A stretch of DNA of 64,000 bases from Rhodococcus spongiicola. GTDB lineage: Bacteria; Actinomycetota; Actinomycetes; Mycobacteriales; Mycobacteriaceae. Location of the stretch: contig NZ_RKLN01000001.1 in NCBI RefSeq assembly GCF_004011835.1, forward strand, positions 372,001 to 436,000, read 5' to 3'. This document shows, piece after piece, positions 1 to 64,000 of this stretch. Made by a program: the position numbers and the translations under genes. Each line of letters opens with the position of its first letter. Position 1 is the stretch's first letter. The notes below the pieces were generated by a model that was not told the origin of the DNA, ran no database searches, and saw nothing but the letters and a program-made list of their open reading frames with translations.

Positions 1-164
1 TAGCACGCCGACATGCCCGTCGGATTCTTGTAGTACCAATTGCCGCCGACGTCGTCGGACGCCTCGAAGCAGTCGTACGGGATGCCGTGGTCCTTGAGGC
101 GCTTGGCCGTGGTGAAGCCCGAACAACCGGCACCGATGATGCACACCGTGGGCAGCTGAGGCAT
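1..164 (-). CDS. Flavin-containing monooxygenase, N-terminal part (runs off the left edge)
   Basis: The first 54 residues are visible; the rest lies left of the window. They start PQLPTVCIIGAGCSG, a Rossmann dinucleotide-binding GxGxxG motif, and continue with FEASDDVGGNWYY, the second conserved FAD-contact segment (E at the end of beta-2, then G-G-N-W) of flavin-containing and Baeyer-Villiger monooxygenases. The ATG at 164 has a GGGAGG ribosome site 7 nt upstream. It is divergent from the TetR gene at 310, which is the likely regulator. The substrate cannot be told from this fragment. Confidence 0.85.
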   Translation of the reverse strand, partial: MPQLPTVCIIGAGCSGFTTAKRLKDHGIPYDCFEASDDVGGNWYYKNPTGMSAC

Positions 165-309
165 CCAGTTGCCTCCCTTCTATCGAGTTCGAATCGGACA
201 TCGCATTAGATGTGATTTACGTCATAGAACCGGACTCGCTGACACACTGTCAAGCGAACGGCCAGAGGTCGAAATGAGCGCGTCCGTACGATGCAATCGG
301 AGGTATGCG

Positions 310-939
310 GTGAACCAGATCCATGGGGTGCCCAGGACCAAACCGACGCTGCGGGTCGAACAGAAGCGGCAGACACGACGGCGCCTCCTCGACTGCGCCC
401 GCGAATTGTTCGCCGCCAACGGGTACGCGGCAGTGAAGATCGAGGACATCGCGTCCGCGGCAGGCTGTAGCCGCGCCACGTTCTACCTGCACTTCACCGG
501 CAAGACCGACATCCTCCGCAGAATCGGCTCCGAGTCGATGGACCCGCGGCCGGTGTCGGTCTACGCAGACCTCGACGCGGTGCTCGACAACGCAACGCGG
601 GAGGAGTTCACGCAGTGGATCGAGCGGGCCATCGACTGGTTCGACCGCAACCGCGCGATTCTGCCCGCCTGGGACGAGGCACTGGTCCTCGAGCCGGGTT
701 TCCGGGAGCCCGCACGAGAGGCGATCGCAGCGCTGCCGGATGCGATGCCGTCCTATCTGGCGCGCTGGGGTGCAGATCGTGAGCGCGAGGCCCGGCTACG
801 AATCCAACTCCTGGTGACCCAACTGGAGCGCTTCTTCACCCGATGGGCCGTGCAGGGCACGATCGAAATTTCCCGGGACGAGGCCGCGACTGTCCTGACC
901 GACATCTGGTTCCCGGCTTTGATGCCTCCGCAGGCCTGA
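310..939 (+). CDS. TetR/AcrR family transcriptional regulator
   Basis: This is a 209-residue one-component repressor of usual TetR length. The N-terminal helix-turn-helix is clear (RRRLLDCARELFAANGYAAVKIEDIA followed by AGCSRATFYLHFTGKTDILR), with a variable helical ligand domain after it. I chose the GTG at 310 because GGAGG ends 6 nt before it; longer versions from 169 or 274 lack a ribosome site and add non-conserved residues. The divergent monooxygenase at 164 is the likely target, with the operator in 165-309. The inducer is unknown. Confidence 0.85.
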   Translation: MNQIHGVPRTKPTLRVEQKRQTRRRLLDCARELFAANGYAAVKIEDIASAAGCSRATFYLHFTGKTDILRRIGSESMDPRPVSVYADLDAVLDNATREEFTQWIERAIDWFDRNRAILPAWDEALVLEPGFREPAREAIAALPDAMPSYLARWGADREREARLRIQLLVTQLERFFTRWAVQGTIEISRDEAATVLTDIWFPALMPPQA

Positions 940-946
940 CAGGCTC

Positions 947-1714
947 TCAAGCTCCGAAGCGGCGGTGCCGTGCGGCGTAGTCGCGCAGCGCGCGGAGGAA
1001 GTCGACGCGCCGGAACTCCGGCCAGTACGCCTCGGTGAACCAGATCTCGGAGTACGCGCTCTGCCACAACAGGAACCCCGACAGGCGCTGCTCCCCCGAA
1101 GTACGGATAACCAGATCGGGATCCGGCTGACCAGACGTGTAGAGGTGGCTCTCGATACCCTTGACGCTCATGGCCTCCACGAGGTCGTCACCGGTGAGTC
1201 CCTGGCTCAGCTTGTCGCGCAGCAGCGCTCGGACGGCGTCGGCGATCTCCTGGCGCCCGCCGTACCCGACCGCCACATTGACATGGGTACCGGTCCGTCC
1301 CCGCGTGCCCTCGGCAGCCTCGCGCAAGCGCCGCGCCTGGTCCTCGGGCAACAGATCGAGGGTGCCGACGATCTTCACGCTCCAGTTCTGACCCGAGCCG
1401 GAGATCTCCTCGACCACCTCGGTGATGATCTCGAGGAGAGTGTCGAGTTCCTCCGGCTCGCGGCGCAGGTTCTCGGTGGAGAGCAGGTAGATCGTTGCCA
1501 TCTCGATGCCGGCAGCGTCGCACCAGCCAAGCAGTTCCGCGATCTTGCGGGCACCCATTCGGTGCCCGTGGCTCACGTCGGCGAATCCGTTCTCACGGGC
1601 CCAACGCCGATTGCCATCGCACATCACCGCCACATGGCGCGGATGCTGTAAACCGTCGAGGCGGCGAAGGAGCCGTCGTTCGTAGATGCTGTACAACAGG
1701 CCGCGCAAATTCAC
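947..1714 (-). CDS. uppS: Short-chain cis-prenyl diphosphate synthase (Z-farnesyl diphosphate synthase type)
   Basis: The 255-residue protein has cis-prenyltransferase signatures: HVAVMCDGNRRWARENGF (catalytic Asp and diphosphate-binding region) near residue 30, YLLSTENLRR near 97 and a late RTSGEQRLSGFLLWQSAYSEIWF segment. These enzymes add isopentenyl diphosphate in cis configuration. The neighbours (hemolysin III, DUF255, mca) match M. tuberculosis Rv1086, known to make omega,E,Z-farnesyl diphosphate, the precursor for decaprenyl phosphate, rather than the long-chain UppS. The assignment as the short-chain enzyme rests on this synteny. It ends 8 bp from the convergent TetR gene. Confidence 0.88.
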   Translation of the reverse strand: MNLRGLLYSIYERRLLRRLDGLQHPRHVAVMCDGNRRWARENGFADVSHGHRMGARKIAELLGWCDAAGIEMATIYLLSTENLRREPEELDTLLEIITEVVEEISGSGQNWSVKIVGTLDLLPEDQARRLREAAEGTRGRTGTHVNVAVGYGGRQEIADAVRALLRDKLSQGLTGDDLVEAMSVKGIESHLYTSGQPDPDLVIRTSGEQRLSGFLLWQSAYSEIWFTEAYWPEFRRVDFLRALRDYAARHRRFGA

Positions 1715-1884
1715 CTGGACATCACCACGGGAACAAAGACTACGCCGCGACTTTCGAGGGCCGGCGACGCCCGCCGGTGTCGCGAACGCCTCACCCGCGG
1801 CCCCTACCGCACCTACGTCACCGTAGGTTACGGTTCCGACATTTGATGTTTCATCCCGGTTGGAACCGGGGACAGGGGCGTGTG

Positions 1885-2565
1885 ATGACAGTTCTGGGAC
1901 TCGACGACCTCGCGTCGGGCTTGCCGGTGAAACCGCGGATGCGCGGCTGGATCCATGTCTGGGCCCTCATGGTCGCGTCGATCGCCAGCGTGACCTTGAT
2001 CACACTCGCGTTCACGCTCGAGTCTGCCCGGGCCGGATTGGCGACCGCCGTCTACGGCACCACCGTGTGCGGCCTGTTCGCGGTGAGCGCGGTGTACCAC
2101 CGGGTCCACTGGCACACCGTCGAGGCCCGCACTCGGATGAAGCGCGCCGACCACTCGATGATCTTCCTGTTCATCGCCGGCAGCTACACACCGTTCAGCC
2201 TCCTCGCGTTGCCCCCGGGCACCGGAGCAATTCTGCTCACCGTCGTCTGGGGCGGTGCCCTTGCTGGGGTCCTGCTGAAGATGTCGTGGCCACACGCGCC
2301 GCGCTGGGTGGGCGTGCCTCTGTATCTGTTGCTCGGGTGGGCGGTCGTCCCGGTAGCGGGAGAACTCGTCCAGCAGGCCGGCGTTGCTCCACTCGTTCTA
2401 CTCGCGGTCGGCGGCGTCTTCTACAGCGTCGGCGCGGTGCTCTACGCCACCAAGTGGCCGAACCCGTGGCCGCAGACGTTCGGGCATCACGAGTTTTTCC
2501 ACGCCGCTACGGCGATCGCAGCGCTGTGCCATTTCGTTGCGGTGTACCTGGTGGTGTTCGGGTAG
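1885..2565 (+). CDS. Hemolysin III / TrhA-family (PAQR) membrane protein
   Basis: The 226-residue protein has about seven hydrophobic segments and the HlyIII/PAQR pattern: an early SAVYHRVHW motif, then RADHSMIFLFIAGSYTPF and a late FGHHEFFHAATAIAALCHF. The conserved His, Asp and Ser residues form the presumed metal site of the fold. The family is membrane-embedded and in some bacteria linked to membrane energetics or fluidity; the 'hemolysin' name is historical. The ATG at 1885 is chosen (a GTG sits directly before it); the longer open frame upstream is antisense to the prenyl synthase. It matches the Rv1085c position. Confidence 0.85.
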   Translation: MTVLGLDDLASGLPVKPRMRGWIHVWALMVASIASVTLITLAFTLESARAGLATAVYGTTVCGLFAVSAVYHRVHWHTVEARTRMKRADHSMIFLFIAGSYTPFSLLALPPGTGAILLTVVWGGALAGVLLKMSWPHAPRWVGVPLYLLLGWAVVPVAGELVQQAGVAPLVLLAVGGVFYSVGAVLYATKWPNPWPQTFGHHEFFHAATAIAALCHFVAVYLVVFG

Positions 2566-2581
2566 CCCGGCCTGGCGCCCT

Positions 2582-2613
2582 TGACACGCGAATTCGAGTG
2601 ACACGCGAATTCG
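2582..2613 (+). repeat. Two 15-bp direct repeats upstream of the small-peptide genes
   Basis: TGACACGCGAATTCG occurs at 2582-2596 and again at 2599-2613, a 17-bp period, 130-160 bp upstream of the first small peptide gene. The spacing would place two protein copies about 1.6 helical turns apart, so this could be a tandem operator, but no regulator is known. The rest of 2566-2744 holds nothing else I can support. Confidence 0.45.
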
Positions 2614-2744
2614 GGAATCGCCGAAATCCAACCATTGATACCGACTGATTGTTACTCTCTCATGCGGTACAAGCCATTCGGCTTGGACGCACAGCTCGCC
2701 CGCGAAACGGAACACCCGTATCGACCGCACACAAGGAGGGGCCC

Positions 2745-2819
2745 ATGACCTGGACCGCCGAACTGCTCGGTCTGGATATCACTATCGGCGAGCCGGTCCC
2801 GGGCTTCTTCGGGAGCTGA
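2745..2819 (+). CDS. 24-residue peptide, possible PorA/PorH-like cell-wall channel peptide
   Basis: The reading frame codes for 24 residues beginning MTWTAELLGLDITIGEPVPG. The ATG at 2745 has a near-ideal ribosome site (AAGGAGG, 6 nt spacer), rare by chance in this GC range. The peptide is acidic, amphipathic, without signal peptide or cysteine. A second small gene with an equally strong site follows at 2932 and a strong terminator ends the pair, so this looks like a dedicated two-peptide unit. Corynebacteria encode their mycolate-layer channels PorH and PorA as tandem signal-less peptides of about 45-57 residues; the similarity is in architecture, not demonstrated sequence identity. Confidence 0.6.
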   Translation: MTWTAELLGLDITIGEPVPGFFGS

Positions 2820-2931
2820 AACACCACAGCGGTAGCACGCGACGGGTATCGCGCTTCGCTTGCGAAGACTGCGCATTCCCATCCCAGGCAGGACCGAACG
2901 ATCGGAACTGCCGCAACCCTGGAGGTACATC

Positions 2932-3078
2932 ATGGATATGGGCTCATTGGGCTCGATCGGCGAGGTTTTCGCCATCATCCCCGGCAGCATCGCAATGGTC
3001 GGGGAAGCAGTCTTCGAATCGATCTTCTTCGTCATCGACGAAGTGAACAACATCATCACCGGCAGCAGCCAGTCCTGA
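2932..3078 (+). CDS. 48-residue amphipathic peptide, possible PorA/PorH-like channel
   Basis: The peptide starts MDMGSLGSIGEVFAII and ends NNIITGSSQS. It is acidic, mostly helix-forming, has no signal peptide and no cysteine, and has alternating hydrophobic (FAII, AMVG, IFFVI) and charged (E, D) positions. The start at 2932 is set by GGAGG 7 nt upstream. It is the second gene of a two-peptide unit and is followed by a strong hairpin. Length, charge, lack of secretion signal and tandem arrangement fit the corynebacterial PorH/PorA class, which are O-mycoloylated channel peptides. Three serines near the C-terminus could be acylation sites. This is inference from form. Confidence 0.65.
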   Translation: MDMGSLGSIGEVFAIIPGSIAMVGEAVFESIFFVIDEVNNIITGSSQS

Positions 3079-3102
3079 CCAGGACCTCCTGGGCAACCAC
3101 GC

Positions 3103-3144
3103 GACACGGCCCGTGCAGCATTGCTGCACGGGCCGTGTCCTTTC
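3103..3144 (+). terminator. Strong bidirectional hairpin terminator
   Basis: An 18-bp perfect stem (3103-3120 with 3122-3139, arms starting GACACGGCCCGTGC) with a tiny loop and CTTTC after it. It closes the small-peptide unit and can also serve the convergent DUF255 gene that ends at 3160. Confidence 0.8.
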
Positions 3145-3159
3145 ACCAACTAGCGAGCT

Positions 3160-5181
3160 TCACCGACTGGCTAGCTCGCGCAGATCCTCGAGGTCGGTTA
3201 CCGGCCGGTCGCACACGAATCCCCGGCACACGTAGGCGGTCGGGACCCCGCCGATCGGCCGCCGATCCGCGAGCAGCGGCATCGAATCCGTCAGACCCGC
3301 AACCACCACCGCACCTCCGGGTGCCAGTCGACGTGCCTGCCTGGCCAACTCGGAAGGCGAGTCCGGCGAGTCCTCGGAGACTGCGATCTGGAGGGGCCCT
3401 CGCACCGACGCCTCAGCGACCGCGAGCCAATGCCCTGCAGACCGCGGTGCACGCTGCATGACCACCGCCGCACGGGCCAGTGAATCCGCGGCAGCCGCTG
3501 CGTACTTCGTCGATCGATCCGCATCCACCAACGACGACGCTGTCAGCAGCGCCTCCGTCGTCACCGATGCGCCCGAGGGCGTTGCGCCGTCGAGCGGATC
3601 ACGCGGACGGCTCACCAGGGTTTCGGCGTCGTCGGCGGTGTCGAACCAACTCCCGGCCTCGTCGGGGTCGGCGAAGTGGTCGATCGATGTGTCCAGCAAC
3701 CCGGTTGCCGCATCCAGCCACTCATCCGAGCCCGTGACCTGGTGCAGCGCCAGGAGCCCGGTCGCCAGCGCGCCGTGGTCCTCGAGGATCCCCGCGGACT
3801 CCCCTGCCACCCCGGCCAGCGACGCCCGTCGCAGTCGCCCGTCCACCATGTGCGTCGTGAGGAGGACACGCGCGCATTCCTCGGCGGCCCACACCCATTC
3901 GGGTCGGTCGAGCGTGGCACCGGCCTCCGCGAGCGCGGTGATCGCGAGCCCGTTCCACGCGGTGACCACCTTGTCGTCCCGCGCCGGCTGAGGGCGTCGC
4001 TCCCGCGCCGCGAACAGGCGTGCCCGCACGTCGGCGAACCGCGCGTCGTCGGACGGGTCCGCGAGGAGTTGCAGCACCGAGGATCCGCGTTCGAACGTCC
4101 CCTCCTGCGTCACCGCGAAAGTCTCCGCAGCCCACGCCCCCTCATCAGGTCCGAGGGCCTCGGTCAGCTGGGTGTGCGTCCACGCGTAAGTCAGGCCCTC
4201 TTCGCCGTCGGTGTCGGCGTCGAGCGCCGACGCGAATGCGCCCGCGCCTGTACGCAGGTCGCGCAGCATGAACTCGGCGGTCTCCTCAGCGACCCGCCGC
4301 GCGAGCGCGTAATCGGTGCGGCGCGCCAGGTGTGCGTAGAAGCGCAACAGCAACGCGTTGTCGTAGAGCATCTTCTCGAAGTGGGGCACGACCCATCCGG
4401 CGTCGACCGAGTAGCGGGCGAAGCCGCCACCGATCTGGTCGTAGATGCCACCGCGGGCCATCGCCTCGGCGGTGCGCACAGCCACGTCCAGCACCGGCGT
4501 GGCGCCGGTCCGTTCGTACGAGCGGAGCAGACCCTCGAGCAGCATCGACGGCGGGAACTTGGGAGCGCCGCCGAACCCTCCATGATTGCGATCCTCGTCG
4601 CGGAGCACACTCGCGACGGCTCCCGACAGAAGCGTGACGTCCACGGGCGGCCCGCCTGCGGGCAGTGCCCCACTACTGCGACGGAGCTCGGTCACCACCG
4701 ATGCGGCCGCGTTGTCGACCTCGCCACGGCGCGTGTGCCACGTGTCCGTGATCGCGTGCAGCAACTGGGTGAACGACGGCATCCCGCCGCGCGGCTGCGG
4801 CGGGTAGTAGGTGCCGCAGTAGAACGGGGCGCCATCCGGGGTGAGAAAGCATGTCATCGGCCAGCCGCCCTGACCCGTCATCGCGACCGTCGCGTTCATG
4901 TAGACCGAATCCAGGTCGGGTCGCTCCTCGCGGTCGACCTTGATGCACACGAAGTGCTCGTTCATCACCGCGGCAGTCTGGGCGTCCTCGAACGACTCGT
5001 GCGCCATCACATGGCACCAGTGGCACGACGCGTACCCTATCGACAAGAGGATCGGGACGTTGCGCTCACGGGCCCACGCGAGCGCCTCCGGACCCCACTG
5101 CTGCCAGTAGACCGGATTGTCGGCGTGCTGCCGCAGATACGGGCTGGTCGCGCCGCCCAGGGTGTTCCGCTCGAGCGACAC
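3160..5181 (-). CDS. DUF255 thioredoxin-like protein (YyaL / SSP411 family)
   Basis: The 673-residue protein has an N-terminal thioredoxin-like domain with the family hallmark SPYLRQHADNPVYWQQWG and a CHWC redox motif in GYASCHWCHVMAHESFED, followed by VKVDREERPDLDSVYM. The long C-terminal part is an alpha/alpha-toroid of the six-hairpin glycosidase type (FSVDAGWVVPHFEKMLYDNALL region). The GTG start at 5181 follows a GGGGAGGGGG ribosome site. It matches Rv1084 in the conserved block. The cellular substrate is not established; redox or sugar-related roles have been proposed for the family. Confidence 0.9.
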   Translation of the reverse strand: MSLERNTLGGATSPYLRQHADNPVYWQQWGPEALAWARERNVPILLSIGYASCHWCHVMAHESFEDAQTAAVMNEHFVCIKVDREERPDLDSVYMNATVAMTGQGGWPMTCFLTPDGAPFYCGTYYPPQPRGGMPSFTQLLHAITDTWHTRRGEVDNAAASVVTELRRSSGALPAGGPPVDVTLLSGAVASVLRDEDRNHGGFGGAPKFPPSMLLEGLLRSYERTGATPVLDVAVRTAEAMARGGIYDQIGGGFARYSVDAGWVVPHFEKMLYDNALLLRFYAHLARRTDYALARRVAEETAEFMLRDLRTGAGAFASALDADTDGEEGLTYAWTHTQLTEALGPDEGAWAAETFAVTQEGTFERGSSVLQLLADPSDDARFADVRARLFAARERRPQPARDDKVVTAWNGLAITALAEAGATLDRPEWVWAAEECARVLLTTHMVDGRLRRASLAGVAGESAGILEDHGALATGLLALHQVTGSDEWLDAATGLLDTSIDHFADPDEAGSWFDTADDAETLVSRPRDPLDGATPSGASVTTEALLTASSLVDADRSTKYAAAAADSLARAAVVMQRAPRSAGHWLAVAEASVRGPLQIAVSEDSPDSPSELARQARRLAPGGAVVVAGLTDSMPLLADRRPIGGVPTAYVCRGFVCDRPVTDLEDLRELASR

Positions 5182-5192
5182 GGCCCCCTCCC

Positions 5193-5501
5193 CTAACTCG
5201 TCGGTCTCGCAGGCGGGTCGTTCTCGGCCGGCCGATTCTCGTCGGGACTCGTAGCACCGCGGTCCGTGCCGTCGTCGGCCGCCTGATCAGCCTCCGGATG
5301 CTCCGGCTGGAATGTATCCGGCAACTTCTTCAGCTGCTTGTTCATCGACCGGACCAGCAGGATCGTGCCGATCAGCAGCGCCACGATGAGCACCAAGCCC
5401 AGCGGCGATGCCTTGCCGAACTCGGGGCCCGTCGGGTTGCTGGGGGTACCCTGCGCGAGAAATTCCCCTGCCAACGTCGCCATTGCCAACGTCGTCATCA
5501 C
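5193..5501 (-). CDS. Small single-pass membrane protein (Rv1083-like)
   Basis: The 102-residue protein has one transmembrane helix (residues about 34-50, [17 protein letters not shown]) followed by a basic anchor (RSMNKQLKK) and an acidic, disordered Asp/Glu/Pro-rich cytoplasmic tail. The GTG start at 5501, or the ATG directly after it at 5498, overlaps the stop codon of mca, so translation is coupled. Position and form match Rv1083. Constant association with mca suggests a linked role, but function is unknown. Confidence 0.8.
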
Positions 5502-6406
5502 TGCGTCTCATCCTTCGAAATGCCCGCGAAGAAGTCGTCCTCCGGGATGGCCGTATGTACCCGTGTCTTGACGAGTTCGAACTCCTCTGTCGGCCAGATC
5601 TTCTGCTGGATATCCAGCGGTACTGCGAAAAACGAGCCGTTCGGGTCGATCTGCGTGGCGTGGGCGCGGAGGGCGTCGTCCCGCTGCGGGAAGAAGTCGC
5701 CGCACTGGATCTGGGTCGTCACGCGCGCCATCAAGTCGCCCTGCTCCGTCTTCCACTTCGCGAGCCACTCCGCCATCGGGAACTCCTCCCCACGACGCTC
5801 GTACTCCTCCTTGAACAGGACCAGGCGCTTCCGAATGAAACCGTGGTTGTAGTAGACCTTCTGGACCTCCCACGGCTTCCCGGCATCGGGGAACTGCTCA
5901 GCGTCCGCTGCCGCCTCGTACGCGGCCATCGAGACCTCGTGACACTTGATGTGGTCCGGGTGTGGGTAGCCGCCGTTCTCGTCGTACGTGGTCATCACGT
6001 GCGGGCGGAAATCGCGGATCACCTTCACCAGCGCCTCGGTGGGCACCTCGAGCGGCTCGAGTGCGAAACACCCCGGGGGCAGTGGCGGCTTGGGATCACC
6101 TTCCGGGAGGCCGGAGTCGACGAACCCGAGCCACATCTGCTGGACCCCGAGAATGCGGGCGGCCTCCGCCATCTCCTCACGACGCACGTCGTGCATCCGC
6201 TCGCGGATCCCGGGAACGTCCATCGCGGGGTTCAGGATGTCCCCGCGTTCACCGCCCGTCAGGGTCACCACGAGGACCTCGTTGCCCTCGCTGGCGTAGC
6301 GAGCCATCGTTGCAGCGCCCTTGCTCGACTCGTCGTCGGGATGGGCATGAACGGCCATGAGTCGGAATCCGCTCACGTGTGTCTTCACCTCAGCTTCGCG
6401 TGTCAC
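5498..6406 (-). CDS. mca: Mycothiol S-conjugate amidase Mca
   Basis: The 302-residue zinc hydrolase of the MshB/LmbE fold carries the metal-binding [11 protein letters not shown] motif near residue 20 and the second ligand motif [14 protein letters not shown] near 145. Mca cleaves the amide bond of mycothiol S-conjugates, releasing mercapturic acids for export and GlcN-Ins for recycling, so it detoxifies electrophiles and antibiotics in the cytoplasm. Length and motifs fit Mca better than the related MshB, and synteny with Rv1082 supports this. The gene is divergent from the DUF4307 gene and coupled to the membrane protein gene downstream. Confidence 0.95.
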
Positions 6407-6577
6407 CGTCGTGGCGTGTCACCTGTAGCGGTCGACCGCTACCTCGTGCGGCACCTGGTCGTCCTTCCCCTATAGTTCCACCTGGCACCCACAAGGGTCG
6501 GTCGTACCCCTGCTACGCGCGGTATCCCGACCCCGACGGACCATTGTGCACCACCGAACCCGCTCGAGAGCGAAGTG

Positions 6578-7003
6578 ATGAGCAGTACAACTCTGACCGA
6601 CCGCTACGGATCCACGCCCAGAAGACCGCGGTCCGGGAACTGGGTCAAATGGGTGCTCACGGGCCTGGTGGTTATCGCCGGCATCGGCATCGCTTCGATC
6701 GGTTACTCGAAGTTCGCCGTCAACGAGGTCGAGGGAAAACAGATCTACTTCGACATCATCGACAACCGCACGATGAACATCCAGTTCACCGTCACCCGCG
6801 AGGATCCGTCGCAGCCGGCGGTGTGCATCATCCGCACCAGGTCGAAGGACGGATCCGAGACCGGTCGTCGCGAGGTGTACATCGCACCGTCCAACGAGTC
6901 GACGGTCGAGGTCACAGCACCGGTCCATACCTCCCATCCACCGGCGGTGGGGGACGTGTACGGATGTAGTCTGAACGTCCCGGCCTATCTTCACGCGGGC
7001 TGA
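6578..7003 (+). CDS. DUF4307 membrane-anchored protein (Rv1081c-like)
   Basis: The 141-residue protein has one transmembrane helix (about residues 26-45, WVLTGLVVIAGIGIASIGYS) and an extracytoplasmic beta-rich domain with two conserved cysteines (in AVCIIRTR and YGCSLNVP) that may form a disulfide. This is the DUF4307 architecture. The start at the ATG 6578 is just after a GTG at 6575; both are possible. It is divergent from mca (start 6406). Function is unknown. Confidence 0.82.
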   Translation: MSSTTLTDRYGSTPRRPRSGNWVKWVLTGLVVIAGIGIASIGYSKFAVNEVEGKQIYFDIIDNRTMNIQFTVTREDPSQPAVCIIRTRSKDGSETGRREVYIAPSNESTVEVTAPVHTSHPPAVGDVYGCSLNVPAYLHAG

Positions 7004-7252
7004 GGTCCAGACCGACCGGTCCTCCTTTCACGGGTCGAGAACCTGCCGCGTGCTAAAATGGATCGATGCACGGTTCCACTGGAGCCGTGTATTGCTGCAT
7101 TGACGGCAGGACGAGTCTGCTTACGAAAGTAGGCGTGCTGGGGGATCTTCGCCACGGACTGGAACCGCCTGCCCGTTGGTCGTTGCTGTTCGCAGCGATC
7201 TGCTGGGGGAGAACAGCAACGAGGGCTTCGATTTACGAAGGAGTGATCGACA

Positions 7253-7747
7253 ATGACCGAGACCCAGGTGACCTGGCTTACTCAGGAGTCTCACGACAGG
7301 CTCAAGGCTGAGCTGGACCAGCTCATCGCCAATCGTCCGGTCATTGCCGCCGAGATCAACGAACGTCGTGAGGAGGGCGACCTCAAGGAGAACGGCGGCT
7401 ACCACGCTGCGCGCGAGGAGCAGGGCCAGCAGGAGGCTCGCATTCGCCAGCTGCAGGAGTTGCTGAACAACGCCAAGGTCGGCGAGGCTCCGACGCAATC
7501 GGGTATCGCGTTGCCCGGTTCGGTCGTCAAGGTCTACTACGACGGTGACGAGACCGACACCGAGACGTTCCTCATCGCCACCCGCGAGGAGGGCGCCCGC
7601 AACGACAAGCTAGAGGTCTACTCGCCGAACTCCCCGCTCGGCGGCGCGCTGATCGACGCCAAGGTGGGCGAGACCCGCGAGTACACCCTGCCCAACGGCA
7701 GCCTGATGAAGGTCACTCTCGTCAGTGCGGAGCCGTACCACGCCTGA
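7253..7747 (+). CDS. greA: Transcription elongation factor GreA
   Basis: The 164-residue protein has the two GreA domains: an N-terminal antiparallel coiled coil (residues 1-75, with acidic tip in [23 protein letters not shown]) and a C-terminal FKBP-like domain ending [15 protein letters not shown]. It binds the secondary channel of RNA polymerase and stimulates cleavage of backtracked transcripts. The ATG at 7253 follows GAAGGAG. It has its own 250-bp upstream region containing a TAAAAT box at 7054-7059, and a terminator downstream. The position matches Rv1080c. Confidence 0.96.
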
Positions 7748-7764
7748 TCACACCCAGATACGAA

Positions 7765-7801
7765 GAACCCCGGCTCGGGCGTGTTGCCCGGACCGGGGTT
7801 C
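7765..7801. terminator. Bidirectional terminator between greA and metB
   Basis: An interrupted hairpin: GAACCCCGG (7765-7773) pairs with 7793-7801 and CGGGC (7776-7780) pairs with 7786-7790. It lies between the convergent ends of greA (7747) and metB (7915). Confidence 0.75.
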
Positions 7802-7914
7802 TCGCGTTCCGGCGGCCTGATCAGAACCCTGTCGCGCATTCACACACGCATCGGGCAATCCGACTGTCGCGGGCGAGATTCGGGAAACACTCGGCCCCGC
7901 GAGTCGGAGTCCGA

Positions 7915-9057
7915 TCAGCCCAGAGCCTGCTCGATGTCGGCGAGCAGGTCCGTCGCATCTTCGATGCCCACGGACAGACGCACCAGATCCTCCGGCACCT
8001 CGAGTGCAGAACCGGCGGTGGACGCGTGCGTCATCGCACCCGGGTGTTCGATGAGCGACTCGACGCCGCCGAGAGACTCTGCGAGCGTAAAGATCTGCGT
8101 GCGCGCGCAGAAGTCGAGCGCGGCCTGCTTGCCACCCTTCAGCCGCACCGAGATCATTCCGCCGAAGCGGCGCATCTGCTTGGCCGCCACCACATGACCG
8201 GGATGCGAATCGAGCCCCGGATAGATGACCTGGTCGATCGCGGAGTGCCCGGACAGCAGATCGACGATCTTCTCGGCGTTGTCGCTGTGCCGTTCCATGC
8301 GCAGCGCGAGGGTCTTGATGCCGCGCATCGTCAGGAAAGCGTCGAACGGACCGGGCACCGCACCCGCGCCGTTCTGCAGGAACGCGAACTTGGCGTCGAG
8401 GTCCTCGTCGTTGGTGACGAGCGCTCCACCGACGACGTCAGAGTGGCCACCGATGTACTTGGTCGTCGAGTGCAGCGCGATGTCCGCACCCAGCGCCAGC
8501 GGCTGCTGCAGATAGGGCGATGCAAAAGTGTTGTCCACCAACAACTTCGCACCAGCCGCGTGCGCCACCTCCGCGGCCGCTGCGATGTCGCCGATGTTGA
8601 GAAGCGGGTTCGTCGGCGTCTCGACCCAAACCAGCTTGGTGCTCGGACGAATCGCGGCGCGAACCGCATCGACATCGGACACCGCGACCGGGGTGTATTC
8701 GATCCCCCACTGTGTGAACACCTTGTCGATGAGGCGGAACGTGCCGCCGTAGGCGTCATCGGGGATCACCAGATGGTCGCCGGGACGCAGCAACGACCGC
8801 AGGACACAATCCGTCGCCGCCATGCCGGATCCGAACGCCCGCCCGAACGTGCCCGACTCGAGTGCCGCGAGGTTCGCCTCGAGCGGCCGACGGGTCGGGT
8901 TGCCGGTGCGCGCGTACTCGAACCCGCCCCGCATGCCACCGACACCGTCTTGTGCGAATGTCGAACTGGCATAGATCGGAACGTTGACGGCGCCGGTCTG
9001 CGGATCGGGCTCGTATCCGGCGTGGACGGCTCTGGTGGAGAAACCCTGCTCGCTCAT
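7915..9057 (-). CDS. metB: Cystathionine gamma-synthase
   Basis: The 380-residue PLP enzyme of the Cys/Met metabolism family has the cofactor lysine in ALHSTTKYIGGHSDVVGG, the PLP phosphate region FGSGMAATDCVLRSLL and the substrate segment VWVETPTNPLLNIGD. It joins cysteine with an O-acyl-homoserine to cystathionine. Distinguishing gamma-synthase from gamma-lyase by eye is unreliable; the metB call rests on Rv1079 synteny. With cbs next door, forward and reverse transsulfuration sit together. It lies 64 bp downstream of cbs on the same strand, probably one operon. Confidence 0.9.
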   Translation of the reverse strand: MSEQGFSTRAVHAGYEPDPQTGAVNVPIYASSTFAQDGVGGMRGGFEYARTGNPTRRPLEANLAALESGTFGRAFGSGMAATDCVLRSLLRPGDHLVIPDDAYGGTFRLIDKVFTQWGIEYTPVAVSDVDAVRAAIRPSTKLVWVETPTNPLLNIGDIAAAAEVAHAAGAKLLVDNTFASPYLQQPLALGADIALHSTTKYIGGHSDVVGGALVTNDEDLDAKFAFLQNGAGAVPGPFDAFLTMRGIKTLALRMERHSDNAEKIVDLLSGHSAIDQVIYPGLDSHPGHVVAAKQMRRFGGMISVRLKGGKQAALDFCARTQIFTLAESLGGVESLIEHPGAMTHASTAGSALEVPEDLVRLSVGIEDATDLLADIEQALG

Positions 9058-9120
9058 GCCGACCAGCCTAGCGATCGGGTTGGACCACGGGGATTCGCGC
9101 TCTACCCGTCCGACCGGCGG

Positions 9121-10506
9121 TCAGGCTCCGGAACTGAGGAACCCGAGCAGGTCGTGTCGGGTGATGACCCCAGCCGGCTTGCCGTCGTCCACCACCATGA
9201 GGGCGTCGGTGTCACCCAGGGCCTTCGTGGCCGCCGACACCGGCTCTTGCGCACCGATCAGCGGGAACGGCTTGGACATGTGCTTCTCGACCGGATCTGC
9301 CAGGGCCGCGCGGCCCTCGAAGACCGCACTCAGCAGGTCGCGTTCGGACACACTGCCCGCGACCTCGCCGGCCATGACCGGCGGCTCGGCCCCGACGACG
9401 GGCATCTGCGAAACCCCGTACTCACGCAGGATCTCGATCGCATCGCGAAGCGTCTCACCCGGGTGCGTGTGCACCAGATCGGGCAGCTCACCGGACTTGC
9501 CGCGCAGCACGTGTCCGACCGTCGGCTCGGCAGTGTCACCGGAGAGCGGGGTGCGCAGGAAGCCGTACGAAGCCATCCACTCGTCGTTGAAGATCTTCGA
9601 CAGGTAGCCGCGGCCGCCGTCCGGGAGCAGCACGACGACCAGCGCGTCCGGCCCCTCACGCTTGGCGACCTCGAGGGCAGCGACGACAGCCATACCGCAG
9701 GAGCCGCCGACCAGTAGACCCTCCTCGCGGGCGAGTCGGCGCGTCATATCGAACGAGTCGGCGTCGGACACGGCGATGATCTCGTCGGGCACGCTCGGGT
9801 CGTAGGCGCTGGGCCAGAAGTCTTCGCCGACACCCTCGACCAGGTACGGCCGGCCGGTGCCGCCCGAGTAGACCGAGCCCTCGGGATCGGCGCCGACGAT
9901 CTTGACCTTGCCGCCGGAGACCTCCTTGAGGTAGCGGCCGGTCCCCGTGATCGTGCCACCCGTGCCGACGCCGGCGACGAAGTGCGTCACCTTGCCGTTG
10001 GTGTCGCGCCAGATCTCCGGGCCGGTGGTCTCGTAGTGGCTGTCCGGGCCGCCCGGGTTGGCGTACTGGTTGGGCTTCCACGCGCCGGGGATCTCACGCA
10101 CGAGACGGTCGGAGACGCTGTAGTAGCTGTCGGGGTGATCGGGAGCCACCGCGGTCGGGCACACCACGACCTCGGCGCCGTACGCGCGCAACACGTTGCG
10201 CTTGTCCTCGCTGACCTTGTCGGGGCAGACGAACACACACCTGTAGCCGCGCTTCTGGGCGACCAGCGCCAGGCCGACGCCGGTGTTACCGGACGTTGGT
10301 TCGACGATTGTGCCCCCTGGCTTCAGCTCGCCCGACGCTTCGGCAGCGTCGATCATCTTGACCGCGATGCGGTCCTTGGAGCTGCCGCCTGGGTTGAGGT
10401 ACTCGACCTTCGCCGCAACCGTCCCGTAGCCCTCGCCGACCACGGAGGACAGCTTGACCAGAGGGGTGTTGCCGATGAGGTCGACGACATGATCCGCGAT
10501 GCGCAT
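9121..10506 (-). CDS. cbs: Cystathionine beta-synthase with C-terminal CBS domains
   Basis: The 461-residue protein has an N-terminal PLP fold (NPGGSSKDRIAVKM with the cofactor lysine, VEPTSGNTGVGLAL, GVGTGGTITGTGRYL phosphate loop) and a C-terminal pair of CBS domains from about residue 340. It condenses serine and homocysteine to cystathionine. The ATG at 10506 gives MRIADHVVDLIGNTPLVKL, the usual family start; the open frame continues far upstream without family similarity. It matches Rv1077. A pra-type gene, present between metB and cbs in M. tuberculosis, is absent here. Confidence 0.95.
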   Translation of the reverse strand: MRIADHVVDLIGNTPLVKLSSVVGEGYGTVAAKVEYLNPGGSSKDRIAVKMIDAAEASGELKPGGTIVEPTSGNTGVGLALVAQKRGYRCVFVCPDKVSEDKRNVLRAYGAEVVVCPTAVAPDHPDSYYSVSDRLVREIPGAWKPNQYANPGGPDSHYETTGPEIWRDTNGKVTHFVAGVGTGGTITGTGRYLKEVSGGKVKIVGADPEGSVYSGGTGRPYLVEGVGEDFWPSAYDPSVPDEIIAVSDADSFDMTRRLAREEGLLVGGSCGMAVVAALEVAKREGPDALVVVLLPDGGRGYLSKIFNDEWMASYGFLRTPLSGDTAEPTVGHVLRGKSGELPDLVHTHPGETLRDAIEILREYGVSQMPVVGAEPPVMAGEVAGSVSERDLLSAVFEGRAALADPVEKHMSKPFPLIGAQEPVSAATKALGDTDALMVVDDGKPAGVITRHDLLGFLSSGA

Positions 10507-10785
10507 GGTCCCATGTTCCCAGATCGGAATCGGACATGCCGACCGGATCCGGGCAAGCCGATTCGTCGAGCCGTGCCCTTGAGCGCGGTGGGCCCGGTGC
10601 TCGTCAACCCACGATGCGGAATACATTTCGGAAGGAGATCTGTTTCCCCAGTTCACAGGATGTTCGCTGCGCTGAAACCCGCGTGCAGTCGTTCCTGCCG
10701 ACCGAGCCGGGAGGTGGCCCGTTGAGAGATCACAACGGCAACGTAAGTTCATTGATCGAGAAGACCAACCCCAGAAGGAGTTCCC

Positions 10786-12003
10786 ATGCCTGAGGCAGTC
10801 ATTGTCTCCGTTGCCCGCTCGCCGATCGGCCGTGCCATGAAGGGCACGCTGGCCGGCATGCGTCCAGACGATCTCGCCGCGCAGATGGTCGCCGCCGCGA
10901 TCGACAAAGTACCCGAGCTCGATCCCTCCGAGATCGACGACCTGCTCCTGGGCTGTGGCCTGCCGGGCGGCAAGGCCGGGTTCAACATGGGCCGAATCGT
11001 GGCCATCAAGCTGGGTTACGACACCCTGCCCGGCACCACCATCACCCGCTACTGCTCGTCCTCCTTGCAGACCACCCGCATGGCACTGCACGCCATCAAG
11101 GCCGGCGAGGGTGACGTCTTCATCTCCGCCGGCGTCGAGTCCGTGTCGAGCTTCGCGGCCGGCAACTCGGACTCCCTGCCGGACACGAAGAACCCGTTCT
11201 TCGCCGACGCCATGGAGCGCACCACCGTGGCCGCCCAGGGCGGCGTGCAGTGGCACGACCCGCGTGAGGACGGCATCGCCCCCGACGCATACATCGCGAT
11301 GGGCCAGACCGCCGAGAACGTCGCGCAGCTGACCGGTATCAGCCGCGAGGAGCAGGACCAGTGGGGCGTCCGTTCGCAGAACCGCGCCGAGGAGGCCATC
11401 AAGGCAGGCTTCTTCGAGCGTGAAATCACCCCGGTCACCCTCGAGGACGGCACCGTCGTCAGCAAGGACGACGGCCCGCGCGCCGGCGTCACCTACGAGG
11501 CCGTCAGCCAGCTCAAGCCGGTCTTCCGCCCCGACGGCACCGTCAACGCCGGCAACTGCTGCCCGCTGAACGACGGCGCGGCCGCGCTGGTCATCATGAG
11601 CGACACCAAGGCCAAGGACCTGGGCCTGACCCCGCTCGCCCGGGTCGTGTCGACCGGCGTCTCGGGGCTGTCGCCGGAGATCATGGGCCTGGGCCCCATC
11701 GAGGCCACCAAGAAGGCCCTGGCGCTGGCCGGGAAGACGATCAGCGACATCGACCTGTTCGAGATCAACGAGGCCTTCGCGGTGCAGGTGTTGGGCTCGG
11801 CCCGCGAGCTCGGCATCGAGGAGGACAAGCTGAACGTCTCCGGCGGCGCGATCGCCGTCGGTCACCCGTTCGGTATGACCGGCGCTCGCATCACCGCGAC
11901 GCTGCTCAACAACCTGCAGACCCACGACAAGCAGTTCGGTGTCGAGACCATGTGCGTCGGCGGCGGCCAGGGTATGGCGATGGTCCTCGAGCGCCTCAGC
12001 TAG
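10786..12003 (+). CDS. Acetyl-CoA acetyltransferase (thiolase, FadA3-like)
   Basis: The 405-residue thiolase has the acyl-enzyme cysteine in RYCSSSLQTTRMA near residue 89, the catalytic His in GGAIAVGHPFGMTGARI near 360 and the second Cys in ETMCVGGGQGMA near 390. It catalyses reversible thiolysis of beta-ketoacyl-CoA. The ATG at 10786 follows AGAAGGAG. Position in the conserved block corresponds to Rv1074c (fadA3), suggesting fatty-acid beta-oxidation. The 279-bp gap to cbs (10507-10785) is the shared divergent promoter region and holds no gene. Confidence 0.93.
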   Translation: MPEAVIVSVARSPIGRAMKGTLAGMRPDDLAAQMVAAAIDKVPELDPSEIDDLLLGCGLPGGKAGFNMGRIVAIKLGYDTLPGTTITRYCSSSLQTTRMALHAIKAGEGDVFISAGVESVSSFAAGNSDSLPDTKNPFFADAMERTTVAAQGGVQWHDPREDGIAPDAYIAMGQTAENVAQLTGISREEQDQWGVRSQNRAEEAIKAGFFEREITPVTLEDGTVVSKDDGPRAGVTYEAVSQLKPVFRPDGTVNAGNCCPLNDGAAALVIMSDTKAKDLGLTPLARVVSTGVSGLSPEIMGLGPIEATKKALALAGKTISDIDLFEINEAFAVQVLGSARELGIEEDKLNVSGGAIAVGHPFGMTGARITATLLNNLQTHDKQFGVETMCVGGGQGMAMVLERLS

Positions 12004-12026
12004 TCCTCTAGCCCTCGAACGTCCGT

Positions 12027-12081
12027 GAACGGGCGGTTTTCTGAGCGTCGGCCGGGTGGGCCGCCGGAAAACCGCCCGTTC
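12027..12081. repeat. 55-bp palindromic repeat, copy 1
   Basis: A 15-bp perfect inverted repeat (GAACGGGCGGTTTTC at 12027-12041, complement at 12067-12081) encloses a 25-nt loop with GTCGGCCG. A second, near-identical copy lies at 13018-13072. Copy 1 follows the thiolase stop by 24 bp and may act as a terminator. Confidence 0.8.
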
Positions 12082-12085
12082 GTCG

Positions 12086-12946
12086 TCAGACGGGGGCACC
12101 GGCCCTCCGGAGCTTGTCGCGGACACGGGCAACGAGGACCCCAGGCCTGTCGTAGAGCAGCTCTGCTCCTACACGGATCACGGTCCAGCCCTGTGCCTCC
12201 AGGCGAGCCTGCCGCTCGATGTCGAGGCCACGCTGCCGGCGGGTCCAGTGATCGACGCCGTCGTACTCGACAAGCGTCAGCCAATCGCGCCACCCCATGT
12301 CGGAGCGTGCGAAGACGCGGCCGTAAGGATCCCGAATCCGGATCTGGGTCTCCGGTCGCGGGAGTCCGGCGTCTACGAGCGTCAGCCGGGTGTGCGTCTC
12401 AGGTGGGGACTCCGCGCCGCCGTCGACGTCCTCGAGGATTGCCCGTAGACGAGCCACCCCGCGCAATCCTGCCCACCGCTCGGCAAGCAGGGCGACGTCG
12501 GCCGGTTTGAGTCCTGTTGCATTGCAAAGTGCGTCCACTGCAACGATCGCCGGCACCCGGGGTAGACGGCGTCCGAGATCGAAGGCCGCGCGCGCCGATG
12601 TTGCCACCGACATCCCGCCGAGCAGTTCGAACTCGTCGGGTTCAATCCGGCAGTTGTGTGCGATCATTCCCGCGGGAGCCCGCCGGTGACCTACCCGGAT
12701 CACCTCTGCCGGCTCTTGATTGTCGATCCACTTCGTACCGCGCAGCGCAGCTGCCGAGAAACCGGTGAGGATTGCCTCCGGTCCAGCGAAGAGTGCTGCA
12801 GCCTGTGCGCGACGCGCTGGAGTGACCTCGACGTGCTTGCGGACGTAGACGCCGCGGTAGATGCGCACGAAGTCGTGGTAGAGCTGATGGTCAGTCAGCT
12901 CCCCCGCTACGGCCGACCGCAGAAACGGCTCCTCGTATGCCCCCAT
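12086..12946 (-). CDS. DUF559-type (Vsr-like) endonuclease-fold protein with AbiEi-like N-terminus
   Basis: The 286-residue protein has a helical N-terminal region resembling a winged-helix AbiEi-type domain and a C-terminal domain with the DUF559 pattern: ETQIRIRDPYGRVFARSDMGW...LVEYDGVDHWTRRQRG, then WTVIRV. The E, D and second D fit a PD-(D/E)XK/Vsr-type metal site. This family is common in actinobacteria, frequently in several copies, and its role is not established; the AbiEi part hints at toxin or defence biology. The gene is bracketed by two copies of a palindromic repeat, suggesting it moved as a cassette or inserted between repeats. Confidence 0.75.
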   Translation of the reverse strand: MGAYEEPFLRSAVAGELTDHQLYHDFVRIYRGVYVRKHVEVTPARRAQAAALFAGPEAILTGFSAAALRGTKWIDNQEPAEVIRVGHRRAPAGMIAHNCRIEPDEFELLGGMSVATSARAAFDLGRRLPRVPAIVAVDALCNATGLKPADVALLAERWAGLRGVARLRAILEDVDGGAESPPETHTRLTLVDAGLPRPETQIRIRDPYGRVFARSDMGWRDWLTLVEYDGVDHWTRRQRGLDIERQARLEAQGWTVIRVGAELLYDRPGVLVARVRDKLRRAGAPV

Positions 12947-13017
12947 AGGAGCAGCATCACCGACGAAGTACGCCCAGAGAACTCGCCGGACGAAGTTATC
13001 CCCAGGCCGCCAACGGC

Positions 13018-13072
13018 GAACGGGCGGTTCTCCGACCGTCGGCCGAGTGGCCTGTCGGAAAACCGCCCGTTC
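13018..13072. repeat. 55-bp palindromic repeat, copy 2
   Basis: Same element as at 12027-12081: arms at 13018-13032 (one mismatch in the arm) and 13058-13072, loop again containing GTCGGCCG. It lies between the start of the DUF559 gene and the end of the BI-1 gene. Confidence 0.8.
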
Positions 13073-13088
13073 GTGAGGCGCTGTGCGG

Positions 13089-13916
13089 CTAGTCGCTGTT
13101 GAAGTAGCTGAGCAGGCGCAGAATCTCGACGTACAGCCACACCAGGGTGACGGTCAGACCGAGGGCGATGCCCCACGCGGCCTTCTCCGGGGCCTGGGCG
13201 CGGATCAGCTGGTCGGCAGCGTCGAAGTCCAGCAGGAAGCTGAACGCCGCGAGGCCGATGCACACGAGGCTGAAGATGATCGCAACCGTGCCGCCGTCGC
13301 GCAGGCCGAATCCGCCGTCGGTGAAGAAGCTCGCGACCAGGTTGCCGATCATCAAGACCACGACACCGATGAGCCCACCGATGATCATGCGGGTCAGGCG
13401 GGGGGTCACGCGGATGGCGCCGGTCTTGTAGACGACGAGCATGCCGAAGAAGACGCCGAACGTGCCGAGAACGGCCTGGCCGATCAGCGTGGATGCCGCC
13501 ACTCCAGCGGCGAGCATATTGGCGAAGAGGAACGAGAGCGCGCCGAGGAACACACCCTCGCACGCCGCGTAGGCGAGCACGATCGCCGGGTTGTCCATCT
13601 TGCGGCCGAACGTCGCGACCATCACCAGGACGAAGCCGATGAGGCCACCACCGATGACAAACGGCATCGCAAGGTCGGTGTTATTGCCGACGAGCAGATA
13701 CGAGACGATCGCCGTCAGCGTCAATACGCCGAGCGTGATACCCGTCTTGGTGACGACGTCATCGATCGTCATCGCCCGCTGCGGCGTCTGAGGCTGCTGA
13801 CCGTAACCGTATTCCTGGGGTATCTGCGTGGCACCTGCCTGCGCAGATCCGAATCTGGCGTATCCGCCCTCCTGCTTGGGCAGGTTGCGGAACACCGGGT
13901 TACTGGTGGTGCGCAC
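13089..13916 (-). CDS. Bax inhibitor-1 / YccA family membrane protein
   Basis: The 275-residue protein has a short cytoplasmic N-terminus (VRTTSNPVFRNLPKQ, a typical actinobacterial start of this family) and seven hydrophobic segments from about residue 60 on. BI-1/TMBIM proteins are pH-sensitive calcium leak channels or related membrane factors in structural studies of a Bacillus member. The GTG at 13916 is chosen from the conserved N-terminus; an ATG three codons upstream (13925) is also in frame. Confidence 0.85.
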   Translation of the reverse strand: MRTTSNPVFRNLPKQEGGYARFGSAQAGATQIPQEYGYGQQPQTPQRAMTIDDVVTKTGITLGVLTLTAIVSYLLVGNNTDLAMPFVIGGGLIGFVLVMVATFGRKMDNPAIVLAYAACEGVFLGALSFLFANMLAAGVAASTLIGQAVLGTFGVFFGMLVVYKTGAIRVTPRLTRMIIGGLIGVVVLMIGNLVASFFTDGGFGLRDGGTVAIIFSLVCIGLAAFSFLLDFDAADQLIRAQAPEKAAWGIALGLTVTLVWLYVEILRLLSYFNSD

Positions 13917-14162
13917 CGTGCACATCCCTTCTCGTGGTCGTCGGTCGAGCCCCCGATGAGGCTCGAGTCGGCCGGGCATCCGGCATCGCTGTCCGTAAAA
14001 CGTCCTGCGCGGAACGGAAAGTTCCCGCACCACGCGACCGAAGTCGGACATTTCGGACTGTACCGGGCGTTCCGCTGTCGTCACTATACGAGGACCGGAA
14101 CAAACGGTATCGGTTGCGCCATCGATCCAGCGAGAAATCGCACAACGGCAGACAATGGAGAC

Positions 14163-14501
14163 ATGGGAATCGAAGATGGGGCCGGCGGGACCTTGAACGT
14201 CAGCGAGAGCCTCGATTCTGACGAAGTGTGCAACGCCGACGGCGACGATGTGGTCGACGCACCCGACGCATGGAGCGAGGCCGATCGGTTCGGCACCACC
14301 CTCCGTGAGGCCGAGCAGGGCGAGAGCCTCGAGCAGCGCCTCGCCGAGGAGGAGCCGGACATCCTGATGTCCGATGAGGAACCCGAGGACGACGACGAGC
14401 TGCAGAGCGCCGAGATCGTCGACGGCGTCATCGTCGAGGACCTCGGTCTGCACCGGGGCCAGGTCGACGGCGATGCGGCGGCCGGTGGACCTGTGGCGTA
14501 G
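14163..14501 (+). CDS. Acidic DUF5709-type protein
   Basis: The 112-residue protein is very acidic with the pattern NVSESLDSDEVCNADGDDVV, then APDAWSEADRFGTTLREA and ESLEQRLAEEEPD. It has no signal peptide or membrane segment. It resembles the small conserved actinobacterial DUF5709 proteins; the function is unknown. It ends six bp from the convergent methyltransferase gene. Confidence 0.7.
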   Translation: MGIEDGAGGTLNVSESLDSDEVCNADGDDVVDAPDAWSEADRFGTTLREAEQGESLEQRLAEEEPDILMSDEEPEDDDELQSAEIVDGVIVEDLGLHRGQVDGDAAAGGPVA

Positions 14502-14507
14502 CTGTCG

Positions 14508-15641
14508 CTACCGCACCCGGGTCGACCGGGTGACGGTGAACTTCGCGCTGCGCCCCATCTCCTCAGTGGGCCCGACGGCGCGCCCCAGCGCTCCCTTGTA
14601 GCCGAGATGCGAGTTGAAGACGATCCATAGTTCCCCGCCCGAGCGCAGGACCCGCCCGGCGGCGGCGAACATCTTGGCCGCGCTTCCTGTGTGTACCGCC
14701 GCACCGACATGAAACGGCGGATTGCAGACGATCAGATCGACGCTCGCATCAGGTAGCGAGTCCAACGCGTCGTCACGGAGCGCGCGGACCCGGTCGCCGA
14801 CACCGTTCGCTCGGGCAGTCGCCGCTGCTGACGCGACGGCAGCGGCGGACTGGTCACTCGCGATCACGGACGCCGACGGCTGCGCCTTCGCCAGGCTCAC
14901 CGCGAGGATGCCCGTCCCACAGCCGAGGTCTACCGCGGTCTCGGCCTCGCGCATCCCTGGCAGGAACTCGAGCAAGAACCGGGTCCCGATGTCGAGCTTG
15001 GGGCCGGCGAACACCGCTCCGTGCGCGACGACATGCAGGTCGAGATCATCTAGGCGCTCCACGACCGGAAACCGCGACGACTCGGCAAGTTGTAGCGGTG
15101 AGTCGGCGATGAGCACCCGCGACTTCTGCCGACCCAGCGTCGCCCTCACGTTCTCGAACGACAAGCGCAGCACGTCGTTCATGGCGTGGGTGATGTGCTT
15201 GTTTCGTCCGCCTGCGTAGACGACGACATCCGGGGCGGCGTACCGGGCGACGGCGTCGGCGATCTCGTCGAGCTCGTCGAGGCCTCGGGGCAACTGCATC
15301 AGCACAACTCGCGCCCCGGCGAGCAGATCCTCCCCCAACGGCAACGACCGGTAGGAGCCGGACTGCCCGACAGCTTCGGCATTGTTCGCCAACGCTCGCT
15401 CTCCAGTGAGCCGATCCTGTTGCACACGAATGTCTTTCGCACCGAAACGAACGGCGCATCCGAGAGTGAGCGCACCATAGTGATCGCCGATCACGACGAC
15501 GGTGCCGGTTGGTGCGTTGCCGAGTGCGCCGGCTGCCTCGTCGAGTATCAGTCGGTCGGCCGCGTCGACAGCGAACAGATTGGGCGCCTCGACATCAGGG
15601 AAGCGCCGGATCCGGCTGAACACGTCTTCGACGGAGAGCAT
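14508..15641 (-). CDS. RlmG/RsmC-type SAM-dependent methyltransferase
   Basis: The 377-residue protein has two related Rossmann domains. The C-terminal one is active-looking: AVDLGCGTGILAVSLAKA (SAM motif I) near residue 240, VIASDQSAAAV, and VDLIVCNPPFHVGAAVHTG, where NPPF marks N-methylation of guanine or adenine in rRNA (RsmC/RlmG). The N-terminal copy is degenerate, as in those enzymes. The ATG at 15641 gives MLSVEDVFSRIRRFPD. The likely target is a guanine in 16S or 23S rRNA; which one is not determinable here. Confidence 0.85.
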   Translation of the reverse strand: MLSVEDVFSRIRRFPDVEAPNLFAVDAADRLILDEAAGALGNAPTGTVVVIGDHYGALTLGCAVRFGAKDIRVQQDRLTGERALANNAEAVGQSGSYRSLPLGEDLLAGARVVLMQLPRGLDELDEIADAVARYAAPDVVVYAGGRNKHITHAMNDVLRLSFENVRATLGRQKSRVLIADSPLQLAESSRFPVVERLDDLDLHVVAHGAVFAGPKLDIGTRFLLEFLPGMREAETAVDLGCGTGILAVSLAKAQPSASVIASDQSAAAVASAAATARANGVGDRVRALRDDALDSLPDASVDLIVCNPPFHVGAAVHTGSAAKMFAAAGRVLRSGGELWIVFNSHLGYKGALGRAVGPTEEMGRSAKFTVTRSTRVR

Positions 15642-15819
15642 GGCGACAAGTGTCCTCGACGCTCCGACGTGCTTGACACCCGGCCTGTCGACGGAACTGG
15701 GACTGCACAGCGACCCCAGGCCGACCCGAATCGACACGCCAACCCGGTGCGGGCTGCGAAGATGGCGATGAGCGGTTAGTTGAACCCAGGTCACGTCTGC
15801 GACTTACCGAGGAGGGATC

Positions 15820-16161
15820 ATGACCGACGAACCCGACGCCGAACTCGAGGTTCAACCGTTGTCTGCGTCCCTCCGCTACGAGATACGCGTGGGCGCCGAA
15901 CTGGCAGGGTTCACTGAGTTCGTCGACAGCGGCGAACAGCGGATCTTCTTCCACACCGAGGTCGACGAACGCTTTGCCGGACGGGGGCTCGCGAGCACAT
16001 TGATCCGTACCGCGCTCGACGACGCCACCTCCCGCGGCAGGCGCATCGTGCCGATCTGTCCGTTTGTCGCAGGCTTCCTCGACAAGCATCTGGAATTCGT
16101 CGAATACGTCGACGCGGTGACTCCGGCTGCACAGCGGACCGTCATGCAATTCCGAACCTGA
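15820..16161 (+). CDS. Small GNAT-like acetyltransferase (NATD1/YidJ type)
   Basis: The 113-residue protein has the compact GNAT pattern: FFHTEVDERFAGRGLASTLI (acetyl-CoA pyrophosphate loop, variant of R/Q-x-x-G-x-G/A) and IVPICPFVAGFLDKHLEFVEYV, the conserved C-x-F segment of NATD1-like proteins. Substrate is unknown. The ATG at 15820 follows GAGGAGGG. Confidence 0.85.
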   Translation: MTDEPDAELEVQPLSASLRYEIRVGAELAGFTEFVDSGEQRIFFHTEVDERFAGRGLASTLIRTALDDATSRGRRIVPICPFVAGFLDKHLEFVEYVDAVTPAAQRTVMQFRT

Positions 16162-16280
16162 CACACGACCGCTCAGTTCCGCGCTCGGCAGCGGTGTCGT
16201 ATCTCCGAACCGCAAAGCTCGCAAACATGGAATCTGTTGCTCCACTGAAACATTAGGTGCATTCCCGCCAGACCCGTCGG

Positions 16281-16547
16281 TCAGCTGCAAGCACTCTTCT
16301 CTTCGGGAGTTTGAGCGTTGTAGATGCACTCCGTGTAGGCGTCCCAGTCATTCGTGATCTGGGTCTGCTCGCCCCCGAACCGATCAATCGCGTTGAACAC
16401 GATCACGATGCCGACGATCCCGCCGATCATTGCCAAAACACTCAGAACGACACCAGACACAGCAGCCTTCTGATCGGTCTGCGTCACCGGTGACGGTCCG
16501 ACCCGCGTCATCTGCCTACCCGGGTGCTGCGAGAACTGGTCGGCCAT
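16281..16547 (-). CDS. Small single-pass membrane protein
   Basis: The 88-residue protein starts MADQFSQHPGRQMTRVG, has one hydrophobic helix (about residues 30-52, VSGVVLSVLAMIGGIVGIVIVF) and an outside tail with two cysteines (TECIYNAQTPEEKSACS) that could form a disulfide. I do not recognise the family. The following 16548-16939 interval (392 bp) holds no gene I can support. Confidence 0.6.
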   Translation of the reverse strand: MADQFSQHPGRQMTRVGPSPVTQTDQKAAVSGVVLSVLAMIGGIVGIVIVFNAIDRFGGEQTQITNDWDAYTECIYNAQTPEEKSACS

Positions 16548-16939
16548 CAGAAACCTTTCGTCTGCACAATGATTCAAACTCAACCGAGACAGGCAGAATG
16601 AACAAAGCGTCGAGGCAACGTGCCACCACATTTGTGCGAACGAGAATCCCCCTTGGATACCGACCGCCCCTGTCGTCTGACCTCCAATGTATACCGCAAA
16701 TCGGACAATTCCCGAGGGTAAATCGGAGTACCCGAGTGGGACTCGAATCCAAATCGTGCGTGAATCGACCGTGGCGCAGCTGTGCGTTTGCGAAGCAGTT
16801 CTCCTCGGAACCTGTTGTAGGGCTCCGTATTCGATCTGCTTCGTAGTTGTCGAGGCCGGTCTGAGTACTCGTTTGCTTCGTCGCGCCCACGCAGCAGCTT
16901 GTTCTTCGGCGTGCTCTCTGGCGGCGTAACGGGTTCGAG

Positions 16940-17848
16940 CTACGGGTGGGAGTTGTACCAGTCGATCATCTTTTCGGGGTGTTCGGCGAAGTAGGTGTAG
17001 CCGTGGTGGCGTATCGAGGTGCCGCCTATCCAGAACATTTCCTTGTCCACGGCGGGGATGGCGTCGTAGATCGCCTGGACGTCGGCTTCACGGGTCATGA
17101 GATCGTCGCGGACTTGCACGACGAGGGTGGGGATGGTGACGGCGGTCGCGAAACGGGTCATGTCGTAGTCGTCGACCTTGAAACTGGTCAGGAGTTGGAT
17201 GGCGGTTTCGAAGTGTCCGATGGCCTCAGGTACGCCCATCGCTTCCAGGGCGCGCTCGGCGAAGCTGCGGCCGGTCAATGGTTGGATGGCGATCATGGAG
17301 CGCACGCCGTCGAACTCTGCGGGGTTATGGGCCATGGCGACGAAGGTGGAGTCGGCGCCGATGCACATGCTCTGCAGCGAGATCGCCATGTCCTTGGTGT
17401 CAGGGCGCGATCGGATGTAGCGGAGGGAGCCGATGACGTCGCGCCATTCGATCAGTCCGGTGGCGCAGATGCCGCCGGCCCCGGCAGAGCTGAGGCCGTG
17501 GTTTCGCAGGTCATAGGCCAACACGTTGTAGCCCGCATCGTGCAGGGCCTTGTACTTGGGCAAGAAGTCGACCTCGACGCCGTTGGAACTGTTCCAGCCC
17601 TCCAGGTGGCCCGGGTAACCCTGCCGGTTGGCAGGGCCGAAGTGGTTGCAAATCACGACGCGCCCGGAGTCGGCCGGAATCAGCCATCCCTCGAGCACGG
17701 TGCCGTCGAGGGCAGGAAAGAAGACATCCTCGTAATCGAGGCCAACAGTGTCAGGACGTTTGAGGATCGGGGTTCGTTCGGGGAACGCCAGGCCACGGGC
17801 TACCATCTCGGCGATCTGGACTCCGGTGGGTGCTGCGGTGTCGGTCAT
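16940..17848 (-). CDS. Alpha/beta hydrolase
   Basis: The 302-residue protein has an alpha/beta-hydrolase fold: beta-strand VVICNHFGPANRQGYPG, NVLAYDLRNHGLSS and the nucleophile region MAISLQSMCIGADSTFVAMA, in which the elbow is C-I-G-A rather than a plain G-x-S-x-G. TLVVQVRDDLMT carries the likely acid, and the His is in SIRHHGYTYFAEHPE. It resembles uncharacterised dienelactone-hydrolase or acetyl-xylan-esterase-like proteins. The ATG at 17848 is preferred over a longer upstream start. It is divergent from the SDR gene. Confidence 0.75.
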   Translation of the reverse strand: MTDTAAPTGVQIAEMVARGLAFPERTPILKRPDTVGLDYEDVFFPALDGTVLEGWLIPADSGRVVICNHFGPANRQGYPGHLEGWNSSNGVEVDFLPKYKALHDAGYNVLAYDLRNHGLSSAGAGGICATGLIEWRDVIGSLRYIRSRPDTKDMAISLQSMCIGADSTFVAMAHNPAEFDGVRSMIAIQPLTGRSFAERALEAMGVPEAIGHFETAIQLLTSFKVDDYDMTRFATAVTIPTLVVQVRDDLMTREADVQAIYDAIPAVDKEMFWIGGTSIRHHGYTYFAEHPEKMIDWYNSHP

Positions 17849-18166
17849 TGCGGTGCTCCCGGTACGGCATGAGTATTGATACGTCTTGTCGTACGTGCAG
17901 TCACTGGGTGGCAAGCGAATCATCAGCGTTCAGCTGATGCCTGCAATCGACTTCGTATCGCTACGCGACGGCAATGTTGTTGCCCGGCAGTGCCATAGGC
18001 GGTCCCCCACATCGTCCGGGTCGGTCGGTGCCGAACGGAGTCTTGTGCGGCGGTCTCCTCGACTGCCGGCCAGTGGGAATCCCGATCCCAGAGAAGGTTC
18101 CGGTGGTGTTGGGGTCTCCCCCTCGGCTGTCGACATCCTGCACCTAGCCAGCTGACTCGCCGTCAC

Positions 18167-18190
18167 TAAAATATACATGACAGTCAGTCA
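18167..18190 (+). promoter_or_regulatory. Candidate promoter and operator upstream of the SDR gene
   Basis: TAAAATAT at 18167-18174 is a plausible -10 region and overlaps closely with TGACAGTCAGTCA at 18178-18190, an inverted TGAC/GTCA pair with 5-bp centre. Such elements near the start point often bind TetR-type repressors. No regulator gene lies in the interval 17849-18217, so the assignment is tentative. Confidence 0.35.
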
Positions 18191-18217
18191 GATACAGGAT
18201 GAGCAAGGGGGATCGCC

Positions 18218-19129
18218 ATGAAGTGGACCGCGGCCGATGTGCCCGATCAATCCGGCAGGGTCGCCATCATCACCGGCTCCAACACCGGCCTCGGCTACGA
18301 GACCGCCGCCGTTCTCGCCGCCAAGGGTGCCCACGTCGTATTGGCGGTGCGTAACCTCGAGAAGGGCAAGGAAGCGGCCGATCGCATCAAGGCGGTCAGT
18401 CCCGACGCCACCGTCACACTGCAGCAACTCGACCTCACCTCGCTGGAGAACATCCACAAGGCCGCCGAGGAGCTGCGCGCCAACCATCCACGCATCGATC
18501 TACTGATCAACAACGCTGGCGTCATGTGGACTCCCAAGGCCACGACAAAAGACGGCTTCGAGTTGCAGTTCGGCACCAACCACCTTGGTCACTTCGCGCT
18601 CACTGGCCAGCTGATCGAGAACATGCTGGCGGTCGAAGGGTCGCGGGTGGTGACGATCAGCAGTCTGGGTCATCGGATCCGCGCCAAGATTCACTTCGAC
18701 GACCTGCAGTTGGAGCGGAACTACAACCGGGTGGCCGCCTACGGACAGGCCAAACTGGCCAACCTGATGTTCACCTACGAACTAGCGCGCCGGCTCGAGG
18801 ACAAGGATGCCCAGACGATCGCGGTGGCAGCTCACCCCGGTGGCTCCAACACCGAGCTCACCCGCAACATTCCGGGGATCGTCAGGCCACCTCTCGAACT
18901 GCTGTCAGGACTGGTGGCGCAAAGCGCAGCCATGGGTGCGTTGCCGACGTTGCGCGCGGCAACCGATCCGAGTGTGCGGAACGGTCAGTACTACGGCCCG
19001 GATGGCTTTCGCGAAACGCGCGGCAACCCGAAGCTCGTTGAGTCCAGCGCACAATCACACGATGCTGACATTCAGCGCCGACTCTGGGCCGTGTCCGAAG
19101 AACTGACCGACATCACCTACCCGGTGTAG
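18218..19129 (+). CDS. Short-chain dehydrogenase/reductase
   Basis: The 303-residue classical SDR has the cofactor motif ITGSNTGLGYETAAVLA, the NNAG motif in DLLINNAGVM, the catalytic Ser in VVTISSLGH and the Y-x-x-x-K motif in YGQAKLANLMF. VRNLEKGKEA suggests NADP preference. It resembles the retinol-dehydrogenase/WWOX-like group common in mycobacteria and rhodococci. The ATG at 18218 follows AAGGGGG. It probably forms an operon with the DUF1330 gene 48 bp downstream. Confidence 0.9.
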   Translation: MKWTAADVPDQSGRVAIITGSNTGLGYETAAVLAAKGAHVVLAVRNLEKGKEAADRIKAVSPDATVTLQQLDLTSLENIHKAAEELRANHPRIDLLINNAGVMWTPKATTKDGFELQFGTNHLGHFALTGQLIENMLAVEGSRVVTISSLGHRIRAKIHFDDLQLERNYNRVAAYGQAKLANLMFTYELARRLEDKDAQTIAVAAHPGGSNTELTRNIPGIVRPPLELLSGLVAQSAAMGALPTLRAATDPSVRNGQYYGPDGFRETRGNPKLVESSAQSHDADIQRRLWAVSEELTDITYPV

Positions 19130-19177
19130 CAGCTGATTGCCTCGCAACACGGCATGACATGGTGAGGAGCTCGGGAA

Positions 19178-19585
19178 ATGCAGGTCGAGAATGCTGTCTA
19201 TCCCAGCGTTGAACGCATCGGGGCGCTGGGTGCGGTCGAGTCCGGGGAGCCGGTCGTGATGCTCAACCTCCTCAGGTTTCGTGACAAGGCGGTCTATAGC
19301 GATGGCCGCTCGACAGCGCTGACCGGGCGCGAGGCGTACCAGATCTATGCCACCGCGATGCAGAAGATCGTCGAAGAAAACGGTGGAAGGTTTGTGTTTC
19401 TCGGACAGATCAATTCGTTGGTGATCGGCGAGGTCGAAGATATGTGGGACTTTTGCGCCCTGGTCGAATACCCCTCCGCTGCAGACTTTGTCAGGATCGC
19501 CACATTGCCTGAGGTTGCTGAGATCGGCGTCCACCGAACCGCCGGCCTCGCGGGCCAACTGCTGATACGCGTAGCCCAGACGTGA
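19178..19585 (+). CDS. DUF1330 family protein
   Basis: The 135-residue protein has the DUF1330 (dimeric alpha-beta barrel) pattern: PVVMLNLLRFRDKAVY, GREAYQIYATAMQKIVEENGGRFVFLG and CALVEYPSAADFVRIATLPE. It contains no metal ligands I can name. A role in small-molecule metabolism with the SDR upstream is inferred from adjacency only. Confidence 0.8.
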   Translation: MQVENAVYPSVERIGALGAVESGEPVVMLNLLRFRDKAVYSDGRSTALTGREAYQIYATAMQKIVEENGGRFVFLGQINSLVIGEVEDMWDFCALVEYPSAADFVRIATLPEVAEIGVHRTAGLAGQLLIRVAQT

Positions 19586-19606
19586 CGTCGGAGAAGACGG
19601 CCAAGA

Positions 19607-21148
19607 TCAGTGCATCATGACCGTCCGAGCGCCTTCGGCCTCGGAGTCCGGGTTCTCCGATTTCTTGCGTGGCAGCAGGAACGCAGGGATGAAAGTCAGC
19701 AGGATCAGAACCGCCGCGACAACGAATGTGTTGCCGAAGGCGTCGGCGAGTTGCGAGAAAGCGTGGGCCAGTACCGGTGGCGGCGTCTGCGCGGCGATCT
19801 GCGCTGCCTCCGGAGTATCGCCACGCGACGCGACTGCCAGCCCAGCCGTTCCCTGACTCGAGATCTGATTCGTCAGGACAACCGACATCACGGCGGCGCC
19901 GATCGACGTCGCTGTCTGCTGCACGATGGCCACCAACGTCGAACCGCGCGCCACCTGCTCATGGGAAAGCGTGGTGAGCGCCGCGGTCATCAGCGGCATC
20001 ATCGTGCAGCCCATTCCCAAACCCATCACGAACAGGGCACCCATCAGCAACCACGTCGAAGTATCAGCTGCCACCTGAGTGAACACACTCAGTCCGACGA
20101 GGGTCAACGGCAACCCGGTGAGCACGATCTTGCCGGCACCGATCTTGTCGACGAGCCGCCCGGCGATCGGCATGGTCAGCATCGCGCCGATACCCTGCGG
20201 CGCGATCAATAGACCGGCGCCCAGCGTGTTGTGCCCACCCACTTGGATGAAGTAACTCGGGAACAAAAGTCCGGCACCCATGAACGCGACAACGAACATC
20301 AACAGCGTGATCACCGCGATAGTCAGCTGGCGATCCTTGAACAGATGCAAGTCGATCAGAGGATGGTTCTTATTGAGCGCGTGGAGGACGAACGCGAGGA
20401 TCAGCGTAAGTCCGATTGCACCGGACACCAACACCCGGGCCGAGGCCACCGTTCCGACTTCCGGGATGGATGAGACACCGAACAGAAACGTCGCTAATCC
20501 TGGTGAGAGCAACAGCATTCCGAGGAAGTCGAACGACTCGGAAGGCGCCGGCTTGTCGGACGGCAGAATGAAGTAGGCGGCAACAATGGCAACAAGGCCG
20601 ATGGGCGGGTTGATCAGGAAGATCCAGTGCCAGCTCGCGACCTCGATCAACCACCCGCCGAGGATGGGACCACCGATGGGACCGAGCAGCACCGGGATGC
20701 CGAGCACCGCCATGACCCTTCCAATCCGGTCTGGGCCCGCAGCCCTGGTCAGGATCGTCATGCTGAGGGGCATCAGCATGCCGCCGCCAAGCCCCTGAAG
20801 AACGCGGAAGCCGATCAACGAGGTGATGTCCCACGCCATGCTGCACGCCACGGACCCGAGAACGAACAGCGCCACCGCCGTTATGTAGAGGCGCTTGGTT
20901 CCGAACCGGTCGGCCGCCCACCCGGTCAACGGAATGACGGCCCCCAGCGCGAGGGTATACGCGGTCATCGTCCACGCGACGGTGGCGTATGAACTGTCGA
21001 ATTCTCGCGTGAACGTCGTGAGCGCGACGCTGACCACAGTCACGTCGAGGATCGACATGGTCGCACCAAGTACCACGACGGCCGCGATCTTGAGGACCGC
21101 GCTGTCCAGTTTGTCAGGCGCTGTAGGCGCCTCCTTCGGCGATGTCAT
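19607..21148 (-). CDS. MFS drug exporter, DHA2 (EmrB/QacA) family
   Basis: The 513-residue protein has 14 predicted transmembrane segments, the family length, with ATMSILDVTVVSVAL in helix 1 (motif D1, the membrane-embedded Asp), GWAADRFGTKRLYI (motif A) and GIPVLLGPIGGPILGGWLIE (antiporter motif C). DHA2 proteins export drugs or lipids by proton antiport. The ATG at 21148 lies inside the end of the MarR gene (35-bp overlap), so the two are co-transcribed and the MarR protein is the likely regulator. Confidence 0.9.
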   Translation of the reverse strand: MTSPKEAPTAPDKLDSAVLKIAAVVVLGATMSILDVTVVSVALTTFTREFDSSYATVAWTMTAYTLALGAVIPLTGWAADRFGTKRLYITAVALFVLGSVACSMAWDITSLIGFRVLQGLGGGMLMPLSMTILTRAAGPDRIGRVMAVLGIPVLLGPIGGPILGGWLIEVASWHWIFLINPPIGLVAIVAAYFILPSDKPAPSESFDFLGMLLLSPGLATFLFGVSSIPEVGTVASARVLVSGAIGLTLILAFVLHALNKNHPLIDLHLFKDRQLTIAVITLLMFVVAFMGAGLLFPSYFIQVGGHNTLGAGLLIAPQGIGAMLTMPIAGRLVDKIGAGKIVLTGLPLTLVGLSVFTQVAADTSTWLLMGALFVMGLGMGCTMMPLMTAALTTLSHEQVARGSTLVAIVQQTATSIGAAVMSVVLTNQISSQGTAGLAVASRGDTPEAAQIAAQTPPPVLAHAFSQLADAFGNTFVVAAVLILLTFIPAFLLPRKKSENPDSEAEGARTVMMH

Positions 21149-21608
21149 AGCCCTTCTCCTGGTTGAGTTCTCGCAGGGCATTCGCAGCGAGGACAGGTTT
21201 CAGTGCCTCGATCAGTCGAGACCGGTCGCTCTCCGGAATCAGTGACGCGAAACGACGCAACTGTTCACGTCTGTGTTCGACGTGTCGGGTGGCTGCCGCG
21301 TGACCTGCAGCGGACAACGACACCCTCTTGACGCGCCGGTCACGCTCATCCTCTCGGCGGTCGACCAGGCCGTGTCTCACGAGTTGATCGATGTTTCGAC
21401 CCGCTGCAGCCATCGACAGCCCCAGTTTTTCCGCAACCTCGTTGATCGGAAGCGGTTCGTCGCGATGCGCCAACGTGAAGAGGACCCGCACCTGCGAAAA
21501 GGTGAGGTCCAGTTCGAGGAGGTTGTCCACCAACTCCCCCTCGTTCATCACCTGAGTGAAGAAGTCGTTGAAGAGTTCGAAGAGAAGATCAGCAGTGGTG
21601 TCGGACAC
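21114..21608 (-). CDS. MarR family transcriptional regulator
   Basis: The 164-residue MarR protein has a winged helix-turn-helix (VRVLFTLAHRDEPLPINEVAEKLGLSMAAAGRNIDQLVRHGLVDRREDERDRRVKRVSLSAAG), including the DxRxK-type wing. I set the start at the GTG 21608 (VSDTTADLLFELF); a TTG two codons upstream is also possible. It overlaps the MFS gene and likely represses the pair by binding the palindromes just upstream. Confidence 0.85.
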   Translation of the reverse strand: MSDTTADLLFELFNDFFTQVMNEGELVDNLLELDLTFSQVRVLFTLAHRDEPLPINEVAEKLGLSMAAAGRNIDQLVRHGLVDRREDERDRRVKRVSLSAAGHAAATRHVEHRREQLRRFASLIPESDRSRLIEALKPVLAANALRELNQEKGYDIAEGGAYSA

Positions 21609-21625
21609 ACCCAAATGCTAGCGCT

Positions 21626-21674
21626 CGTGCAACTATTATCCAAGTGCAATCATTGACCAAACGCAATTATTGCG
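21626..21674. promoter_or_regulatory. Candidate MarR operator cluster
   Basis: A perfect 13-bp palindrome CGCAATTATTGCG lies at 21662-21674, with two further AT-rich GTGCAA/GCAAT half-site groups at about 21626-21655. This AT-rich island directly upstream of the MarR gene is the natural place for autoregulation. Confidence 0.5.
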
Positions 21675-21939
21675 TAACCGGATTATCGGTGTCTGTGCCA
21701 CGGGGCCTGCCGACGTAGGGAACAGGCCGTGCGGTTCTGTACCGGCCATGAAGCGCCCAATCGAAATCATCGCGGTACGACGGCGGCGTATTGCGGGACT
21801 CGTCGCCGCCGTTGGCGGCCGGCGGCCTCGAGATTGGGACGGCGGGCGCCCGACTTCCGCCCCGCCGCAACACAACCCATTGGCCTGGCGACCGCGCCGT
21901 AGGGCGGACCTCAACCAACAGCGGCCCCGAACATGCTTC

Positions 21940-21968
21940 TGGCCCGACACCGTGATGGTGCCGGGCCA
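21940..21968 (-). terminator. Family hairpin repeat after secreted gene A1
   Basis: A 29-nt hairpin (arms TGGCCCGACACC / GGTGCCGGGCCA) just after the A1 stop. The same element follows A2, A3, A4 and the three prophage copies. It likely terminates transcription. Confidence 0.65.
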
Positions 21969-21979
21969 GGAAGGGGCGG

Positions 21980-22507
21980 TCAGGAACCGCCGAGGCCGGC
22001 GCAGTGGCTACCGACACTGCCGCCGCTGCCGGCGTCGGCGGTGCTAGCGCTGCCTGTCTCAGTGCTACCGAAGTTGCCGAAGTCCATGCTGCCAAGTATG
22101 TCGAGGCTGCCGGAGCTGCTGCAAGGCGGGGCGATGAACGTGAGCGGATCGGCCGTGCCGGTTTCCGACGTGTTCCCCCACGCCTCGACGCCGGGTACGG
22201 ACTCGCAGTTCCAGATGACGTCATAGCGGCCGTCGGCGACGGTCACTGGCTCGCGGTACACCGCGTCGGGCTGGACGAACACGTTGATGCGCACGTGGGT
22301 TTCGCCGAACAGGCCACTCGATGCCGCCCAGGCGCATTCGATCATCCCGTCGCTGTCGTTGGCGATGATGACTTCAACGTCGTTCCCGACGACATCGACG
22401 GAGAGGGCGACGTCCTCGGGTGCGGCGTTCGCTGGTGCGGCGAACGCGACGGCCAGGACCGGGGCGGCCAAGGCTGCGGTGACGGCGGCACGTACTGACT
22501 TGATCAA
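21980..22507 (-). CDS. Secreted Cys-pair/WGT family protein A1
   Basis: This is a 175-residue exported protein. It starts with TTG (22507), directed by GAAGGGGAAG, as in its paralogues. A signal peptide (IKSVRAAVTAALAAPVLAVAF, cleavage near ANA|APED) is followed by a beta-rich domain with the family features: PEDVALSVDVVGNDVEV, cysteine 1 in IECAWAA, cysteine 2 in YDVIWNCESV, then AWGNTSETGTADP, a variant of the W-G-T motif. The C-terminus is Ser/Gly-rich (SGSLDILGSMDFGNFGS) and has two extra cysteines. The function is unknown; first of a five-gene tandem cluster. Confidence 0.75.
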   Translation of the reverse strand: MIKSVRAAVTAALAAPVLAVAFAAPANAAPEDVALSVDVVGNDVEVIIANDSDGMIECAWAASSGLFGETHVRINVFVQPDAVYREPVTVADGRYDVIWNCESVPGVEAWGNTSETGTADPLTFIAPPCSSSGSLDILGSMDFGNFGSTETGSASTADAGSGGSVGSHCAGLGGS

Positions 22508-22677
22508 AGACTTCCCCTTCGCTCGTTCTCCGGATGTGGACATGCCCCGGTGACATCTCGAAAGAACGCGAGCAATCCCCGAGCGTGAAGGAAGCTAACA
22601 CCGGAGGCCAACGCCTTCAGGGAAGCCACGCCATCGGCGTGGAACGAGAGCCCGCAACAGCTGACGACACATGCTTC

Positions 22678-22706
22678 TGGCCCGACACCGTGGTGGTGCC
22701 GGGCCA
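22678..22706 (-). terminator. Family hairpin repeat after secreted gene A2
   Basis: The same 29-nt hairpin element as at 21940-21968, located just downstream of the A2 stop. Confidence 0.65.
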
Positions 22707-22716
22707 GGAAGGGCCG

Positions 22717-23295
22717 TTAGGAATCGCCGAGGCTGGGGGAAGTGGTGCTGCCCGAGGTGGTGCTGCCCGAGGTGGTGCTGCCCGAGTCGGTGCTGCCGGA
22801 CTCGGAACTGCCGAGGCTGCCAAGACTGCCGGACTCGGAACTGCCGAGGCTGCCGAGGCTGCCGGTGTCGGTGCCCTCGTCGTCGACAGGCACCGGGGTG
22901 GTGACCGGGGTCGGATCTGCCGTGTCGCCGCCGCCTCCTATATCGCCCGTGCCCCATTCCTCGTCAGAGGCAGGGATGGTGGTGCACCACCAACTGATCT
23001 TGTAGTCGCCGTCGGGCAGGTCCGCTGCGGTGCGAGACTCGCCACCCAAAGGCAGGACGAGGGTTCGGACCAGCACCTGGGGCTCGTCATCGACGTCGTC
23101 GCCGGCCCACGCCAGCCATTCGCAGCCGATCAGGCTTGGGTTGTCGTTAGTGATGGTGACCCACACGTCGTTGCCCTGGACGTCGGCGGTGAGGTTGACG
23201 TCCTCGGCAGCCGCGTTCGCTGGTGCGGCGAACGCGACGGCCAGGAGCGGAGCGGCCAAGGCTGCGGTGACGGCGGCACGTACTGACTTGATCAA
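22717..23295 (-). CDS. Secreted Cys-pair/WGT family protein A2 with Ser/Gly repeat tail
   Basis: The 192-residue protein has a TTG start at 23295 with GAAAGGGAAG upstream, a signal peptide ending near ANA|AAED, a core with IGCEWLAWAG (Cys 1) and YKISWWCTTIP (Cys 2), and EEWGTGD. The tail from about residue 145 is low complexity: two GSLGSLGSSES units and then three SGSTT units, ending SLGDS. The tail reads as a flexible wall-spanning or sorting segment. The repeat coding is also DNA-repetitive, so its length may vary among strains. Confidence 0.75.
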   Translation of the reverse strand: MIKSVRAAVTAALAAPLLAVAFAAPANAAAEDVNLTADVQGNDVWVTITNDNPSLIGCEWLAWAGDDVDDEPQVLVRTLVLPLGGESRTAADLPDGDYKISWWCTTIPASDEEWGTGDIGGGGDTADPTPVTTPVPVDDEGTDTGSLGSLGSSESGSLGSLGSSESGSTDSGSTTSGSTTSGSTTSPSLGDS

Positions 23296-23546
23296 AGACT
23301 TCCCTTTCGCTCGTTCTCCGTATGCGGCGTGCGCCGGTGGCATCTCGAAAGAACGCGAGCAATCCCCCCGGGGTGTGAGGGAAGTTAACACCGAACATGG
23401 CCATCTCGAGAGAAGCCACGCCATTGACGCTGTAGGCACCCGAGTATTCGCGCTGATGAAACCGCATCGCCCGCAACAGCTGACGGCACACATGGGGGAA
23501 GCCGAGCTATTTGGCGAACTACCGAACAGCGGCCGAAACATACTTC

Positions 23547-23575
23547 TGGCCCGACACCGTGGTGGTGCCGGGCCA
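23547..23575 (-). terminator. Family hairpin repeat after secreted gene A3
   Basis: Third copy of the 29-nt hairpin element, just after the A3 stop. Confidence 0.65.
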
Positions 23576-23586
23576 GCAAGGCCCGG

Positions 23587-24078
23587 TTAGGAACCGCCGA
23601 GGATGCCGAAGTCGAGGCTGCCAAGGCTGCCGGTGCCGACCTCCCCTGCTACAGCACCGACGGTGAACGTGATCGGTTCGGTCCTGTAAGCGGGGTCAAC
23701 GGAGTCTGGTGTCCCCCACGTCTCCAGATAAGGTGCGGGCCAGGTGGCGGAAGGGCGGCCTTTGCACGTCCAGGTCATCTGGTAGGTGCCATCGTCGAAG
23801 GTCGCCGCCTTGCGGTGCTCCTTGATATCCGGAAGGTATAGAAAAGTAGCGCCGGTGCCGAGTGGATTAGCTCCGGAGTTGCCGTCGTTCGTTATCTCCC
23901 ATGAGCAGTCGAGGTCGTACTTGGAGTTGATGGTGACGATGAGTTCGACGTCGTTGCCCTGGACGTCGACGGTGAAGGTGAGGTCTTCGGGCGCTGCGTT
24001 GACTGGCACGGCGAACATGACGGCCAGGAGCGGGACGGCCAAGGCCGCGGTGACAGCGGCACGTACTGACTTGATCAA
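23587..24078 (-). CDS. Secreted Cys-pair/WGT family protein A3
   Basis: The 163-residue protein starts at TTG 24078 after GAGAAGGGAAC. Signal peptide IKSVRAAVTAALAVPLLAV, cleavage near VNA|APED. The core shows LDCSWEITND (Cys 1), YQMTWTCKGRP (Cys 2) and LETWGTPDSV, then EPITFTVGAV. The tail is short, TGSLGSLDFGILGGS. It belongs to the same family as its neighbours; function unknown. Confidence 0.75.
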   Translation of the reverse strand: MIKSVRAAVTAALAVPLLAVMFAVPVNAAPEDLTFTVDVQGNDVELIVTINSKYDLDCSWEITNDGNSGANPLGTGATFLYLPDIKEHRKAATFDDGTYQMTWTCKGRPSATWPAPYLETWGTPDSVDPAYRTEPITFTVGAVAGEVGTGSLGSLDFGILGGS

Positions 24079-24354
24079 GGAGTTCCCTTCTCTCGTTCTC
24101 CGTATGCGGGCCCGTGTGCGGGTAGTGGTGCACGGGGGTGGTACCTCGAAAGGACGCGAATGTATCTCCGCCCCAACGTGAACGAAGCTAACACCGGAGG
24201 CCGCCCACCTCGAGGGTTTCCACGGAATCGGCGAACGCGAACCCCGAACACCTGACAGCAGGAAGCCGAGCTATCTCTGACGAACAACCCGCCGCTTGTG
24301 CCAGGTGCCGGGCCGACCGGAACCAACACGAAACAGCGTGCCTGAAAACGCTTC

Positions 24355-24383
24355 TGGCCCGACACCGTAATGGTGCCGGGCCA
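24355..24383 (-). terminator. Family hairpin repeat after secreted gene A4
   Basis: Fourth copy of the 29-nt hairpin element (with a GTAATGG centre), just after the A4 stop. Confidence 0.65.
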
Positions 24384-24394
24384 GGAAGGGGCGG

Positions 24395-24940
24395 TTAGGA
24401 ACTGCCGAGGACGCCGCTGCCAGTGTTAAGGACACCGCTGCCAGTGTTGATGGCGGCGAAGACAAGTTTGACCCAGTCGGGAAGGAGGTGCCAGCCGTCG
24501 CCGGTGATGCCGCCGTCGTCCGTGCCGCCGCCGTCGGTACTAGCCGGGGTAGTGAACTGGATCGGTTCGGCCGTTTCGGTGGGAGAGAGATTCCCCGTCC
24601 CCCATTCCCCGACAGGACGGGTGGTGCCGAGGCACGACCAACTGAGCTCGTAGCTGCCATCGTCGAAGGTCGCCGTGCTGCGATACTCGCCACCGCGGTC
24701 GATTAAATGATCTCTGGACACGAACGGACCGGGCGCGGAGGGGTCGTCATTCGCGACCTGCCAGAGGCAGACGATCTCCTGCGAACTGTTGTTGGTGATC
24801 CTGACTTCAACGTCGCTGCCCTGGAACTCGGCGGTGAGAGTGACGTCTTCGGGTGCGGCGTTGGCCGGCGCGGCGAACACGGCGGCCAGGAGCGGAGCGG
24901 CCAAGGCTGCTGCGGCGGTCGCACGTACTGACTTGATCAA
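24395..24940 (-). CDS. Secreted Cys-pair/WGT family protein A4
   Basis: The 181-residue protein starts at TTG 24940. The signal peptide ends near ANA|APED; the core carries IVCLWQVAND (Cys 1), YELSWSCLGT (Cys 2), VGEWGTGNL and AEPIQFTTP. The C-terminal part has a short Gly/Asp linker, an amphipathic stretch (WHLLPDWVKLVFAAINT) and two GSGVL units ending in LGSS. The core is closest to prophage protein B1 (both have TAEFxGxDVEV, DGSYxLxW). Confidence 0.75.
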   Translation of the reverse strand: MIKSVRATAAAALAAPLLAAVFAAPANAAPEDVTLTAEFQGSDVEVRITNNSSQEIVCLWQVANDDPSAPGPFVSRDHLIDRGGEYRSTATFDDGSYELSWSCLGTTRPVGEWGTGNLSPTETAEPIQFTTPASTDGGGTDDGGITGDGWHLLPDWVKLVFAAINTGSGVLNTGSGVLGSS

Positions 24941-25216
24941 GGAATTGCCTTCCCTCGTTCTCCGTATGCGGGCGTGACCGGTGGCATCTCGAAAGAACGT
25001 GAGCAATCCCCCCGGCGTGAGGGGAAATTACACCAAAGAGACGTGAGCATGCATTCGGCGCTATCACTGAGATCACGGCGGGGTCCGCGGCGCATCGCCG
25101 ACAGCATCGACGCCCAAGGGTCCAGCCAGCAACCGAGCGTCGACATCCACCTCCACGTCCACATCACCGACGACGAACCTGCGCCTCGGTGGGGTCGAAG
25201 GACTCCGGGATGAGAG

Positions 25217-25249
25217 AAGGCCCCGTCAGTGTGGCGGGGCCTTCGTCGT
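25217..25249 (-). terminator. Terminator after secreted gene A5
   Basis: GAAGGCCCCG (about 25217-25226) pairs with CGGGGCCTTC (about 25236-25245), followed by GTCGTC on the plus side. It differs in sequence from the shared 29-nt hairpin of the other family members and lies just after the A5 stop. The rest of 24941-25255 holds nothing else. Confidence 0.65.
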
Positions 25250-25255
25250 CTCGGG

Positions 25256-25711
25256 TCAGCTCTCGAAGATCGATTCCAGCAGCTGGCTGACGATCAAGTT
25301 CACGCTGCCGAAGGTTCGATCTTCGAAGGTGATCTCGACGGGCTCGGCCGTGCCCCGGAATGTCCCCCAATACTCGCTGCCATCGGAAGCGTCACAAAGC
25401 CAATCGATGGTGTGTTCGCCGCGTACCTTTGCGGTAACCCTCGCACTATCCGCGCTGCCGGGATCGACTTCCATGCTGACGTCGACGGGCCCCAGGTCTG
25501 CCGAGACGGCGGATATCATCGGGCTTGTGTACGTACGGCAGTCGATCTTCGACTCGCTGTTGTTGGTGATGGTCACGATCATGTCCTTGCCCTCGGTCGT
25601 CGCCGAGAGGGTGACGTCCTCGGGCGCCGCTTGGGCAGGTGCCGCGAACACGGCGGCGAGGAGGGGGGCGGCCAGCAGTGCGGATGCCGCGGTGCGAACA
25701 GACTTCTTCAA
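25256..25711 (-). CDS. Secreted Cys-pair/WGT family protein A5 (divergent member)
   Basis: The 151-residue protein starts at TTG 25711 (codes KKSVRTAASALLAAPLLAAVF) with signal cleavage near AQA|APED. The core has KIDCRTYTS (Cys 1), HTIDWLCDASD (Cys 2), SEYWGTFRGTAEPVEITF, so the W-G-T-x-x-G-T-A-E-P motif is complete. It lacks the Gly-Ser-Leu tail and instead ends in a helix (VNLIVSQLLESIFES). It also has its own type of terminator, so it may be the oldest member of the cluster. Confidence 0.75.
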   Translation of the reverse strand: MKKSVRTAASALLAAPLLAAVFAAPAQAAPEDVTLSATTEGKDMIVTITNNSESKIDCRTYTSPMISAVSADLGPVDVSMEVDPGSADSARVTAKVRGEHTIDWLCDASDGSEYWGTFRGTAEPVEITFEDRTFGSVNLIVSQLLESIFES

Positions 25712-26005
25712 AGGGTCCCTCTTTCGTCCAGTGATGTTTCGCGAGGCTAACTCACCTCGGCACCCTTGGGCGCGAACGACACTCCGGTCGCTCGGTCAGC
25801 CCTGACCTTCGCCAGCTCCTCCGCGAAGTATGGGCTGTCTTTCAAGAGCCGATTCTGTCGAGCCCAGCTCGAGGGCGGTATCCACCTCATCGTCACTGAG
25901 GTCGCCCCGATCCAAACCCACATCGATGAAACCGATCAACTGGACGACAGCATCCTGCTCGATGTGGCATCCCAGCGAATAGTCTCTTGACCTGCGGCGA
26001 TTAAG

Positions 26006-26052
26006 TGCCCCCAGTGGGACTCGAACCCACACTTTGCGGATTTTAAGTCCGC
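26006..26052 (-). other. attL: 3' half of a tRNA (anticodon TAA) at the left prophage end
   Basis: Read on the minus strand, a perfect 5-bp anticodon stem (GCGGA/TCCGC) holds loop CTTAAAA (anticodon TAA, Leu codon UUA), then a 5-nt variable loop, a perfect T arm (GTGGG TTCGAGT CCCAC) and the 3' acceptor strand TGGGGGCA. No D arm or 5' acceptor strand follows at higher coordinates: the sequence changes right after the anticodon stem. This is what an integrase leaves when using the 3' half of a tRNA gene as core site. The intact tRNA should sit at the right end, beyond 64,000. The short variable loop is unusual for a leucine tRNA. Confidence 0.8.
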
Positions 26053-26142
26053 CCCAGTTGCACCCACCCACACCCACACACGCGGCTGAACTGCCTATTC
26101 TTAGATGACAACGAGCCGGTACGACCCCCGACGCGCGCCCAC

Positions 26143-26186
26143 TTGTGACAACTGTGTGACAACTCGACCCGACGGCGCGCTACACT
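26143..26186 (+). promoter_or_regulatory. Candidate promoter/operator at the left prophage arm
   Basis: Two adjacent copies of TGTGACAACT (ending at 26153 and 26164) are followed by TACACT at 26181-26186, a possible -10 box with a rather long 19-bp spacer from GTGACA. It lies upstream of the hairpin leader and the first left-arm gene. Confidence 0.35.
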
Positions 26187-26211
26187 TCGGCACGACAACC
26201 AAACAACGAGA

Positions 26212-26240
26212 CCCCGGCGAGTGCGCTAACACTCCCGGGG
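26212..26240 (+). promoter_or_regulatory. Leader hairpin upstream of the left-arm operon
   Basis: CCCCGG-C-GAGTG (26212-26223) pairs with CACTC-CCGGGG (26230-26240) around loop CGCTAA, with one bulged C. It sits 29 nt before the ATG at 26269. There is no T-run, so it is more likely an mRNA leader or protein-binding element than a terminator. Confidence 0.6.
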
Positions 26241-26268
26241 CGTGGCCGAACTACCTGAGGAGTTCGAC

Positions 26269-26472
26269 ATGCAACAGCATACGTGTATGCGCACGCGCCC
26301 ACAGCCGATGGGGCAGCGTTTCGAGGACGCGATCGCGTACCTCTCTACCCTCTCCCCCAGCGCTGATCCGATCGCCGCCGTCCGTGGCTTGATCCGCCAG
26401 CAGCTCGAGTCGGGCCTGTTCTTCGACGCCCACGAGTGGGAAACCCTTGGCGCCCAGGCGGTGACCCGATGA
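26269..26472 (+). CDS. Small prophage protein of the left arm
   Basis: The 67-residue protein (MQQHTCMRTRPQPMGQRFED...) is predicted helical. The ATG at 26269 has GAGGAG 6 nt upstream, better than the GTG at 26242. Its stop overlaps the next start (ATGA at 26469), so the two are coupled. I do not recognise the family. Confidence 0.65.
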   Translation: MQQHTCMRTRPQPMGQRFEDAIAYLSTLSPSADPIAAVRGLIRQQLESGLFFDAHEWETLGAQAVTR

Positions 26473-27341
26473 GCGTCCGAATGATGACCTGGGTTCTCGA
26501 CGAGGCCCCCGTGAATGACTCCACCCAAACCCTCGTGCTGCTGTGCCTCGCTGACCACGCGAACGACGATGGTCTCTGCTGGCCGTCGATCGCGAAGGTT
26601 GCGGCCCGCGCCCGCTGCAGCGAGTCAACCGCCCGCCGCTCGGTCCGCAAGCTCGAGGAGGCTGGACTCATTATCCGCGAAGGCATTTCGCCCGGGCGTG
26701 CGACGAACCTCTACAGGATCATCCCCCGCCGTGAACCCCGTCAGATTGACCGGGTTGGGGATCACTTCACCGCGAAGACTCCGGGAAATAGCATTTCACC
26801 TGCGGATATGCCGTTCGGTGCACCTGTGGATGCCGAACCCTGTCAGATTGACCGGGTTGGACCTCCAACCCTTGCACCGGTGACCACCAACCCTGGCGTG
26901 GGTGACACCCCAACCCTGGCACCGGTGACACCCGAACCATCAATGAACCATCATGAACCGCCAGCAGCTGCGGGCGGCAGCGCGATCGCCGAAACCACGA
27001 GCCGGATCGGCGAACTCGAAACCGCCGTCCGGGCCGTCGGGCTCGGCGCCCGCTTCGATCGCCTCTCGGCCGATGACCGAACGACCATCGACGGCCTGAT
27101 CGACCTTCACGGCGTCCAGGCCCTCGCCGCTCATGCCCTGACCCAGCACCGCCCGAACGATCCGGCAAGGTTCGCGAACGCTTGGATCGAGGCGTGGAAG
27201 GCGCTGCCCGTTCCGGGATTCCAGGCCGCTGCGGCACCGCGCCCTGCGTGCACCGACTGCGACAACGGCTGGATCGACGCCGACACCCCCTGCCCCGTCT
27301 GCCGGTCCAACCTGGTCGGACGGATCGGAGGCGACCAGTGA
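26469..27341 (+). CDS. Helix-turn-helix replication-type protein
   Basis: The 290-residue protein starts MSVRMMTWVLDEAPVNDSTQ. It has an N-terminal winged HTH of the HTH_36/replication-initiator type (TLVLLCLADHANDDGLCWPSIAKVAARARCSESTARRSVRKLEEAGLI), a Pro/Thr-rich linker with a repeated LAPVT-type unit, and a C-terminal Cys cluster (CTDCDNGWIDADTPCPVC), a zinc ribbon. Such proteins act in phage or plasmid replication in actinobacteria. The ATG at 26469 is favoured by the ATGA overlap. The GTGA overlap at its end couples it to the next gene. Confidence 0.8.
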   Translation: MSVRMMTWVLDEAPVNDSTQTLVLLCLADHANDDGLCWPSIAKVAARARCSESTARRSVRKLEEAGLIIREGISPGRATNLYRIIPRREPRQIDRVGDHFTAKTPGNSISPADMPFGAPVDAEPCQIDRVGPPTLAPVTTNPGVGDTPTLAPVTPEPSMNHHEPPAAAGGSAIAETTSRIGELETAVRAVGLGARFDRLSADDRTTIDGLIDLHGVQALAAHALTQHRPNDPARFANAWIEAWKALPVPGFQAAAAPRPACTDCDNGWIDADTPCPVCRSNLVGRIGGDQ

Positions 27342-28201
27342 CCCGGATCCGTTGGGACGTCGTCGCGATCGTCGGGACGACTTACGCAATCGCCGTTCTT
27401 GCATTCGTGCTCAGCTACTCGAAGCTGACCGACCTCGCCGAGCGGGCCAACTACAGCCCGCTGATGGCTCGCGCGTGGCCGCTGATCGTCGACGGCCTCG
27501 CAGTCGTGGCGACAGTCGGGGTCATGCGGATGCGCCGGCGCGGGTACGCATGGTTCCTGCTCTTCGCCGCCACCACCGTCTCGATCGTCGCGGCCATCGC
27601 GAGCGCCATGCTGCCACCCGGACCGCTACCTCCCGTTGCAGCCGCGGCCGTGTCGGTCGCGGCCGCGCTGTGTCTGCTCGCCGCACCGCACCTCGCGGTG
27701 AAGATCCAGCGGGACGCCGCGCAGTCCCGGGACACGTCGCACCTCGCACCTGCGCAGCGCAAGCAGGTGACCGCGCAGACCGGCCTCGCACCTCACACCT
27801 CGCAGCCCGCGCAGGCTTCGCACCGCGCTCCCGCGAAGCCTGCGCCGAGCACTGAGCACCCCCGGTGCGAAGTGAGCACTGAGCAGTCGAGCAGTGCGCC
27901 GCGCACTGAGCAGGCGGACCGCGCAGCTGCGCAGACCACCCCTGATCTGCACACTTCGCAGTTTGCAGCGCACGCTACAGCGCAGGCCGACCGTGAGGTG
28001 CAACTGCATCTCGTCGGCCGCGACGATGCGCAACCTCGTGTTGCGCAGCCGAAACCGCGCGCCGTGAAGTACACCGATGCGCAGATTGCAGAGACCCTCG
28101 CACTCGTCGCATCCGGTGTTTCGCAGCGCGAAGCTGGGCGTCGGATCGGAGCGTCCGGCAACACAGTTCGCGCGTGGGTCGCGAAGGCCGCAGCGCTGTA
28201 G
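27338..28201 (+). CDS. DUF2637-type membrane protein with C-terminal helix-turn-helix
   Basis: The 287-residue protein has four hydrophobic helices in the first 115 residues (VVAIVGTTYAIAVLAFVLSY; PLIVDGLAVVATVGVM; WFLLFAATTVSIVAAIAS; VSVAAALCLLAAP), the DUF2637 layout. A long Ala/Gln/His-rich linker follows, and a C-terminal HTH (TDAQIAETLALVASGVSQREAGRRIGASGNTVRAW). DUF2637 proteins occur on actinobacterial plasmids, ICEs and prophages, and may act in transfer or replication control. The GTG at 27338 overlaps the previous stop (GTGA). Confidence 0.75.
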   Translation: MTRIRWDVVAIVGTTYAIAVLAFVLSYSKLTDLAERANYSPLMARAWPLIVDGLAVVATVGVMRMRRRGYAWFLLFAATTVSIVAAIASAMLPPGPLPPVAAAAVSVAAALCLLAAPHLAVKIQRDAAQSRDTSHLAPAQRKQVTAQTGLAPHTSQPAQASHRAPAKPAPSTEHPRCEVSTEQSSSAPRTEQADRAAAQTTPDLHTSQFAAHATAQADREVQLHLVGRDDAQPRVAQPKPRAVKYTDAQIAETLALVASGVSQREAGRRIGASGNTVRAWVAKAAAL

Positions 28202-28210
28202 CAGGACGGC

Positions 28211-28294
28211 GCATGCGACACCCCGCGAATGCCCTCGCAGCGAAAGCACGCCCGGTACGTTGAAGCGAGTGGCGTGCTTGCGGGGTGTCGATGC
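28211..28294. promoter_or_regulatory. Nested inverted repeat upstream of the EVE-like/HNH gene
   Basis: Left arm 28211-28226 (GCATGCGACACCCCGC) pairs, with one bulge, with 28280-28294. Inside, AAGCACGCC (28244-28252) pairs with 28271-28279. The whole palindromic region fills the gap between the DUF2637 gene and the nuclease gene and ends 20 nt before its start. It could be a terminator/attenuator or operator. Confidence 0.6.
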
Positions 28295-28314
28295 GACAAG
28301 AAGGGAAGGCTCTA

Positions 28315-29232
28315 GTGGCATTTTGGTGGGCCACCCAGACGACGAACCATGAAGAGGCGATCGAGCAGGGATCCTTGTGGACGGCCCGCAATAACAAAGG
28401 AAAGCTGAAGGAAGCTCGTCGCCCGATCTTGGAGATTCAACCCGGCGATATCGTCTTCCACTACAGCAACAACTACTTGCGTGCAGTCAGTGTCGCCACG
28501 GCTCCCTGGTGTCACGCGGATCGCCCGAAAGGCTATCCGACGAGGCCGGAGGATGACCGCAACGACGGGTACCTTGTTGCCGTCGATCCGATCGTGACAG
28601 GGCTCGAAATCCACCGCGAGCGGGTTGCCGAGCTCCTGCCCCACGGCGCGCCAGGACCCCTCAATAGGGTTGGCCGAGTAGCCCGGGGGAAGTATCTCTC
28701 ACGCCTCAAGCCCGACGAAGCTGCGCGACTCCTCGGAATGATTGAGCTCAACTACATCCCGGATGCTGGCGCCGGCAAGCACGACCCAGGGACCGAGGAG
28801 CCAGCCACCACCGACGCACGGGTTTCAGCTACCCGGAGACTCGAGCAAGCCAGGTTCCGCGCGGAGCTGTTTGAAGACAAGAGCGACGGGTGCTGCGGGC
28901 TTTGCGATCGATCTCTGCCAGGGAACTTGCTTGTAGCGGCGCACATCAAGCCCCGAGCGCTATGCACTGATGCGGAGCGGCAGGCCTTCCGGAAGGTTGG
29001 AATGCTTGCCTGCGCTCTTGGTTGCGATGCTCTCTTCGAACACGGCTACGTAAGCGTTGATCGAACCGGCATTATCGTCAGCTTCGCGAGACCGTCACAC
29101 CCCGCACTCTCCGAGGCCCTTGATGCTTTGGTGGGACGGACGTGCCCTGCCCACAACAACGATCGTGCTGAGGCGTTTAGCGTTCATCACGACAGAAGCC
29201 TCGCTAAACATCACTACCGAACGCTCCGCTGA
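28315..29232 (+). CDS. EVE-like domain fused to HNH endonuclease (predicted modification-dependent nuclease)
   Basis: The 305-residue protein has two parts. Residues 1-150 look like a PUA/EVE-type reader (AFWWATQTTNHEEAIEQGSLW, EIQPGDIVFHYSNNYLRAVSVATAPW, then DGYLVAVDP). The C-terminal part (from about 175) is an HNH_2 nuclease: CGLCDRSLPGNLLVAAHIKPRA and ALGCDALFEHGYVSVDRTG, with His residues in the expected places. Fusions of this kind are known or predicted to cut DNA with modified bases, so a phage-exclusion role is inferred. I set the start at GTG 28315 because AAGGGAAGG lies 5 nt before it. It has a structured leader. Confidence 0.65.
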   Translation: MAFWWATQTTNHEEAIEQGSLWTARNNKGKLKEARRPILEIQPGDIVFHYSNNYLRAVSVATAPWCHADRPKGYPTRPEDDRNDGYLVAVDPIVTGLEIHRERVAELLPHGAPGPLNRVGRVARGKYLSRLKPDEAARLLGMIELNYIPDAGAGKHDPGTEEPATTDARVSATRRLEQARFRAELFEDKSDGCCGLCDRSLPGNLLVAAHIKPRALCTDAERQAFRKVGMLACALGCDALFEHGYVSVDRTGIIVSFARPSHPALSEALDALVGRTCPAHNNDRAEAFSVHHDRSLAKHHYRTLR

Positions 29233-29304
29233 ACTGGCTGCGTCGCGCGCGGAGTGTCCCTTCAGGGCGTGACCTAGCGATGCCGCGGTTGCGATCATGC
29301 GGTG

Positions 29305-29392
29305 CGGCACTACTTGCGCCGCCAGCGTTCCCCGAAGTCGAGCGGCCCAGTGTGTGGTGGCCGGTACAGGATCACCCCGCAGGTGCGGCGGT
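29305..29392 (-). pseudogene. Truncated copy of the zinc-ribbon gene 3' end
   Basis: Read on the minus strand this encodes ...CGVILYRPPHTGPLDFGERWRRK and a stop, nearly the same as the last 25 residues of the intact gene at 30725-30946. The N-terminal part is missing. Together the two copies bracket the beta-propeller gene as direct DNA repeats. Confidence 0.65.
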
Positions 29393-29551
29393 TCTGCCGA
29401 CTCGGACGGGTGTCCGATTCGTCCCGTATAGTCCTCACCCGCGGGGGACGACGGTTCGTTCTCGACCTTTCGGTGCCCTGCGCGTACTGCGCCCGTAGAG
29501 ATGCCTGTGCCTCATCCGCACTTCCTCATTGGCCGAAGGAGCCTAGTCACG

Positions 29552-30679
29552 ATGTCACACAACACCTTTGTTCCGGCTGGCCGCGGAGGTGACCCGGGCT
29601 CGAGGACTCGCACCAGGCGACGGCGCGAGGCGGGACTCGTCGCTGCCCTGGCGGCCGGGCTGATGCTCGCGGCCGGCCCGGCCGCCCAGGCTGACACTGT
29701 CACCGACACGATCCCGCTCGGAACGACACAGCCGTATGGGGTGGCAATCACTCCGGACGGCAACTGGGCCTACGTCGCCGACAGTGTCGACGGCATCGCG
29801 CCGGTGATCGACACCTCAACGAACACGGTCACCACCTCGATCCAGGTCGGCGGACTGCTGGCCGACGTCGCGTTCACCCCGGACGGCACCCGCGCATACG
29901 TCACCAACGGCGGTAACGGCACGGTTTCGGTGATCGACACCGCCACCAACACCGTCATCGACACCATCGACAGTGTCGACGGTGTCGAGACCACAATCGG
30001 GGTGGCGATCACCCCCGACGGCACCCGCGCCTACGTCACCCACCTAGACTTCTTCGGCGACGAGGGGGAGCAGCACGACGGCAAGGTGTCCGTGATCGAT
30101 ACCGCCACCAACACCGTCACCGACACCATCGACGTCCCCCAATATCCGTACGACGTGGCGATCACCCCGGACGGCACCCGTGCCTACGTCACAGGAACCT
30201 CAGTGTCGGTGATCGACACCACCACCAACACCGTCACCGACACCATCGACGTCGGCGCAACCTTGGTGGCGATCACCCCCGACGGCACCCGCGCCTACGT
30301 CACTAGCGAGGACCCGGTGGTGTCGGTGATCGACACCACCACCAACACCGTCACCGCCACAGTCCCGGTCGGAGATTGGTCACGCGGGGTGGCGATCACT
30401 CCCGACGGCACCCGCGCCTACGTCACCCTCGACGAGGAGGGCTCGGTGTCGGTGATCGACACCACCACCAACACCGTCACCGACACCATCGACGTCGGCA
30501 ACCGCCCGGCATACCTGGCAATCACGCCCGACGGCACCCAGGCATACGTCACGAACAGTCGCGACGGCACCGTGTCGGTGATCGCGATCACCGAACCGTC
30601 CACCGGATCCCTGGGATCGCTCGAGTCCTTGCCCGAGTTCCTGGATTCGCTCGAGTCCTTGCTCGACAGCCTGGGATAG
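29552..30679 (+). CDS. Secreted YVTN-type beta-propeller protein
   Basis: The 375-residue protein has a twin-basic N-terminus (RTRTRRRREAG), a signal peptide (LVAALAAGLMLAAGPAAQA) and about seven 40-residue repeats of the YVTN form (VAITPDGTRAYVT...VSVIDTTTNTVTDTIDVG), the right number for one propeller. It ends TGSLGSLESLPEFLDSLESL, a Gly-Ser-Leu tail also seen in the Cys-pair/WGT proteins. The ATG at 29552 has GGAG 10 nt upstream; an upstream GTG frame lacks a ribosome site. It is likely lysogenic-conversion cargo on the cell surface. The repeats are also near-identical in DNA, so unequal crossing-over is possible. Confidence 0.8.
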   Translation: MSHNTFVPAGRGGDPGSRTRTRRRREAGLVAALAAGLMLAAGPAAQADTVTDTIPLGTTQPYGVAITPDGNWAYVADSVDGIAPVIDTSTNTVTTSIQVGGLLADVAFTPDGTRAYVTNGGNGTVSVIDTATNTVIDTIDSVDGVETTIGVAITPDGTRAYVTHLDFFGDEGEQHDGKVSVIDTATNTVTDTIDVPQYPYDVAITPDGTRAYVTGTSVSVIDTTTNTVTDTIDVGATLVAITPDGTRAYVTSEDPVVSVIDTTTNTVTATVPVGDWSRGVAITPDGTRAYVTLDEEGSVSVIDTTTNTVTDTIDVGNRPAYLAITPDGTQAYVTNSRDGTVSVIAITEPSTGSLGSLESLPEFLDSLESLLDSLG

Positions 30680-30717
30680 CACGACGCAAGCTCCCCCGCC
30701 TCAGCTCGAGGTCGTTG

Positions 30718-30800
30718 TGTCGCACTAGCTTCGCCGCCAGCGTTCCCCGAAGTCGAGCGGTCCAGCGTGAGGTGGCCGATACAGGATCACCCCGCAGGCC
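30718..30800. repeat. Second copy of the direct repeat flanking the beta-propeller gene
   Basis: This 80-bp stretch, including CGCCAGCGTTCCCCGAAGTC, matches 29305-29392 with few differences. It is the 3' end of the intact zinc-ribbon gene. Confidence 0.7.
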
Positions 30801-30946
30801 CTGCATTCGTAGGTGCGGTGTCCACCGGCGTCGGTACATCCGCAGGCCATCCAGCCGACGATGACGCGGCCAGGTCCGAGCCGATGGCCGGCCGGGCACG
30901 TTTTCGGTGCGCGCTCATACCTCGGCACCCACCCATATTCGCACAC
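30725..30946 (-). CDS. Small zinc-ribbon protein
   Basis: The 73-residue protein (GTG start at 30946) has CPAGHRLGPGRVIVGWMACGC, YECRACGVILYRPPH, with spaced Cys and His residues for one or two zinc sites. The C-terminus is basic. I recognise the type as a small conserved actinobacterial hypothetical but know no function. Its 3' end is duplicated upstream of the beta-propeller gene. Confidence 0.6.
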   Translation of the reverse strand: MCEYGWVPRYERAPKTCPAGHRLGPGRVIVGWMACGCTDAGGHRTYECRACGVILYRPPHAGPLDFGERWRRS

Positions 30947-31001
30947 ACGTTCGAGTGTGGTGTTATGGTTGCGCGGTGGCCTGAGGGAAGCGGGCCATGC
31001 G

Positions 31002-31036
31002 AACGCCCCGCCGTAGTTGACTTACGGCGGGGCGTT
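31002..31036. terminator. Hairpin terminator left of the lipoprotein gene
   Basis: AACGCCCCGCCGTA (31002-31015) pairs with TACGGCGGGGCGTT (31023-31036), then GTTG. It lies between the zinc-ribbon gene and the lipoprotein gene. Confidence 0.75.
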
Positions 31037-31088
31037 GTTGTGCGTGGCGTACCGCACAAGCAGACCAGCCGCGTGGTTTGATGCCGCT

Positions 31089-31457
31089 ATGAAACGGACA
31101 ATCGCAGCAATTGCCCTTGCATCCACCGCCCTACTCGTCACTGCATGCGGCGAGACCCAGCGCGACAAGATCGAAGAGGCCGCGAAGGCAAACGGAATGA
31201 CGGATGTGCAGTTCTTGGCCTGCGAAGACTTCGCGAACGGCATCGGCAACATCTCATCAGAGGATCAGGGCGCCCGAATCGAACTCGCTCGCGAAGTGAA
31301 CGAGTGGGCGCAGAAGGGCGGCGAGGATTTAGCGACAGCCGGTGATTCGCTCGCGCGTACCGCGACTGGGTCCACAACTAGCTGGAATGTCGCCTCTGAC
31401 GGGTTCGCTGAGGCGTGCTGGCGGGCAGGGTGGCCCAGGCCCGGCACGGTCGAATAG
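31089..31457 (+). CDS. Prophage-encoded lipoprotein
   Basis: The 122-residue protein starts MKRTIAAIALASTALLVTAC, a lipoprotein signal peptide with lipobox V-T-A-C (Cys 20). The mature part is helical with two further cysteines (FLACEDFA and AEACWRAG). The ATG at 31089 follows a weak ribosome site. It is on the plus strand, flanked by two near-identical hairpin terminators, against the direction of the late genes: the layout of a moron expressed from the lysogen. Lipoproteins of this kind in other prophages block superinfection; here that is inference. Confidence 0.75.
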   Translation: MKRTIAAIALASTALLVTACGETQRDKIEEAAKANGMTDVQFLACEDFANGIGNISSEDQGARIELAREVNEWAQKGGEDLATAGDSLARTATGSTTSWNVASDGFAEACWRAGWPRPGTVE

Positions 31458-31483
31458 CTGCTGCCCCATCCGCGGCATCCGAT

Positions 31484-31514
31484 CGCCCCGCCGTAGCTGG
31501 TTTACGGCGGGGCG
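31484..31514. terminator. Hairpin terminator right of the lipoprotein gene
   Basis: CGCCCCGCCGTA (31484-31495) pairs with 31503-31514. The stem repeats the sequence of the hairpin at 31002-31036. Confidence 0.75.
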
Positions 31515-31633
31515 TCGTCGTAGTAGCGGTGCATCGCCAGTTCCCAGCGCACGAGGTCGATTGCCTCGCGTACCCGTGGGTCGTCTGGGTTGTAGCCTTC
31601 GTCGCGGATCGCGGCGGCTTCGATCGGGTCCAT
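31502..31633 (-). CDS. Small acidic protein after the tail-fibre genes
   Basis: The 43-residue frame starts MDPIEAAAIRDEGYNPDDPR and ends YYDDAPP. Its composition is protein-like and acidic, but the ATG at 31633 has no clear ribosome site and its end overlaps the hairpin at 31484-31514. It may be expressed by read-through from the late operon. Confidence 0.4.
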   Translation of the reverse strand: MDPIEAAAIRDEGYNPDDPRVREAIDLVRWELAMHRYYDDAPP

Positions 31634-31683
31634 GTCTGTTGTGACGCAGTGGCTGGCTGATCGGTTTCCTTGAGACGACGAAA

Positions 31684-31715
31684 CGCCCCCACCCGGAGAA
31701 GGGTGGGGGCGTTGT
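31684..31715 (-). terminator. Late operon terminator
   Basis: AACGCCCCCACCC (31684-31696) pairs perfectly with 31703-31715 around loop GGAGAA, directly after the last tail gene (stop at 31722). It is the natural end of the leftward late transcript. Confidence 0.8.
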
Positions 31716-31721
31716 TCGTGT

Positions 31722-32621
31722 CTAGGCCAGCTTCGAGATGAGCAAAAACATCTCTCCCGCCTGGACTCGCATAGGGAAGGTGTCCGCACGCAGCGTGGGT
31801 AGGACGTAGGTCTCGGAGGGGACCGAGACTGTCTGCGTGGAGATCCCGTAGTCGCTGTCACCGATGTAGTGGAGGTAGACCTCGTTTTCGTTCGCCCCGA
31901 CCGGGAACCGGCCACGGGATTGGAACGGCCACAACACCCCCCAGGTGACCTGGTAGGTGCCCGCGGGCAGGAGAATCCCTGATCCCGCTGCCGTCGGCCA
32001 CTGCGCCAGCGAGTTGATCGGGGCGACGTTCACTGGCGCATCGCCGCTGGTTGTGACTTCGACATCTTCCTGCGACTCGTAGTAGGAGCCGAGCCGATAC
32101 GAAAGCTTGGTCATGTCGGCGGCGAGCACCCGACTACTCGAAAGGCTGCTCGAGATGTATGCCTGCATCGCGATTCGCTGATCGGTACCGCCCGGGATGA
32201 TGGCAGCCACCTCCGTCGTGGCGCCCTCCCGCCTGACCAATCCCTGCAGGGTGAAGGCTTCAGCGGACGCGCCGTCGACGATGCGGGCATCGCGGTTCGA
32301 CTCCGTGACGTTGGAGTTCGTGGTGGTCGCGATACCGGTCACCATGAACGAAGCGTGCCCGGGGATCACCAACCCGCTGGTGCTGGGTGAGGTCGGGTCG
32401 GTGTCCGGGAAGGCGGGGTCGAGTCTCCAGCCGAGCACCTTCTGCCAGGTCTCGCTTCCGAGCTGTTGCGTGCCATCCTTGAGCAGCCCCTGCGCGGTGA
32501 TGCGACCACCTGGCGACAGATCGACCCAGCCGAGGGAGGCGTCGTGGACCCACACCTCTTCGATCTCGGTGGCTCCGAAGAACACCTGCCCGACCTCAGT
32601 GGAGCCGTACTGCATCGGCAT
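31722..32621 (-). CDS. Minor tail / receptor-binding type protein
   Basis: The 299-residue protein starts MPMQYGSTEVGQVFFGATEIEEVWVHDASLGWVDL, a pattern seen at the N-terminus of actinophage minor tail proteins. The rest is beta-rich (AGTYQVTWGVLWPF, VYLHYIGDSDYG). As the last gene of the tail module it likely forms the distal fibre. A specific receptor cannot be named. Confidence 0.65.
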   Translation of the reverse strand: MPMQYGSTEVGQVFFGATEIEEVWVHDASLGWVDLSPGGRITAQGLLKDGTQQLGSETWQKVLGWRLDPAFPDTDPTSPSTSGLVIPGHASFMVTGIATTTNSNVTESNRDARIVDGASAEAFTLQGLVRREGATTEVAAIIPGGTDQRIAMQAYISSSLSSSRVLAADMTKLSYRLGSYYESQEDVEVTTSGDAPVNVAPINSLAQWPTAAGSGILLPAGTYQVTWGVLWPFQSRGRFPVGANENEVYLHYIGDSDYGISTQTVSVPSETYVLPTLRADTFPMRVQAGEMFLLISKLA

Positions 32622-32634
32622 AGGTGCCTCCGTC

Positions 32635-33750
32635 TCAGCCCTTGGGGATCAGATAGAGGACATCGTCTTCCGGCGATGCCGGTAGCGAGTCCACCAGCTG
32701 GATCCGTTCCTTCACAAATTTCACGTTGGTGGCGTGCTCGGGGTTGTCTGGGTCTGGGTCTCCCACTGTGATGACCCCACCGGTGGCGCGGTACGGGATG
32801 GTGCCCTGTCTGGGCTGTGAGGAGAACTCGATCGGTGAGTTCTGGCCGCTGCTGTTGGTGCCGTAGAGCCTGCTGCCTGTGGAGGTCGTCGGGACACGGC
32901 CGGCGACCTGGGTGTTCACATAGCCCTCCGAGGCCGCGCCGGACACGTCGTCGACGGATAGCGTGACCGCGCCCGTTCTGCCGGCGACCGTCTGCACCGG
33001 GCTGGTGGGATACACCCACTCGACCCAGGAGGTGATCTGGGATGCGTTGTCGGCGGCGAGGACCCACATGGTGCCGGTGTCGGTGCGGATGCACCAGTCG
33101 CCGCGCTGCCCTGTCAGGGACAGCATCGCCGATTGTGAGGCGACCGCCCCGAGGTGATCGGTCACGGCGACGGCCGGGATCTGCGACTGCGGGATCTTGC
33201 CGTCGCCGTCGAGGTCGGCCTTGTTTGCCAGTGTCTGCGCCGCCTGTATGGCGCTCTGCTCGGCGGCGCCCGCGGACTCGAAGGCTCGATCGGCATCGGC
33301 CTTTACCTCTTGCCGCACCGCTTCGGCGCCGTCCGCGATCGCGTCATCGACGCGCGTCTCGGCGCGGTTCGCCGCATCCTCGGCGCGACCCGCGCTGGAC
33401 TCGGCCGACGTCGCGGCCGCCCACGCCTTCGACACCAGCGGGTCCGGCACCTCCGCGAATTGCTCGATCAGATCCATCAGGTCGACCGACTCGTCGGAGT
33501 CGGGGACGACGATCGTGTAGACCTCGGTGAACCAGCCCGACTCGACCCGCACGGTGTAGCCGCCCGGGACCAGGTCGGGAGAGTCCGCCACACCATCGGA
33601 CGAGACCGTCACCTCGATCGGCTCCGGTGTGAGGATGTCGTCCGTGCCGGCACGTCGCAGCTCGGTGGGCGTGAACGTGATTGTGCCGCTGGATAGGTCG
33701 GTGCCGTTCGGCAGAACGAAGTGCGCGGCAACGCTAGTCACCCGAATCAC
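32635..33750 (-). CDS. Tail fibre-like protein
   Basis: The 371-residue protein has an N-terminal beta-domain (TITFTPTELRRAGTD, GGYTVRVESGWFTEVYTIVVPD), an alanine-rich coiled-coil shaft (about 115-190: AAATSAESSAGRAEDAANRAE and following), then PQSQIPAVAVTDHL and QTVAGRTGAVTLSVDDVSGA, typical of fibre shafts. The order head domain, shaft, distal domain fits a trimeric fibre. It overlaps the next upstream gene by 17 bp. Confidence 0.75.
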   Translation of the reverse strand: MIRVTSVAAHFVLPNGTDLSSGTITFTPTELRRAGTDDILTPEPIEVTVSSDGVADSPDLVPGGYTVRVESGWFTEVYTIVVPDSDESVDLMDLIEQFAEVPDPLVSKAWAAATSAESSAGRAEDAANRAETRVDDAIADGAEAVRQEVKADADRAFESAGAAEQSAIQAAQTLANKADLDGDGKIPQSQIPAVAVTDHLGAVASQSAMLSLTGQRGDWCIRTDTGTMWVLAADNASQITSWVEWVYPTSPVQTVAGRTGAVTLSVDDVSGAASEGYVNTQVAGRVPTTSTGSRLYGTNSSGQNSPIEFSSQPRQGTIPYRATGGVITVGDPDPDNPEHATNVKFVKERIQLVDSLPASPEDDVLYLIPKG

Positions 33751-34396
33751 CCTCTCCTGTGTCGCCGGTCTCTGTGTCGCGGGAGATGTGTTGCACGGTC
33801 AGTCGGCTCCGGTCGGGGCCGCCGAGGATCCCTCGTCCGACGGCGAGGGTGGTGACGTACGCCTGGACCTGATAGTCGGCCGCGGGGACCACCACGGAGC
33901 AGATGTTGGTGCTCGATGTCGCCGAGTTTTCGGAGAGTTTCGCCTTCATCCGCGAGAACACGGTGCCGTTCGGTCTGAGGATCCTGATTTCCCACTCCGC
34001 CGCGCTGCCCACAAGGGTCCAGTCGAACCAGAGTTGGCAGCGGATATCCCACAAACCCTGGTCTTCGAGGACGATGCGCCCGAACAACAGATGGCAGCCC
34101 TGCATAGGCCCGATCTGGTTGGAGAAATCGCACGGACCTACCTGGGTGAGTCCTCTGTCTGTGTCCATGTACGCGCTGCCGTAGTCCAGCAGCGGGGAGA
34201 GCAGGTCGGTGCGTTCGTTCAGGCCGAGTTGCCCGTCCCGGAAACCGTTACCGGCATCCTTGACCTTGTCGAAACCGCCGAGAACGCCCCCCGAGATCTC
34301 GTCCTTGTACTCGTCTTCCGACTTCGTCGCCCAATCTTCGATGCCGCCGAACCCGACGAGCATCCCGTCAGGAGTTTCCCCAGCAGGTGAGGTCAC
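33734..34396 (-). CDS. Minor tail protein
   Basis: The 220-residue protein has an N-terminal helical part and a beta-sandwich-like C-terminal half (GLWDIRCQLWFDWTLVGSAAEWEIRILRPNGTVFSRMKA; YQVQAYVTTLAVGRG), as in small virion surface proteins of actinophages. It lies between the lysis genes and the fibre gene. No more precise role can be assigned. Confidence 0.6.
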   Translation of the reverse strand: MTSPAGETPDGMLVGFGGIEDWATKSEDEYKDEISGGVLGGFDKVKDAGNGFRDGQLGLNERTDLLSPLLDYGSAYMDTDRGLTQVGPCDFSNQIGPMQGCHLLFGRIVLEDQGLWDIRCQLWFDWTLVGSAAEWEIRILRPNGTVFSRMKAKLSENSATSSTNICSVVVPAADYQVQAYVTTLAVGRGILGGPDRSRLTVQHISRDTETGDTGEGDSGD

Positions 34397-34399
34397 CGG

Positions 34400-34648
34400 T
34401 CACACCTCGTCTCGCAGATCGTCCGGGATGGCCGGTGGTGCGCCGACTCGCCCTGCCGCATCCCACCGCAGCCAATCCCGGATGTTGCGGACGGCGCTTC
34501 GGAGGAGACGGCGAGACTCGAGTTCCGACCGTTGCAGCCGCTCCATGTCGGTGCGCAGTTCCGCGATCTGCTTGGCTTGCCGGGCGTTCCAGGCGGCAAG
34601 CACACCAGCGATCGCCACACCGAGTGCTTGGATGATGTCGGGCACCAT
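34400..34648 (-). CDS. Small membrane protein of the lysis cassette (second holin-like)
   Basis: The 82-residue protein has one N-terminal transmembrane helix (IIQALGVAIAGVLAAW) and then a charged coiled coil (QAKQIAELRTDMERLQRSELESRRLL). Actinophage lysis cassettes often hold a second small membrane protein beside the holin; this fits. It starts one base after the holin gene ends. Confidence 0.65.
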   Translation of the reverse strand: MVPDIIQALGVAIAGVLAAWNARQAKQIAELRTDMERLQRSELESRRLLRSAVRNIRDWLRWDAAGRVGAPPAIPDDLRDEV

Positions 34649-34649
34649 G

Positions 34650-34928
34650 TCAGCCCTCGCGATCGCGCGCGTACTTCTCCAGCTCGTCGATCTGCTTGTC
34701 GGTCACACCGTTTGGCGTGAACTTCACACCGACCACAGCGCCGAGCGAGATCAGCACCATGACGCCCTGCGCGGCACCGGACGGGACGTCGATGCCGACC
34801 GACAGCACAGTCCACAGGACCGCCACGACCGCGGCGAGAGCGGTCGTCACCGTGTTCGCATATCGCTTGACGAGCGGCTGTTCGGCCAGCTTCGCCCGCA
34901 GGATCTCACCAATCAGATTCGTGTTCAT
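34650..34928 (-). CDS. Holin
   Basis: The 92-residue protein has two transmembrane segments (TALAAVVAVLWTVLSVGI and AAQGVMVLISLGAVVGV) and a charged C-terminus (DKQIDELEKYARDREG), the small holin layout. It would open the membrane to let the endolysin act at the end of the lytic cycle. It starts one base after the end of the endolysin gene. Confidence 0.8.
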   Translation of the reverse strand: MNTNLIGEILRAKLAEQPLVKRYANTVTTALAAVVAVLWTVLSVGIDVPSGAAQGVMVLISLGAVVGVKFTPNGVTDKQIDELEKYARDREG

Positions 34929-35591
34929 CTACTTCACGTCCTTCCGGATCTCTGCGACGGCATCGACGAGGGTTAGGTCCTGGCCCTCGGAGTTCTGTCC
35001 GAGCTGCGGCCACGGGCCGAGCTGGTCGAGGATCAGGTCGAGCTTGCGGTTGATCTCCTGGTACTGCTCGGGGGTCACGGATCCTCCTGGATTCGGTGCG
35101 GGAGCGGGCGCGGGCCCGTAGATCCCGAGGTGGTTGTCGTTCAACTTCGCGGCGAACGCGGCGATCCTGGGATCACCTTCACGCCAGCCGATCTGGTAGT
35201 GCATCTCGTCGGGGTACGACCAGTCGGCACCCCAGAAGATCGAGCCCTCGAACAGCCGCAAGCCTTCGCGGACCTTGGCGATCCGAGCGGCCGGCATGAC
35301 ACGACGACCCCACGGGTATTGCGGGGCGTTGATATCGAGCGCGGTACCGCTCAAGTGGTTGGAGGTGGGGACGTCGTTGGTGTTCGACCATCCCCACACC
35401 GGGGACGAGATCGGTTCGACGTTGCGGTGATACCAGATCAGCCAGGCGTTGAGGATGGTCGCAGCATCCCCGGCCCGCACTGGTGCGGTGTTCGAGTGGG
35501 GCACCGGATTGGCGACGACACACTCGTCGCGGTTGCACATCCGCCAGCCGTTCTCTGAACGGTCGTTGCCGTAGACGGTTCGGAAGCTCAT
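34929..35591 (-). CDS. Endolysin (LysA) with M15 / VanY-type peptidase domain
   Basis: The 220-residue protein carries the M15 zinc-peptidase motifs: SNHLSGTALDINAPQYPWG (S-x-H-x-x-G-x-A-x-D) near residue 77 and PDEMHYQIGW (second His) near 128. A proline linker (APAPAPNPGG) leads to a C-terminal helical region that may bind the wall or anchor. It cuts a peptide bond in peptidoglycan cross-links. The ATG overlaps the previous stop (TGATG). The mycolate-layer esterase partner is encoded far away at 57641. Confidence 0.85.
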   Translation of the reverse strand: MSFRTVYGNDRSENGWRMCNRDECVVANPVPHSNTAPVRAGDAATILNAWLIWYHRNVEPISSPVWGWSNTNDVPTSNHLSGTALDINAPQYPWGRRVMPAARIAKVREGLRLFEGSIFWGADWSYPDEMHYQIGWREGDPRIAAFAAKLNDNHLGIYGPAPAPAPNPGGSVTPEQYQEINRKLDLILDQLGPWPQLGQNSEGQDLTLVDAVAEIRKDVK

Positions 35592-35995
35592 CAGCCCTCC
35601 TCGCTGGTCTTACGTTCGTCGGCCTTGATTGCGTCGAGGGCTTCGTTCAGTTCCTTACGCAGATGGGGCGGTAGCTTCCGCACCACGTCTTTCGCGTCCG
35701 CGTGCGGCGGATCAGGTTCGTCGATCGGCACCCAGCGACCGAGACCGGTAATCCAGTGCTCCTCGGTTTGCGGGAGCCGCAGCTTCAGCGTCGGCTCGGC
35801 CGCGTGCCCGCAGCTGTCGCACTGGAGGCGAGCGCCGAGGTCGTGCAGGCGCTTCGACACGAGCCGGTAGTACTCGAGCGGCAGCATCGCGAGCGCGCCC
35901 TTGAGCTTGGGCATCGACACGAACATCCACCAGAACATCTCCTCGGGATCGGAGAGGTCGCAGCTCTCCCGTGTCGGGATGTCCTCGGGTCTCAC
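35591..35995 (-). CDS. Small tail-region protein
   Basis: The 134-residue protein has MFWWMFVSMPKLKGALAMLPLEYYRLVSKRLHDLGARLQCDSCGHAAEP, with one C-x-x-C, and a charged C-terminus (EALDAIKADERKTSEEG). The GTG at 35995 overlaps the previous stop (GTGA). Similar small genes follow the tail protein in rhodococcal phages. Function unknown. Confidence 0.6.
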   Translation of the reverse strand: MRPEDIPTRESCDLSDPEEMFWWMFVSMPKLKGALAMLPLEYYRLVSKRLHDLGARLQCDSCGHAAEPTLKLRLPQTEEHWITGLGRWVPIDEPDPPHADAKDVVRKLPPHLRKELNEALDAIKADERKTSEEG

Positions 35996-37680
35996 GACAT
36001 CACCCCCAGTTCCTTCAGGTCGGATTTGCCCTTGTCGATGTCTGCCATCAGACGGACCCACGGGTCCTGTTGCAGCGCTTCACCGCCGAGGGTGATGCCG
36101 ATATCCACTGCCCGGTCCACGCCCCACGACAGGGTTGTCTTCGATACCCGCTCGACGTGAAGCCGCCCGGTGATGTCGCCGGGGATCTGGGTGACGACCC
36201 GATCGCCTTTCCCGAAGTGCCCGATACCGGGTGCGCCGATCACGTAGGGAGCGGCGTCGGTGATCTCCAGCGCCCCGGAGAACACGGTGCGGGTCTCGTG
36301 TGCGCCGGCGCGTAGCACCGACAACGTGTCCAACGTGTATGCCTTGCCGCTCGAGGCGATGAAGTGTTCGAAGTACCGGAAATCTCCACTGGCTTTGGCT
36401 CGTTCGAGGAGCGGGACGGCATGCCACGCCAAAATGGTGTCTTCGTAGAACGGGGCGAGGAGGGTGTCGATCGACCCTCCGACCGATCCGACGAGCAGTA
36501 GGTTTCCGATGATGTCGCCCGTGGCCTGGATGACCGCCGAGATGGTTTCGTTGATACCTGGCATGGAGTGTCCGCCGGTCACCAGCTGCACCGCCCGCGC
36601 CGGCCGCTGCTTGAAGGACGAGGAGAGCACGCCCGGGCTGTCGGGCGGGTAGTACACGTAGGGCACTCGTGGATCGGTGCGGCGGTCACCGGGTGTGCGG
36701 TAGGCGTCGACCGTCGGCATGGCCGGGCCATCGTCGTCAGTGTGCTCGAGGAAGTCGTCGGTGTATGAGCGGATCGTGCGGATCAGCCCGTCGAAGATCG
36801 TGCCGCCGTTCGAGGTGCCGGCCTCGACGCCGGACTTGTCCTCGACCCACACCACGAGTGCGCCGTGCCTCAGCTGCGCACCCGGCCAGGGTTCCGGATC
36901 GCCTTCGAACCAGCGCCGCCACTGCAGCGACAGCTCGGCGTCAGCGAGGATGCCCTGCGCGGCCTCGTGCCAGTATTTGAATCTCGAGGTGAGGATCGCC
37001 CACGGCACGCCCGCGGCCAACCACTCCCAGAAGCTGCCGGGTTTGACGACGACGGTCCAGTCGGACATCGCGTCGCTTTCCCACCATGACGACATCGCCA
37101 GAGGGTCGTCGGGCAGGTTGAACTGGCGGCCGTTCTCGCGCCACAGGTTGATGTGCAGCGCCGTCAGCACCACCCAGGGCGCTGGACCCGCCAGACCGAA
37201 CACCTTGACCGGCTGAAACGCGGGACCGAACGACGGTGTCGACCACAGCAGCTTCGTCTTCAGCTGCTCGAAATCGCTGAGGAACGTCGCCACCAGCGTC
37301 GAGTCACCGAGGTCGTCGGTCTGCACGTCGACCTCTTCGAGCAGCCCCGACCAGCGCACCCCCATGTAGTCGACGGAGACGAGGACGTTCATTGCTTCGC
37401 CACGCTCGATGCGCCCGTGCATGTCGTTGAGCCACTGGGCTTGCGGCATGTCGAAGTCGATGCGCAGGGTGCCGACGCCGGTGTCGTTGTCGACGTCGTC
37501 CCACGACGCCTCGTCCTCGCATTCGACGATGTGCACCAGGTCGGCGTCGGCTCCCGACCACAACCGAACCAGCGGAGGAGTGCGGCGTAGCCGCTCCAAC
37601 TCGGCGTGCTGCGCCTCGGTCGACTCCCAGATCGCCGCGCACTGCTCCTCGAGCGACAACCCGAAATCGACTGCGGTCAC
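35992..37680 (-). CDS. Gp37-like minor tail protein (tail hub)
   Basis: The 562-residue protein begins with a beta-barrel-like part (PLVRLWSGADADLVHIVECEDEASWDDV...GTLRIDFDMPQAQWL) and has the layout of the ReqiPepy6 Gp37-like proteins of rhodococcal siphophages, which act as hub or tail-associated proteins. It sits where the tail hub (second gene after the tape measure) is expected. It overlaps the distal tail protein by 4 bp. Confidence 0.75.
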   Translation of the reverse strand: MTAVDFGLSLEEQCAAIWESTEAQHAELERLRRTPPLVRLWSGADADLVHIVECEDEASWDDVDNDTGVGTLRIDFDMPQAQWLNDMHGRIERGEAMNVLVSVDYMGVRWSGLLEEVDVQTDDLGDSTLVATFLSDFEQLKTKLLWSTPSFGPAFQPVKVFGLAGPAPWVVLTALHINLWRENGRQFNLPDDPLAMSSWWESDAMSDWTVVVKPGSFWEWLAAGVPWAILTSRFKYWHEAAQGILADAELSLQWRRWFEGDPEPWPGAQLRHGALVVWVEDKSGVEAGTSNGGTIFDGLIRTIRSYTDDFLEHTDDDGPAMPTVDAYRTPGDRRTDPRVPYVYYPPDSPGVLSSSFKQRPARAVQLVTGGHSMPGINETISAVIQATGDIIGNLLLVGSVGGSIDTLLAPFYEDTILAWHAVPLLERAKASGDFRYFEHFIASSGKAYTLDTLSVLRAGAHETRTVFSGALEITDAAPYVIGAPGIGHFGKGDRVVTQIPGDITGRLHVERVSKTTLSWGVDRAVDIGITLGGEALQQDPWVRLMADIDKGKSDLKELGVMS

Positions 37681-38597
37681 AGCAGCTCACCTCCCCACGG
37701 TTTCGGCCACAAGCGCGGCTGATGCAGCTCCGCACGGGCACCCCCAGAGGGGGAGTTCTTGTAGGAGATCGGCAGCCTCGTCGGGGGTGTGTAGGGCGGG
37801 ATCTTGTGCATGAAGTAGTCTCGTCCGCCGTTCTCGCCGAGCAGGTTCACGCCGGCCCAGGATTCGAGCATCAGCCGCATCGGGTCGTAGTTGATGCGGG
37901 CACCGGCATGGGCGTCGGCGATCGGCAGCAGCTCCACGACCCGGTCGCCGAACTCGCCGCCCGGCACCCGTTTGCCCTTCGGGCCGATCCACGACGGATC
38001 GGGGATCGTCCACTCCGCCCGGGTGAGTACCCACGACTGCCACATCTCGATCGGTGTCGGGTTGGATACCTCGATGTACCCGGACGCCGAGCTGTCCTCG
38101 CTCGTGAAGACGGTGACCTTCTTGCGGCCCTCCCAGAACGGCTGCCCCGACCGCACCCGGTAGATCGGGTTCAGGTACTGCTCATCGTCGAGGGTCGGGT
38201 CGAACTCGGGATCGAGGTCGGTGTCGGCTTGCCGCTGGATGAACAGCCGCCGGGTGTCCCGCTTTGACTTGACCACGATTCGCGCCAGCTGCTCGTCCGG
38301 GTCGTACTTGTCCGGGGCGTCGGTGATCATCTGGTCGAGCAGTGAATCGAGCCGTGCGATGTCCATCGGGCCCTCGTCACCGAACAGGTGGAACCCGAGG
38401 GTGATGTCCCGCCACGGGAAGGTGCGGTCTTTGAACCGGCCGCCGCGCTCACGGGCCGCCCGCTTCCACTCCGACGAGATCGGTGCCCCATAGATGCCCT
38501 GGACCTGACCAGCCGCCAGGATCACACCCTGGCGGCCGGCATTCTTCCCAGCGACGTCGAGACGAAACCCGTTCGCGCCGATGATCGCAACATCCAC
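37677..38597 (-). CDS. Distal tail protein (Dit-like minor tail protein)
   Basis: The 306-residue protein starts MDVAIIGANGFRLDVAG, has a strand-rich first half (GRFKDRTFPWRDITLGFHLFGDEG, with the typical domain of siphoviral Dit), and is the first gene after the tape measure, the expected position. It links the tail tube to the hub and fibres. Confidence 0.75.
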   Translation of the reverse strand: MDVAIIGANGFRLDVAGKNAGRQGVILAAGQVQGIYGAPISSEWKRAARERGGRFKDRTFPWRDITLGFHLFGDEGPMDIARLDSLLDQMITDAPDKYDPDEQLARIVVKSKRDTRRLFIQRQADTDLDPEFDPTLDDEQYLNPIYRVRSGQPFWEGRKKVTVFTSEDSSASGYIEVSNPTPIEMWQSWVLTRAEWTIPDPSWIGPKGKRVPGGEFGDRVVELLPIADAHAGARINYDPMRLMLESWAGVNLLGENGGRDYFMHKIPPYTPPTRLPISYKNSPSGGARAELHQPRLWPKPWGGELL

Positions 38598-38603
38598 CGC
38601 CGC

Positions 38604-41600
38604 TCACCTCCCGAAACGCATGAGAGCGATCCGCTCCCGGTTCGCCTGATCGCGCTGCCAGGAAGCCTGGTCGGCGATCGTCTGGTTGTTGTTGTTGACG
38701 ATCTGCACCCGCGGACCACCGGCACCGGCACCGACCAGTTCGTCGACCTTCGCGATGTTCGCCTCGGCGGTCTTCCAGTGCGCGTCCTTGAGGACGTGCT
38801 CGGGTTCGTTGAGTCCGTTGAACCCGAATGTGCCCGGCTCCCAGATGCCTCCGTTGTCGAACAGTCCGACGTCGGAGAGGAAGTTGCGGGCGTCCATCAG
38901 CCACGGCACGACGTTGCGGTCGCCGTCGACACCCTCCTGCCCTCCTGTCGGCGCGGTGCCGGCTTCGGGGGTGATGGTGTAGCGGTCCGCGAGATCCAGC
39001 AGGCCACCGACGCCGGTGATGTCGATCAGGCTGTCTGCCCAGATACCGCCGATGTCGGCGCCCATCTGCCGGAACCGTTCCCGACCCGAGAACGTCTGCT
39101 GCGGTTGCTGCGCTCCACCGACTGCGCCGGTGCCCGGGGGCGTCTGTCCGCTGGAAGGCTGCAGCGACTCGGCCATCTTCACCGTGGCCATCGGCAGCCA
39201 GGCGTGGTCGGTGAACATCGGATCGGAGGCACCTGCCGCGGTGCCGCCGTACTGGCCGTTGCCGCGCTCGCCGCCCATCTCGAAGTTCACGCCGTTCGGC
39301 AAGGTGGCCGCGGTGTGGCCGCCGAACGGGCCGCCGTTGAACCAGCCGATCCGCAGCGACCCAGCCGGGCCGACACCGCTCTTGAAACCGCGCTCTGCCA
39401 GCCCTTCCGCCTGCGTGCCGGTGGCGAACCGGCTCCCGAACGGATCCAGCCCGGCAGCGAAGTTCGCCAGCGCGGAGACGGCACCGGAGCAGTCACCCCA
39501 GTTCACACCGCCCCACACATACGGCTTGCCGTCGACGCCCTTCGCGAAGGCGGCCAGATCGGCCGCGCCGACGACACCACCCTCGGCGTAGCCGGGGACC
39601 ATCGCGTGCAGTAACTCCGGTGACGGCACCCAGCCCGCATTCAACGCCGCGACGACCTCGTTGCCGCCCCGGTCCATCGCCGATTTCCTGACGACACCCT
39701 CACCGGTCGATACGAACGCCGTCGGGATCCCCCACCGATCCACACCAAGGATCGAATCGGAGGTGCCGGTACCCGGACCCCACAGGGTTCCGTCATCGCG
39801 CCGGCCCGCGACGCCGCCCGCGGCAAGTAGTGGTAGGTCGGGCGTGGGAATCGTGAACCCCTGCCCGCCGAGGAACGGGACATAGTCGGGGACCTTCATC
39901 TCGATCTCGAAGTCGTTCCACTTCCGAATAACCCAGTTCAGCGCGCTCTTGAACGTGTCCTTGATGCCGTCCCACATCCCAGACGCGGCGTCAGCGATCC
40001 TGCCCGGCAGCCCGGTCACGAATCCGACGACGGCGTCCCACTTTTCGACGATCCAGTCCTTGACCTCGCCGACCTTGTCGCCGATCGAACCGAACGCCCC
40101 TTTCAGCATCTCGAACCCGGACGATAGAACGCCCCAGGCCCAGTCCCACGCTGCGGTTATGGCGCCCCAGACGGCCGACCAAATATCCTGGAACCAGGTT
40201 GTTTTGGTGGCGATTAGCACGACCACGGTGACAAGACCTGCGATCGCTGCGACGATGAGCCCGACCGTGCTCACCTTCATCGTGCCGTCGAGGAGCTTGT
40301 GTGCCACATTCCATGCGAGGGTTGCGATCTCAATGGCCTTGACCGTTGCTGTGTAGCCGACCAGGGCCGCGAAGAACGGGGCCGCCACTAGGGCCAAGGT
40401 CTTGAGGCTGTCGCTGTTGTCCATGACCCACGTCGCCATGCTCCCGAGTGCATCGGTGAGCCCGCCGGTGATGGTGTTCTTCAGCTGATCAAGAGCGAGT
40501 GACGGGTTGTTCGACTCCCACTGCTCCTGGAACCTGCCCGTCGCTCCTTCGAACCCGTTCATCGCGTCACCCGCGGAACCCATGCCGTCGAGGAAGCCAG
40601 GAATGGTGTTCTTTGAAAGGTCCTCGAGTGGTGCACCGAACAGGGCGACGGAAAGCTCGGCCTGACGTGCCGGGTCCTCGACTTCCTGCAGCTTGCCGAT
40701 GATCTGGTTGAACGCCTGAGCCGACGTCTGGCCGCCAGCGAGCAGCTTGTTCGCCATATCCCTTGCCGAGAGCCCCATCGCGTCGAACGCCTCGACCGCG
40801 CCCTTGTCGCCGAGATCGGTGGCGCGGATGGTGAATTCCTTCACCGCGTCGCCGACTTTGTCCATGGCAACCTTGCCGCCGTCCGCGGCGTTGGCGATCG
40901 TGCCGAACGCCTCCTGGCCGCTCAGTCCGGCAGCAGAGAAGAAGGTGCCGTACTCGTTGATCAAGTCGGGAAGCTCGCCGCGCATGGCCTCGTCGGTGCG
41001 CTGCCATGCCGTGGTCATCAGGTCGAAGGCTTCGGTCGAGTCCTTCGCAAGCCCCTGTGTGATGAGTTGGTTCGCGGTCTGCACCGTCTCGGCCATGTCG
41101 ACGCCGAAGTTCCGCGAGAAGAACGCGGCCGAGTCGGCGATCTCGCTGATCGACTTCTCGCCTTCGGAGCCGGCCACCTCGAACGTGGAGGCCACTGCGA
41201 GGATCGCGTCCGATGCCTCCTGCATCGACCCGACCATCCCCGACTTGTAGAGCTCGCCCGCCATTTCGCCGTACTGCTCAGCGAGTTCCGGCGTGGCGCC
41301 GAGCTGCACACCGAGGCGATTCTCGATGTCGAGATTGTCGAGGGCCTGCATCCCGAGCCCGACAGCGCCACCGATCCCGGCGACGGCCGCGGCGAATGCG
41401 CCGATCTTGCCGACCCCGATGTCGGCCTGCCCGCTGGCATCGTCGACGGAGTCGGAGAAGTCGAGCAGTTTCCGGCTCGACTGTCGCGCCTCGTCGCCCG
41501 TCTCCTTGGTGGCGCGGGTGGCCCGCTCTTGCGCGGTCTCGAGCTGCTTGAGAGCTGCCTCTGCTGCCCCGACGGTCTGGTTGTGCTTCTGGCGCGCCTT

Positions 41601-41831
41601 CCGCACTCGCTCCTCGGCCGAGGCGAGCTGAGACGCCTTCGCGTTGCCTTTCTCGCGCAGTTCCTGCAGCTTCAACTCTTCGATGTTCAGCTTCGCCGCT
41701 GCGTCCTGCTCGGCGGAGCGCGCCTGCTCGATCTTCCGCGATGCGGTCTTGACCGCGGCCTCGGCCTGGCTCAGCCCGTCAGCGATACCGTCGCCGAGTT
41801 CCTTGCCGGCCTGTTTCCCGGCCTGCTTCAT
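38604..41831 (-). CDS. Tape measure protein (start region interrupted by an amber codon)
   Basis: The protein is 1075 residues from the ATG at 41831. It has a long N-terminal coiled coil (KTASRKIEQARSAEQDAAAK...), a TMP core, hydrophobic segments near residues 465-545 and a C-terminal peptidase-like part with CSGAVSALANFAAGL and FGGHTAATLPNGV (NlpC/P60- or CHAP-like; Cys and His visible). Its length sets tail length. The only good ribosome site (AGGAGG) precedes an ATG at 41927, but TAG at 41895-41897 interrupts that frame; the frame resumes as VQIVPVIGGVSKDISRQL, a normal TMP start. So the gene is broken, suppressed, or starts weakly at 41831. Confidence 0.85.
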   Translation of the reverse strand: MKQAGKQAGKELGDGIADGLSQAEAAVKTASRKIEQARSAEQDAAAKLNIEELKLQELREKGNAKASQLASAEERVRKARQKHNQTVGAAEAALKQLETAQERATRATKETGDEARQSSRKLLDFSDSVDDASGQADIGVGKIGAFAAAVAGIGGAVGLGMQALDNLDIENRLGVQLGATPELAEQYGEMAGELYKSGMVGSMQEASDAILAVASTFEVAGSEGEKSISEIADSAAFFSRNFGVDMAETVQTANQLITQGLAKDSTEAFDLMTTAWQRTDEAMRGELPDLINEYGTFFSAAGLSGQEAFGTIANAADGGKVAMDKVGDAVKEFTIRATDLGDKGAVEAFDAMGLSARDMANKLLAGGQTSAQAFNQIIGKLQEVEDPARQAELSVALFGAPLEDLSKNTIPGFLDGMGSAGDAMNGFEGATGRFQEQWESNNPSLALDQLKNTITGGLTDALGSMATWVMDNSDSLKTLALVAAPFFAALVGYTATVKAIEIATLAWNVAHKLLDGTMKVSTVGLIVAAIAGLVTVVVLIATKTTWFQDIWSAVWGAITAAWDWAWGVLSSGFEMLKGAFGSIGDKVGEVKDWIVEKWDAVVGFVTGLPGRIADAASGMWDGIKDTFKSALNWVIRKWNDFEIEMKVPDYVPFLGGQGFTIPTPDLPLLAAGGVAGRRDDGTLWGPGTGTSDSILGVDRWGIPTAFVSTGEGVVRKSAMDRGGNEVVAALNAGWVPSPELLHAMVPGYAEGGVVGAADLAAFAKGVDGKPYVWGGVNWGDCSGAVSALANFAAGLDPFGSRFATGTQAEGLAERGFKSGVGPAGSLRIGWFNGGPFGGHTAATLPNGVNFEMGGERGNGQYGGTAAGASDPMFTDHAWLPMATVKMAESLQPSSGQTPPGTGAVGGAQQPQQTFSGRERFRQMGADIGGIWADSLIDITGVGGLLDLADRYTITPEAGTAPTGGQEGVDGDRNVVPWLMDARNFLSDVGLFDNGGIWEPGTFGFNGLNEPEHVLKDAHWKTAEANIAKVDELVGAGAGGPRVQIVNNNNQTIADQASWQRDQANRERIALMRFGR

Positions 41832-41894
41832 CTGCGGGGTGAGCTGCCGGGAGATGTCTTTGCTGACACCGCCGATTACCGGGACGATCTGGAC

Positions 41895-41927
41895 CTAAAC
41901 CGATGCCCAACCAATACTGGTAGTCAT
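41895..41927 (-). other. Stranded 10-codon start of the tape measure gene ending in amber
   Basis: ATG at 41927 with a strong ribosome site 8 nt upstream codes for MTTSIGWASV and then TAG (41897-41895), in frame with the tape measure sequence. Removing six bases (TTAGGT) would give a smooth GWASVQIVPV join, so a short insertion may explain it. Confidence 0.7.
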
Positions 41928-41942
41928 CGCGGCACCACCTCC

Positions 41943-42614
41943 TCAGGCCACGGGACGCACCCGATCGGACTTACGCATGTTGCACACCATGTGCGCGAGT
42001 TGAAGATTCGACGGATCGTGTGACCCCCCGAGTGATCGCGGAACGATATGATCGACCGAGGGACACATCGCCCCGTCGTCCTTGCGACTGAGGGACATAT
42101 CGACGTCGCCGCCACAGATTCCGCAGATCGCACCGTCTCGTAGCGCGAGCTGCCGCGCGCTCATCTTGTACTTGTCGTAGTCGCCGACGCATCGCCGGCA
42201 GAACTTGGTAGTTCGTCGCTTGCGTTGCCCGCCCTTAGTTACCTCGGTCAGATCGATCTGCGCACCGCAAGCGACACACGGCGTGGACTTGGGACGCGGC
42301 CCACCGAATCGCTCGAACGCGACACGACACCCATCACAGCAGTACTTGCGGTGCATCGAATCCTTGGTGCTTTCACCGCAGTTCAAGCACGGTCCACGAT
42401 TCGACCATTTCCAGATGAAGGGCTTCGGTTCTTCACCGATCCGCCTCCACTGGCTGTAGTGGGAGTTGCACCATCCGCGCTTGCGCCTAGGTTCGCTGCA
42501 TCCAGTAACAGCGCAACGTGGCTTGCACGCCTCTGAGCAGTGCTTTGGATAGATGTTTCCGCTGCGCGCCATTGGCGACCCGCACGTGGGGCAGGGGCGG
42601 GTAGCGCCGACCAC
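41943..42614 (-). CDS. Free-standing HNH homing endonuclease with zinc-finger array
   Basis: The 223-residue protein has serial Cys clusters (CPTCGSPM; CSEACKPRC; CLNCGES...CCDGC; CVACGAQ...CRRC) and a C-terminal HNH domain (CGICGGDVDMSLSRKDDGAMCPSVDHIVPRSLGGSHDPSNLQLAHMVCNMRKSD) with complete D-H, N and H residues. It sits between the tail chaperones and the tape measure, where most siphophages have no gene. This is the form of a homing endonuclease that invaded a late operon. Confidence 0.85.
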   Translation of the reverse strand: MVGATRPCPTCGSPMARSGNIYPKHCSEACKPRCAVTGCSEPRRKRGWCNSHYSQWRRIGEEPKPFIWKWSNRGPCLNCGESTKDSMHRKYCCDGCRVAFERFGGPRPKSTPCVACGAQIDLTEVTKGGQRKRRTTKFCRRCVGDYDKYKMSARQLALRDGAICGICGGDVDMSLSRKDDGAMCPSVDHIVPRSLGGSHDPSNLQLAHMVCNMRKSDRVRPVA

Positions 42615-42628
42615 GTCGAACCTCTCAT

Positions 42629-43458
42629 TCAGTTTTGCGTTCGCCCTGCGAGGCGGCGGGCGTTGCGGGCCTTGGCTCGCTCGAGTGCTCCGCGCCTGCG
42701 TACCGTTCGGGTGGCGTTGCGTTTCTGCGCCTCCTGCTCGCGCCGCGGGTGATCACGCGGGGCCTTGCCCTTGGCCGAGTTCGCCTGCGCGATCACCAGC
42801 CAGGTATCCGCGAGGAGGTGGTCGGTGATCGACCACGGCACCGTGCCGCCGTTGTCGGCGATCGCGAGCGCGGAATCGCTCGGCAGATGTCGGATCCGCA
42901 CCCATACCTGCCGCAACGTCAGCAGTGGCCGGCCCTCGTCGTCGCAGCGCCACAAGTCGCGGATGTCCCGCTGGTAGTAGCGGTCGAGATCAGCCTCGAC
43001 GAGGTCGGCCTTCTCGGCGATCAGTCGCAGGAGGCCGATCAGTTTCCCAAGTCGCCGACCCCGACTTCCTGGGCGATGAGGTCCCACATCTCCTTTGTGG
43101 CTTCGCCGGGTGTTTTGCCGGCCTCCATCGCGCGCTGGCAGAACAGCACGAACCCGTCGCGACCGAGCAGTTGCACGAGCATCCCGGGGACGTTGCCGAC
43201 CGCGGAGGCGGCGAAGAACTGCCAGTTGTCCTGCAACTCGGAGCGTCGGATCCGGAACTCGTCATCGAACGCGGTGATGCGAATCTCGATGTCCTCGGCC
43301 TCGGCCTGCTGGGGGGATTTCTTCGGCGGCCGGTCCTGCGGTGCGGGCGCGTGTTCGGGAATATTGTTGCGTCGCTTCTTTCCCCGCTTCCCGCCATTGT
43401 TTCCGCGCTGCGGTCCGGGGGTGTTGTCGTCGAAGGCGTCGAAGTCGGTGTCAGGCAT
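42629..43458 (-). CDS. Tail assembly chaperone, long frameshift product
   Basis: The long form consists of the whole upstream chaperone up to the slippery site at 43042-43048, then the -1 frame continuing GKLIGLLRLIAEKADLVEADLDRYYQRDIRDLWRC and ending at 42629. Siphophages use this to make two chaperones in a fixed ratio that coat the tape measure during tail assembly. The C-terminus is basic (Arg/Lys-rich). The downstream frame has no own start with a ribosome site. Confidence 0.85.
43039..43458 (-). CDS. Tail assembly chaperone, short form
   Basis: The 139-residue protein starts MPDTDFDAFDDNTPGPQ, has a basic disordered part (GKRGKKRRNN) and then a helical domain (IRRSELQDNWQFFAASAVGNVPGMLVQLLGRDGFVLFCQRAMEAGKTPGEATKEMWDLI). 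It ends GDLGN directly after the slippery heptamer. It is the second gene after the tail tube, where TAC genes are expected. Confidence 0.85.
   Translation of the reverse strand: MPDTDFDAFDDNTPGPQRGNNGGKRGKKRRNNIPEHAPAPQDRPPKKSPQQAEAEDIEIRITAFDDEFRIRRSELQDNWQFFAASAVGNVPGMLVQLLGRDGFVLFCQRAMEAGKTPGEATKEMWDLIAQEVGVGDLGN
43042..43048 (-). promoter_or_regulatory. Programmed -1 ribosomal frameshift site GGGAAAC
   Basis: On the minus strand the zero frame reads TTG GGA AAC TGA. The heptamer G-GGA-AAC is a canonical X-XXY-YYZ slippery site; shifting -1 gives GGG AAA CTG ATC and opens the downstream frame to 42629. The stop directly follows the site. Confidence 0.9.
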
Positions 43459-43471
43459 GAGTGTGCAGCTC

Positions 43472-43756
43472 CTACTGGCTGTCCCGCCACACGGCGGGGG
43501 CGATGGCCGCGACGACCCGGTCAGCGGCGGAAGTGTCGAGCCCGGCCTCGATGAGCCGGGTGTGGGTGGTGGCGATCTGGTCCGCGAAGTCCGGCGGGTG
43601 CGCCTGCTCGGCAGCGTCGTCGGCGTCGATCAGCGCGGCGGCATGGATGGTCTTGGCGACCCTCGCGCGCAGCCGCGGCGGAACGGGATCGCCCGGCTCG
43701 ATGAGGCCGAGGGTTTCGGCGGCCTGCCGGATCTCGGTGTCGCTGGGTGGCTTCAT
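43472..43756 (-). CDS. Small protein between tail tube and tail chaperones
   Basis: The 94-residue protein (MKPPSDTEIRQAAETLGLIEPGDPVPPRLRARVAKTIHAAALIDADD...) is helical. The ATG at 43756 follows GGGAG. Its place after the tail tube suggests a structural or chaperone role. I do not recognise it. Confidence 0.6.
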   Translation of the reverse strand: MKPPSDTEIRQAAETLGLIEPGDPVPPRLRARVAKTIHAAALIDADDAAEQAHPPDFADQIATTHTRLIEAGLDTSAADRVVAAIAPAVWRDSQ

Positions 43757-43847
43757 GTGCAGCTCCCTGATGTTGCGGGGGTGGGGCCGGCCGCCCGGCG
43801 GGCTGCACACCGTCGGGCGGCCGGGGTCCTACTCGACCGGGTCGCCT

Positions 43848-43917
43848 GGTCCCGGATCGGATTCCTCGGTGTCGGGCGCCGCGTCGGGTTCGAGGTCAGT
43901 CCTCGACGCGGCCTCTA
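43848..43917 (-). other. Open -1 frame after the tail tube stop, possible C-terminal extension
   Basis: After the tail tube stop (TAG at 43917-43915) the -1 frame continues 30 codons with no start codon: LEAASRTDLEPDAAPDTEES and then DPGPGDPVE before TAG. The composition (acidic, Pro-rich) is protein-like. The shift would occur on ACC CCT TAG, where CCT can re-pair as CCC. Some siphophages extend their tube protein this way. Confidence 0.4.
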
Positions 43918-44472
43918 AGGGGTCTCGGGCTGGTCCACGCGGAAGAACACGTCACCGTCGGAATCGTTCGCGTGATGGACGGTGAACTCGTAGGACTCGT
44001 TCGTGCCCTCGACCTTCCCGGAATGGCTGGTCAGCTCGATGAGGGCGGGCCGGGTCGAGATCAGGATCTCGGTGGCGATGTCCTCGTCCCTGGACACATA
44101 GCAGGTGTAGAACCGCAGGTTCTTCGGCGCACCGACCTTGCCCTCAGTCGAGCCGGGGAGGACGACCTTGCGGGTGACGGCGTTGTCCTCGAGCGCGGTG
44201 AAACCCGTGGCGACCGTGCCCTTCTTGGCCTTACTGCGGTAGCGGGCGTGCCCGTAGCCGTCGTAATGCGTGATCTCCACGCTGGGATTGACGGGGATCC
44301 CCTTGCCTGCGTCGAGCAGGCCCACGAACCCCTGGAGCCACGTGATGTCGAGTTCGACGTCGGTCCCTGCGGGCACGAGCGCCGCGATGTCGGTGACCTC
44401 GGATGCGTCGATCAGGTAGACCTCGGCCTCGTCCCAAATGTGGGCGGCGTCGGCGTTGACTGCTGCAGCCAT
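43915..44472 (-). CDS. Major tail (tube) protein
   Basis: The 185-residue protein starts MAAAVNADAAHIWDEAEVYL; the ATG at 44472 follows GGAAGGGG by 8 nt. It has the strand-rich tube-protein fold (DVELDITWLQGFVGLLDAGKG, SYEFTVHHANDSDGDVFFRVDQPETP). It forms the hexameric rings of the tail tube. The position after the tail terminator is canonical. A possible -1 extension lies after the stop. Confidence 0.8.
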   Translation of the reverse strand: MAAAVNADAAHIWDEAEVYLIDASEVTDIAALVPAGTDVELDITWLQGFVGLLDAGKGIPVNPSVEITHYDGYGHARYRSKAKKGTVATGFTALEDNAVTRKVVLPGSTEGKVGAPKNLRFYTCYVSRDEDIATEILISTRPALIELTSHSGKVEGTNESYEFTVHHANDSDGDVFFRVDQPETP

Positions 44473-44518
44473 GAGAATGCACCCCTTCCAAGGGTGTTGA
44501 GCCACACGGTGTGGCGGA

Positions 44519-44917
44519 TCAGAAAGAAACGGTGCGGACGCGGGTGGTCACGGTGAACGACGCCGTGAACCCGTGATTGGAGTTGTCGCGTCCGTCGAGG
44601 AGACCCGCGCCGGGTCCGATGTGCGCGATGCCGGGGACCTTCGAGCACAGCAGCCAGCCCAGGCACTTCCCGGCGATCTCACGAGCGAGCGTGCGACCCT
44701 CCGCCCACACGGTGACCCGGATCTGCGGGCTCGTCGACACCGGCCACTGCACCGGGCCGGAATCGTCGAACACCACCACCGCCGGCGGATCCGACGGCGT
44801 CCAGTCCTTCGGCAGGCTCAACCCTGTGGTGATTGCCGGATCGAGCGCCTGGACCTGAGTCGCGAGGAAGTCCTTGACCGGCACGGTCGCATCCCGTGGC
44901 CGCACACGCGCCTTCAC
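44519..44917 (-). CDS. Tail terminator protein
   Basis: The 132-residue protein starts VKARVRPRDATVPVKDFLATQV from GTG 44917, which overlaps the previous stop (GTGA). The pattern (DDSGPVQWPVSTSPQIRVTVWAEGRTLAREIAGKCLGWLL) matches gpU/gp17-like tail terminators of siphophages. The ring caps the tail tube and joins it to the head. Confidence 0.75.
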   Translation of the reverse strand: MKARVRPRDATVPVKDFLATQVQALDPAITTGLSLPKDWTPSDPPAVVVFDDSGPVQWPVSTSPQIRVTVWAEGRTLAREIAGKCLGWLLCSKVPGIAHIGPGAGLLDGRDNSNHGFTASFTVTTRVRTVSF

Positions 44918-45198
44918 TTCGACCTCACCTCCAGGCCGACCATGCCCGCAGCGCGGGTCAGGGCGCCGCGCTGCAACTGGAATCCCCTGCCACCGGGGTG
45001 CTTGATCGCTACCGACGCCACCTGCCGATCGGAGGTGTAGGTGTCGACCTCCACCGGCACGTCGTCGTCGAGCTGGCCGCGCACGTTCGCGGCGACCTGC
45101 TCGGCGAGCGCGTTGACCATCTGCATTACCGCGGGCGACTGCAGAATCTTCTCCACGCCGGCGTGGTCGAGTTGGAACCCTGGCCGGGTCATGATCAC
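44914..45198 (-). CDS. HK97 gp10-like neck protein
   Basis: The 94-residue protein (FQLDHAGVEKILQSPAVMQMVNALAEQVAANVRGQL...VASVAIKHPGGRGFQLQRGALTRAAGMVGLEV) fits small neck or tail-completion proteins (HK97 gp10 type). The GTG at 45198 overlaps the previous stop; an ATG at 45192 is also possible. Confidence 0.7.
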   Translation of the reverse strand: MIMTRPGFQLDHAGVEKILQSPAVMQMVNALAEQVAANVRGQLDDDVPVEVDTYTSDRQVASVAIKHPGGRGFQLQRGALTRAAGMVGLEVRSK

Positions 45199-45515
45199 CC
45201 CCTGCTGATGCTGGCGAGCACTTCGAGTGCTCGGCGCCCGGTCCCGAACGCGGACTGCCAGTCGAGGATCCGGATGTCGCAGACACGGCCGCGGATCTCG
45301 AGCTGGTCGTCATCGGTCAGATCGGGTGCCGGCGAGAAGTACACGGTGTGCTCGATGGTTTCGCCGTTGCGAGCAAGAGCGGTGTTCCGGCGGGACGCAC
45401 CCGGGGTGACCCCCTTCGTTTGGAGCGGGGTCCGCTCGACGGTCGACGGGATCGGGTCGTTGTTCGTATCGAGCCCGCCTGGTGTTCGGCGGATGCGTAT
45501 GACGGTTTCGCTCAT
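45195..45515 (-). CDS. Head closure (head-tail stopper) protein
   Basis: The 106-residue protein starts MSETVIRIRRTPGGLDTNNDPI; the ATG at 45515 overlaps the previous stop (ATGA). The pattern (GETIEHTVYFSPAPDLTDDDQLEIRGRVCDIRILDWQSAFG) is that of a small SH3-like stopper. It closes the portal channel below the connector. Confidence 0.75.
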   Translation of the reverse strand: MSETVIRIRRTPGGLDTNNDPIPSTVERTPLQTKGVTPGASRRNTALARNGETIEHTVYFSPAPDLTDDDQLEIRGRVCDIRILDWQSAFGTGRRALEVLASISRG

Positions 45516-46015
45516 GGCATCCTCGGCAGCGTGTAGCGGTTGAGGACCGCGATCTCGTGCGCGTACAGCACCGTCGATCCCTCGGACGCGGAGAAGCTGA
45601 ACGGGCCGATCTGCTCGGCCTGACCGCCCAGCTCCGATTTCACCGCGCGTGCGGCAGCGTCGAGCACCACACCGAGAAGATCGGCGGGGGTGTCGAATCC
45701 GTGCCGCATGGTGACCTCGATCGAGCGCCACCGATCCGGCCACTCGCCACGCAGGGTGCCGTCTGCGGACCATTCGACATCCTCGACGACCTCCCCCTGC
45801 ACCCGGACCTCGTCGAGGGAGACCAGGCGCAGGGTGGGCAGGCTGAGGATGGTGCCCCCGTCGCCGTCGAGGATCACTGTCTCATCGACGACGGGGGCCA
45901 CATGCCAGCCGCAGAAGGAGCGGACCGCGCCGTTCGCGACATCGAGTTGCCACTGCTCGAGACCGTCACCGGCCATGAGGTTCTGGAACTGTTCGAGTCC
46001 GATCAGCGCGTCCAT
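45512..46015 (-). CDS. Head-tail connector (gp6-like adaptor)
   Basis: The 167-residue protein (VANGAVRSFCGWHVAPVVDETVILDGDGG...WRSIEVTMRHGFDTPADLLGVVLDAAARAV) matches the helical adaptor proteins of HK97-type phages, which bind the portal ring. It is the first connector gene after the capsid. Confidence 0.78.
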   Translation of the reverse strand: MDALIGLEQFQNLMAGDGLEQWQLDVANGAVRSFCGWHVAPVVDETVILDGDGGTILSLPTLRLVSLDEVRVQGEVVEDVEWSADGTLRGEWPDRWRSIEVTMRHGFDTPADLLGVVLDAAARAVKSELGGQAEQIGPFSFSASEGSTVLYAHEIAVLNRYTLPRMP

Positions 46016-46018
46016 CGG

Positions 46019-46153
46019 CTACTGCTCCTTGTTCCGGGGTGCCTTGGCCCGCGTCTGCACCTTCTTCTCGCGGGCCCCGGACCGCTTCGCGTCCTCGTCG
46101 GTCATCTGCACGGTGTGCTCGATACCTCCGATATCGAGAACAAACTCACGCAT
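46019..46153 (-). CDS. Small charged protein between capsid and connector
   Basis: The 44-residue protein begins MREFVLDIGGIEHTVQMTDE and is Lys/Arg-rich at its end (GAREKKVQTRAKAP). It starts 11 bp after the capsid stop and ends four bp before the connector start, filling the gap completely. Small genes of this kind are common at this place in actinophages; the role is unknown. Confidence 0.65.
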   Translation of the reverse strand: MREFVLDIGGIEHTVQMTDEDAKRSGAREKKVQTRAKAPRNKEQ

Positions 46154-46163
46154 CGCGGCCCCC

Positions 46164-47426
46164 TTACGCGGCGCTCAGGGTGAGCTTGACGAAGCCGAGC
46201 GGGCGACGGACCGCCAACGCGACACGCTCCTCGGCGCGGATCGTCACCAGGTTGTTCGTGAAGTCGTCGTCGTGGCTGTTGGTCGCCTCGACCCGCACCC
46301 CGCCCTTGCGGTACAGGGTGGCCGACTGCGAGAACGCGCCGACGAGGACGGTTCCCGCGGTGATCGCCGGGGTGACAACGGTCCGCAGACCCCACAGCGG
46401 CGGATTCATCGGAACCCCGCCGTTGCCGTACTGGCCGGCGAAGAAGCCGCCACCGAAGTACTGGCCGTTGGCGTCCTTCGACAGCCGGAACGCCTGGTAA
46501 TCGACCGGGTTGATCACGATGCCGTCCGCGTTCAGACCGGAGGCGGTGGAGATCTTCGTCATCGACCGGAACACCGCGTCAGCGTTGTCCGCGGCAGCCG
46601 CGGCCGTCTCGGTCTGGATGCCCGAACGGGTCAGCAGACCGGTGAGGTTCTGGCCGAGACCGTCGCCGTTGAGCAGCTGCGCCTCCTCGAAGGTGGCGAG
46701 GTCATGCAGCAGGCGGCCGTCGATCTCACTCTTGAGGAACGGGGCGTCCTCGATGAACTCGTCGGAGATCTTGATGAACCCGGCGATCTTCTTCAGCGCG
46801 TCGACCACCGAGGTGGGGTTCGCGTAGTGGAACTGCGGCTTCGCGCCGCCCTCGGCGACGGTATCGAAGCCGCCCTCACGCGCACCCTCGACGAGGTAGC
46901 TGATCGCGTTCCCGGAGATCTGCCCCCTGCCGAGCAAGTCGGCGATGGTGAGCATCGGCCGGTACGCCTGCACCACGGTCCGGTCATAGTCGGTGAGCAG
47001 CGGCACACCGTCGGACCAGCCGCCGACCGTGTGGGTGTCGCCTGCGGCCTTGAACTCGGCCGTCGACAGCGAGAATCGCCGCCCCTTGACGCCGGAGATG
47101 GAGTCGCCGGCCTCCTTGAGGAAGTGTTCACCGAGGGAACGCGACTTGCGGCCGGCCGTGCTGAAGCCCTTCGGTGCGCCCTCGTCGCCGCCCATCTCGT
47201 CGCCACCGGCCTTGGCCGAGGCGTCTCCGAGCGCATCGAGGGCCGAGAGGAGCTGGTCACCCTTCTTCGCTGCGGCGATCTTCCCGCCGAGGCTCTTGGC
47301 CTCCTCGATCAGCGACTCCACCTCCGCGACCTGTTCGGGTGTCGGCTCGACGCCGGCAGCCTTCGCGTCGTCGAGGATCTTGTGCGCCTTCGCTTTCGCC
47401 TCGGCGCGCTTCTCTACGAGGTTCAC
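46164..47426 (-). CDS. Major capsid protein, HK97 fold
   Basis: The 420-residue protein has an N-terminal coiled-coil delta domain (VEKRAEAKAKAHKILDDAKAAG...; about residues 1-75), a linker cut by the protease, and the HK97 fold (DGVPLLTDYDRTVVQAYRPMLTIADLLGRGQISG...ISYLVEGAREGGFDTVAEGGAKP...KIAGFIKISDEFIEDAPFLKSEIDGRLLHDLATFEEAQLLNGDG). The GTG at 47426 overlaps the protease stop (GTGA). The capsid assembles after removal of the delta domain. Confidence 0.92.
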   Translation of the reverse strand: MNLVEKRAEAKAKAHKILDDAKAAGVEPTPEQVAEVESLIEEAKSLGGKIAAAKKGDQLLSALDALGDASAKAGGDEMGGDEGAPKGFSTAGRKSRSLGEHFLKEAGDSISGVKGRRFSLSTAEFKAAGDTHTVGGWSDGVPLLTDYDRTVVQAYRPMLTIADLLGRGQISGNAISYLVEGAREGGFDTVAEGGAKPQFHYANPTSVVDALKKIAGFIKISDEFIEDAPFLKSEIDGRLLHDLATFEEAQLLNGDGLGQNLTGLLTRSGIQTETAAAAADNADAVFRSMTKISTASGLNADGIVINPVDYQAFRLSKDANGQYFGGGFFAGQYGNGGVPMNPPLWGLRTVVTPAITAGTVLVGAFSQSATLYRKGGVRVEATNSHDDDFTNNLVTIRAEERVALAVRRPLGFVKLTLSAA

Positions 47427-48205
47427 AGTGAACCCCCTTCTGCCTCATCGAGGCCGAGTAGTTGCAGATGCAGCGCCAGGGAGACGGACGGGCTCGGCGT
47501 GGTCTGATCCGACGCCGCCTTGCTAGGCAACTCGGCAGACGGTTCCTTACCGCTGGTCTGGTCCTGGTCTTCTTCTGAATCCCTGGATTCAGGGAGGACC
47601 GCTTCGAGGTCGTCGGCCGCGGTGCGCAGCTGCCCGATCACGTCGCGCATAGTCGTTTCGTTCTTGGCCGAGATGACGCGGCCGGCCTTCGCGCACAGCG
47701 CGTCCGTCGCGGATTTCACCGCCAGAATCTCGGTCTCCTGATTCGCGCCGATCGGCACGATGCTCACCTCGTACAGCTTCAGGCGGTCGAGGGAGACGTG
47801 TTCGAGCTTGCCGTCATCGCCCTTGACGTCATGCGACTCGAGCACGTCGAAAGCAAAGCTCATCTGCCCGACCCGGCCGCCCTTGAGGAGGCGATACACC
47901 TGCGCGCCCTTCGGCGAATCCATGTCGAGTCGGGCGTGGACCTTCAGGCCGCGCTCGTCCTCCTCGGCCGAGAGAACCCCGCCGATGTTGTAGTCCGGGT
48001 CGGACATGTTGTGCCCCCACAACACCGGCAGCACACCACCGGAATCCGACCACTCCTTCAGCGACTCGGCGAATGCGCCCTTCGCGACGACCTCGCCGTA
48101 GGAGTCGACGTTGCCGAACACACTGGCGTAGCCGACGAACTCGCCCTCGGCGAGCCCATCACGCTCGTCCGCCTTGACGCGGACACGAAAGTCCTTGATG
48201 TTCAC
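47423..48205 (-). CDS. Prohead protease (S78, HK97 family)
   Basis: The 260-residue protein has the HK97 protease motifs: GYASVFGNVDSYGEVVAKGAF, the catalytic His in PVLWGHNMSDP and the nucleophile Ser in VGQMSFAFDV, then YEVSIVPIGANQ. The last 80 residues are an acidic, Ser/Pro-rich extension that may act as scaffold. The gene lies between portal and capsid as usual. Confidence 0.9.
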   Translation of the reverse strand: MNIKDFRVRVKADERDGLAEGEFVGYASVFGNVDSYGEVVAKGAFAESLKEWSDSGGVLPVLWGHNMSDPDYNIGGVLSAEEDERGLKVHARLDMDSPKGAQVYRLLKGGRVGQMSFAFDVLESHDVKGDDGKLEHVSLDRLKLYEVSIVPIGANQETEILAVKSATDALCAKAGRVISAKNETTMRDVIGQLRTAADDLEAVLPESRDSEEDQDQTSGKEPSAELPSKAASDQTTPSPSVSLALHLQLLGLDEAEGGSL

Positions 48206-48208
48206 TGG

Positions 48209-49456
48209 TCATTCCTCCCCGGCCGGATCCTCTGTGGTCGGCGCGTTCGGGTTGTCCGCCGTCTGATTCAGATTCGACGTGAGCAGCGCGGCATCACCGC
48301 CGAGGGCGGGCATGTTCTGCTTGGCGCGGGCCTCGTCCGCGGTCATCCAGGGCCGCCCGACAGCGGTCTGGAACGCCGAGGCTTCTTCCTCGAACGAACC
48401 CCGCATCTTCGCCTTGACGTTGAACTCGACGAAGACGCCGCCTTGTACGCGCGGGGCGAGGAAGGTGTTGATGCGGTCCTCGATCATTCGCAGTGTCGGG
48501 CCGAGGGTGTCGGAGTAGAGCATCCGGGAGAACTCTTTGACGTTGCTGTAGTTGGCGTTGTCGAGGAGGCCGACCATGACGGGGTTGACGTGGTACACAC
48601 TGGCCACCGTGGTCAGGGCGAGCTTCGCGGCATCGACGTACTCGTCCTCTTTCGATGAGAAGCCGAGCCGCTTCAACTCCATGCCGTCCTCGAGGAGCGG
48701 GGTGGAACCGGCCTGGTTGCCGCTACCCGAGTACGCGTCGCGGTACTGCTTCATCCATTTCGACTTCGCCTCACTCGACCATTCCGGGGCATCCTTTGGT
48801 CGGTGCACGTAGGCGTCGACCCGGCCTCCGCGCTCCCACTTCTGACGCCGGTACTCGGTGGCCGCGATCTGCTCACGCAGCGTTGCCTTCAACGCCGAGA
48901 TCGGTGACGACCCGATCCGGGTGTCCTCCGGGTTCCAGCCGTGGAAGACGAGCATGTCCGATGCGGGCACGATCACCGTGTCGGTGACGTCCGGTAGTGA
49001 CACCTCGTACGCGGAGATGCCGAACGCGCCGTCGGATTTCGAGCCGGTGATCCATGTCGGCCGGATCGGCCGGATCGTCCAGCCCGCGTCGGACTTCGTG
49101 TCCTGTGTGACCACCCAATAGGCGGTGTCGTACAGGGCTAGGGTCGCGACCAGGTCGTGTACCAGCTCGTAGGTTGTCTGCTGCGGATTCGGGGTGCTCA
49201 CCAGCGACGTGAGCCCACCGGCGCGCACCCGCGTGTGATTGCCGTCGTCCGACTTCTCGAACACGTGCAGCCCCAGCTGGGCGACGTTGCGGGCGAGGAA
49301 GTTCACCACTGTCCGTAGATTCGGCTGGTCTCGCCACAGCTTCTCCGCCGTCTGTCCAGTGAGCCCGTCGAGGTTCACCTCGACCACGGGGGCGGATCCG
49401 GCGGTCTGGCCTGCCGGCGCTTTGGCACCGAACCCGAAGAAGGACGCAAGGCCCAT
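48209..49456 (-). CDS. Portal protein, HK97 family
   Basis: The 415-residue protein starts MGLASFFGFGAKAPAGQTAG; the ATG at 49456 follows AGGAGG. It has the portal patterns RTVVNFLARNVAQLGLHVFE, YDTAYWVV, ALKATLREQIAATEYRRQKWERGGR, and YHVNPVMVGLLDNANYSNVKEFSRMLYSDTLGPTLRMIEDRIN. The dodecameric ring is the DNA entry gate and binds terminase. Confidence 0.92.
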   Translation of the reverse strand: MGLASFFGFGAKAPAGQTAGSAPVVEVNLDGLTGQTAEKLWRDQPNLRTVVNFLARNVAQLGLHVFEKSDDGNHTRVRAGGLTSLVSTPNPQQTTYELVHDLVATLALYDTAYWVVTQDTKSDAGWTIRPIRPTWITGSKSDGAFGISAYEVSLPDVTDTVIVPASDMLVFHGWNPEDTRIGSSPISALKATLREQIAATEYRRQKWERGGRVDAYVHRPKDAPEWSSEAKSKWMKQYRDAYSGSGNQAGSTPLLEDGMELKRLGFSSKEDEYVDAAKLALTTVASVYHVNPVMVGLLDNANYSNVKEFSRMLYSDTLGPTLRMIEDRINTFLAPRVQGGVFVEFNVKAKMRGSFEEEASAFQTAVGRPWMTADEARAKQNMPALGGDAALLTSNLNQTADNPNAPTTEDPAGEE

Positions 49457-49467
49457 CGCATTGCCTC

Positions 49468-50982
49468 CTAGAGCATGACGAAGTCGGTGTTTTCGTAGGC
49501 CGAGATCCGGGGTGTCTCGACGGGTTGTGCGAGCAGCCACGCAGCCTCGGACACCGCGATCAGTGGCGCGATGTCCGACGGGGATCCCTTGCGGTCGAAG
49601 AACCAGGCATCTCCCGCGCTGCGGGCCCGTGCCGCGCGCACCGCCTCATCAAGGAGGGGTTGGCCGCGGTGCCGGATCGTCTGTTGCCGTATGCGGTCGA
49701 AGAACGCTCCCGCGGACTTCGCGAGATCCGCGCCGCCGCACGGCACGACCGTCAACCCGGCCTCGGTCATGTCCGCGCTCAGGCTCGACACCGGAGCGCC
49801 GCGTTCCTGCACGGTGACCCGGCCGTCGAACCAGCTGTCCTCGTTGTCGAGGCGTTCGACCAGCCACGGGATCACCCACGCCGTTCCTGCACGTGACGCG
49901 ACGACCTCGACGTGCAGTAGCCCGTCCGGGCGTTCGGCGACGATCCCGATGTGCGTTCGGGAGCGATCCCACGACACATCGACCGCGACAGCGACCCGCG
50001 TGTCGGGCCCGCGCTCCGATTCCATGTCTTGTAGCGGTGCCCAGTCCTCGAAGTCGATGATCCCGGTCTGGATCTGCTCGACCTCCTGGCACAGATTCTC
50101 GGTACGGAACCCGTTCTCCGTTTTGGTCTCACGGTCCGCCTGCAGCGCAGCCGCGGTGAGGGTATGGCCGAGGGACGGGTTCGCCTGCGCCCGCACACCC
50201 CAGTCGTCGATATCGCAGCCGTCCGGCGCCGACCACTCGAACAACCCGAGGGTCACCTCGTCGGTGCGGGCGGTCTCGATCGCGGTCTTCGCCCTCCCCC
50301 GCAGATCACGCAGCACCACCGAATGCACATCACCCGCGTTCGACGCGCACACCGTCTGCGCGCGCGCCGGCACCAGGGTCGTCGAGGACAGCGCGTTCCA
50401 CGCATCCCACGACTTGTGCTCACGCAACTCGTCCAAGAACAGCAGATCCGCGGTCTTGCCGCGGCCGGCGTCTCGTTCGAGGGTTTCGACGATGTACCGG
50501 CCACCCGACCGCAGCCGCATCGCCTTCGCGCCGTTGACGCGCTTGGGCTTGTGCATCCGCTTCTTCAGCGCGGGCACTCGCTCAGCCTGGGTGACAACCT
50601 CTTCCCACACGTCCTCGGCGTCACCGAGGGACTGGGCCGCACCGATCACCGTCTGCGCTGCGTCAACGAACAGCCGCCACAAGATCAGCGCCTTGATGAT
50701 CGTCGTCTTGCCGTTCTGCCGGCTCACCAGCAGCAGCACCCGCTTGAACCGGAACGTGCCGTCCTCGTTCAACTCGAGCGCATGGAGCAGGAACCACTTC
50801 TGCCACGGCAGCAGCGTCATCCGCAGCACCGTCTCGGCGAACCGGATGCACTCGAAACCCGCGCTCGTCCGCGTCGTCAGCTCCCGCAGCGGCGGAGTGA
50901 ACAGGCGAGGCTCGGTGCAGCCCTTGACATCAGACAGACCGGAGCGTGCGGCGGTCATCGAGGATCGCATCCAACTCGTCAC
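49468..50982 (-). CDS. Terminase large subunit
   Basis: The 504-residue protein has the ATPase motifs Walker A (LLVSRQNGKTTIIKALIL) near residue 85, Walker B (ADLLFLDELREHKSW) and a nuclease domain with VAVAVDVSWDRSRTHIGIV and a late acidic patch (GDAWFFDRKGSPSDIAPLIAVSEAAWLL). It cuts and packages DNA. The start is uncertain: GTG/ATG choices at 50982, 50970 or 50958 all overlap the small subunit gene. Confidence 0.93.
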   Translation of the reverse strand: MTSWMRSSMTAARSGLSDVKGCTEPRLFTPPLRELTTRTSAGFECIRFAETVLRMTLLPWQKWFLLHALELNEDGTFRFKRVLLLVSRQNGKTTIIKALILWRLFVDAAQTVIGAAQSLGDAEDVWEEVVTQAERVPALKKRMHKPKRVNGAKAMRLRSGGRYIVETLERDAGRGKTADLLFLDELREHKSWDAWNALSSTTLVPARAQTVCASNAGDVHSVVLRDLRGRAKTAIETARTDEVTLGLFEWSAPDGCDIDDWGVRAQANPSLGHTLTAAALQADRETKTENGFRTENLCQEVEQIQTGIIDFEDWAPLQDMESERGPDTRVAVAVDVSWDRSRTHIGIVAERPDGLLHVEVVASRAGTAWVIPWLVERLDNEDSWFDGRVTVQERGAPVSSLSADMTEAGLTVVPCGGADLAKSAGAFFDRIRQQTIRHRGQPLLDEAVRAARARSAGDAWFFDRKGSPSDIAPLIAVSEAAWLLAQPVETPRISAYENTDFVML

Positions 50983-51241
50983 CCTCAGCCTCGGCCTGCA
51001 GGTTCAGCTTCGCCGCACCCTCCGGCGTCAACCCCAGCCCGGTCAGCACCTTGTGCAGCGTCGGCACCGGCCCGAACGACGCCTTCGTCGCAGCCTCCGT
51101 CCCGGTATCCACCGCCTCGTCGATCACCCGGGCCAGCATCCGCGCCTGCTCGATCGCGGCCCGATACTGCGGGGCGTCCTGGAGGTGTTCAGCGGCCCGC
51201 ACCGAGGCGTTGACCTCCGAAAGGAGCGTCTTTTTCGCCAT
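50930..51241 (-). CDS. Terminase small subunit
   Basis: The 103-residue protein (MAKKTLLSEVNASVRAAEHLQDAPQYRAAIEQARMLARVIDEAVDTG...) is helical and directly precedes and overlaps the large subunit gene. Its sequence type fits small-subunit proteins of actinophages that recognise the packaging site. The call rests on position and length. Confidence 0.75.
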   Translation of the reverse strand: MAKKTLLSEVNASVRAAEHLQDAPQYRAAIEQARMLARVIDEAVDTGTEAATKASFGPVPTLHKVLTGLGLTPEGAAKLNLQAEAEGDELDAILDDRRTLRSV

Positions 51242-51368
51242 GATCAGACCTCCGATACTGGGTTACCGCGCGCGCGACCCCCCTTCACCTGCAGGAGGGA
51301 GAGAACCAGCGCCGCCAAGGAGTGGTCCGTGATGTGGGGGTCCTGGTGATTGTCAGGCCCCCTGGGGG

Positions 51369-51656
51369 TCACCAGGTTTCGCTGGGTGTGCCGAGGGTGG
51401 CAGTGGGTTCGCCAGCACCTCTGGAGGCATTACATCCGCCGTGGCTTGCCCGGAAGTTGTTGGTGTCGTCGACCAGCTCGGGGTGTGTCTTGACCGGGTG
51501 GTAGTGGTCGAGCTGGAAGGCGTCAGGGTGTTCGCGGGGCAGGGTGTAGTCGATGGGTTGCCCGCACAGGTGGCAGGGCGCGGCCCGTTGGTGGCAGCGG
51601 CTTCGGAAGTCTGCGCGGAGTGTCTTGTGGCGGCGGGTGGATCGTTCGTTCGCCAC
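51369..51656 (-). CDS. Phage HNH endonuclease next to terminase
   Basis: The 95-residue protein has CHLCGQPIDYTLPREHPDAFQLDHYHPVKTHPELVDDTNNFRASHGGCNASRGAG, a full HNH motif with zinc cysteines. The GTG at 51656 is one base after the preceding stop. HNH proteins next to terminase take part in DNA cutting at packaging (cos cleavage) in several phages with this organisation. Confidence 0.88.
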   Translation of the reverse strand: MANERSTRRHKTLRADFRSRCHQRAAPCHLCGQPIDYTLPREHPDAFQLDHYHPVKTHPELVDDTNNFRASHGGCNASRGAGEPTATLGTPSETW

Positions 51657-51657
51657 G

Positions 51658-51846
51658 TCAGCGCCGTCGCCAGGTGCGCGTCTTGCGGCCTGGGCTGTCC
51701 GCGTCTGCCGGCTGGGCGCAGTGGATGTGGACCTCGCCGATGCGGATCGGCTGCGACTCGCTGGCTGCCTGGTTGCCAAGGATGGCGTTGCCGATGCGGA
51801 TGAGGACGTGTCCGGTGATGGATGTGATTGCGTCGATCGGGTTCAC
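51658..51846 (-). CDS. Small protein upstream of the HNH gene
   Basis: The 62-residue protein starts NPIDAITSITGHVLIRIGNAI from GTG 51846, preceded by AAGGAGG at 4 nt spacing. The C-terminus is basic (PGRKTRTWRRR). It is the first gene of the leftward late operon. I do not recognise it. Confidence 0.6.
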   Translation of the reverse strand: MNPIDAITSITGHVLIRIGNAILGNQAASESQPIRIGEVHIHCAQPADADSPGRKTRTWRRR

Positions 51847-52042
51847 TGCGCCTCCTTCGTGGTAAGGCGTTCCGGGTTCGCCTTCGACCCTGAATCCGCT
51901 GAAATCCTCGAGGTGAGCGGCCTCCGGTGTTAACTTCCCTCACGTCAGGGCGGAGACACACTCGCGCCCTTTCGAGTTGACACCCCGGGTGCACCACCAT
52001 CCGCACACGGGTCCGTACACGGAGAACAGAAAAGAGGACTCC

Positions 52043-52537
52043 TTGATCAAGTCACTACGTGCCGCCGCTACCACGGTCCTGGCCGCCCCGCTCCTGGCCA
52101 CTGTGTTTGCCGCACCGGCTAGCGCCGCACCCGAAGACGTCACCCTCACCGCCGAATTCCACGGCAACGACGTCGAAGTCACCTTCACGAACGACAGCTC
52201 GGAAGTGGTTCGATGCCAGTGGGACGTTCGGAACGACGGGGAGGGCTGGGGGCGCGGCTATTCGCTGGTCAACGTCGATCCCGGCGGCGAGCATCGCCCG
52301 ATGGACACGTTCGACGATGGCAGCTACCAGCTCGATTGGTTGTGCTATAACCCGGACTCTGGGGAGCAGTGGGGAACCGAGGGTCGCATACAGACAGCCG
52401 AGTCGATCCTGTTCACCCTCCCCTTTGTCCCTGACGACGACGCCGACGACGGCAGCCTCGGGGACCTCAACCCCGGCATCCTCGTAGGTATCCTCGGAGC
52501 CCTCGGAGCCGGCAGCCTCGCCCTCGGCAGTTCCTAA
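52043..52537 (+). CDS. Secreted Cys-pair/WGT family protein B1 (prophage cargo)
   Basis: The 164-residue protein starts at TTG 52043 (AGAGGA upstream), with a signal peptide IKSLRAAATTVLAAPLLATVF cut near ASA|APED. The core has VRCQWDVRND (Cys 1), YQLDWLCYNPD (Cys 2), EQWGTEGRIQTAESILFTLP. The tail DGSLGDLNPGILVGILGALG and following AGSLALGSS contains a hydrophobic stretch that could insert in a membrane. It is on the plus strand, opposite to the late genes: expressed from the lysogen. Confidence 0.75.
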   Translation: MIKSLRAAATTVLAAPLLATVFAAPASAAPEDVTLTAEFHGNDVEVTFTNDSSEVVRCQWDVRNDGEGWGRGYSLVNVDPGGEHRPMDTFDDGSYQLDWLCYNPDSGEQWGTEGRIQTAESILFTLPFVPDDDADDGSLGDLNPGILVGILGALGAGSLALGSS

Positions 52538-52646
52538 CCGCCCCTTGCTGGCCCGGCACCATCACGGTGTCGGGCCAGGAAGGCGTTCGCAGTCAATCAC
52601 TCCACACGGAGAACAGAAAAGAGGACTCCTTGATCAAGTCAGTACG
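52511..52646 (+). repeat. 136-bp perfect direct repeat, copy 1
   Basis: This stretch runs from the last codons of B1 through the hairpin and ribosome site into the first codons of B2. It is identical to 53128-53263. It shows that B2 and B3 arose by recent tandem duplication or were homogenised. Confidence 0.9.
52549..52577 (+). terminator. Family hairpin repeat after B1
   Basis: The 29-nt hairpin (arms TGGCCCGGCACC / GGTGTCGGGCCA) is the same element as after A1 to A4, with a CATCA centre. Confidence 0.65.
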
Positions 52647-53154
52647 AGCCGCAGCCGCAGCTGCGTTGGCCGCTCCGCTCCTCGCCACGGTGTTCGCCGC
52701 GCCGGCTAGCGCCGCACCCGAAGACGTCACACTCACCGCCGAGGTCCAGGGCAACGACGTCGCATTCACCCTCACCAACAACAGCGACAGCCCGCACGTT
52801 GTGCTCTGTTCCGTGTATATCGCGCCCGCCGCCACCCCCTCGAACGCTGTATTCGGCGAGATCCGCTCGCCCTCGGCCGGTAGCGAGGAGCGCTTTACCG
52901 CGACCGTCGACGATGGCAGCTACCAAATCGAGTGGTACTGTCGGGAACTTACAGGTGATCCCAACGATCCCGAAGAAAGCTGGGGGACAGGGAATGAGGG
53001 AAAGTACACAAAAACGGCCGACCTGATCTTCTTCACCGCCCCGGTTATCCCTGACGACGACAGCGCCGGCAGCCTCGGGGACCTCGACCCCGGAGTCCTC
53101 GTAGGTGTCCTCGGAGCCCTCGCCGCGGGCAGCCTCGCCCTCGGCAGTTCCTAA
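52630..53154 (+). CDS. Secreted Cys-pair/WGT family protein B2 (prophage cargo)
   Basis: The 174-residue protein starts at TTG 52630. Signal peptide IKSVRAAAAAALAAPLLATVF, cut near ASA|APED. Core: VVLCSVYIAP (Cys 1), YQIEWYCREL (Cys 2), EESWGTGNEGKYTKTADLIFFTAP. The tail GSLGDLDPGVLVGVLGALAA, then GSLALGSS, is nearly the same as in B1 and B3. The cores differ far more than signal and tail, suggesting that the core diversifies between conserved ends. Confidence 0.75.
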   Translation: MIKSVRAAAAAALAAPLLATVFAAPASAAPEDVTLTAEVQGNDVAFTLTNNSDSPHVVLCSVYIAPAATPSNAVFGEIRSPSAGSEERFTATVDDGSYQIEWYCRELTGDPNDPEESWGTGNEGKYTKTADLIFFTAPVIPDDDSAGSLGDLDPGVLVGVLGALAAGSLALGSS

Positions 53155-53263
53155 CCGCCCCTTGCTGGCCCGGCACCATCACGGTGTCGGGCCAGGAAGG
53201 CGTTCGCAGTCAATCACTCCACACGGAGAACAGAAAAGAGGACTCCTTGATCAAGTCAGTACG
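53128..53263 (+). repeat. 136-bp perfect direct repeat, copy 2
   Basis: Identical to 52511-52646; spans the B2 3' end to the B3 start. Confidence 0.9.
53166..53194 (+). terminator. Family hairpin repeat after B2
   Basis: Same 29-nt hairpin as after B1. Confidence 0.65.
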
Positions 53264-53738
53264 TTCCGCCGTTACCGCAGCGTTGGCCGCTCCGCTTCTG
53301 GCCGTCGCGTTCGCCGCGCCAGCTAGCGCCGCACCCGAAGACGTCACCGTCTCCGCTGAGGTTCAGGGCAACGACGTCCAAGTCACCTTCACCAACAACA
53401 CCGAGCAACCGGTCTTCTGTAACTTGGGGATCGCGGACGCCGCCGACCGCTGGGACCGTGTATACGACGAGTATTTCGTCTTCTTTCCCGACGATGATCC
53501 CTTTACCGTGACCGTCGACGACGGCAGCTACCAGATCGACTGGTTCTGTGATGAAATTCAGGGGTCCGAGAGCTGGGGGACAAGCCGCGGAACCGCCGAG
53601 CCGATCTTCTTCACCCTCCCCTTTGTCCCTGACGACGGCGACACCGACGACGGCAGCCTCGGGAACCTCGACCCCGGCGCGCTCGTAGGTGTCCTCGGAG
53701 CCCTCGCCGCCGGCAGCCTCGTCCTCGGCAGTTCCTAA
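53247..53738 (+). CDS. Secreted Cys-pair/WGT family protein B3 (prophage cargo)
   Basis: The 163-residue protein starts at TTG 53247. Its signal peptide (IKSVRSAVTAALAAPLLAVAF) is closer to those of host proteins A1 and A2 than to B1. Core: PVFCNLGIAD (Cys 1), YQIDWFCDEIQ (Cys 2), ESWGTSRGTAEPIFFTLP. Tail GSLGNLDPGALVGVLGALAA and GSLVLGSS. The mosaic similarity suggests recombination with chromosomal members. Confidence 0.75.
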   Translation: MIKSVRSAVTAALAAPLLAVAFAAPASAAPEDVTVSAEVQGNDVQVTFTNNTEQPVFCNLGIADAADRWDRVYDEYFVFFPDDDPFTVTVDDGSYQIDWFCDEIQGSESWGTSRGTAEPIFFTLPFVPDDGDTDDGSLGNLDPGALVGVLGALAAGSLVLGSS

Positions 53739-53749
53739 GCGCCCCTTCC

Positions 53750-53778
53750 TGGCCCGGCACCATCACGGTGTCGGGCCA
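53750..53778 (+). terminator. Family hairpin repeat after B3
   Basis: Same 29-nt hairpin as after B1 and B2. The following 53779-54030 holds a second GC-rich hairpin (about 53872-53910, GCCCGCCG / CGGCGGGC then CTTTCCCC) and no gene. Confidence 0.65.
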
Positions 53779-54030
53779 GAAGCGTGTTCGGGCCGGTGTT
53801 GGTTTGGGTCCGCCCCGCACGAGCACGCTCGCTAGGCCAATAGGTTGCTACCGGTGTGGGGCGGAAGAGTGTGCGCCCGCCGTCCCCCTCTCAAGGCCGG
53901 CGGGCGCTTTCCCCTGGGCGCTGGCAAGCTGCTCGCAGGGGAGGCCGGGACGTACCGCTATGGCGGCGTGCCGCGCGCACGGGGGGTGGGCTGCAGCGGC
54001 TGGGTGTCCCGGAAGACTTCGGGCCGGAGT

Positions 54031-54315
54031 CTATGCGGCGATGACGGGTGCGTTCAGCACGCCGTGGCTGACGGTGAGTATGTGTGCGTCAGCAGTGATT
54101 ACGGTGGCGTATTCGCCGGTGTAGATGGTGCGCCATTCACGTCCGTCCCGGGTGACCCGGGTGACCAGGGGCGCGGCGAGTGCGGCCTCGATATGCGCGG
54201 CGTGGATGTTCCGTTCGAGCATCCGGAACAGGGCGTGCGCAGACAGTTCGCGGCCGGCGACCTCGAGTGTTTGCGGGTTGCGGCGCAGGTAGTCCTTGAT
54301 GCGCTGTTCTCTCAT
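54031..54315 (-). CDS. DUF4258-like small protein (possible RelE-fold toxin)
   Basis: The 94-residue protein has ELSAHALFRMLERNIHAAHIEAALAAP, then REWRTIYTGEYATVITADAHILTVSHG. The order S-x-H-A-x-x-R-x-x-E-R-x-I, then strands, is the DUF4258 pattern, a RelE/BrnT-like fold. The ATG at 54315 overlaps the stop of the HTH gene upstream (ATGA). The pair would fit a toxin with its DNA-binding partner, but the HTH gene could also be an unrelated early gene. Confidence 0.6.
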   Translation of the reverse strand: MREQRIKDYLRRNPQTLEVAGRELSAHALFRMLERNIHAAHIEAALAAPLVTRVTRDGREWRTIYTGEYATVITADAHILTVSHGVLNAPVIAA

Positions 54316-54530
54316 CGGCGTGCCTTCTCTCTGGTTGCGCGTTCGGCCTTCGCTACGTCGAGGAGGCGGTAGAGCTTGCGGCCACGTTCGTCGAGTCCCG
54401 CGGGTGAGAGCTTTTGTTCGCGGACCCATTTGGTGATGGTGCATAGCGCGACACCGCAGAGGGTGGAGGCTTCGGTGGCGGTGATGAGAGAGTTGATGCC
54501 TTCGGGGGTCAGGATCGCGGTGCCGGCCAT
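54312..54530 (-). CDS. Small MerR/excisionase-type helix-turn-helix protein
   Basis: The 72-residue protein starts MAGTAILTPEGINSLITATEA from ATG 54530 after AGGAGG. It has an HTH (TEASTLCGVALCTITKWVREQKLSPAGLDERGRKLYRLLDVAKAE) of the HTH_17 type. It is coupled to the DUF4258-like gene. Confidence 0.75.
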   Translation of the reverse strand: MAGTAILTPEGINSLITATEASTLCGVALCTITKWVREQKLSPAGLDERGRKLYRLLDVAKAERATREKARR

Positions 54531-54627
54531 TTTCGCCTCCTGCGCGCATAGCAAAGGACCCCGTGCCGGTGGTGTCTGGCGCGGGGTCCTTTGAATCGTG
54601 TTGTGGATACACGTATGTCAGTGCTCT

Positions 54628-55212
54628 CTACTGTACCAGTACAGCCGACGTGGTGGTATCGCCGTCGGTGAGTGTGTCGAGCGTGGCGGTGATGAGCTGC
54701 GGATATTCGGCTGCGGAGATGGTGTATCCGCAGGCTTCGCAGAGGATGAAGTCTTGGCCGAGGCCAGCGGTTCGGGTGAGTGTTCGGAGCCCGCAGTCCG
54801 CGCGTGGGCAGGGTGTGCGGATGGTGTGCCGGGGCCGGTTGTGGCCGAGGATCGTTCGGATCTTGGTATGGAGTTCGCGGATCTCCGTTTCGGCGTCCTG
54901 GGTGTAGTCGAGGAGCTGCTGGGTTCTGGGGTTGAGGTAGTGCCAGGCGGCGCGTATGCGGACGGATTCGGCGGTGGTGGGTGCGGGTGGGGGTGTTTCG
55001 TTCCGGTGTTCGGCGAGGGCTTCGTGCCAGCCGTGGAGTGTGGTGGCGATGAGGGCGGCTGTGTCGGAGGCCCATTCGGCGGGGTGCCCGTATTCGCGGG
55101 TGGGTGCGGTTCGGGTGGTGGGTTGGCGTGGTGGTGTGGGGAGGGTGGTGGTGAGGTTGAGCCAGTCGAGGATGAGCCAGTAGATGTGCAGGCGGAATCG
55201 GTGGTCGTTCAC
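54628..55212 (-). CDS. Early-region protein with C-terminal zinc ribbon
   Basis: The 194-residue protein starts from GTG 55212 (GGAGGG 4 nt upstream), coupled to the gene before it. The N-terminal two thirds are helical and Thr-rich; the C-terminus has CPRADCGLRTLTRTAGLGQDFILCEACGYTISAAEY, a treble-clef or ribbon. Such proteins are common in actinophage early regions. Function unknown. Confidence 0.65.
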   Translation of the reverse strand: MNDHRFRLHIYWLILDWLNLTTTLPTPPRQPTTRTAPTREYGHPAEWASDTAALIATTLHGWHEALAEHRNETPPPAPTTAESVRIRAAWHYLNPRTQQLLDYTQDAETEIRELHTKIRTILGHNRPRHTIRTPCPRADCGLRTLTRTAGLGQDFILCEACGYTISAAEYPQLITATLDTLTDGDTTTSAVLVQ

Positions 55213-55529
55213 TTGACCCTCCTGGTTGGCGGGTAGGTGGTGCGTCGGGTGTGGCCGGGGTTGTTCGCCCACATGGGCGGGGTGCGGCTAGGGCGCGGGA
55301 TTACCGGACGGAGTGGGTGTGGGCGCTGATCGTCCGGTGGCAGAACCCCGATGGCCTGCTTGAGGTTGATGAGCGCGATCTTGGTGACCTCGGTGATCTG
55401 ATCCAGGAGCGGCCGACTACCTGGGATCGTCAGGGCTAGGTGCTCGGATGCCGCGACGATCGCGCGTAGTTCGTCTTCGGTGACTGGTCGGTCGAGCTTC
55501 CCGGCGTGGCTGCGATCTCCGTCGTTCAT
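55209..55529 (-). CDS. Early-region protein, unknown
   Basis: The 106-residue protein (MNDGDRSHAGKLDRPVTEDE...) has a helical first half and a basic Pro-rich C-terminus. It lies between the resolvase and the zinc-ribbon gene with overlapping ends, so it is part of the early operon. Not recognised. Confidence 0.6.
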   Translation of the reverse strand: MNDGDRSHAGKLDRPVTEDELRAIVAASEHLALTIPGSRPLLDQITEVTKIALINLKQAIGVLPPDDQRPHPLRPVIPRPSRTPPMWANNPGHTRRTTYPPTRRVK

Positions 55530-55900
55530 CGATCCCCCTCGGTGCGCTGTCCGGTGATGAGTGCGACGAGATCAGCGACTGTGCATGTGACCCACTGCTG
55601 CATCGGATCTGTGGTCCCCCGACGTTTGTGGACGACCACACCCGTCAGGGCATCGTCATTCCCAGCCTCTAGACGCGCCTCTCGCGTCCATTCCGGCAAC
55701 CTGAGGGTGGAAGTGTCCTTGCACTCGATGACGAGCCTCTGGCCGTGAATGCGGACCCCTCCGATGTCGCCGCGATCCTTGGCGCCGTTCTTGACGCGGC
55801 GGTCGATCCGGTCGTCGTCGAGGGCTGCTGCGAGACCGTCCGCGATCAGTCGTTCGAAGCGGGCGCCGGCGGCCTTGGCGCTGGCACGGTTTCGGGTCAT
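55526..55900 (-). CDS. Holliday junction resolvase-like nuclease
   Basis: The 124-residue protein (ASAKAAGARFERLIADGLAAAL...VKNGAKDRGDIGGVRIHGQRLVIECKDTSTLRLPEWTREAR) carries the PD-(D/E)XK core: E in the first helix, D in RGDI, then E-C-K. The length and pattern fit archaeal-type Hjc-like resolvases used by actinophages to process replication branches. The ATG at 55900 follows GGGAGG and overlaps the previous stop. Confidence 0.8.
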   Translation of the reverse strand: MTRNRASAKAAGARFERLIADGLAAALDDDRIDRRVKNGAKDRGDIGGVRIHGQRLVIECKDTSTLRLPEWTREARLEAGNDDALTGVVVHKRRGTTDPMQQWVTCTVADLVALITGQRTEGDR

Positions 55901-56901
55901 CAGCTGCCTCCCATCATCGACCGCATCAGCTTCGAGCCGCGGGCGTTGATCTCGTCCTGCTCCGGGTTGTGGCCACACGGGCTGCCGCCGCGATAGCCGT
56001 CGCTGTCACACAGCTCGCAGGCGGCGATCTGCTGGCGGGCGAGTTCGGCGGCGTGCTCCCGTTCAGCGCGAGCCGCTTCGGCTTCGGCTCGGGCCTGCTC
56101 GGTGTCCCACCGCTTGCGGGCGATCCTGGCGTCGCCGCAGGCGCGGCAGTTCGGCGGGTTCGGGTTATCGATGTGCTGAGGGCATTTGGGGGCGGGGGGT
56201 TCGGCCGCGTCGCGCTGGTGACCTTCCGTACTTACGTAACCACTCTTAGGTTGCAGGCTTAGAGGTGCAGGTGCAGGTGCAGGGAATCCGTACCGAATTC
56301 GATTGGTTATCTGGTCCCCCTGCGTTTCGGTTATCCGCACCGAATCGGATTGGTTATCCGATTGGTTATCTGCACCGGATCCGATTGGTGATCCACACCC
56401 GATCTGATTGGTGTAGTGCACCGCTTCGAGGTCGGGTCGCGACACCAATCTCGCCAAGCCCTCGCGGGTGTCCTTGTGCGTCCACGACGTGAAGTCGGGG
56501 TGCTCCTTCTGCTCCCGCTTGATCTCCGAGATAACTGCCGCCCGCAGCGTCTTCGACGCGACCGACTGATACGCCTTCACCACCGCGGCGGCCATCTTCG
56601 GGTTCCTCAGCAACTCGTCGCTACGGACATAGGAGCGGACAAGCACCTCCTCAGTCTCCAGATCGAACAGTGCGTACCGGTGGCGCTCGAGCACGGCAGC
56701 GGCAGTGAGGAGACGAGCCAACGTCATGTCGCCGGCCTTTCCGGTCAGCCGGTTCGGCCTCCAGTCCGCGACGCCGCACTGATTCAGTGTCGGATCCGGA
56801 ACCAGGACACGGAAGTACAGCCACTGCGCATCGGCACTCAGTTCTTCGAAGTCCTCGTCGTCGGCGACACTGATCCTGATTCGCGCATACTCGCGAGCCA
56901 T
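55900..56901 (-). CDS. DnaD-like replication / helix-turn-helix protein
   Basis: The 333-residue protein starts MAREYARIRISVADDEDFEE, a typical opening of phage replication-initiator proteins (AQWLYFRVLVPDPTLNQCGVADWRPNRLTGKA). A linker with repeated N-Q-S-D/ITN units follows, then a zinc site (CPQHIDNPNPPNCRACGDARIARKRW) and an Ala/Glu-rich coiled coil ending with CELCDSDGYRGGSPCGHN. It may recruit helicase. The ATG at 56901 overlaps the previous stop; a GTG at 56904 is possible. Confidence 0.75.
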   Translation of the reverse strand: MAREYARIRISVADDEDFEELSADAQWLYFRVLVPDPTLNQCGVADWRPNRLTGKAGDMTLARLLTAAAVLERHRYALFDLETEEVLVRSYVRSDELLRNPKMAAAVVKAYQSVASKTLRAAVISEIKREQKEHPDFTSWTHKDTREGLARLVSRPDLEAVHYTNQIGCGSPIGSGADNQSDNQSDSVRITETQGDQITNRIRYGFPAPAPAPLSLQPKSGYVSTEGHQRDAAEPPAPKCPQHIDNPNPPNCRACGDARIARKRWDTEQARAEAEAARAEREHAAELARQQIAACELCDSDGYRGGSPCGHNPEQDEINARGSKLMRSMMGGS

Positions 56902-57044
56902 CACGCCACCTCCTCTTCATCCATCGGGAGCGGTTTCCCGCTCATCGGGCACTGATGGCCAACTTGGTCTTTGTGCCGCCACACGCGGCCGGTTGTCTCG
57001 GTGGCCTGGGCGGGGCGCCAGCAGACCGGGCAGCGAATCGTCAT
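56901..57044 (-). CDS. 47-residue zinc-ribbon protein
   Basis: The protein begins MTIRCPVCWRPAQATETTGR and has CPVC plus a later H-Q-C pair. The ATG at 57044 follows GGGGG, and the stop overlaps the next ATG (TGATG at 56903-56899). Confidence 0.6.
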   Translation of the reverse strand: MTIRCPVCWRPAQATETTGRVWRHKDQVGHQCPMSGKPLPMDEEEVA

Positions 57045-57241
57045 GCCGCCCCCTGGGTGGTGTTGCAGTGGTGGCAGATCGAGCCCCAGCCGTGGCCGAA
57101 GAGTGGGTCATGCACTTGGACAGGGCTCGGTGCCGGCTCGGCGTGTACGAACGCTGCGTGCCAGCCGAGGCTGCACCGTTCAGGCCCGCGACGGCCGTCG
57201 GGCCCGAACATGTCCACGAGTCCTTCGAGTTGGGCGGTCAT
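57041..57241 (-). CDS. 66-residue protein with C-terminal CHHC site
   Basis: The protein has CSLGWHAAFVHAEPAPSPVQ and ends GWGSICHHCNTTQGAA; a zinc site with the earlier Cys and His is plausible. Overlaps of four bases at both ends place it in the early operon. Function unknown. Confidence 0.55.
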   Translation of the reverse strand: MTAQLEGLVDMFGPDGRRGPERCSLGWHAAFVHAEPAPSPVQVHDPLFGHGWGSICHHCNTTQGAA

Positions 57242-57435
57242 GGCAGCACCTCCTCGTAGGAGAGGGTGACGTCGGCGCCGTTGCTGTCCTTGAACCGCAA
57301 CGTCATCCCGTCACGTTCGAATGGGGTGCCGGACTCGCGGAGACGGGCTGCACGCTTGCGGATCGCGTCGGCGGCTGTCCCGGAGCCGCCGATGCTGCTG
57401 TGCCCGACGCGGGTCAGATGGACGATGTGACTCAC
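57238..57435 (-). CDS. 65-residue early-region protein
   Basis: The protein (MSHIVHLTRVGHSSIGGSGT...RDGMTLRFKDSNGADVTLSYEEVLP) has a helix then a beta-hairpin. It overlaps both neighbours by four bases. Not recognised. Confidence 0.6.
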   Translation of the reverse strand: MSHIVHLTRVGHSSIGGSGTAADAIRKRAARLRESGTPFERDGMTLRFKDSNGADVTLSYEEVLP

Positions 57436-57638
57436 GGCTGCTCACCGCCCTTCGCGCCCAGGGCTTCGATCAAGTCCTTCCGTGCTGCTTCGACCAGCTC
57501 GCGCCCCGATGACGACAGCATGTACTTCGCCACCTTGTCCCACTGGTCGGCGAGGGCCTGCACCCTTTCGGCGATGGCTCGCAGTTCGTCGATCTCCTGG
57601 AGGGCGCCGGCAATGGTCCGGCCGCAGTCGTTGGTCAT
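57432..57638 (-). CDS. 68-residue coiled-coil protein
   Basis: The protein (TIAGALQEIDELRAIAERVQALADQWDKVAKYM...) is a single long helix. The ATG at 57638 follows AAGGAG. It directly follows the LysB-like gene. Confidence 0.6.
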   Translation of the reverse strand: MTNDCGRTIAGALQEIDELRAIAERVQALADQWDKVAKYMLSSSGRELVEAARKDLIEALGAKGGEQP

Positions 57639-57640
57639 CC

Positions 57641-58414
57641 TCACTCCTTGATTCCGTTGATGCGGTCGGCCATCCACTCGCAGTAGGTGCGATCGGTGCC
57701 CGGATAGCGGCGCAGGTGGTAGGACGTGTGGTCGTCGGTGAGGTACCCCCTCGCGTCCGAAATGGCCTGCCGGTACGCCCGGAGGACTGCGGGGATGTTG
57801 CGCCAGTCCCGGATGGTTGATTGCCAGCGCCGTGTCCGGAGCCGGTCGAGCAGGTCCGTAGCCCACGCCCCTGGATCGGCCAGCGAGAACGCGGCCGACT
57901 GATCCGCGAACGTGCGCAGCGGGGAGTCAAGTGGGCAGCAGGTGATCACGTCGGCCGGATCGGCGCAGTGCCACACCAGGAAGTTGCCGGGGATCGGACG
58001 TGACCCGGCGATGCCACAGCCTGTCGCGCCCGGGTTGACGTCGTTGACCGATGACCGCAGCGGGTCCGAAATCAAGCCGACGCCCCGCAGGTCGAGGCCG
58101 GGATGATCACCCAGGGCGATCTCGTCGGCGACGTTGCCGGCCAACGCCGCGCCGCCGCTGTAGCCGAGCAGCACGACCGGATTCGGATCACGCCGGATGT
58201 AGTCGATCAGCATCTCTCGGCCGGTGCGCAGCGCCTTGTCGAACGAGATGCCGCGGACGCTGGGCACGGGGCCGTAGGTGGCCGACCACGGCAAGGCCAC
58301 GATACGGAACCGCTCCGGATCCAGGAGCCGAGTGACGTTGGCCAGCATCGGGGACGGGTACGGTTCCCCTATGCCGCGGCAGGTGATGACGGTCATCGTT
58401 GGCTTCACACCCAT
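57641..58414 (-). CDS. LysB-like mycolyl esterase (alpha/beta hydrolase)
   Basis: The 257-residue protein has an alpha/beta-hydrolase fold of the cutinase/LysB kind: MTVITCRGIGEPYP near the start, PVVLLGYSGGAALAGNVADEIA (nucleophile elbow G-Y-S-G-G) near residue 90, and LVWHCADPADVIT where the acid is expected. LysB proteins cut mycolates from arabinogalactan and help phages leave mycolic-acid bacteria. Here it is in the early region, far from lysA, which is unusual. Starts at 58414 or 58396 are both possible. Confidence 0.7.
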   Translation of the reverse strand: MGVKPTMTVITCRGIGEPYPSPMLANVTRLLDPERFRIVALPWSATYGPVPSVRGISFDKALRTGREMLIDYIRRDPNPVVLLGYSGGAALAGNVADEIALGDHPGLDLRGVGLISDPLRSSVNDVNPGATGCGIAGSRPIPGNFLVWHCADPADVITCCPLDSPLRTFADQSAAFSLADPGAWATDLLDRLRTRRWQSTIRDWRNIPAVLRAYRQAISDARGYLTDDHTSYHLRRYPGTDRTYCEWMADRINGIKE

Positions 58415-58512
58415 TGCGACACCATCCACTCCATCAGGGCGGCGATCCGGGTGCGCTCGGTCTCGGGGTCCTTGAGCACCAGAATCGGCGTGATGTAGAT
58501 CAGTTCGGTCAT
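58405..58512 (-). CDS. 35-residue early-region peptide
   Basis: The peptide starts MTELIYITPILVLKDPETER from ATG 58512 after GGGAAG. It lies between the WhiB fusion and the LysB-like gene, overlapping both. Function unknown. Confidence 0.5.
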   Translation of the reverse strand: MTELIYITPILVLKDPETERTRIAALMEWMVSQWV

Positions 58513-59003
58513 GCTGCTTCCCCCTTCAGCGTTGATGCGTCCCTCTGCACCTGGCGTGGGTGCATTCCGAGCCGTTCGGCGATCTCGAGCTTCGGAACTC
58601 CTTGCGCGAGGAGCGCGGCGACCTTCTCGAGCCGGTCCGCCCGCCGGTCCGCCTGCGCGGTCTTCCTGTAGCTGGCGTTGCGGTCGGACACGCAGATTCG
58701 GCAGCGCCGAGTCGTCCCGCCCCGCACCCACTGCGTGTTGTCGGGCGTGTACTCGTGGCCCCGACGGCAGTGTGTAGCGCCGTGACTGGCGACGGTGGGT
58801 GCACCGCGGACTTGACCCGCCCAGATCCCGTATTCCTGTCCGGAGCTGCGTGCGAACGCGCGGCACTCGGCGAGAACCGGGCAGGTGTGGCAGATGCTCA
58901 CTGCACGGTTGATCGTGGCCTGATCGTCCCGGTTCGGGAACCACCAGTCGGGGTCATGGCCGAGGTCTTCGCGGCACGCGGCCTGCTCTCTCCAATCGCT
59001 CAC
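58509..59003 (-). CDS. WhiB-family regulator fused to a zinc-ribbon/HTH tail
   Basis: The 164-residue protein starts SDWREQAACRED from GTG 59003 (GGGAGGAG upstream). The four WhiB cysteines are present (AACRED, then SICHTCPVLAEC), ligands of the 4Fe-4S cluster, with GIWAGQ in place of the G-[VI]-W-G-G turn. After residue 85 follows GATHCRRGHEYTPDNTQW...RRCRICVSDRN, a zinc ribbon, and a C-terminal HTH (VAALLAQGVPKLEIAERLGMHPRQVQRD). Phage WhiB proteins such as TM4 WhiB interfere with host WhiB2 and superinfection. The extra domains may give DNA specificity. Confidence 0.85.
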   Translation of the reverse strand: MSDWREQAACREDLGHDPDWWFPNRDDQATINRAVSICHTCPVLAECRAFARSSGQEYGIWAGQVRGAPTVASHGATHCRRGHEYTPDNTQWVRGGTTRRCRICVSDRNASYRKTAQADRRADRLEKVAALLAQGVPKLEIAERLGMHPRQVQRDASTLKGEAA

Positions 59004-59128
59004 TGTCGCTCCTCCCTCGGGCCGACCGGCTTCCCGCCGCACATCCCGCTCCGCTCAGACACTGCGTGTATCCAGCCGCCGAATGGCGTCTGTCGGATCG
59101 GCTTCCCGCATTGCTGGCACTCGCTCAC
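59000..59128 (-). CDS. 42-residue zinc-site protein
   Basis: The protein begins SECQQCGKPIRQTPFGGWIH after GTG 59128, which follows GAGGAGG, and has a later MCGG. Ends overlap both neighbours by four bases. Confidence 0.6.
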   Translation of the reverse strand: MSECQQCGKPIRQTPFGGWIHAVSERSGMCGGKPVGPREERQ

Positions 59129-59250
59129 GGCCACCTCCTCGGATCGGCGACGGCCACGATCTCGCCGGCAGCGAGGACGATGGCCACGGCCACCCCCGCC
59201 GCCGTCACTCCGACGGCGAGGGCGAAGGCCGACAGCTGGGCCCGGGTCAC
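59125..59250 (-). CDS. 41-residue membrane peptide
   Basis: One or two membrane segments (LSAFALAVGVTAAGVAVAIV) start from GTG 59250, which overlaps the recT stop. Function unknown. Confidence 0.55.
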   Translation of the reverse strand: MTRAQLSAFALAVGVTAAGVAVAIVLAAGEIVAVADPRRWP

Positions 59251-60083
59251 TTGGCACCGCCCTCGGTGGCCGGCTGCGCAGGCTCGGTGGCTTCGGCGAT
59301 CTCCTCGACAGTCACGCCCGTCGTGTCGTCGACCGTCTCCCCATCGATCCACTCCGGCTCGACCTGATCGAGCTGCGATCCGACATCAGTGCGCGCAGAA
59401 CCGTCGAGCTGGATCGCCGAGGCGAACTCGGGTGAAAGGGGTAGCCACTTCGATAGCCGCTTGAGGACGGTCTTGCGGGCCATCTGCTCCCAATCCGACT
59501 TCCACGGGCCTGAGTTCGCGGACTTCGATCGCTTCCGGATCGCTTCGATGTCGTCGACCGACATGATCTCGAAGGCGTTCCCACCGTGCTTGAACGTCGC
59601 GACCGCGTACGCTGCGACGACCCGGCCACGATCGGCGAGTGCCGGCTTGTGCGTCAGCGACGGAGCGAGCCCGTACGCGAAGTCGAACTCGTCGTTCTCG
59701 TAGACGACATGCGCGGCAATCGAATCGAGCTGCCCCGACTGCCACGCCAGCTTCACCAGACCCCGATAACCGGGGACGAACGTGACCGTGTTCCCGAACG
59801 GAACGAGGTACGCCTCGCCGAGCGGGCCCGGCTCGAGACCGACCTGCGCGGCGGTCATGAGCGCACCGAGGAACGACTGCGGGTCGCAGTTCTTCAGCCC
59901 CGGGGTCTGGCGCAGCACGGTCAGCGCGATACGCGCCATCCGGTCGGGATCCATGTGCTTCGGCAACGCCCGCTGCAGCTCCGGCTTCATCGCGTTGATC
60001 AGCTGCGCGAGGGTCTGCTGCCCGCCCTCCTGCTTGGCCGGGGTGCGGCGGGTGGCAACGGGTCGATACTGCTTGTCAGTCAT
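59247..60083 (-). CDS. recT: RecT single-strand annealing protein
   Basis: The 278-residue protein has RecT features: an N-terminal basic part, LPKHMDPDRMARIALTVLRQTPGLKNCDPQSFLGALMTAAQVGLEPGPLGEAYLVPFGNTVTFVPGYRGLVKLAWQSG, and HGGNAFEIMSVDDIEAIRKRSKS. The C-terminus is acidic. It anneals single strands and works with the exonuclease encoded directly upstream. The ATG at 60083 is chosen. Confidence 0.93.
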   Translation of the reverse strand: MTDKQYRPVATRRTPAKQEGGQQTLAQLINAMKPELQRALPKHMDPDRMARIALTVLRQTPGLKNCDPQSFLGALMTAAQVGLEPGPLGEAYLVPFGNTVTFVPGYRGLVKLAWQSGQLDSIAAHVVYENDEFDFAYGLAPSLTHKPALADRGRVVAAYAVATFKHGGNAFEIMSVDDIEAIRKRSKSANSGPWKSDWEQMARKTVLKRLSKWLPLSPEFASAIQLDGSARTDVGSQLDQVEPEWIDGETVDDTTGVTVEEIAEATEPAQPATEGGAK

Positions 60084-60091
60084 GGTGTTCC

Positions 60092-60907
60092 TCACTTGAA
60101 GGCGTAGGCGGGTAGGGAGACGCGGTGGACGTCTTGCCCGTAGTCGGGCCACGTGTCGGTGGCCTGGCAGTGGGCGTAGAGGTCGATCGCTTCGCGGTTG
60201 CGTTGGCGGCCCAGTGCGACGGCGTCGTCGTCGAGTTCGATCACCGACACGAGGTAGGGGGCTGTCTTCTCTTGGGCGACGAACACGAACGCCGGGTCGT
60301 CGCCCAGGCCGAGGGCGGTGAGCCCGTCGATGTACCAGGGGGCCTGCTGGTGGTAGCCGTAGTCGTAGGCAGCCTTCGCGAAGTGCTTCGGGTCCGCGGA
60401 TGTGGTGGTCTTGTAGTCGACGATGATCTGTCGGCCACTGCCCTGCGTCGGGAGCCAGTCGGGGCGCACGCGCAGCCACATGCCGGTGTGGTCGTCGCGC
60501 CAGAATCCCGAGAGTTCGGCCTGGCCGTCGCGGAACAGCATCGCCGCGATCGGGTGGGTGCAGAGCTGGTCGGCCATCGCGTGGACGGTGTCGTAGTCCG
60601 CCGGCTTCAGTGGAACCTTGCCCTCCGCACGGACCGCGGCGACCACATCCTTGATCGCTTTCGTTCGCCACTCGTCGGCGTCGATCCGCACGAGTTCTGC
60701 GCCGACGCCGAGGATGAGGGAGTGTGCGGCATGCCCGAAGTCGAAGTGGTCCTTCGGCTCCGGCGGGTGGTCGAGCCGGTACCGGTACCGGGCCGGGGAC
60801 GCGAGCAGCGCACGCGCCCCCGACGAGGACAGCGAGTTCTTGTCGGAGTGGTAGACGTGGTCCGGGATGTCGGCGTACAGGCCTTCGGCGTCGACGATGT
60901 CGCTCAC
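60092..60907 (-). CDS. RecE-like exonuclease (PD-(D/E)XK)
   Basis: The 271-residue protein starts SDIVDAEGLYADIPDHVYHS from GTG 60907 (GGGGGAGG upstream). LSSSGARALLASPARYRYRLDHPPEPKDHFDFGHAAHSLILG is the N-terminal signature of exodeoxyribonuclease VIII-type nucleases; RVRPDWL and IIVDYKTTTSAD give the catalytic D...D-Y-K, and YDYGYHQQAPWYIDGL the Q motif. It makes 3' overhangs for RecT. Confidence 0.88.
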   Translation of the reverse strand: MSDIVDAEGLYADIPDHVYHSDKNSLSSSGARALLASPARYRYRLDHPPEPKDHFDFGHAAHSLILGVGAELVRIDADEWRTKAIKDVVAAVRAEGKVPLKPADYDTVHAMADQLCTHPIAAMLFRDGQAELSGFWRDDHTGMWLRVRPDWLPTQGSGRQIIVDYKTTTSADPKHFAKAAYDYGYHQQAPWYIDGLTALGLGDDPAFVFVAQEKTAPYLVSVIELDDDAVALGRQRNREAIDLYAHCQATDTWPDYGQDVHRVSLPAYAFK

Positions 60908-60990
60908 GCGACCACCTCCCCCGCCTCCTGGGCGCGGCGGTGCTCGATTGCATCGCAGTGGGTGCAGTCCCACTTCATCGGATCGGTCAC
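60904..60990 (-). CDS. 28-residue C-x-x-C peptide
   Basis: The peptide starts TDPMKWDCTHCDAIEHRRAQ from GTG 60990 after GGAGG. It overlaps both neighbouring genes by four bases, which supports translation despite its length. Confidence 0.5.
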   Translation of the reverse strand: MTDPMKWDCTHCDAIEHRRAQEAGEVVA

Positions 60991-61232
60991 GTGAGCCTCC
61001 ACCAGCAGAGCAGCCCCAGAGCGAAGGCCGCAATGAAAGTGATCACCGAAACCCACGCCAGGACACGCCATGTCACCTCGTCGCGGTCGGAGCCGTCCCA
61101 CGGGCCGTGGTCGTCGAGGACCTGATGGCAGTCGTGGCACAACTCGAACGGGCCGTTGCAGTCGGAGCGCATGAGGGTGTCGGGGTGCAGGCAGACGTGC
61201 ATCAGCTCGCCCTGATCGACAATGCTGGTCAT
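60987..61232 (-). CDS. Small protein with Cys/His site and C-terminal membrane helix
   Basis: The 81-residue protein has HVCLHPDTLMRSDCNGPFELCHDCHQVLDDH (zinc site) and a C-terminal transmembrane helix (WVSVITFIAAFALGLLCWW). It would attach a zinc finger domain to the membrane. Function unknown. Confidence 0.65.
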   Translation of the reverse strand: MTSIVDQGELMHVCLHPDTLMRSDCNGPFELCHDCHQVLDDHGPWDGSDRDEVTWRVLAWVSVITFIAAFALGLLCWWRLT

Positions 61233-61363
61233 GCCGGCACCGCCTCGGTGTCGTCCCACGTCGGCAGCGGCAGCTCGACCGCGAGCGCCGCGAAGATCGG
61301 GGTCCGGGACCGTGGGGTGATCGAGGGTGCGGCGTCCTGCTGATTGCGTTTGAAGAGCTTCAC
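61229..61363 (-). CDS. 44-residue early-region protein
   Basis: The protein starts KLFKRNQQDAAPSITPRSRT from GTG 61363 after GGAG and overlaps the next start (ATGA). Not recognised. Confidence 0.55.
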   Translation of the reverse strand: MKLFKRNQQDAAPSITPRSRTPIFAALAVELPLPTWDDTEAVPA

Positions 61364-61461
61364 GTCAGGCTCCAAAAGGGTGTAGTCGGGTGCGCGATGG
61401 CCCGAACTGGGCCTCGCGTGGAATGTCGGTAGTTGGAGTTAGCGGGCTGTGCTGTGTGGCT

Positions 61462-62280
61462 TCATGCCTTGACCGCCTGCGCGTCTGCCAGCAGCTCCCT
61501 CAGCTTCGCGATCCCTTTCACGGTCACGCGGATCGTCGGCGCCGGCAGTTCGTAATCGCCAGTCTTCGAGTTCAGGAACGGCCTTCCGGGCCGCTCGTAC
61601 AATCGGCCGGTATCGACCTGTTCCTGGCGGGCTTCCCAGCCGCCCCGCGGGTTACGGGAACGGAAGATCCACTTCCGGTCGTGCATGAAGAGGAACAGCC
61701 GGTCTCGGCCGATCGAGATCGCCGGGTCTTGAGCCAGGATCTTCGCGGCCTCCGCGACGCTGTAGTCGCCCTTCGCATCGGCGAGATGGTTCCACGACTT
61801 CGCTGCAGGCTCGAGCTCCGCCACCTTCGCTTGGGCAAGCGCCTTCTCGTCCTCGAGTTCGATCACCATCTGCGCGAGAGCGCGACGGTCAGGGAGTGCA
61901 GCCACGGCCGGGCGAGTCTCCGCCTCACGAGTACGGACCGCGAAATATGCCTGGGCTGCGGCAACCTCGGCTTTGCGGGGGTCGCCGTTCATCGCCACGA
62001 GGTAGCAGGCAAAGCGGGAGAGATGAAAGTCGGTGCGTGTCGTCTTGGCGATCGCTTCCCGGATCCGGGAAGCGTTGGCGTCGACGTTGTGCCCTTGGGC
62101 GCGCATCGAGGCGAGTGCTCGATCGACGACATCTTCGAAGCGCTCCCACTTCTCGTATCCGAGTAGTGGCATGAGTTCGCGGGCGGACCAGTACTCGGTG
62201 CCATCCGGGTGACGGCGCCGGATCTGATCAAATGGGGACTCACCCCCGCTCACTACTGCTGGTGCGTTACTATCGGTCAC
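61462..62280 (-). CDS. Phage antirepressor (DinD/BRO-like N-terminus, KilA-C/ANT C-terminus)
   Basis: The 272-residue protein has an N-terminal DinD/BRO-type domain (FDQIRRRHPDGTEYWSARELMPLLGYEKWERFEDVVDRALASM...FACYLVAMNGDPRKAEVAAAQAYFAVRTREAE) and a C-terminal ANT domain (SVAEAAKILAQDPAISIGRDRLFLFMHDRKWIFRSRNPRGGWEARQEQVDTGRLYER). These act against repressors during induction, sometimes after DNA damage. The GTG at 62280 has GAGAGG upstream. A leader hairpin (62311-62340) precedes it. Confidence 0.85.
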   Translation of the reverse strand: MTDSNAPAVVSGGESPFDQIRRRHPDGTEYWSARELMPLLGYEKWERFEDVVDRALASMRAQGHNVDANASRIREAIAKTTRTDFHLSRFACYLVAMNGDPRKAEVAAAQAYFAVRTREAETRPAVAALPDRRALAQMVIELEDEKALAQAKVAELEPAAKSWNHLADAKGDYSVAEAAKILAQDPAISIGRDRLFLFMHDRKWIFRSRNPRGGWEARQEQVDTGRLYERPGRPFLNSKTGDYELPAPTIRVTVKGIAKLRELLADAQAVKA

Positions 62281-62310
62281 GTCTACCTCTCTGGGTTGAG
62301 TAGGGCTAGG

Positions 62311-62340
62311 GGCCGCCAGTTGTTGGCGCAACTGGCGGCC
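62311..62340. promoter_or_regulatory. Leader hairpin upstream of the antirepressor, copy 1
   Basis: GGCCGCCAGTTG (62311-62322) pairs with 62329-62340 around TTGGCG. A homologous hairpin with similar flanks and start spacing lies at 63329-63358. On the plus strand GTTTT follows, so it could also terminate rightward transcription. Confidence 0.6.
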
Positions 62341-62344
62341 GTTT

Positions 62345-62539
62345 TCATGCGTCCGATTCCTCGTGTGCGGCAATGAACTCTGCGATCTGAGCGTCGGAGA
62401 CCTTCCGACCCCTGCCTATGCCCGCGATGTATGCGAGGCGGCCCTCGTTCCACCACTCACGGACGGTCGAGGCGTGAACGCCGAGCAACTTCCCTGCTTC
62501 GGTCGCTTTGTAGAGCCGGGTCGGGATGATCGTCGTCAT
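62345..62539 (-). CDS. Excisionase-like HTH protein
   Basis: The 64-residue protein (MTTIIPTRLYKATEAGKLLG, then VHASTVREWWNEGRLAYIAGIGRGRKVSDAQIAEFIAAHEESDA) is a winged MerR/Xis-type HTH. As the second gene of the leftward early operon it could be the recombination directionality factor or a control protein. Confidence 0.75.
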   Translation of the reverse strand: MTTIIPTRLYKATEAGKLLGVHASTVREWWNEGRLAYIAGIGRGRKVSDAQIAEFIAAHEESDA

Positions 62540-62796
62540 GCGCGCGTCTCCTCACCAAAGAAGTCCTTGACATTGGCTCCGGTCAGCTTCGCGATGCGCA
62601 CGAGATCCGATCCGGTGAGCGAGCTGACGCCACGCAATCGGCGGGCCAGCTTCTGCCGGGAGTAGCCGAGAGCCTTCGCAGCCTTCGTTTGGCTAATGTT
62701 GGCGATTCGGAGGTAGAGACTTGCGCGTTCGGAGAGCGTGCGGTCGATGTCACCGACTGGATCCAGAATTGGTGTATCGGGTTTCATGTTGATCAT
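62536..62796 (-). CDS. Cro-like HTH protein
   Basis: The 86-residue protein (SERASLYLRIANISQTKAAKALGYSRQKLARRLRGVSSLTGSDLVRIAKLTGANVKDFFGEETRA) is an XRE-type HTH. It is the first gene of the leftward early operon, divergent from the repressor at 62898: the position of cro. The ATG at 62796 (GGAG close upstream) or 62787 can start it. Confidence 0.75.
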   Translation of the reverse strand: MINMKPDTPILDPVGDIDRTLSERASLYLRIANISQTKAAKALGYSRQKLARRLRGVSSLTGSDLVRIAKLTGANVKDFFGEETRA

Positions 62797-62897
62797 AATG
62801 CTCCAGTTCTGGACCCTTCGCAACTGCGACCCGCGCTCGTGTTCCCTGTATCGATTCAGTCACAAGATGTAGTGTTTGGGTTCAGATCTGAGCTAAT
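62797..62897. promoter_or_regulatory. Lysis-lysogeny switch region
   Basis: This 101-bp gap separates the divergent Cro-like and XRE repressor genes and is AT-richer than its surroundings (TCACAAGATGTAGTGTTTGG, GAGCTAATATG). It should hold both promoters and operators. I cannot define operator repeats with confidence. Confidence 0.5.
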
Positions 62898-63173
62898 ATG
62901 CTCCGCATGGAGACAGTGGGCCCCACATTTGGAGCAGATGAAGTCCGTACAGCCATCGCCGGCGAGATACGCGCCCTCCGCGGCCGGCGAGGAATGAGTC
63001 AGACCGAGCTACGCGAACGCGCGGGATTCAGCCGGTCGACTATGAGGCGCATCGAGAGCGGCGAGCGCGACGTGGAGATCGCCGAACTAATGGCGATCTC
63101 GACCGCACTCGGCATCAATGCCGCGGAACTGCTTCAAGCAGTTCAGGACTCACTCGAGGGCAAGCAACTCTGA
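62898..63173 (+). CDS. XRE-family repressor (immunity repressor candidate)
   Basis: The 91-residue protein has IRALRGRRGMSQTELRERAGFSRSTMRRIESGERDVEIAELMAISTALGINAAELLQAV, a full XRE HTH. It is the only rightward gene at the switch, so it is the immunity repressor candidate. The start is ATG 62898 or 62907; no ribosome site is clear, and a leaderless message is possible. Confidence 0.8.
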   Translation: MLRMETVGPTFGADEVRTAIAGEIRALRGRRGMSQTELRERAGFSRSTMRRIESGERDVEIAELMAISTALGINAAELLQAVQDSLEGKQL

Positions 63174-63296
63174 CACTGGGCGCCCACTGCGTAGTGCGAA
63201 TAGAACAAGATCGGTAGCGTTCCGAGAATCGGTCGGCGAGATCTCGTCATCGCAGAGGTCTCGCGCGGAAGCTACATGTGCGTTATGGTCTGTCAC
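63150..63296 (-). CDS. Possible 48-residue protein with the same leader as the antirepressor
   Basis: A GTG at 63296 after GAAGGTAGGC opens a frame starting TDHNAHVASARDLCDDEISP and ending VSELLALE. Its start region and the hairpin upstream are homologous to those of the antirepressor gene (both start V-T-D and a hairpin lies about 32 nt upstream). It overlaps the 3' end of the repressor gene by 24 bp on the opposite strand. It may be a remnant of a duplicated antirepressor or a small regulator. Confidence 0.4.
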   Translation of the reverse strand: MTDHNAHVASARDLCDDEISPTDSRNATDLVLFALRSGRPVSELLALE

Positions 63297-63328
63297 GCCT
63301 ACCTTCTTCTTGGATCGGGCTGAACTAG

Positions 63329-63358
63329 GGCCGTCAGCTGCTGCAACAGCTGGCGGCC
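63329..63358. promoter_or_regulatory. Leader hairpin, copy 2
   Basis: GGCCGTCAGCTG (63329-63340) pairs with 63347-63358 (one wobble pair) around CTGCAA. It is homologous to the hairpin at 62311-62340. The next stretch, 63359-63556, shows no gene. Confidence 0.6.
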
Positions 63359-63556
63359 GTTCTGCGTTTCAGGATGACTTGCGACTACTGCTCGCGAGAA
63401 TGAAATACCCCCCCTCCCTTACGGGTTCTGGCTGGCCTCCGGCCCGCACTCCCCCCTGCCATCCCCCGCACTGCGGAGTGCGACAATGGCTGCACAGTCC
63501 GTGCTGTGCATCACTACGAACATTAGCGACCGGACGGTAGGTAAAGAAAGCAAAAC

Positions 63557-63580
63557 CGGTCCCCCAATTTTGGGGGACCG
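63557..63580. promoter_or_regulatory. 24-bp palindrome upstream of the MmyB-like gene
   Basis: CGGTCCCCCAA (63557-63567) and its complement (63570-63580) form a perfect palindrome with a 2-bp centre. A further half site GGGTCCCCC lies at about 63589-63597. It lies 60 bp before the start at 63641 and could be its autoregulatory operator or a terminator. Confidence 0.55.
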
Positions 63581-63640
63581 CCCTGGTTGGGTCCCCCTTA
63601 GTAAGTGTGTCCTAACCCCTAGTGCCTGCGGGAACCAAGT

Positions 63641-64000
63641 ATGACGACTCCACCTCCCCCGCAGCCATTCACCCCGGGACGCCTGGTTCGCGAGATGCGC
63701 GAGTCCCGTGGAGTGAAGCGAAAGGAGCTAGCCCGACTGGCCCCGATGAGCGAGGGATACTTGGAAAAGCTTGAGACCGGGGCACGGCCGATGTCAGTGC
63801 GGTCCGCGGACAAGATCGGGAAAGCTCTGGGCGTGGACGATAATGAGCTCGCCTACTTGCGCGCCATCTCGCGAGATGGCCGGCTCCCGAAAGCAGCCCC
63901 CACACAGGACGACCTCGACCCCCTCGGTGATCACTTGGTCGCCGTCCTCGACAACTCCCTCACCATCACCGCGATCACACCGGGCGTCGAGCGCCTGCTG
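63641..64000 (+). CDS. XRE regulator of the MmyB-like type (runs off the right edge)
   Basis: The first 120 residues are visible (start MTTPPPPQPFTPGRLVREMR). They hold an XRE HTH (MRESRGVKRKELARLAPMSEGYLEKLETGARPMSVRSADKIGKALGVDDNELAYLRAI) and then the beginning of a sensor domain (LDNSLTITAITPGVERLL), the MmyB-like order. The ribosome site is weak (GGGAAC). It may belong to the prophage or, if the right end is close, to the host. Confidence 0.75.
   Translation, partial: MTTPPPPQPFTPGRLVREMRESRGVKRKELARLAPMSEGYLEKLETGARPMSVRSADKIGKALGVDDNELAYLRAISRDGRLPKAAPTQDDLDPLGDHLVAVLDNSLTITAITPGVERLL

Follow-up and report, generated by a model that had tools for sequence, protein, structure and literature searches.

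A family of small proteins with signal-peptide-like starts and a predicted FN3/Ig-like fold, in and beside a prophage of Rhodococcus spongiicola

Multi-copy families of small secreted proteins on mobile DNA are known in Rhodococcus, the Vap proteins of Rhodococcus (Prescottella) equi plasmids being of this kind, and a model of the R. equi virulence-associated protein exists in Pfam. The eight proteins considered here, five encoded beside a prophage (A1-A5) and three inside it (B1-B3), resemble the Vap proteins at a distance as multi-copy small secreted Rhodococcus proteins on mobile DNA; the Vap model was not among the Pfam families matching them at E up to 5. CopC (PF04234), whose histidine copper ligands include an N-terminal His, offers a weak likeness: profile matches were weak for A5 (E 0.2) and for the relative L072 (E 0.098), and the second domain of the two-domain relative L120 matched CopC above the 23.3-bit cut-off, at 27.2 bits. 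None of the eight passed this gathering score (A5, 13.1 bits versus 23.3). They also differ from CopC in their expected mature start, which is A-P/A-E-D in all eight with the cleavage site placed by eye, and the B3 core has no His; therefore, the histidine ligands of CopC are absent from the B3 core. The predicted fold is like that of the FN3/Ig-like sandwiches (fibronectin type III, cytokine-receptor, GH2 and transglutaminase domains), whereas no Pfam FN3 or Ig model matched the eight at E up to 5.

Prophage morons and lysogenic conversion are similar in that a temperate phage carries exported cargo, encoded in the opposite orientation to the genes around it; in the present family, however, most copies lie elsewhere in the chromosome. 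ANKp is likewise exported cargo of a temperate phage, but is an ankyrin protein. In the part of the source available, this sponge phage protein is reported to help sponge symbionts escape phagocytes (PMC8245591). In the prophage defence of Mycobacterium phage Butters, where the passages available deal with gp30 and exclusion (PMC7542560), prophage genes of a mycolic-acid bacterium alter phage sensitivity, as ours might; the words secreted, surface and signal peptide do not occur in the text of PMC7542560.

Eight homologous genes in two clusters

The window is the whole 64,000-nucleotide stretch of R. spongiicola DNA that was analysed. Its main features are listed below, the gene coordinates being counted from a TTG start common to all eight.

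21980-22507, minus strand: A1, 175 aa, tail with an extra Cys pair
22717-23295, minus strand: A2, 192 aa, long Gly-Ser tail
23587-24078, minus strand: A3, 163 aa
24395-24940, minus strand: A4, 181 aa
25256-25711, minus strand: A5, 151 aa, start 292 bp outside the prophage
26004-26052, minus strand: attachment repeat, left prophage border, 3' part of tRNA-Leu(TAA)
26053-64000, no strand: prophage, continuing to window coordinate about 66513
29501-30679, plus strand: YVTN-type beta-propeller cargo gene, signal-peptide-like start, GSLGSLESL tail
52043-52537, plus strand: B1, 164 aa, within the prophage
52630-53154, plus strand: B2, 174 aa, within the prophage
53247-53738, plus strand: B3, 163 aa, within the prophage, fold modelled

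The positions of the eight genes in both clusters, as given in a preliminary description, were confirmed by the coordinates and by an alignment with 26 invariant columns, which include the first Cys, W-x-C and W-G. All eight genes are homologous and the TTG starts are genuine. Read from the sequence, all eight proteins have signal-peptide-like starts. The motifs first ascribed to the whole set were found to be less uniform. The signal-peptide start IKSVRAA is KKSVRTA in A5 and IKSLRAA in B1; the mature start APEDVTL is present in A4, A5, B1 and B2 (4/8) and is replaced by AAEDVNL, APEDLTF, APEDVAL or APEDVTV in the others; the Y of the Y-x-x-x-W-x-C context is His in A5; and the W-G-T motif is WGN in A1. 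A Gly-Ser-Leu tail had been claimed for most members only, correctly, since A5 is without it. The same tail was considered as a family-specific tag and rejected because GSLGS-coding sites (31 versus 6 for the reversed pattern) also occur in other exported-looking proteins, one of which is M23-peptidase-like as judged by eye. In the tails, no anchor motif of a known type could be recognised.

B1-B3 lie between the attachment sites of a temperate phage. Their prophage location had been recognised before, and the borders are now exact (26004-26052 and 66465-66513): the left repeat is 100% identical over 49 bp to C1:438465-438513, beside an intact tRNA-Leu and an integrase, and the right repeat is located beyond the window end. 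The prophage encodes replication proteins, tail, tape measure, head, portal, terminase, RecT and an antirepressor; the two integrases scanned were both of phage type, whereas integron gene cassettes go with attC sites and an integron integrase. B1-B3 run opposite to the phage genes around them and are 13-26 kb from the prophage ends, too far inside for simple aberrant excision to explain their position. The A cluster is situated beside the prophage, as first described.

The propeller gene is a second prophage cargo gene with a signal-peptide-like start, its signal peptide and YVTN type being judged by eye. It is flanked by 82-bp direct repeats (29302-29383 and 30717-30798, 89%), and the YVTN propeller has 22 near-full-length matches in the genome.

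The core of the eight proteins is predicted to be an FN3/Ig-type beta-sandwich. The AlphaFold model of B3, with an input alignment that included all eight, is a sandwich of this type with a core pLDDT of about 87. The top Foldseek rows for this model included FN3-type and other sandwich domains, with TM-scores by query length of at most 0.48 among the best 50 matches listed and with many sandwiches alike in score; the family profile also matches designed Ig domains (E 3e-5). A single-sequence model of A5, made without an alignment, was poor (46.5), yet its strand order was as in B3, so that a fold shared by the eight is borne out in part, by one good model and one of low confidence.

Spread of the family and its tRNA-side positions

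A profile search of the genome recovered 16 full-length copies (E-values 2e-72 to 3e-26; 8 of the 16 went into building the profile), 13 of them outside the window's prophage, as well as fragments at C27:144 kb and C1:343 kb. The Cys pair, W-x-C and W-G are invariant in 15 aligned copies of the genome. Across the bacterial family, matches were obtained in 91 of 401 genomes and in 16 of 31 genera; nine candidates were scored per genome, so copy numbers above nine are minimum values, and the signal peptide, being included in the profile, may account for some of the weak matches. The eight members first described are thus all real, as are the family and its signal peptides, but eight is too low for the family size, and the genome-wide spread and the reach to other genera had been missed.

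None of the eight reached the cut-off of any Pfam or NCBIfam model or had a PHROGs match below E 0.03. The profile search placed them in no characterised family, and the earlier view that they belong to no described family holds at these cut-offs. Pfam and NCBIfam gave only sub-threshold matches for ten distant relatives, L120 with CopC excepted. A tblastn search with B2 had no match among phage records, and a plasmid search gave three weak P. equi matches; one weak relative (L061, E 0.3) is on an R. equi plasmid. Three protein scans of viral contigs found members only in the contig of the window's prophage and in one R. marinonascens contig. In the VIA list no one family was prominent, and absence from that list is not evidence. 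Literature searches found no publication on the family, which is not proof that none exists.

At the site that the prophage and the A cluster occupy here, R. xishaensis has neither. A1-A5 fall at five places of a tree that was built without a core-less R. xishaensis copy and without one of an identical C24 pair, and on this sequence comparison they represent five separate lineages. The nearest relative of A1 is the copy at C12:665 kb (60% core identity), that of A2 belongs to a different species (G117 3710 kb, 68% core identity), and the A4 tail is of the type found in two R. xishaensis C16 members and kept in the R. xishaensis copy whose core is missing. The closest relatives of A5 belong to other species, and one lies within a prophage of R. 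marinonascens (78% core identity; DNA 86.6% over 524 bp). This prophage is a 49-kb stretch that has a 55-bp repeat (93%) of a tRNA-Arg 3' end at its borders and is listed as a viral contig; with the window's prophage, it makes two prophages found to contain members. That the A cluster belongs to a variable tRNA-site region, and that A5 has relatives in other species, had escaped the preliminary description.

Several other clusters are found a short way 3' of a tRNA gene or attachment site. The start of the R. xishaensis C16 cluster lies some 0.6 kb outside a repeat belonging to a 34-kb stretch with tRNA-Arg(CCT) at its start and an integrase at its end, the second repeat being at 526069-526105. 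Among 15 loci, which do not include those of R. marinonascens, four have an intact tRNA whose 3' side is no more than 600 bp away, a limit set after the distances were seen, and eight, including the G117 copy of A5, have no tRNA within the fetched stretch; the p-values for tRNA proximity rest on an assumed ~50 tRNA genes per 4 Mb.

Shared ends and divergent cores

Each copy in the window stands as a single gene followed by a hairpin of its own, and a 5' leader is common to B1, A1-A4 and dispersed copies.

51861-52042, plus strand: 5' leader of B1 (leader alignment)
24079-24260, minus strand: 5' leader of A3 (leader alignment)
21939-21969, minus strand: hairpin 3' of A1
22677-22707, minus strand: hairpin 3' of A2
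23546-23576, minus strand: hairpin 3' of A3
24354-24384, minus strand: hairpin 3' of A4
25216-25244, minus strand: hairpin 3' of A5, of a different type
52548-52578, plus strand: hairpin 3' of B1
53165-53195, plus strand: hairpin 3' of B2
53749-53779, plus strand: hairpin 3' of B3, its 31 bases identical to those of B1 and B2

The B1 and A3 leader regions are 80.6% identical over 325 bp (51866-52189 against 24253-23933), and A5 has neither leader nor hairpin in common with the other seven. The hairpins have strong predicted folding and no T run behind them. In 51300-54300, a sigma-70 scan found no promoter-like site, and terminator-like sites numbered 2 versus 1.6 in shuffles; an Rfam scan of the A cluster returned nothing but the tRNA fragment and one microRNA match attributable to chance, neither reaching the gathering score.

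The cores had been described as variable and the ends as conserved. At the protein level this is clear for A1-A4 and B1-B3 (signal-peptide pN 0.08-0.11 versus core pN 0.35-0.42); at synonymous sites the contrast is weaker (pS 0.24-0.37 versus 0.41-0.47), and A5 departs from the pattern, with a signal-peptide pN of 0.18 and pS of 0.59 against the other members. The tails of B1-B3 are uniform, and the B1 tail is far closer to those of B2 and B3 than the B1 core is to theirs: tail and core pS are 0.10 and 0.50 for B1-B2 (p 1.4e-4) and 0.06 and 0.51 for B1-B3 (p 2.9e-5), the core-tail comparison of B2-B3 giving p 0.086.

Variability by strand was highest in C' (2.76 bits entropy) and E (2.47) and lowest in A (1.14) and B (1.10). 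For 7 of 10 pairs, C-C'-E showed more amino-acid change than A-B (p 1.3e-3 to 6.1e-9); these ten pairs and the ten used for dN/dS were hand-chosen, with eight in common, and are not independent. Positive selection was looked for and not found: dN/dS above 1 in C-C'-E reached p 0.012, uncorrected, in one of ten pairs. Core dN/dS was near 1 in several pairs, 0.40 for A2 versus the G117 copy and 0.28-0.57 in three R. xishaensis orthologue pairs, which had no C-C'-E excess (p 0.11-0.50). Some orthologues are thus under purifying selection, and the low orthologue dN/dS together with the missing excess suggests that divergence may have arisen while constraint was relaxed, with separate functions becoming stable afterwards.

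Candidate roles of the family

We propose that the family comprises secreted, probably surface-held binding modules that are recombined through their shared ends and moved by phages, an explanation to which we give about even confidence. Each protein would be a small exported FN3/Ig-like domain, putatively disulphide-bonded, with a C-terminal tail that is disordered or hydrophobic, and would be held at or near the cell surface. On a constant scaffold, each member would show a different C-C'-E region, giving a repertoire of binding modules. The leader and signal-peptide region before the core, and the tail and hairpin after it, could serve as homology arms by which cores and whole genes are swapped between prophages and copies in the chromosome. 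The position often seen for clusters, immediately 3' of a tRNA gene used for phage integration, is one from which aberrant excision or recombination might move members into phages, and lysogeny would then hand new members to a new host, a lysogenic conversion of the surface. If the proteins bind, the most likely use would be to change what attaches to the cell (phages, other microbes or a marine animal host). Wall binding, one of the roles first suggested, is a further candidate. As an account of exchange the arms are incomplete, given that the signal-peptide pS is not far under that of the core, that the B2-B3 comparison gives p 0.086 and that the flanks of A5 differ.

Two rival explanations seem unlikely, and to a similar degree. 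Prophage copies secreted onto the lysogen envelope might mask receptors and exclude other phages, chromosomal copies being kept remnants of earlier lysogens with the same use. The copies in two prophages and beside attachment sites fit this, as does variation confined mostly to one part of the sandwich, which an adsorption arms race could leave; however, the 13 of 16 copies outside the window's prophage, the orthologues under purifying selection and the lack of any such family in PHROGs or of a phage record matching B2 argue against it, and we know of no phage receptor in the Rhodococcus host here. Alternatively, prophage-borne secreted proteins might help a sponge-associated Rhodococcus to adhere or to escape phagocytes. 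ANKp is a precedent, the 22 propeller matches are in line with it, and, in the part of the source available, R. xishaensis, the nearest named species, comes with R. spongiicola from marine sponges (PMC11893733); matches in 16 of 31 genera extend, however, beyond animal associates.

Somewhat less probable than either is a lineage-specific expansion under relaxed constraint, in which duplicated secreted proteins of minor function drift and are passively carried by islands and phages. The core dN/dS near 1, the lack of formal positive selection, the two genomic fragments and the core-less R. xishaensis copy are what drift would leave, but the invariant Cys pair, W-x-C and W-G and the low dN/dS of the R. 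xishaensis orthologues are not. Many inhibitors are small, secreted, disulphide-containing proteins, and the Bacillus intracellular proteinase inhibitor 3isy, which is BsuPI-type, was at Foldseek rank 7 (E 3.5e-3, many matches of similar score); still, we consider it improbable that the family inhibits proteases or other exoenzymes through an Ig-like fold with variable loops that set the target. A secreted toxin or immunity set between strains, as the small size, signal-peptide export, many variants and mobility might suggest, is very improbable, since no toxin family was matched in Pfam, NCBIfam or PHROGs and the single window copies, each with its own hairpin, have no obvious partner gene.

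The exchangeable binding modules that we favour might also form a pool shared by bacterium and temperate phage, with the flanks as arms and the tRNA attachment sites as docks, integration and excision dealing new cores on an FN3-like scaffold and phages rewriting the surface specificity of lysogens. This extension is tentative and, we think, rather doubtful; if true, it would parallel in nature the FN3 binder libraries made by engineering. If the proteins are surface binders, they would offer a tractable case of lysogenic conversion of a mycolic-acid bacterial envelope, with one protein family common to chromosomal tRNA sites and prophages. A family that has no Pfam or NCBIfam assignment among the scanned members, with one exception, and that is matched in 91 of the 401 genomes now has a predicted fold and testable roles.

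Size and spread of the secreted-protein family

The eight genes for small secreted proteins in the window were found to be real, and the encoded proteins comprise 151 to 192 residues when read from the common TTG start. The full-length alignment of the eight has 26 invariant columns. The genes lie in two clusters:

21980-25711, minus strand, A1-A5, five genes beside the prophage
52043-53738, plus strand, B1-B3, three genes inside the prophage

A profile search of the 3.97-Mb genome returned 16 full-length copies, eight of which had served to build the profile and eight of which were additional. An identical protein is encoded by two of the copies, at C24:194998-195534 and C24:196185-196721 (C-numbers denote contigs). 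Five partial matches, covering parts of the tail or the signal peptide at E values up to 1, brought the total to 21. Of the 14 genomes compared at the genus level, six, including that of the window, had matches at E up to 0.001, and R. xishaensis accounted for 13 matches. When 401 genomes of the wider bacterial family were searched, 91 genomes in 16 of the 31 genera had matches, typically one to three per matching genome, and at least nine each were present in the window's species, R. xishaensis, R. marinonascens and one further genome (G117).

A strict C-terminal pattern, in which a hydrophobic residue is followed by one or two small ones and then by Ser, was found in 22 of the 34 collected members, and an FGS terminus was seen by eye in 7 of 18 distant relatives. 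The tails of B1-B3 contain a hydrophobic stretch with a best 19-residue mean of 1.77-1.85. Gly-Ser-Leu-rich stretches were found in other exported-looking proteins as well; that the tail acts in sorting or anchoring is our guess. In three sequences of the genome, L031 and L032 (C24:193-195 kb) and L018 (C12:146 kb), the family signal peptide leads into short tails or Gly-Ser-Leu-Asp-rich repeats, without the sandwich domain, and two of the three adjoin the identical pair at C24:194-196 kb. A two-domain protein of G117 (L120:3453-4340) scores 27.2 bits in its second domain, over the Pfam cut-off for CopC, which hints at a distant tie between CopC and the family. A weak relative (E 0.3) ending in FGS was also observed on the Prescottella equi plasmid pVAPN1572 (L061:3920-4387).

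Prophages and tRNA sites

The 49 bp at 26004-26052 recur without mismatch at C1:438465-438513, where they form the 3' portion of an intact tRNA-Leu(TAA) gene with a phage integrase gene next to it. Since the two copies of the repeat delimit it, a prophage of approximately 40.5 kb was placed at 26004-66513 in window coordinates; its genes include those for replication, tail, tape-measure, head, portal, terminase and RecT. B1-B3 lie within this prophage, on the strand opposite to the preceding HNH gene and to the next gene call, and the start of A5 is located 292 bp beyond the prophage border.

R. xishaensis and R. spongiicola were described jointly, both from marine sponges, according to the title of a reference cited in PMC11893733. 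The R. xishaensis chromosome aligns with the window up to 21702 and picks up again at the tRNA-Leu side, with 88-93% DNA identity at this locus, where neither a prophage nor a family match was found. This identity and the joint description make it probable that the window's species is R. spongiicola, the sponge-derived sister of R. xishaensis. The two aligned parts are separated by about 0.6 kb holding a small HicB-like gene, as read by eye from the DNA. In R. xishaensis L158:5603-6354, the HicB-like gene is followed by an alignment covering the integrase gene at its 3' end, and the arrangement resembles a scar left by a previous integration event. Since the R. xishaensis site has neither the prophage nor the A cluster, A1-A5 also fall within the variable region at tRNA-Leu; the cluster may equally have been lost from R. 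xishaensis or gained in the window's genome.

A 34-kb stretch of R. xishaensis C16 is bounded by repeats (491908-491944 and 526069-526105), the first belonging to an intact tRNA-Arg(CCT) gene, of which it is the 3' end. An integrase lies at the right-hand border of the stretch. A three-member cluster begins about 0.6 kb outside this stretch. The geometry of the window is repeated here, with a cluster just outside a repeat-bounded stretch. We further considered 15 loci, five in each of three genomes, with the two window clusters and the R. marinonascens loci left out. Four of them are less than 600 bp from an intact tRNA gene (chance p = 4e-6 for proximity on the 3' side, assuming 50 tRNA genes and with the 600-bp limit set after the distances were seen), and two of these four correspond to each other as orthologous sites (C12:527 kb and R. 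xishaensis C1:501 kb). In all seven loci with any tRNA in the examined stretch, the nearest tRNA points its 3' end at the members; eight of the 15 had no tRNA within it.

A homologue of A5 in R. marinonascens (C13:97486-97938), with 78% core identity and 86.6% DNA identity over 524 bp, is surrounded by genes homologous to those at the left end of the window prophage, its flanks corresponding to 28.2 kb and 31.1 kb of the window. It lies between 55-bp, 93% repeats of a tRNA-Arg(ACG) 3' end (C13:95134-95188 and 144243-144297), and its contig is listed as viral in IMG/VR (42.8 kb there versus 49 kb from repeat to repeat). No tRNA was present within the 7 kb examined around the G117 orthologue of A5. 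At the position matching the R. marinonascens homologue, the window prophage has a YVTN beta-propeller gene (29501-30679), flanked by 82-bp direct repeats (29302-29383 and 30717-30798, 89%) as if it had arrived as a unit. The genome has 62 matches to this propeller, 22 of them near full length, with arrays at C24:149-156 kb, C24:324-343 kb and C23:319-329 kb, and with propellers less than 1 kb from family members at C1:335 kb and C12:527 kb.

Proposed exchange through common ends

In the tree, A1 pairs with the C12:665 copy, A2 pairs with G117 3710, and A5 clusters with its counterparts from R. marinonascens and G117, while A3 and A4 have no resolved placement; the A label requires five changes for five rows. 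On this tree, no two neighbours of the A cluster are one another's closest relatives. Leader, signal-peptide sequence and hairpin are nevertheless common to A1-A4, A5 being set apart by a leader and a hairpin of its own. The conserved leader consists of a core, CTCGCGTTCTTTCGAG, and then a CATACGGAGAAC stretch (copy before B1 at 51861-52042). It precedes 11 of the 16 aligned genes, namely A1-A4, B1 and six dispersed copies, and was not found in full before A5, B2, B3 or the C24 pair. It is probably a common promoter or regulator site.

The B1-B3 tails are nearly uniform (synonymous difference 0.06-0.10), whereas their cores have diverged (0.28-0.51), the difference between core and tail giving p values of 1.4e-4 for B1-B2, 2.9e-5 for B1-B3 and 0.086 for B2-B3. 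The leader of B1 is of the long A3 type (80.6% over 325 bp against A3), which is not present in B2 and B3; despite this leader, the B1 tail is of the B2/B3 type. Moreover, a short in-frame member of R. xishaensis (L062:3758-4021) has no core, its strand B running straight into an A4-type tail. Exchange through the common ends accounts for these patterns better than simple tandem duplication. The uniform B tails may instead stem from gene conversion or from a recent expansion of the array.

Possible function

We propose that the family proteins are exported FN3-like modules, probably held at the envelope, which would bind something extracellular. The main alternatives to such surface-binding modules are a receptor mask, an interaction with an animal host, an enzyme inhibitor, a relaxed expansion and a toxin. 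If the proteins are surface-binding modules, those carried by phages may alter the surface of the lysogen.
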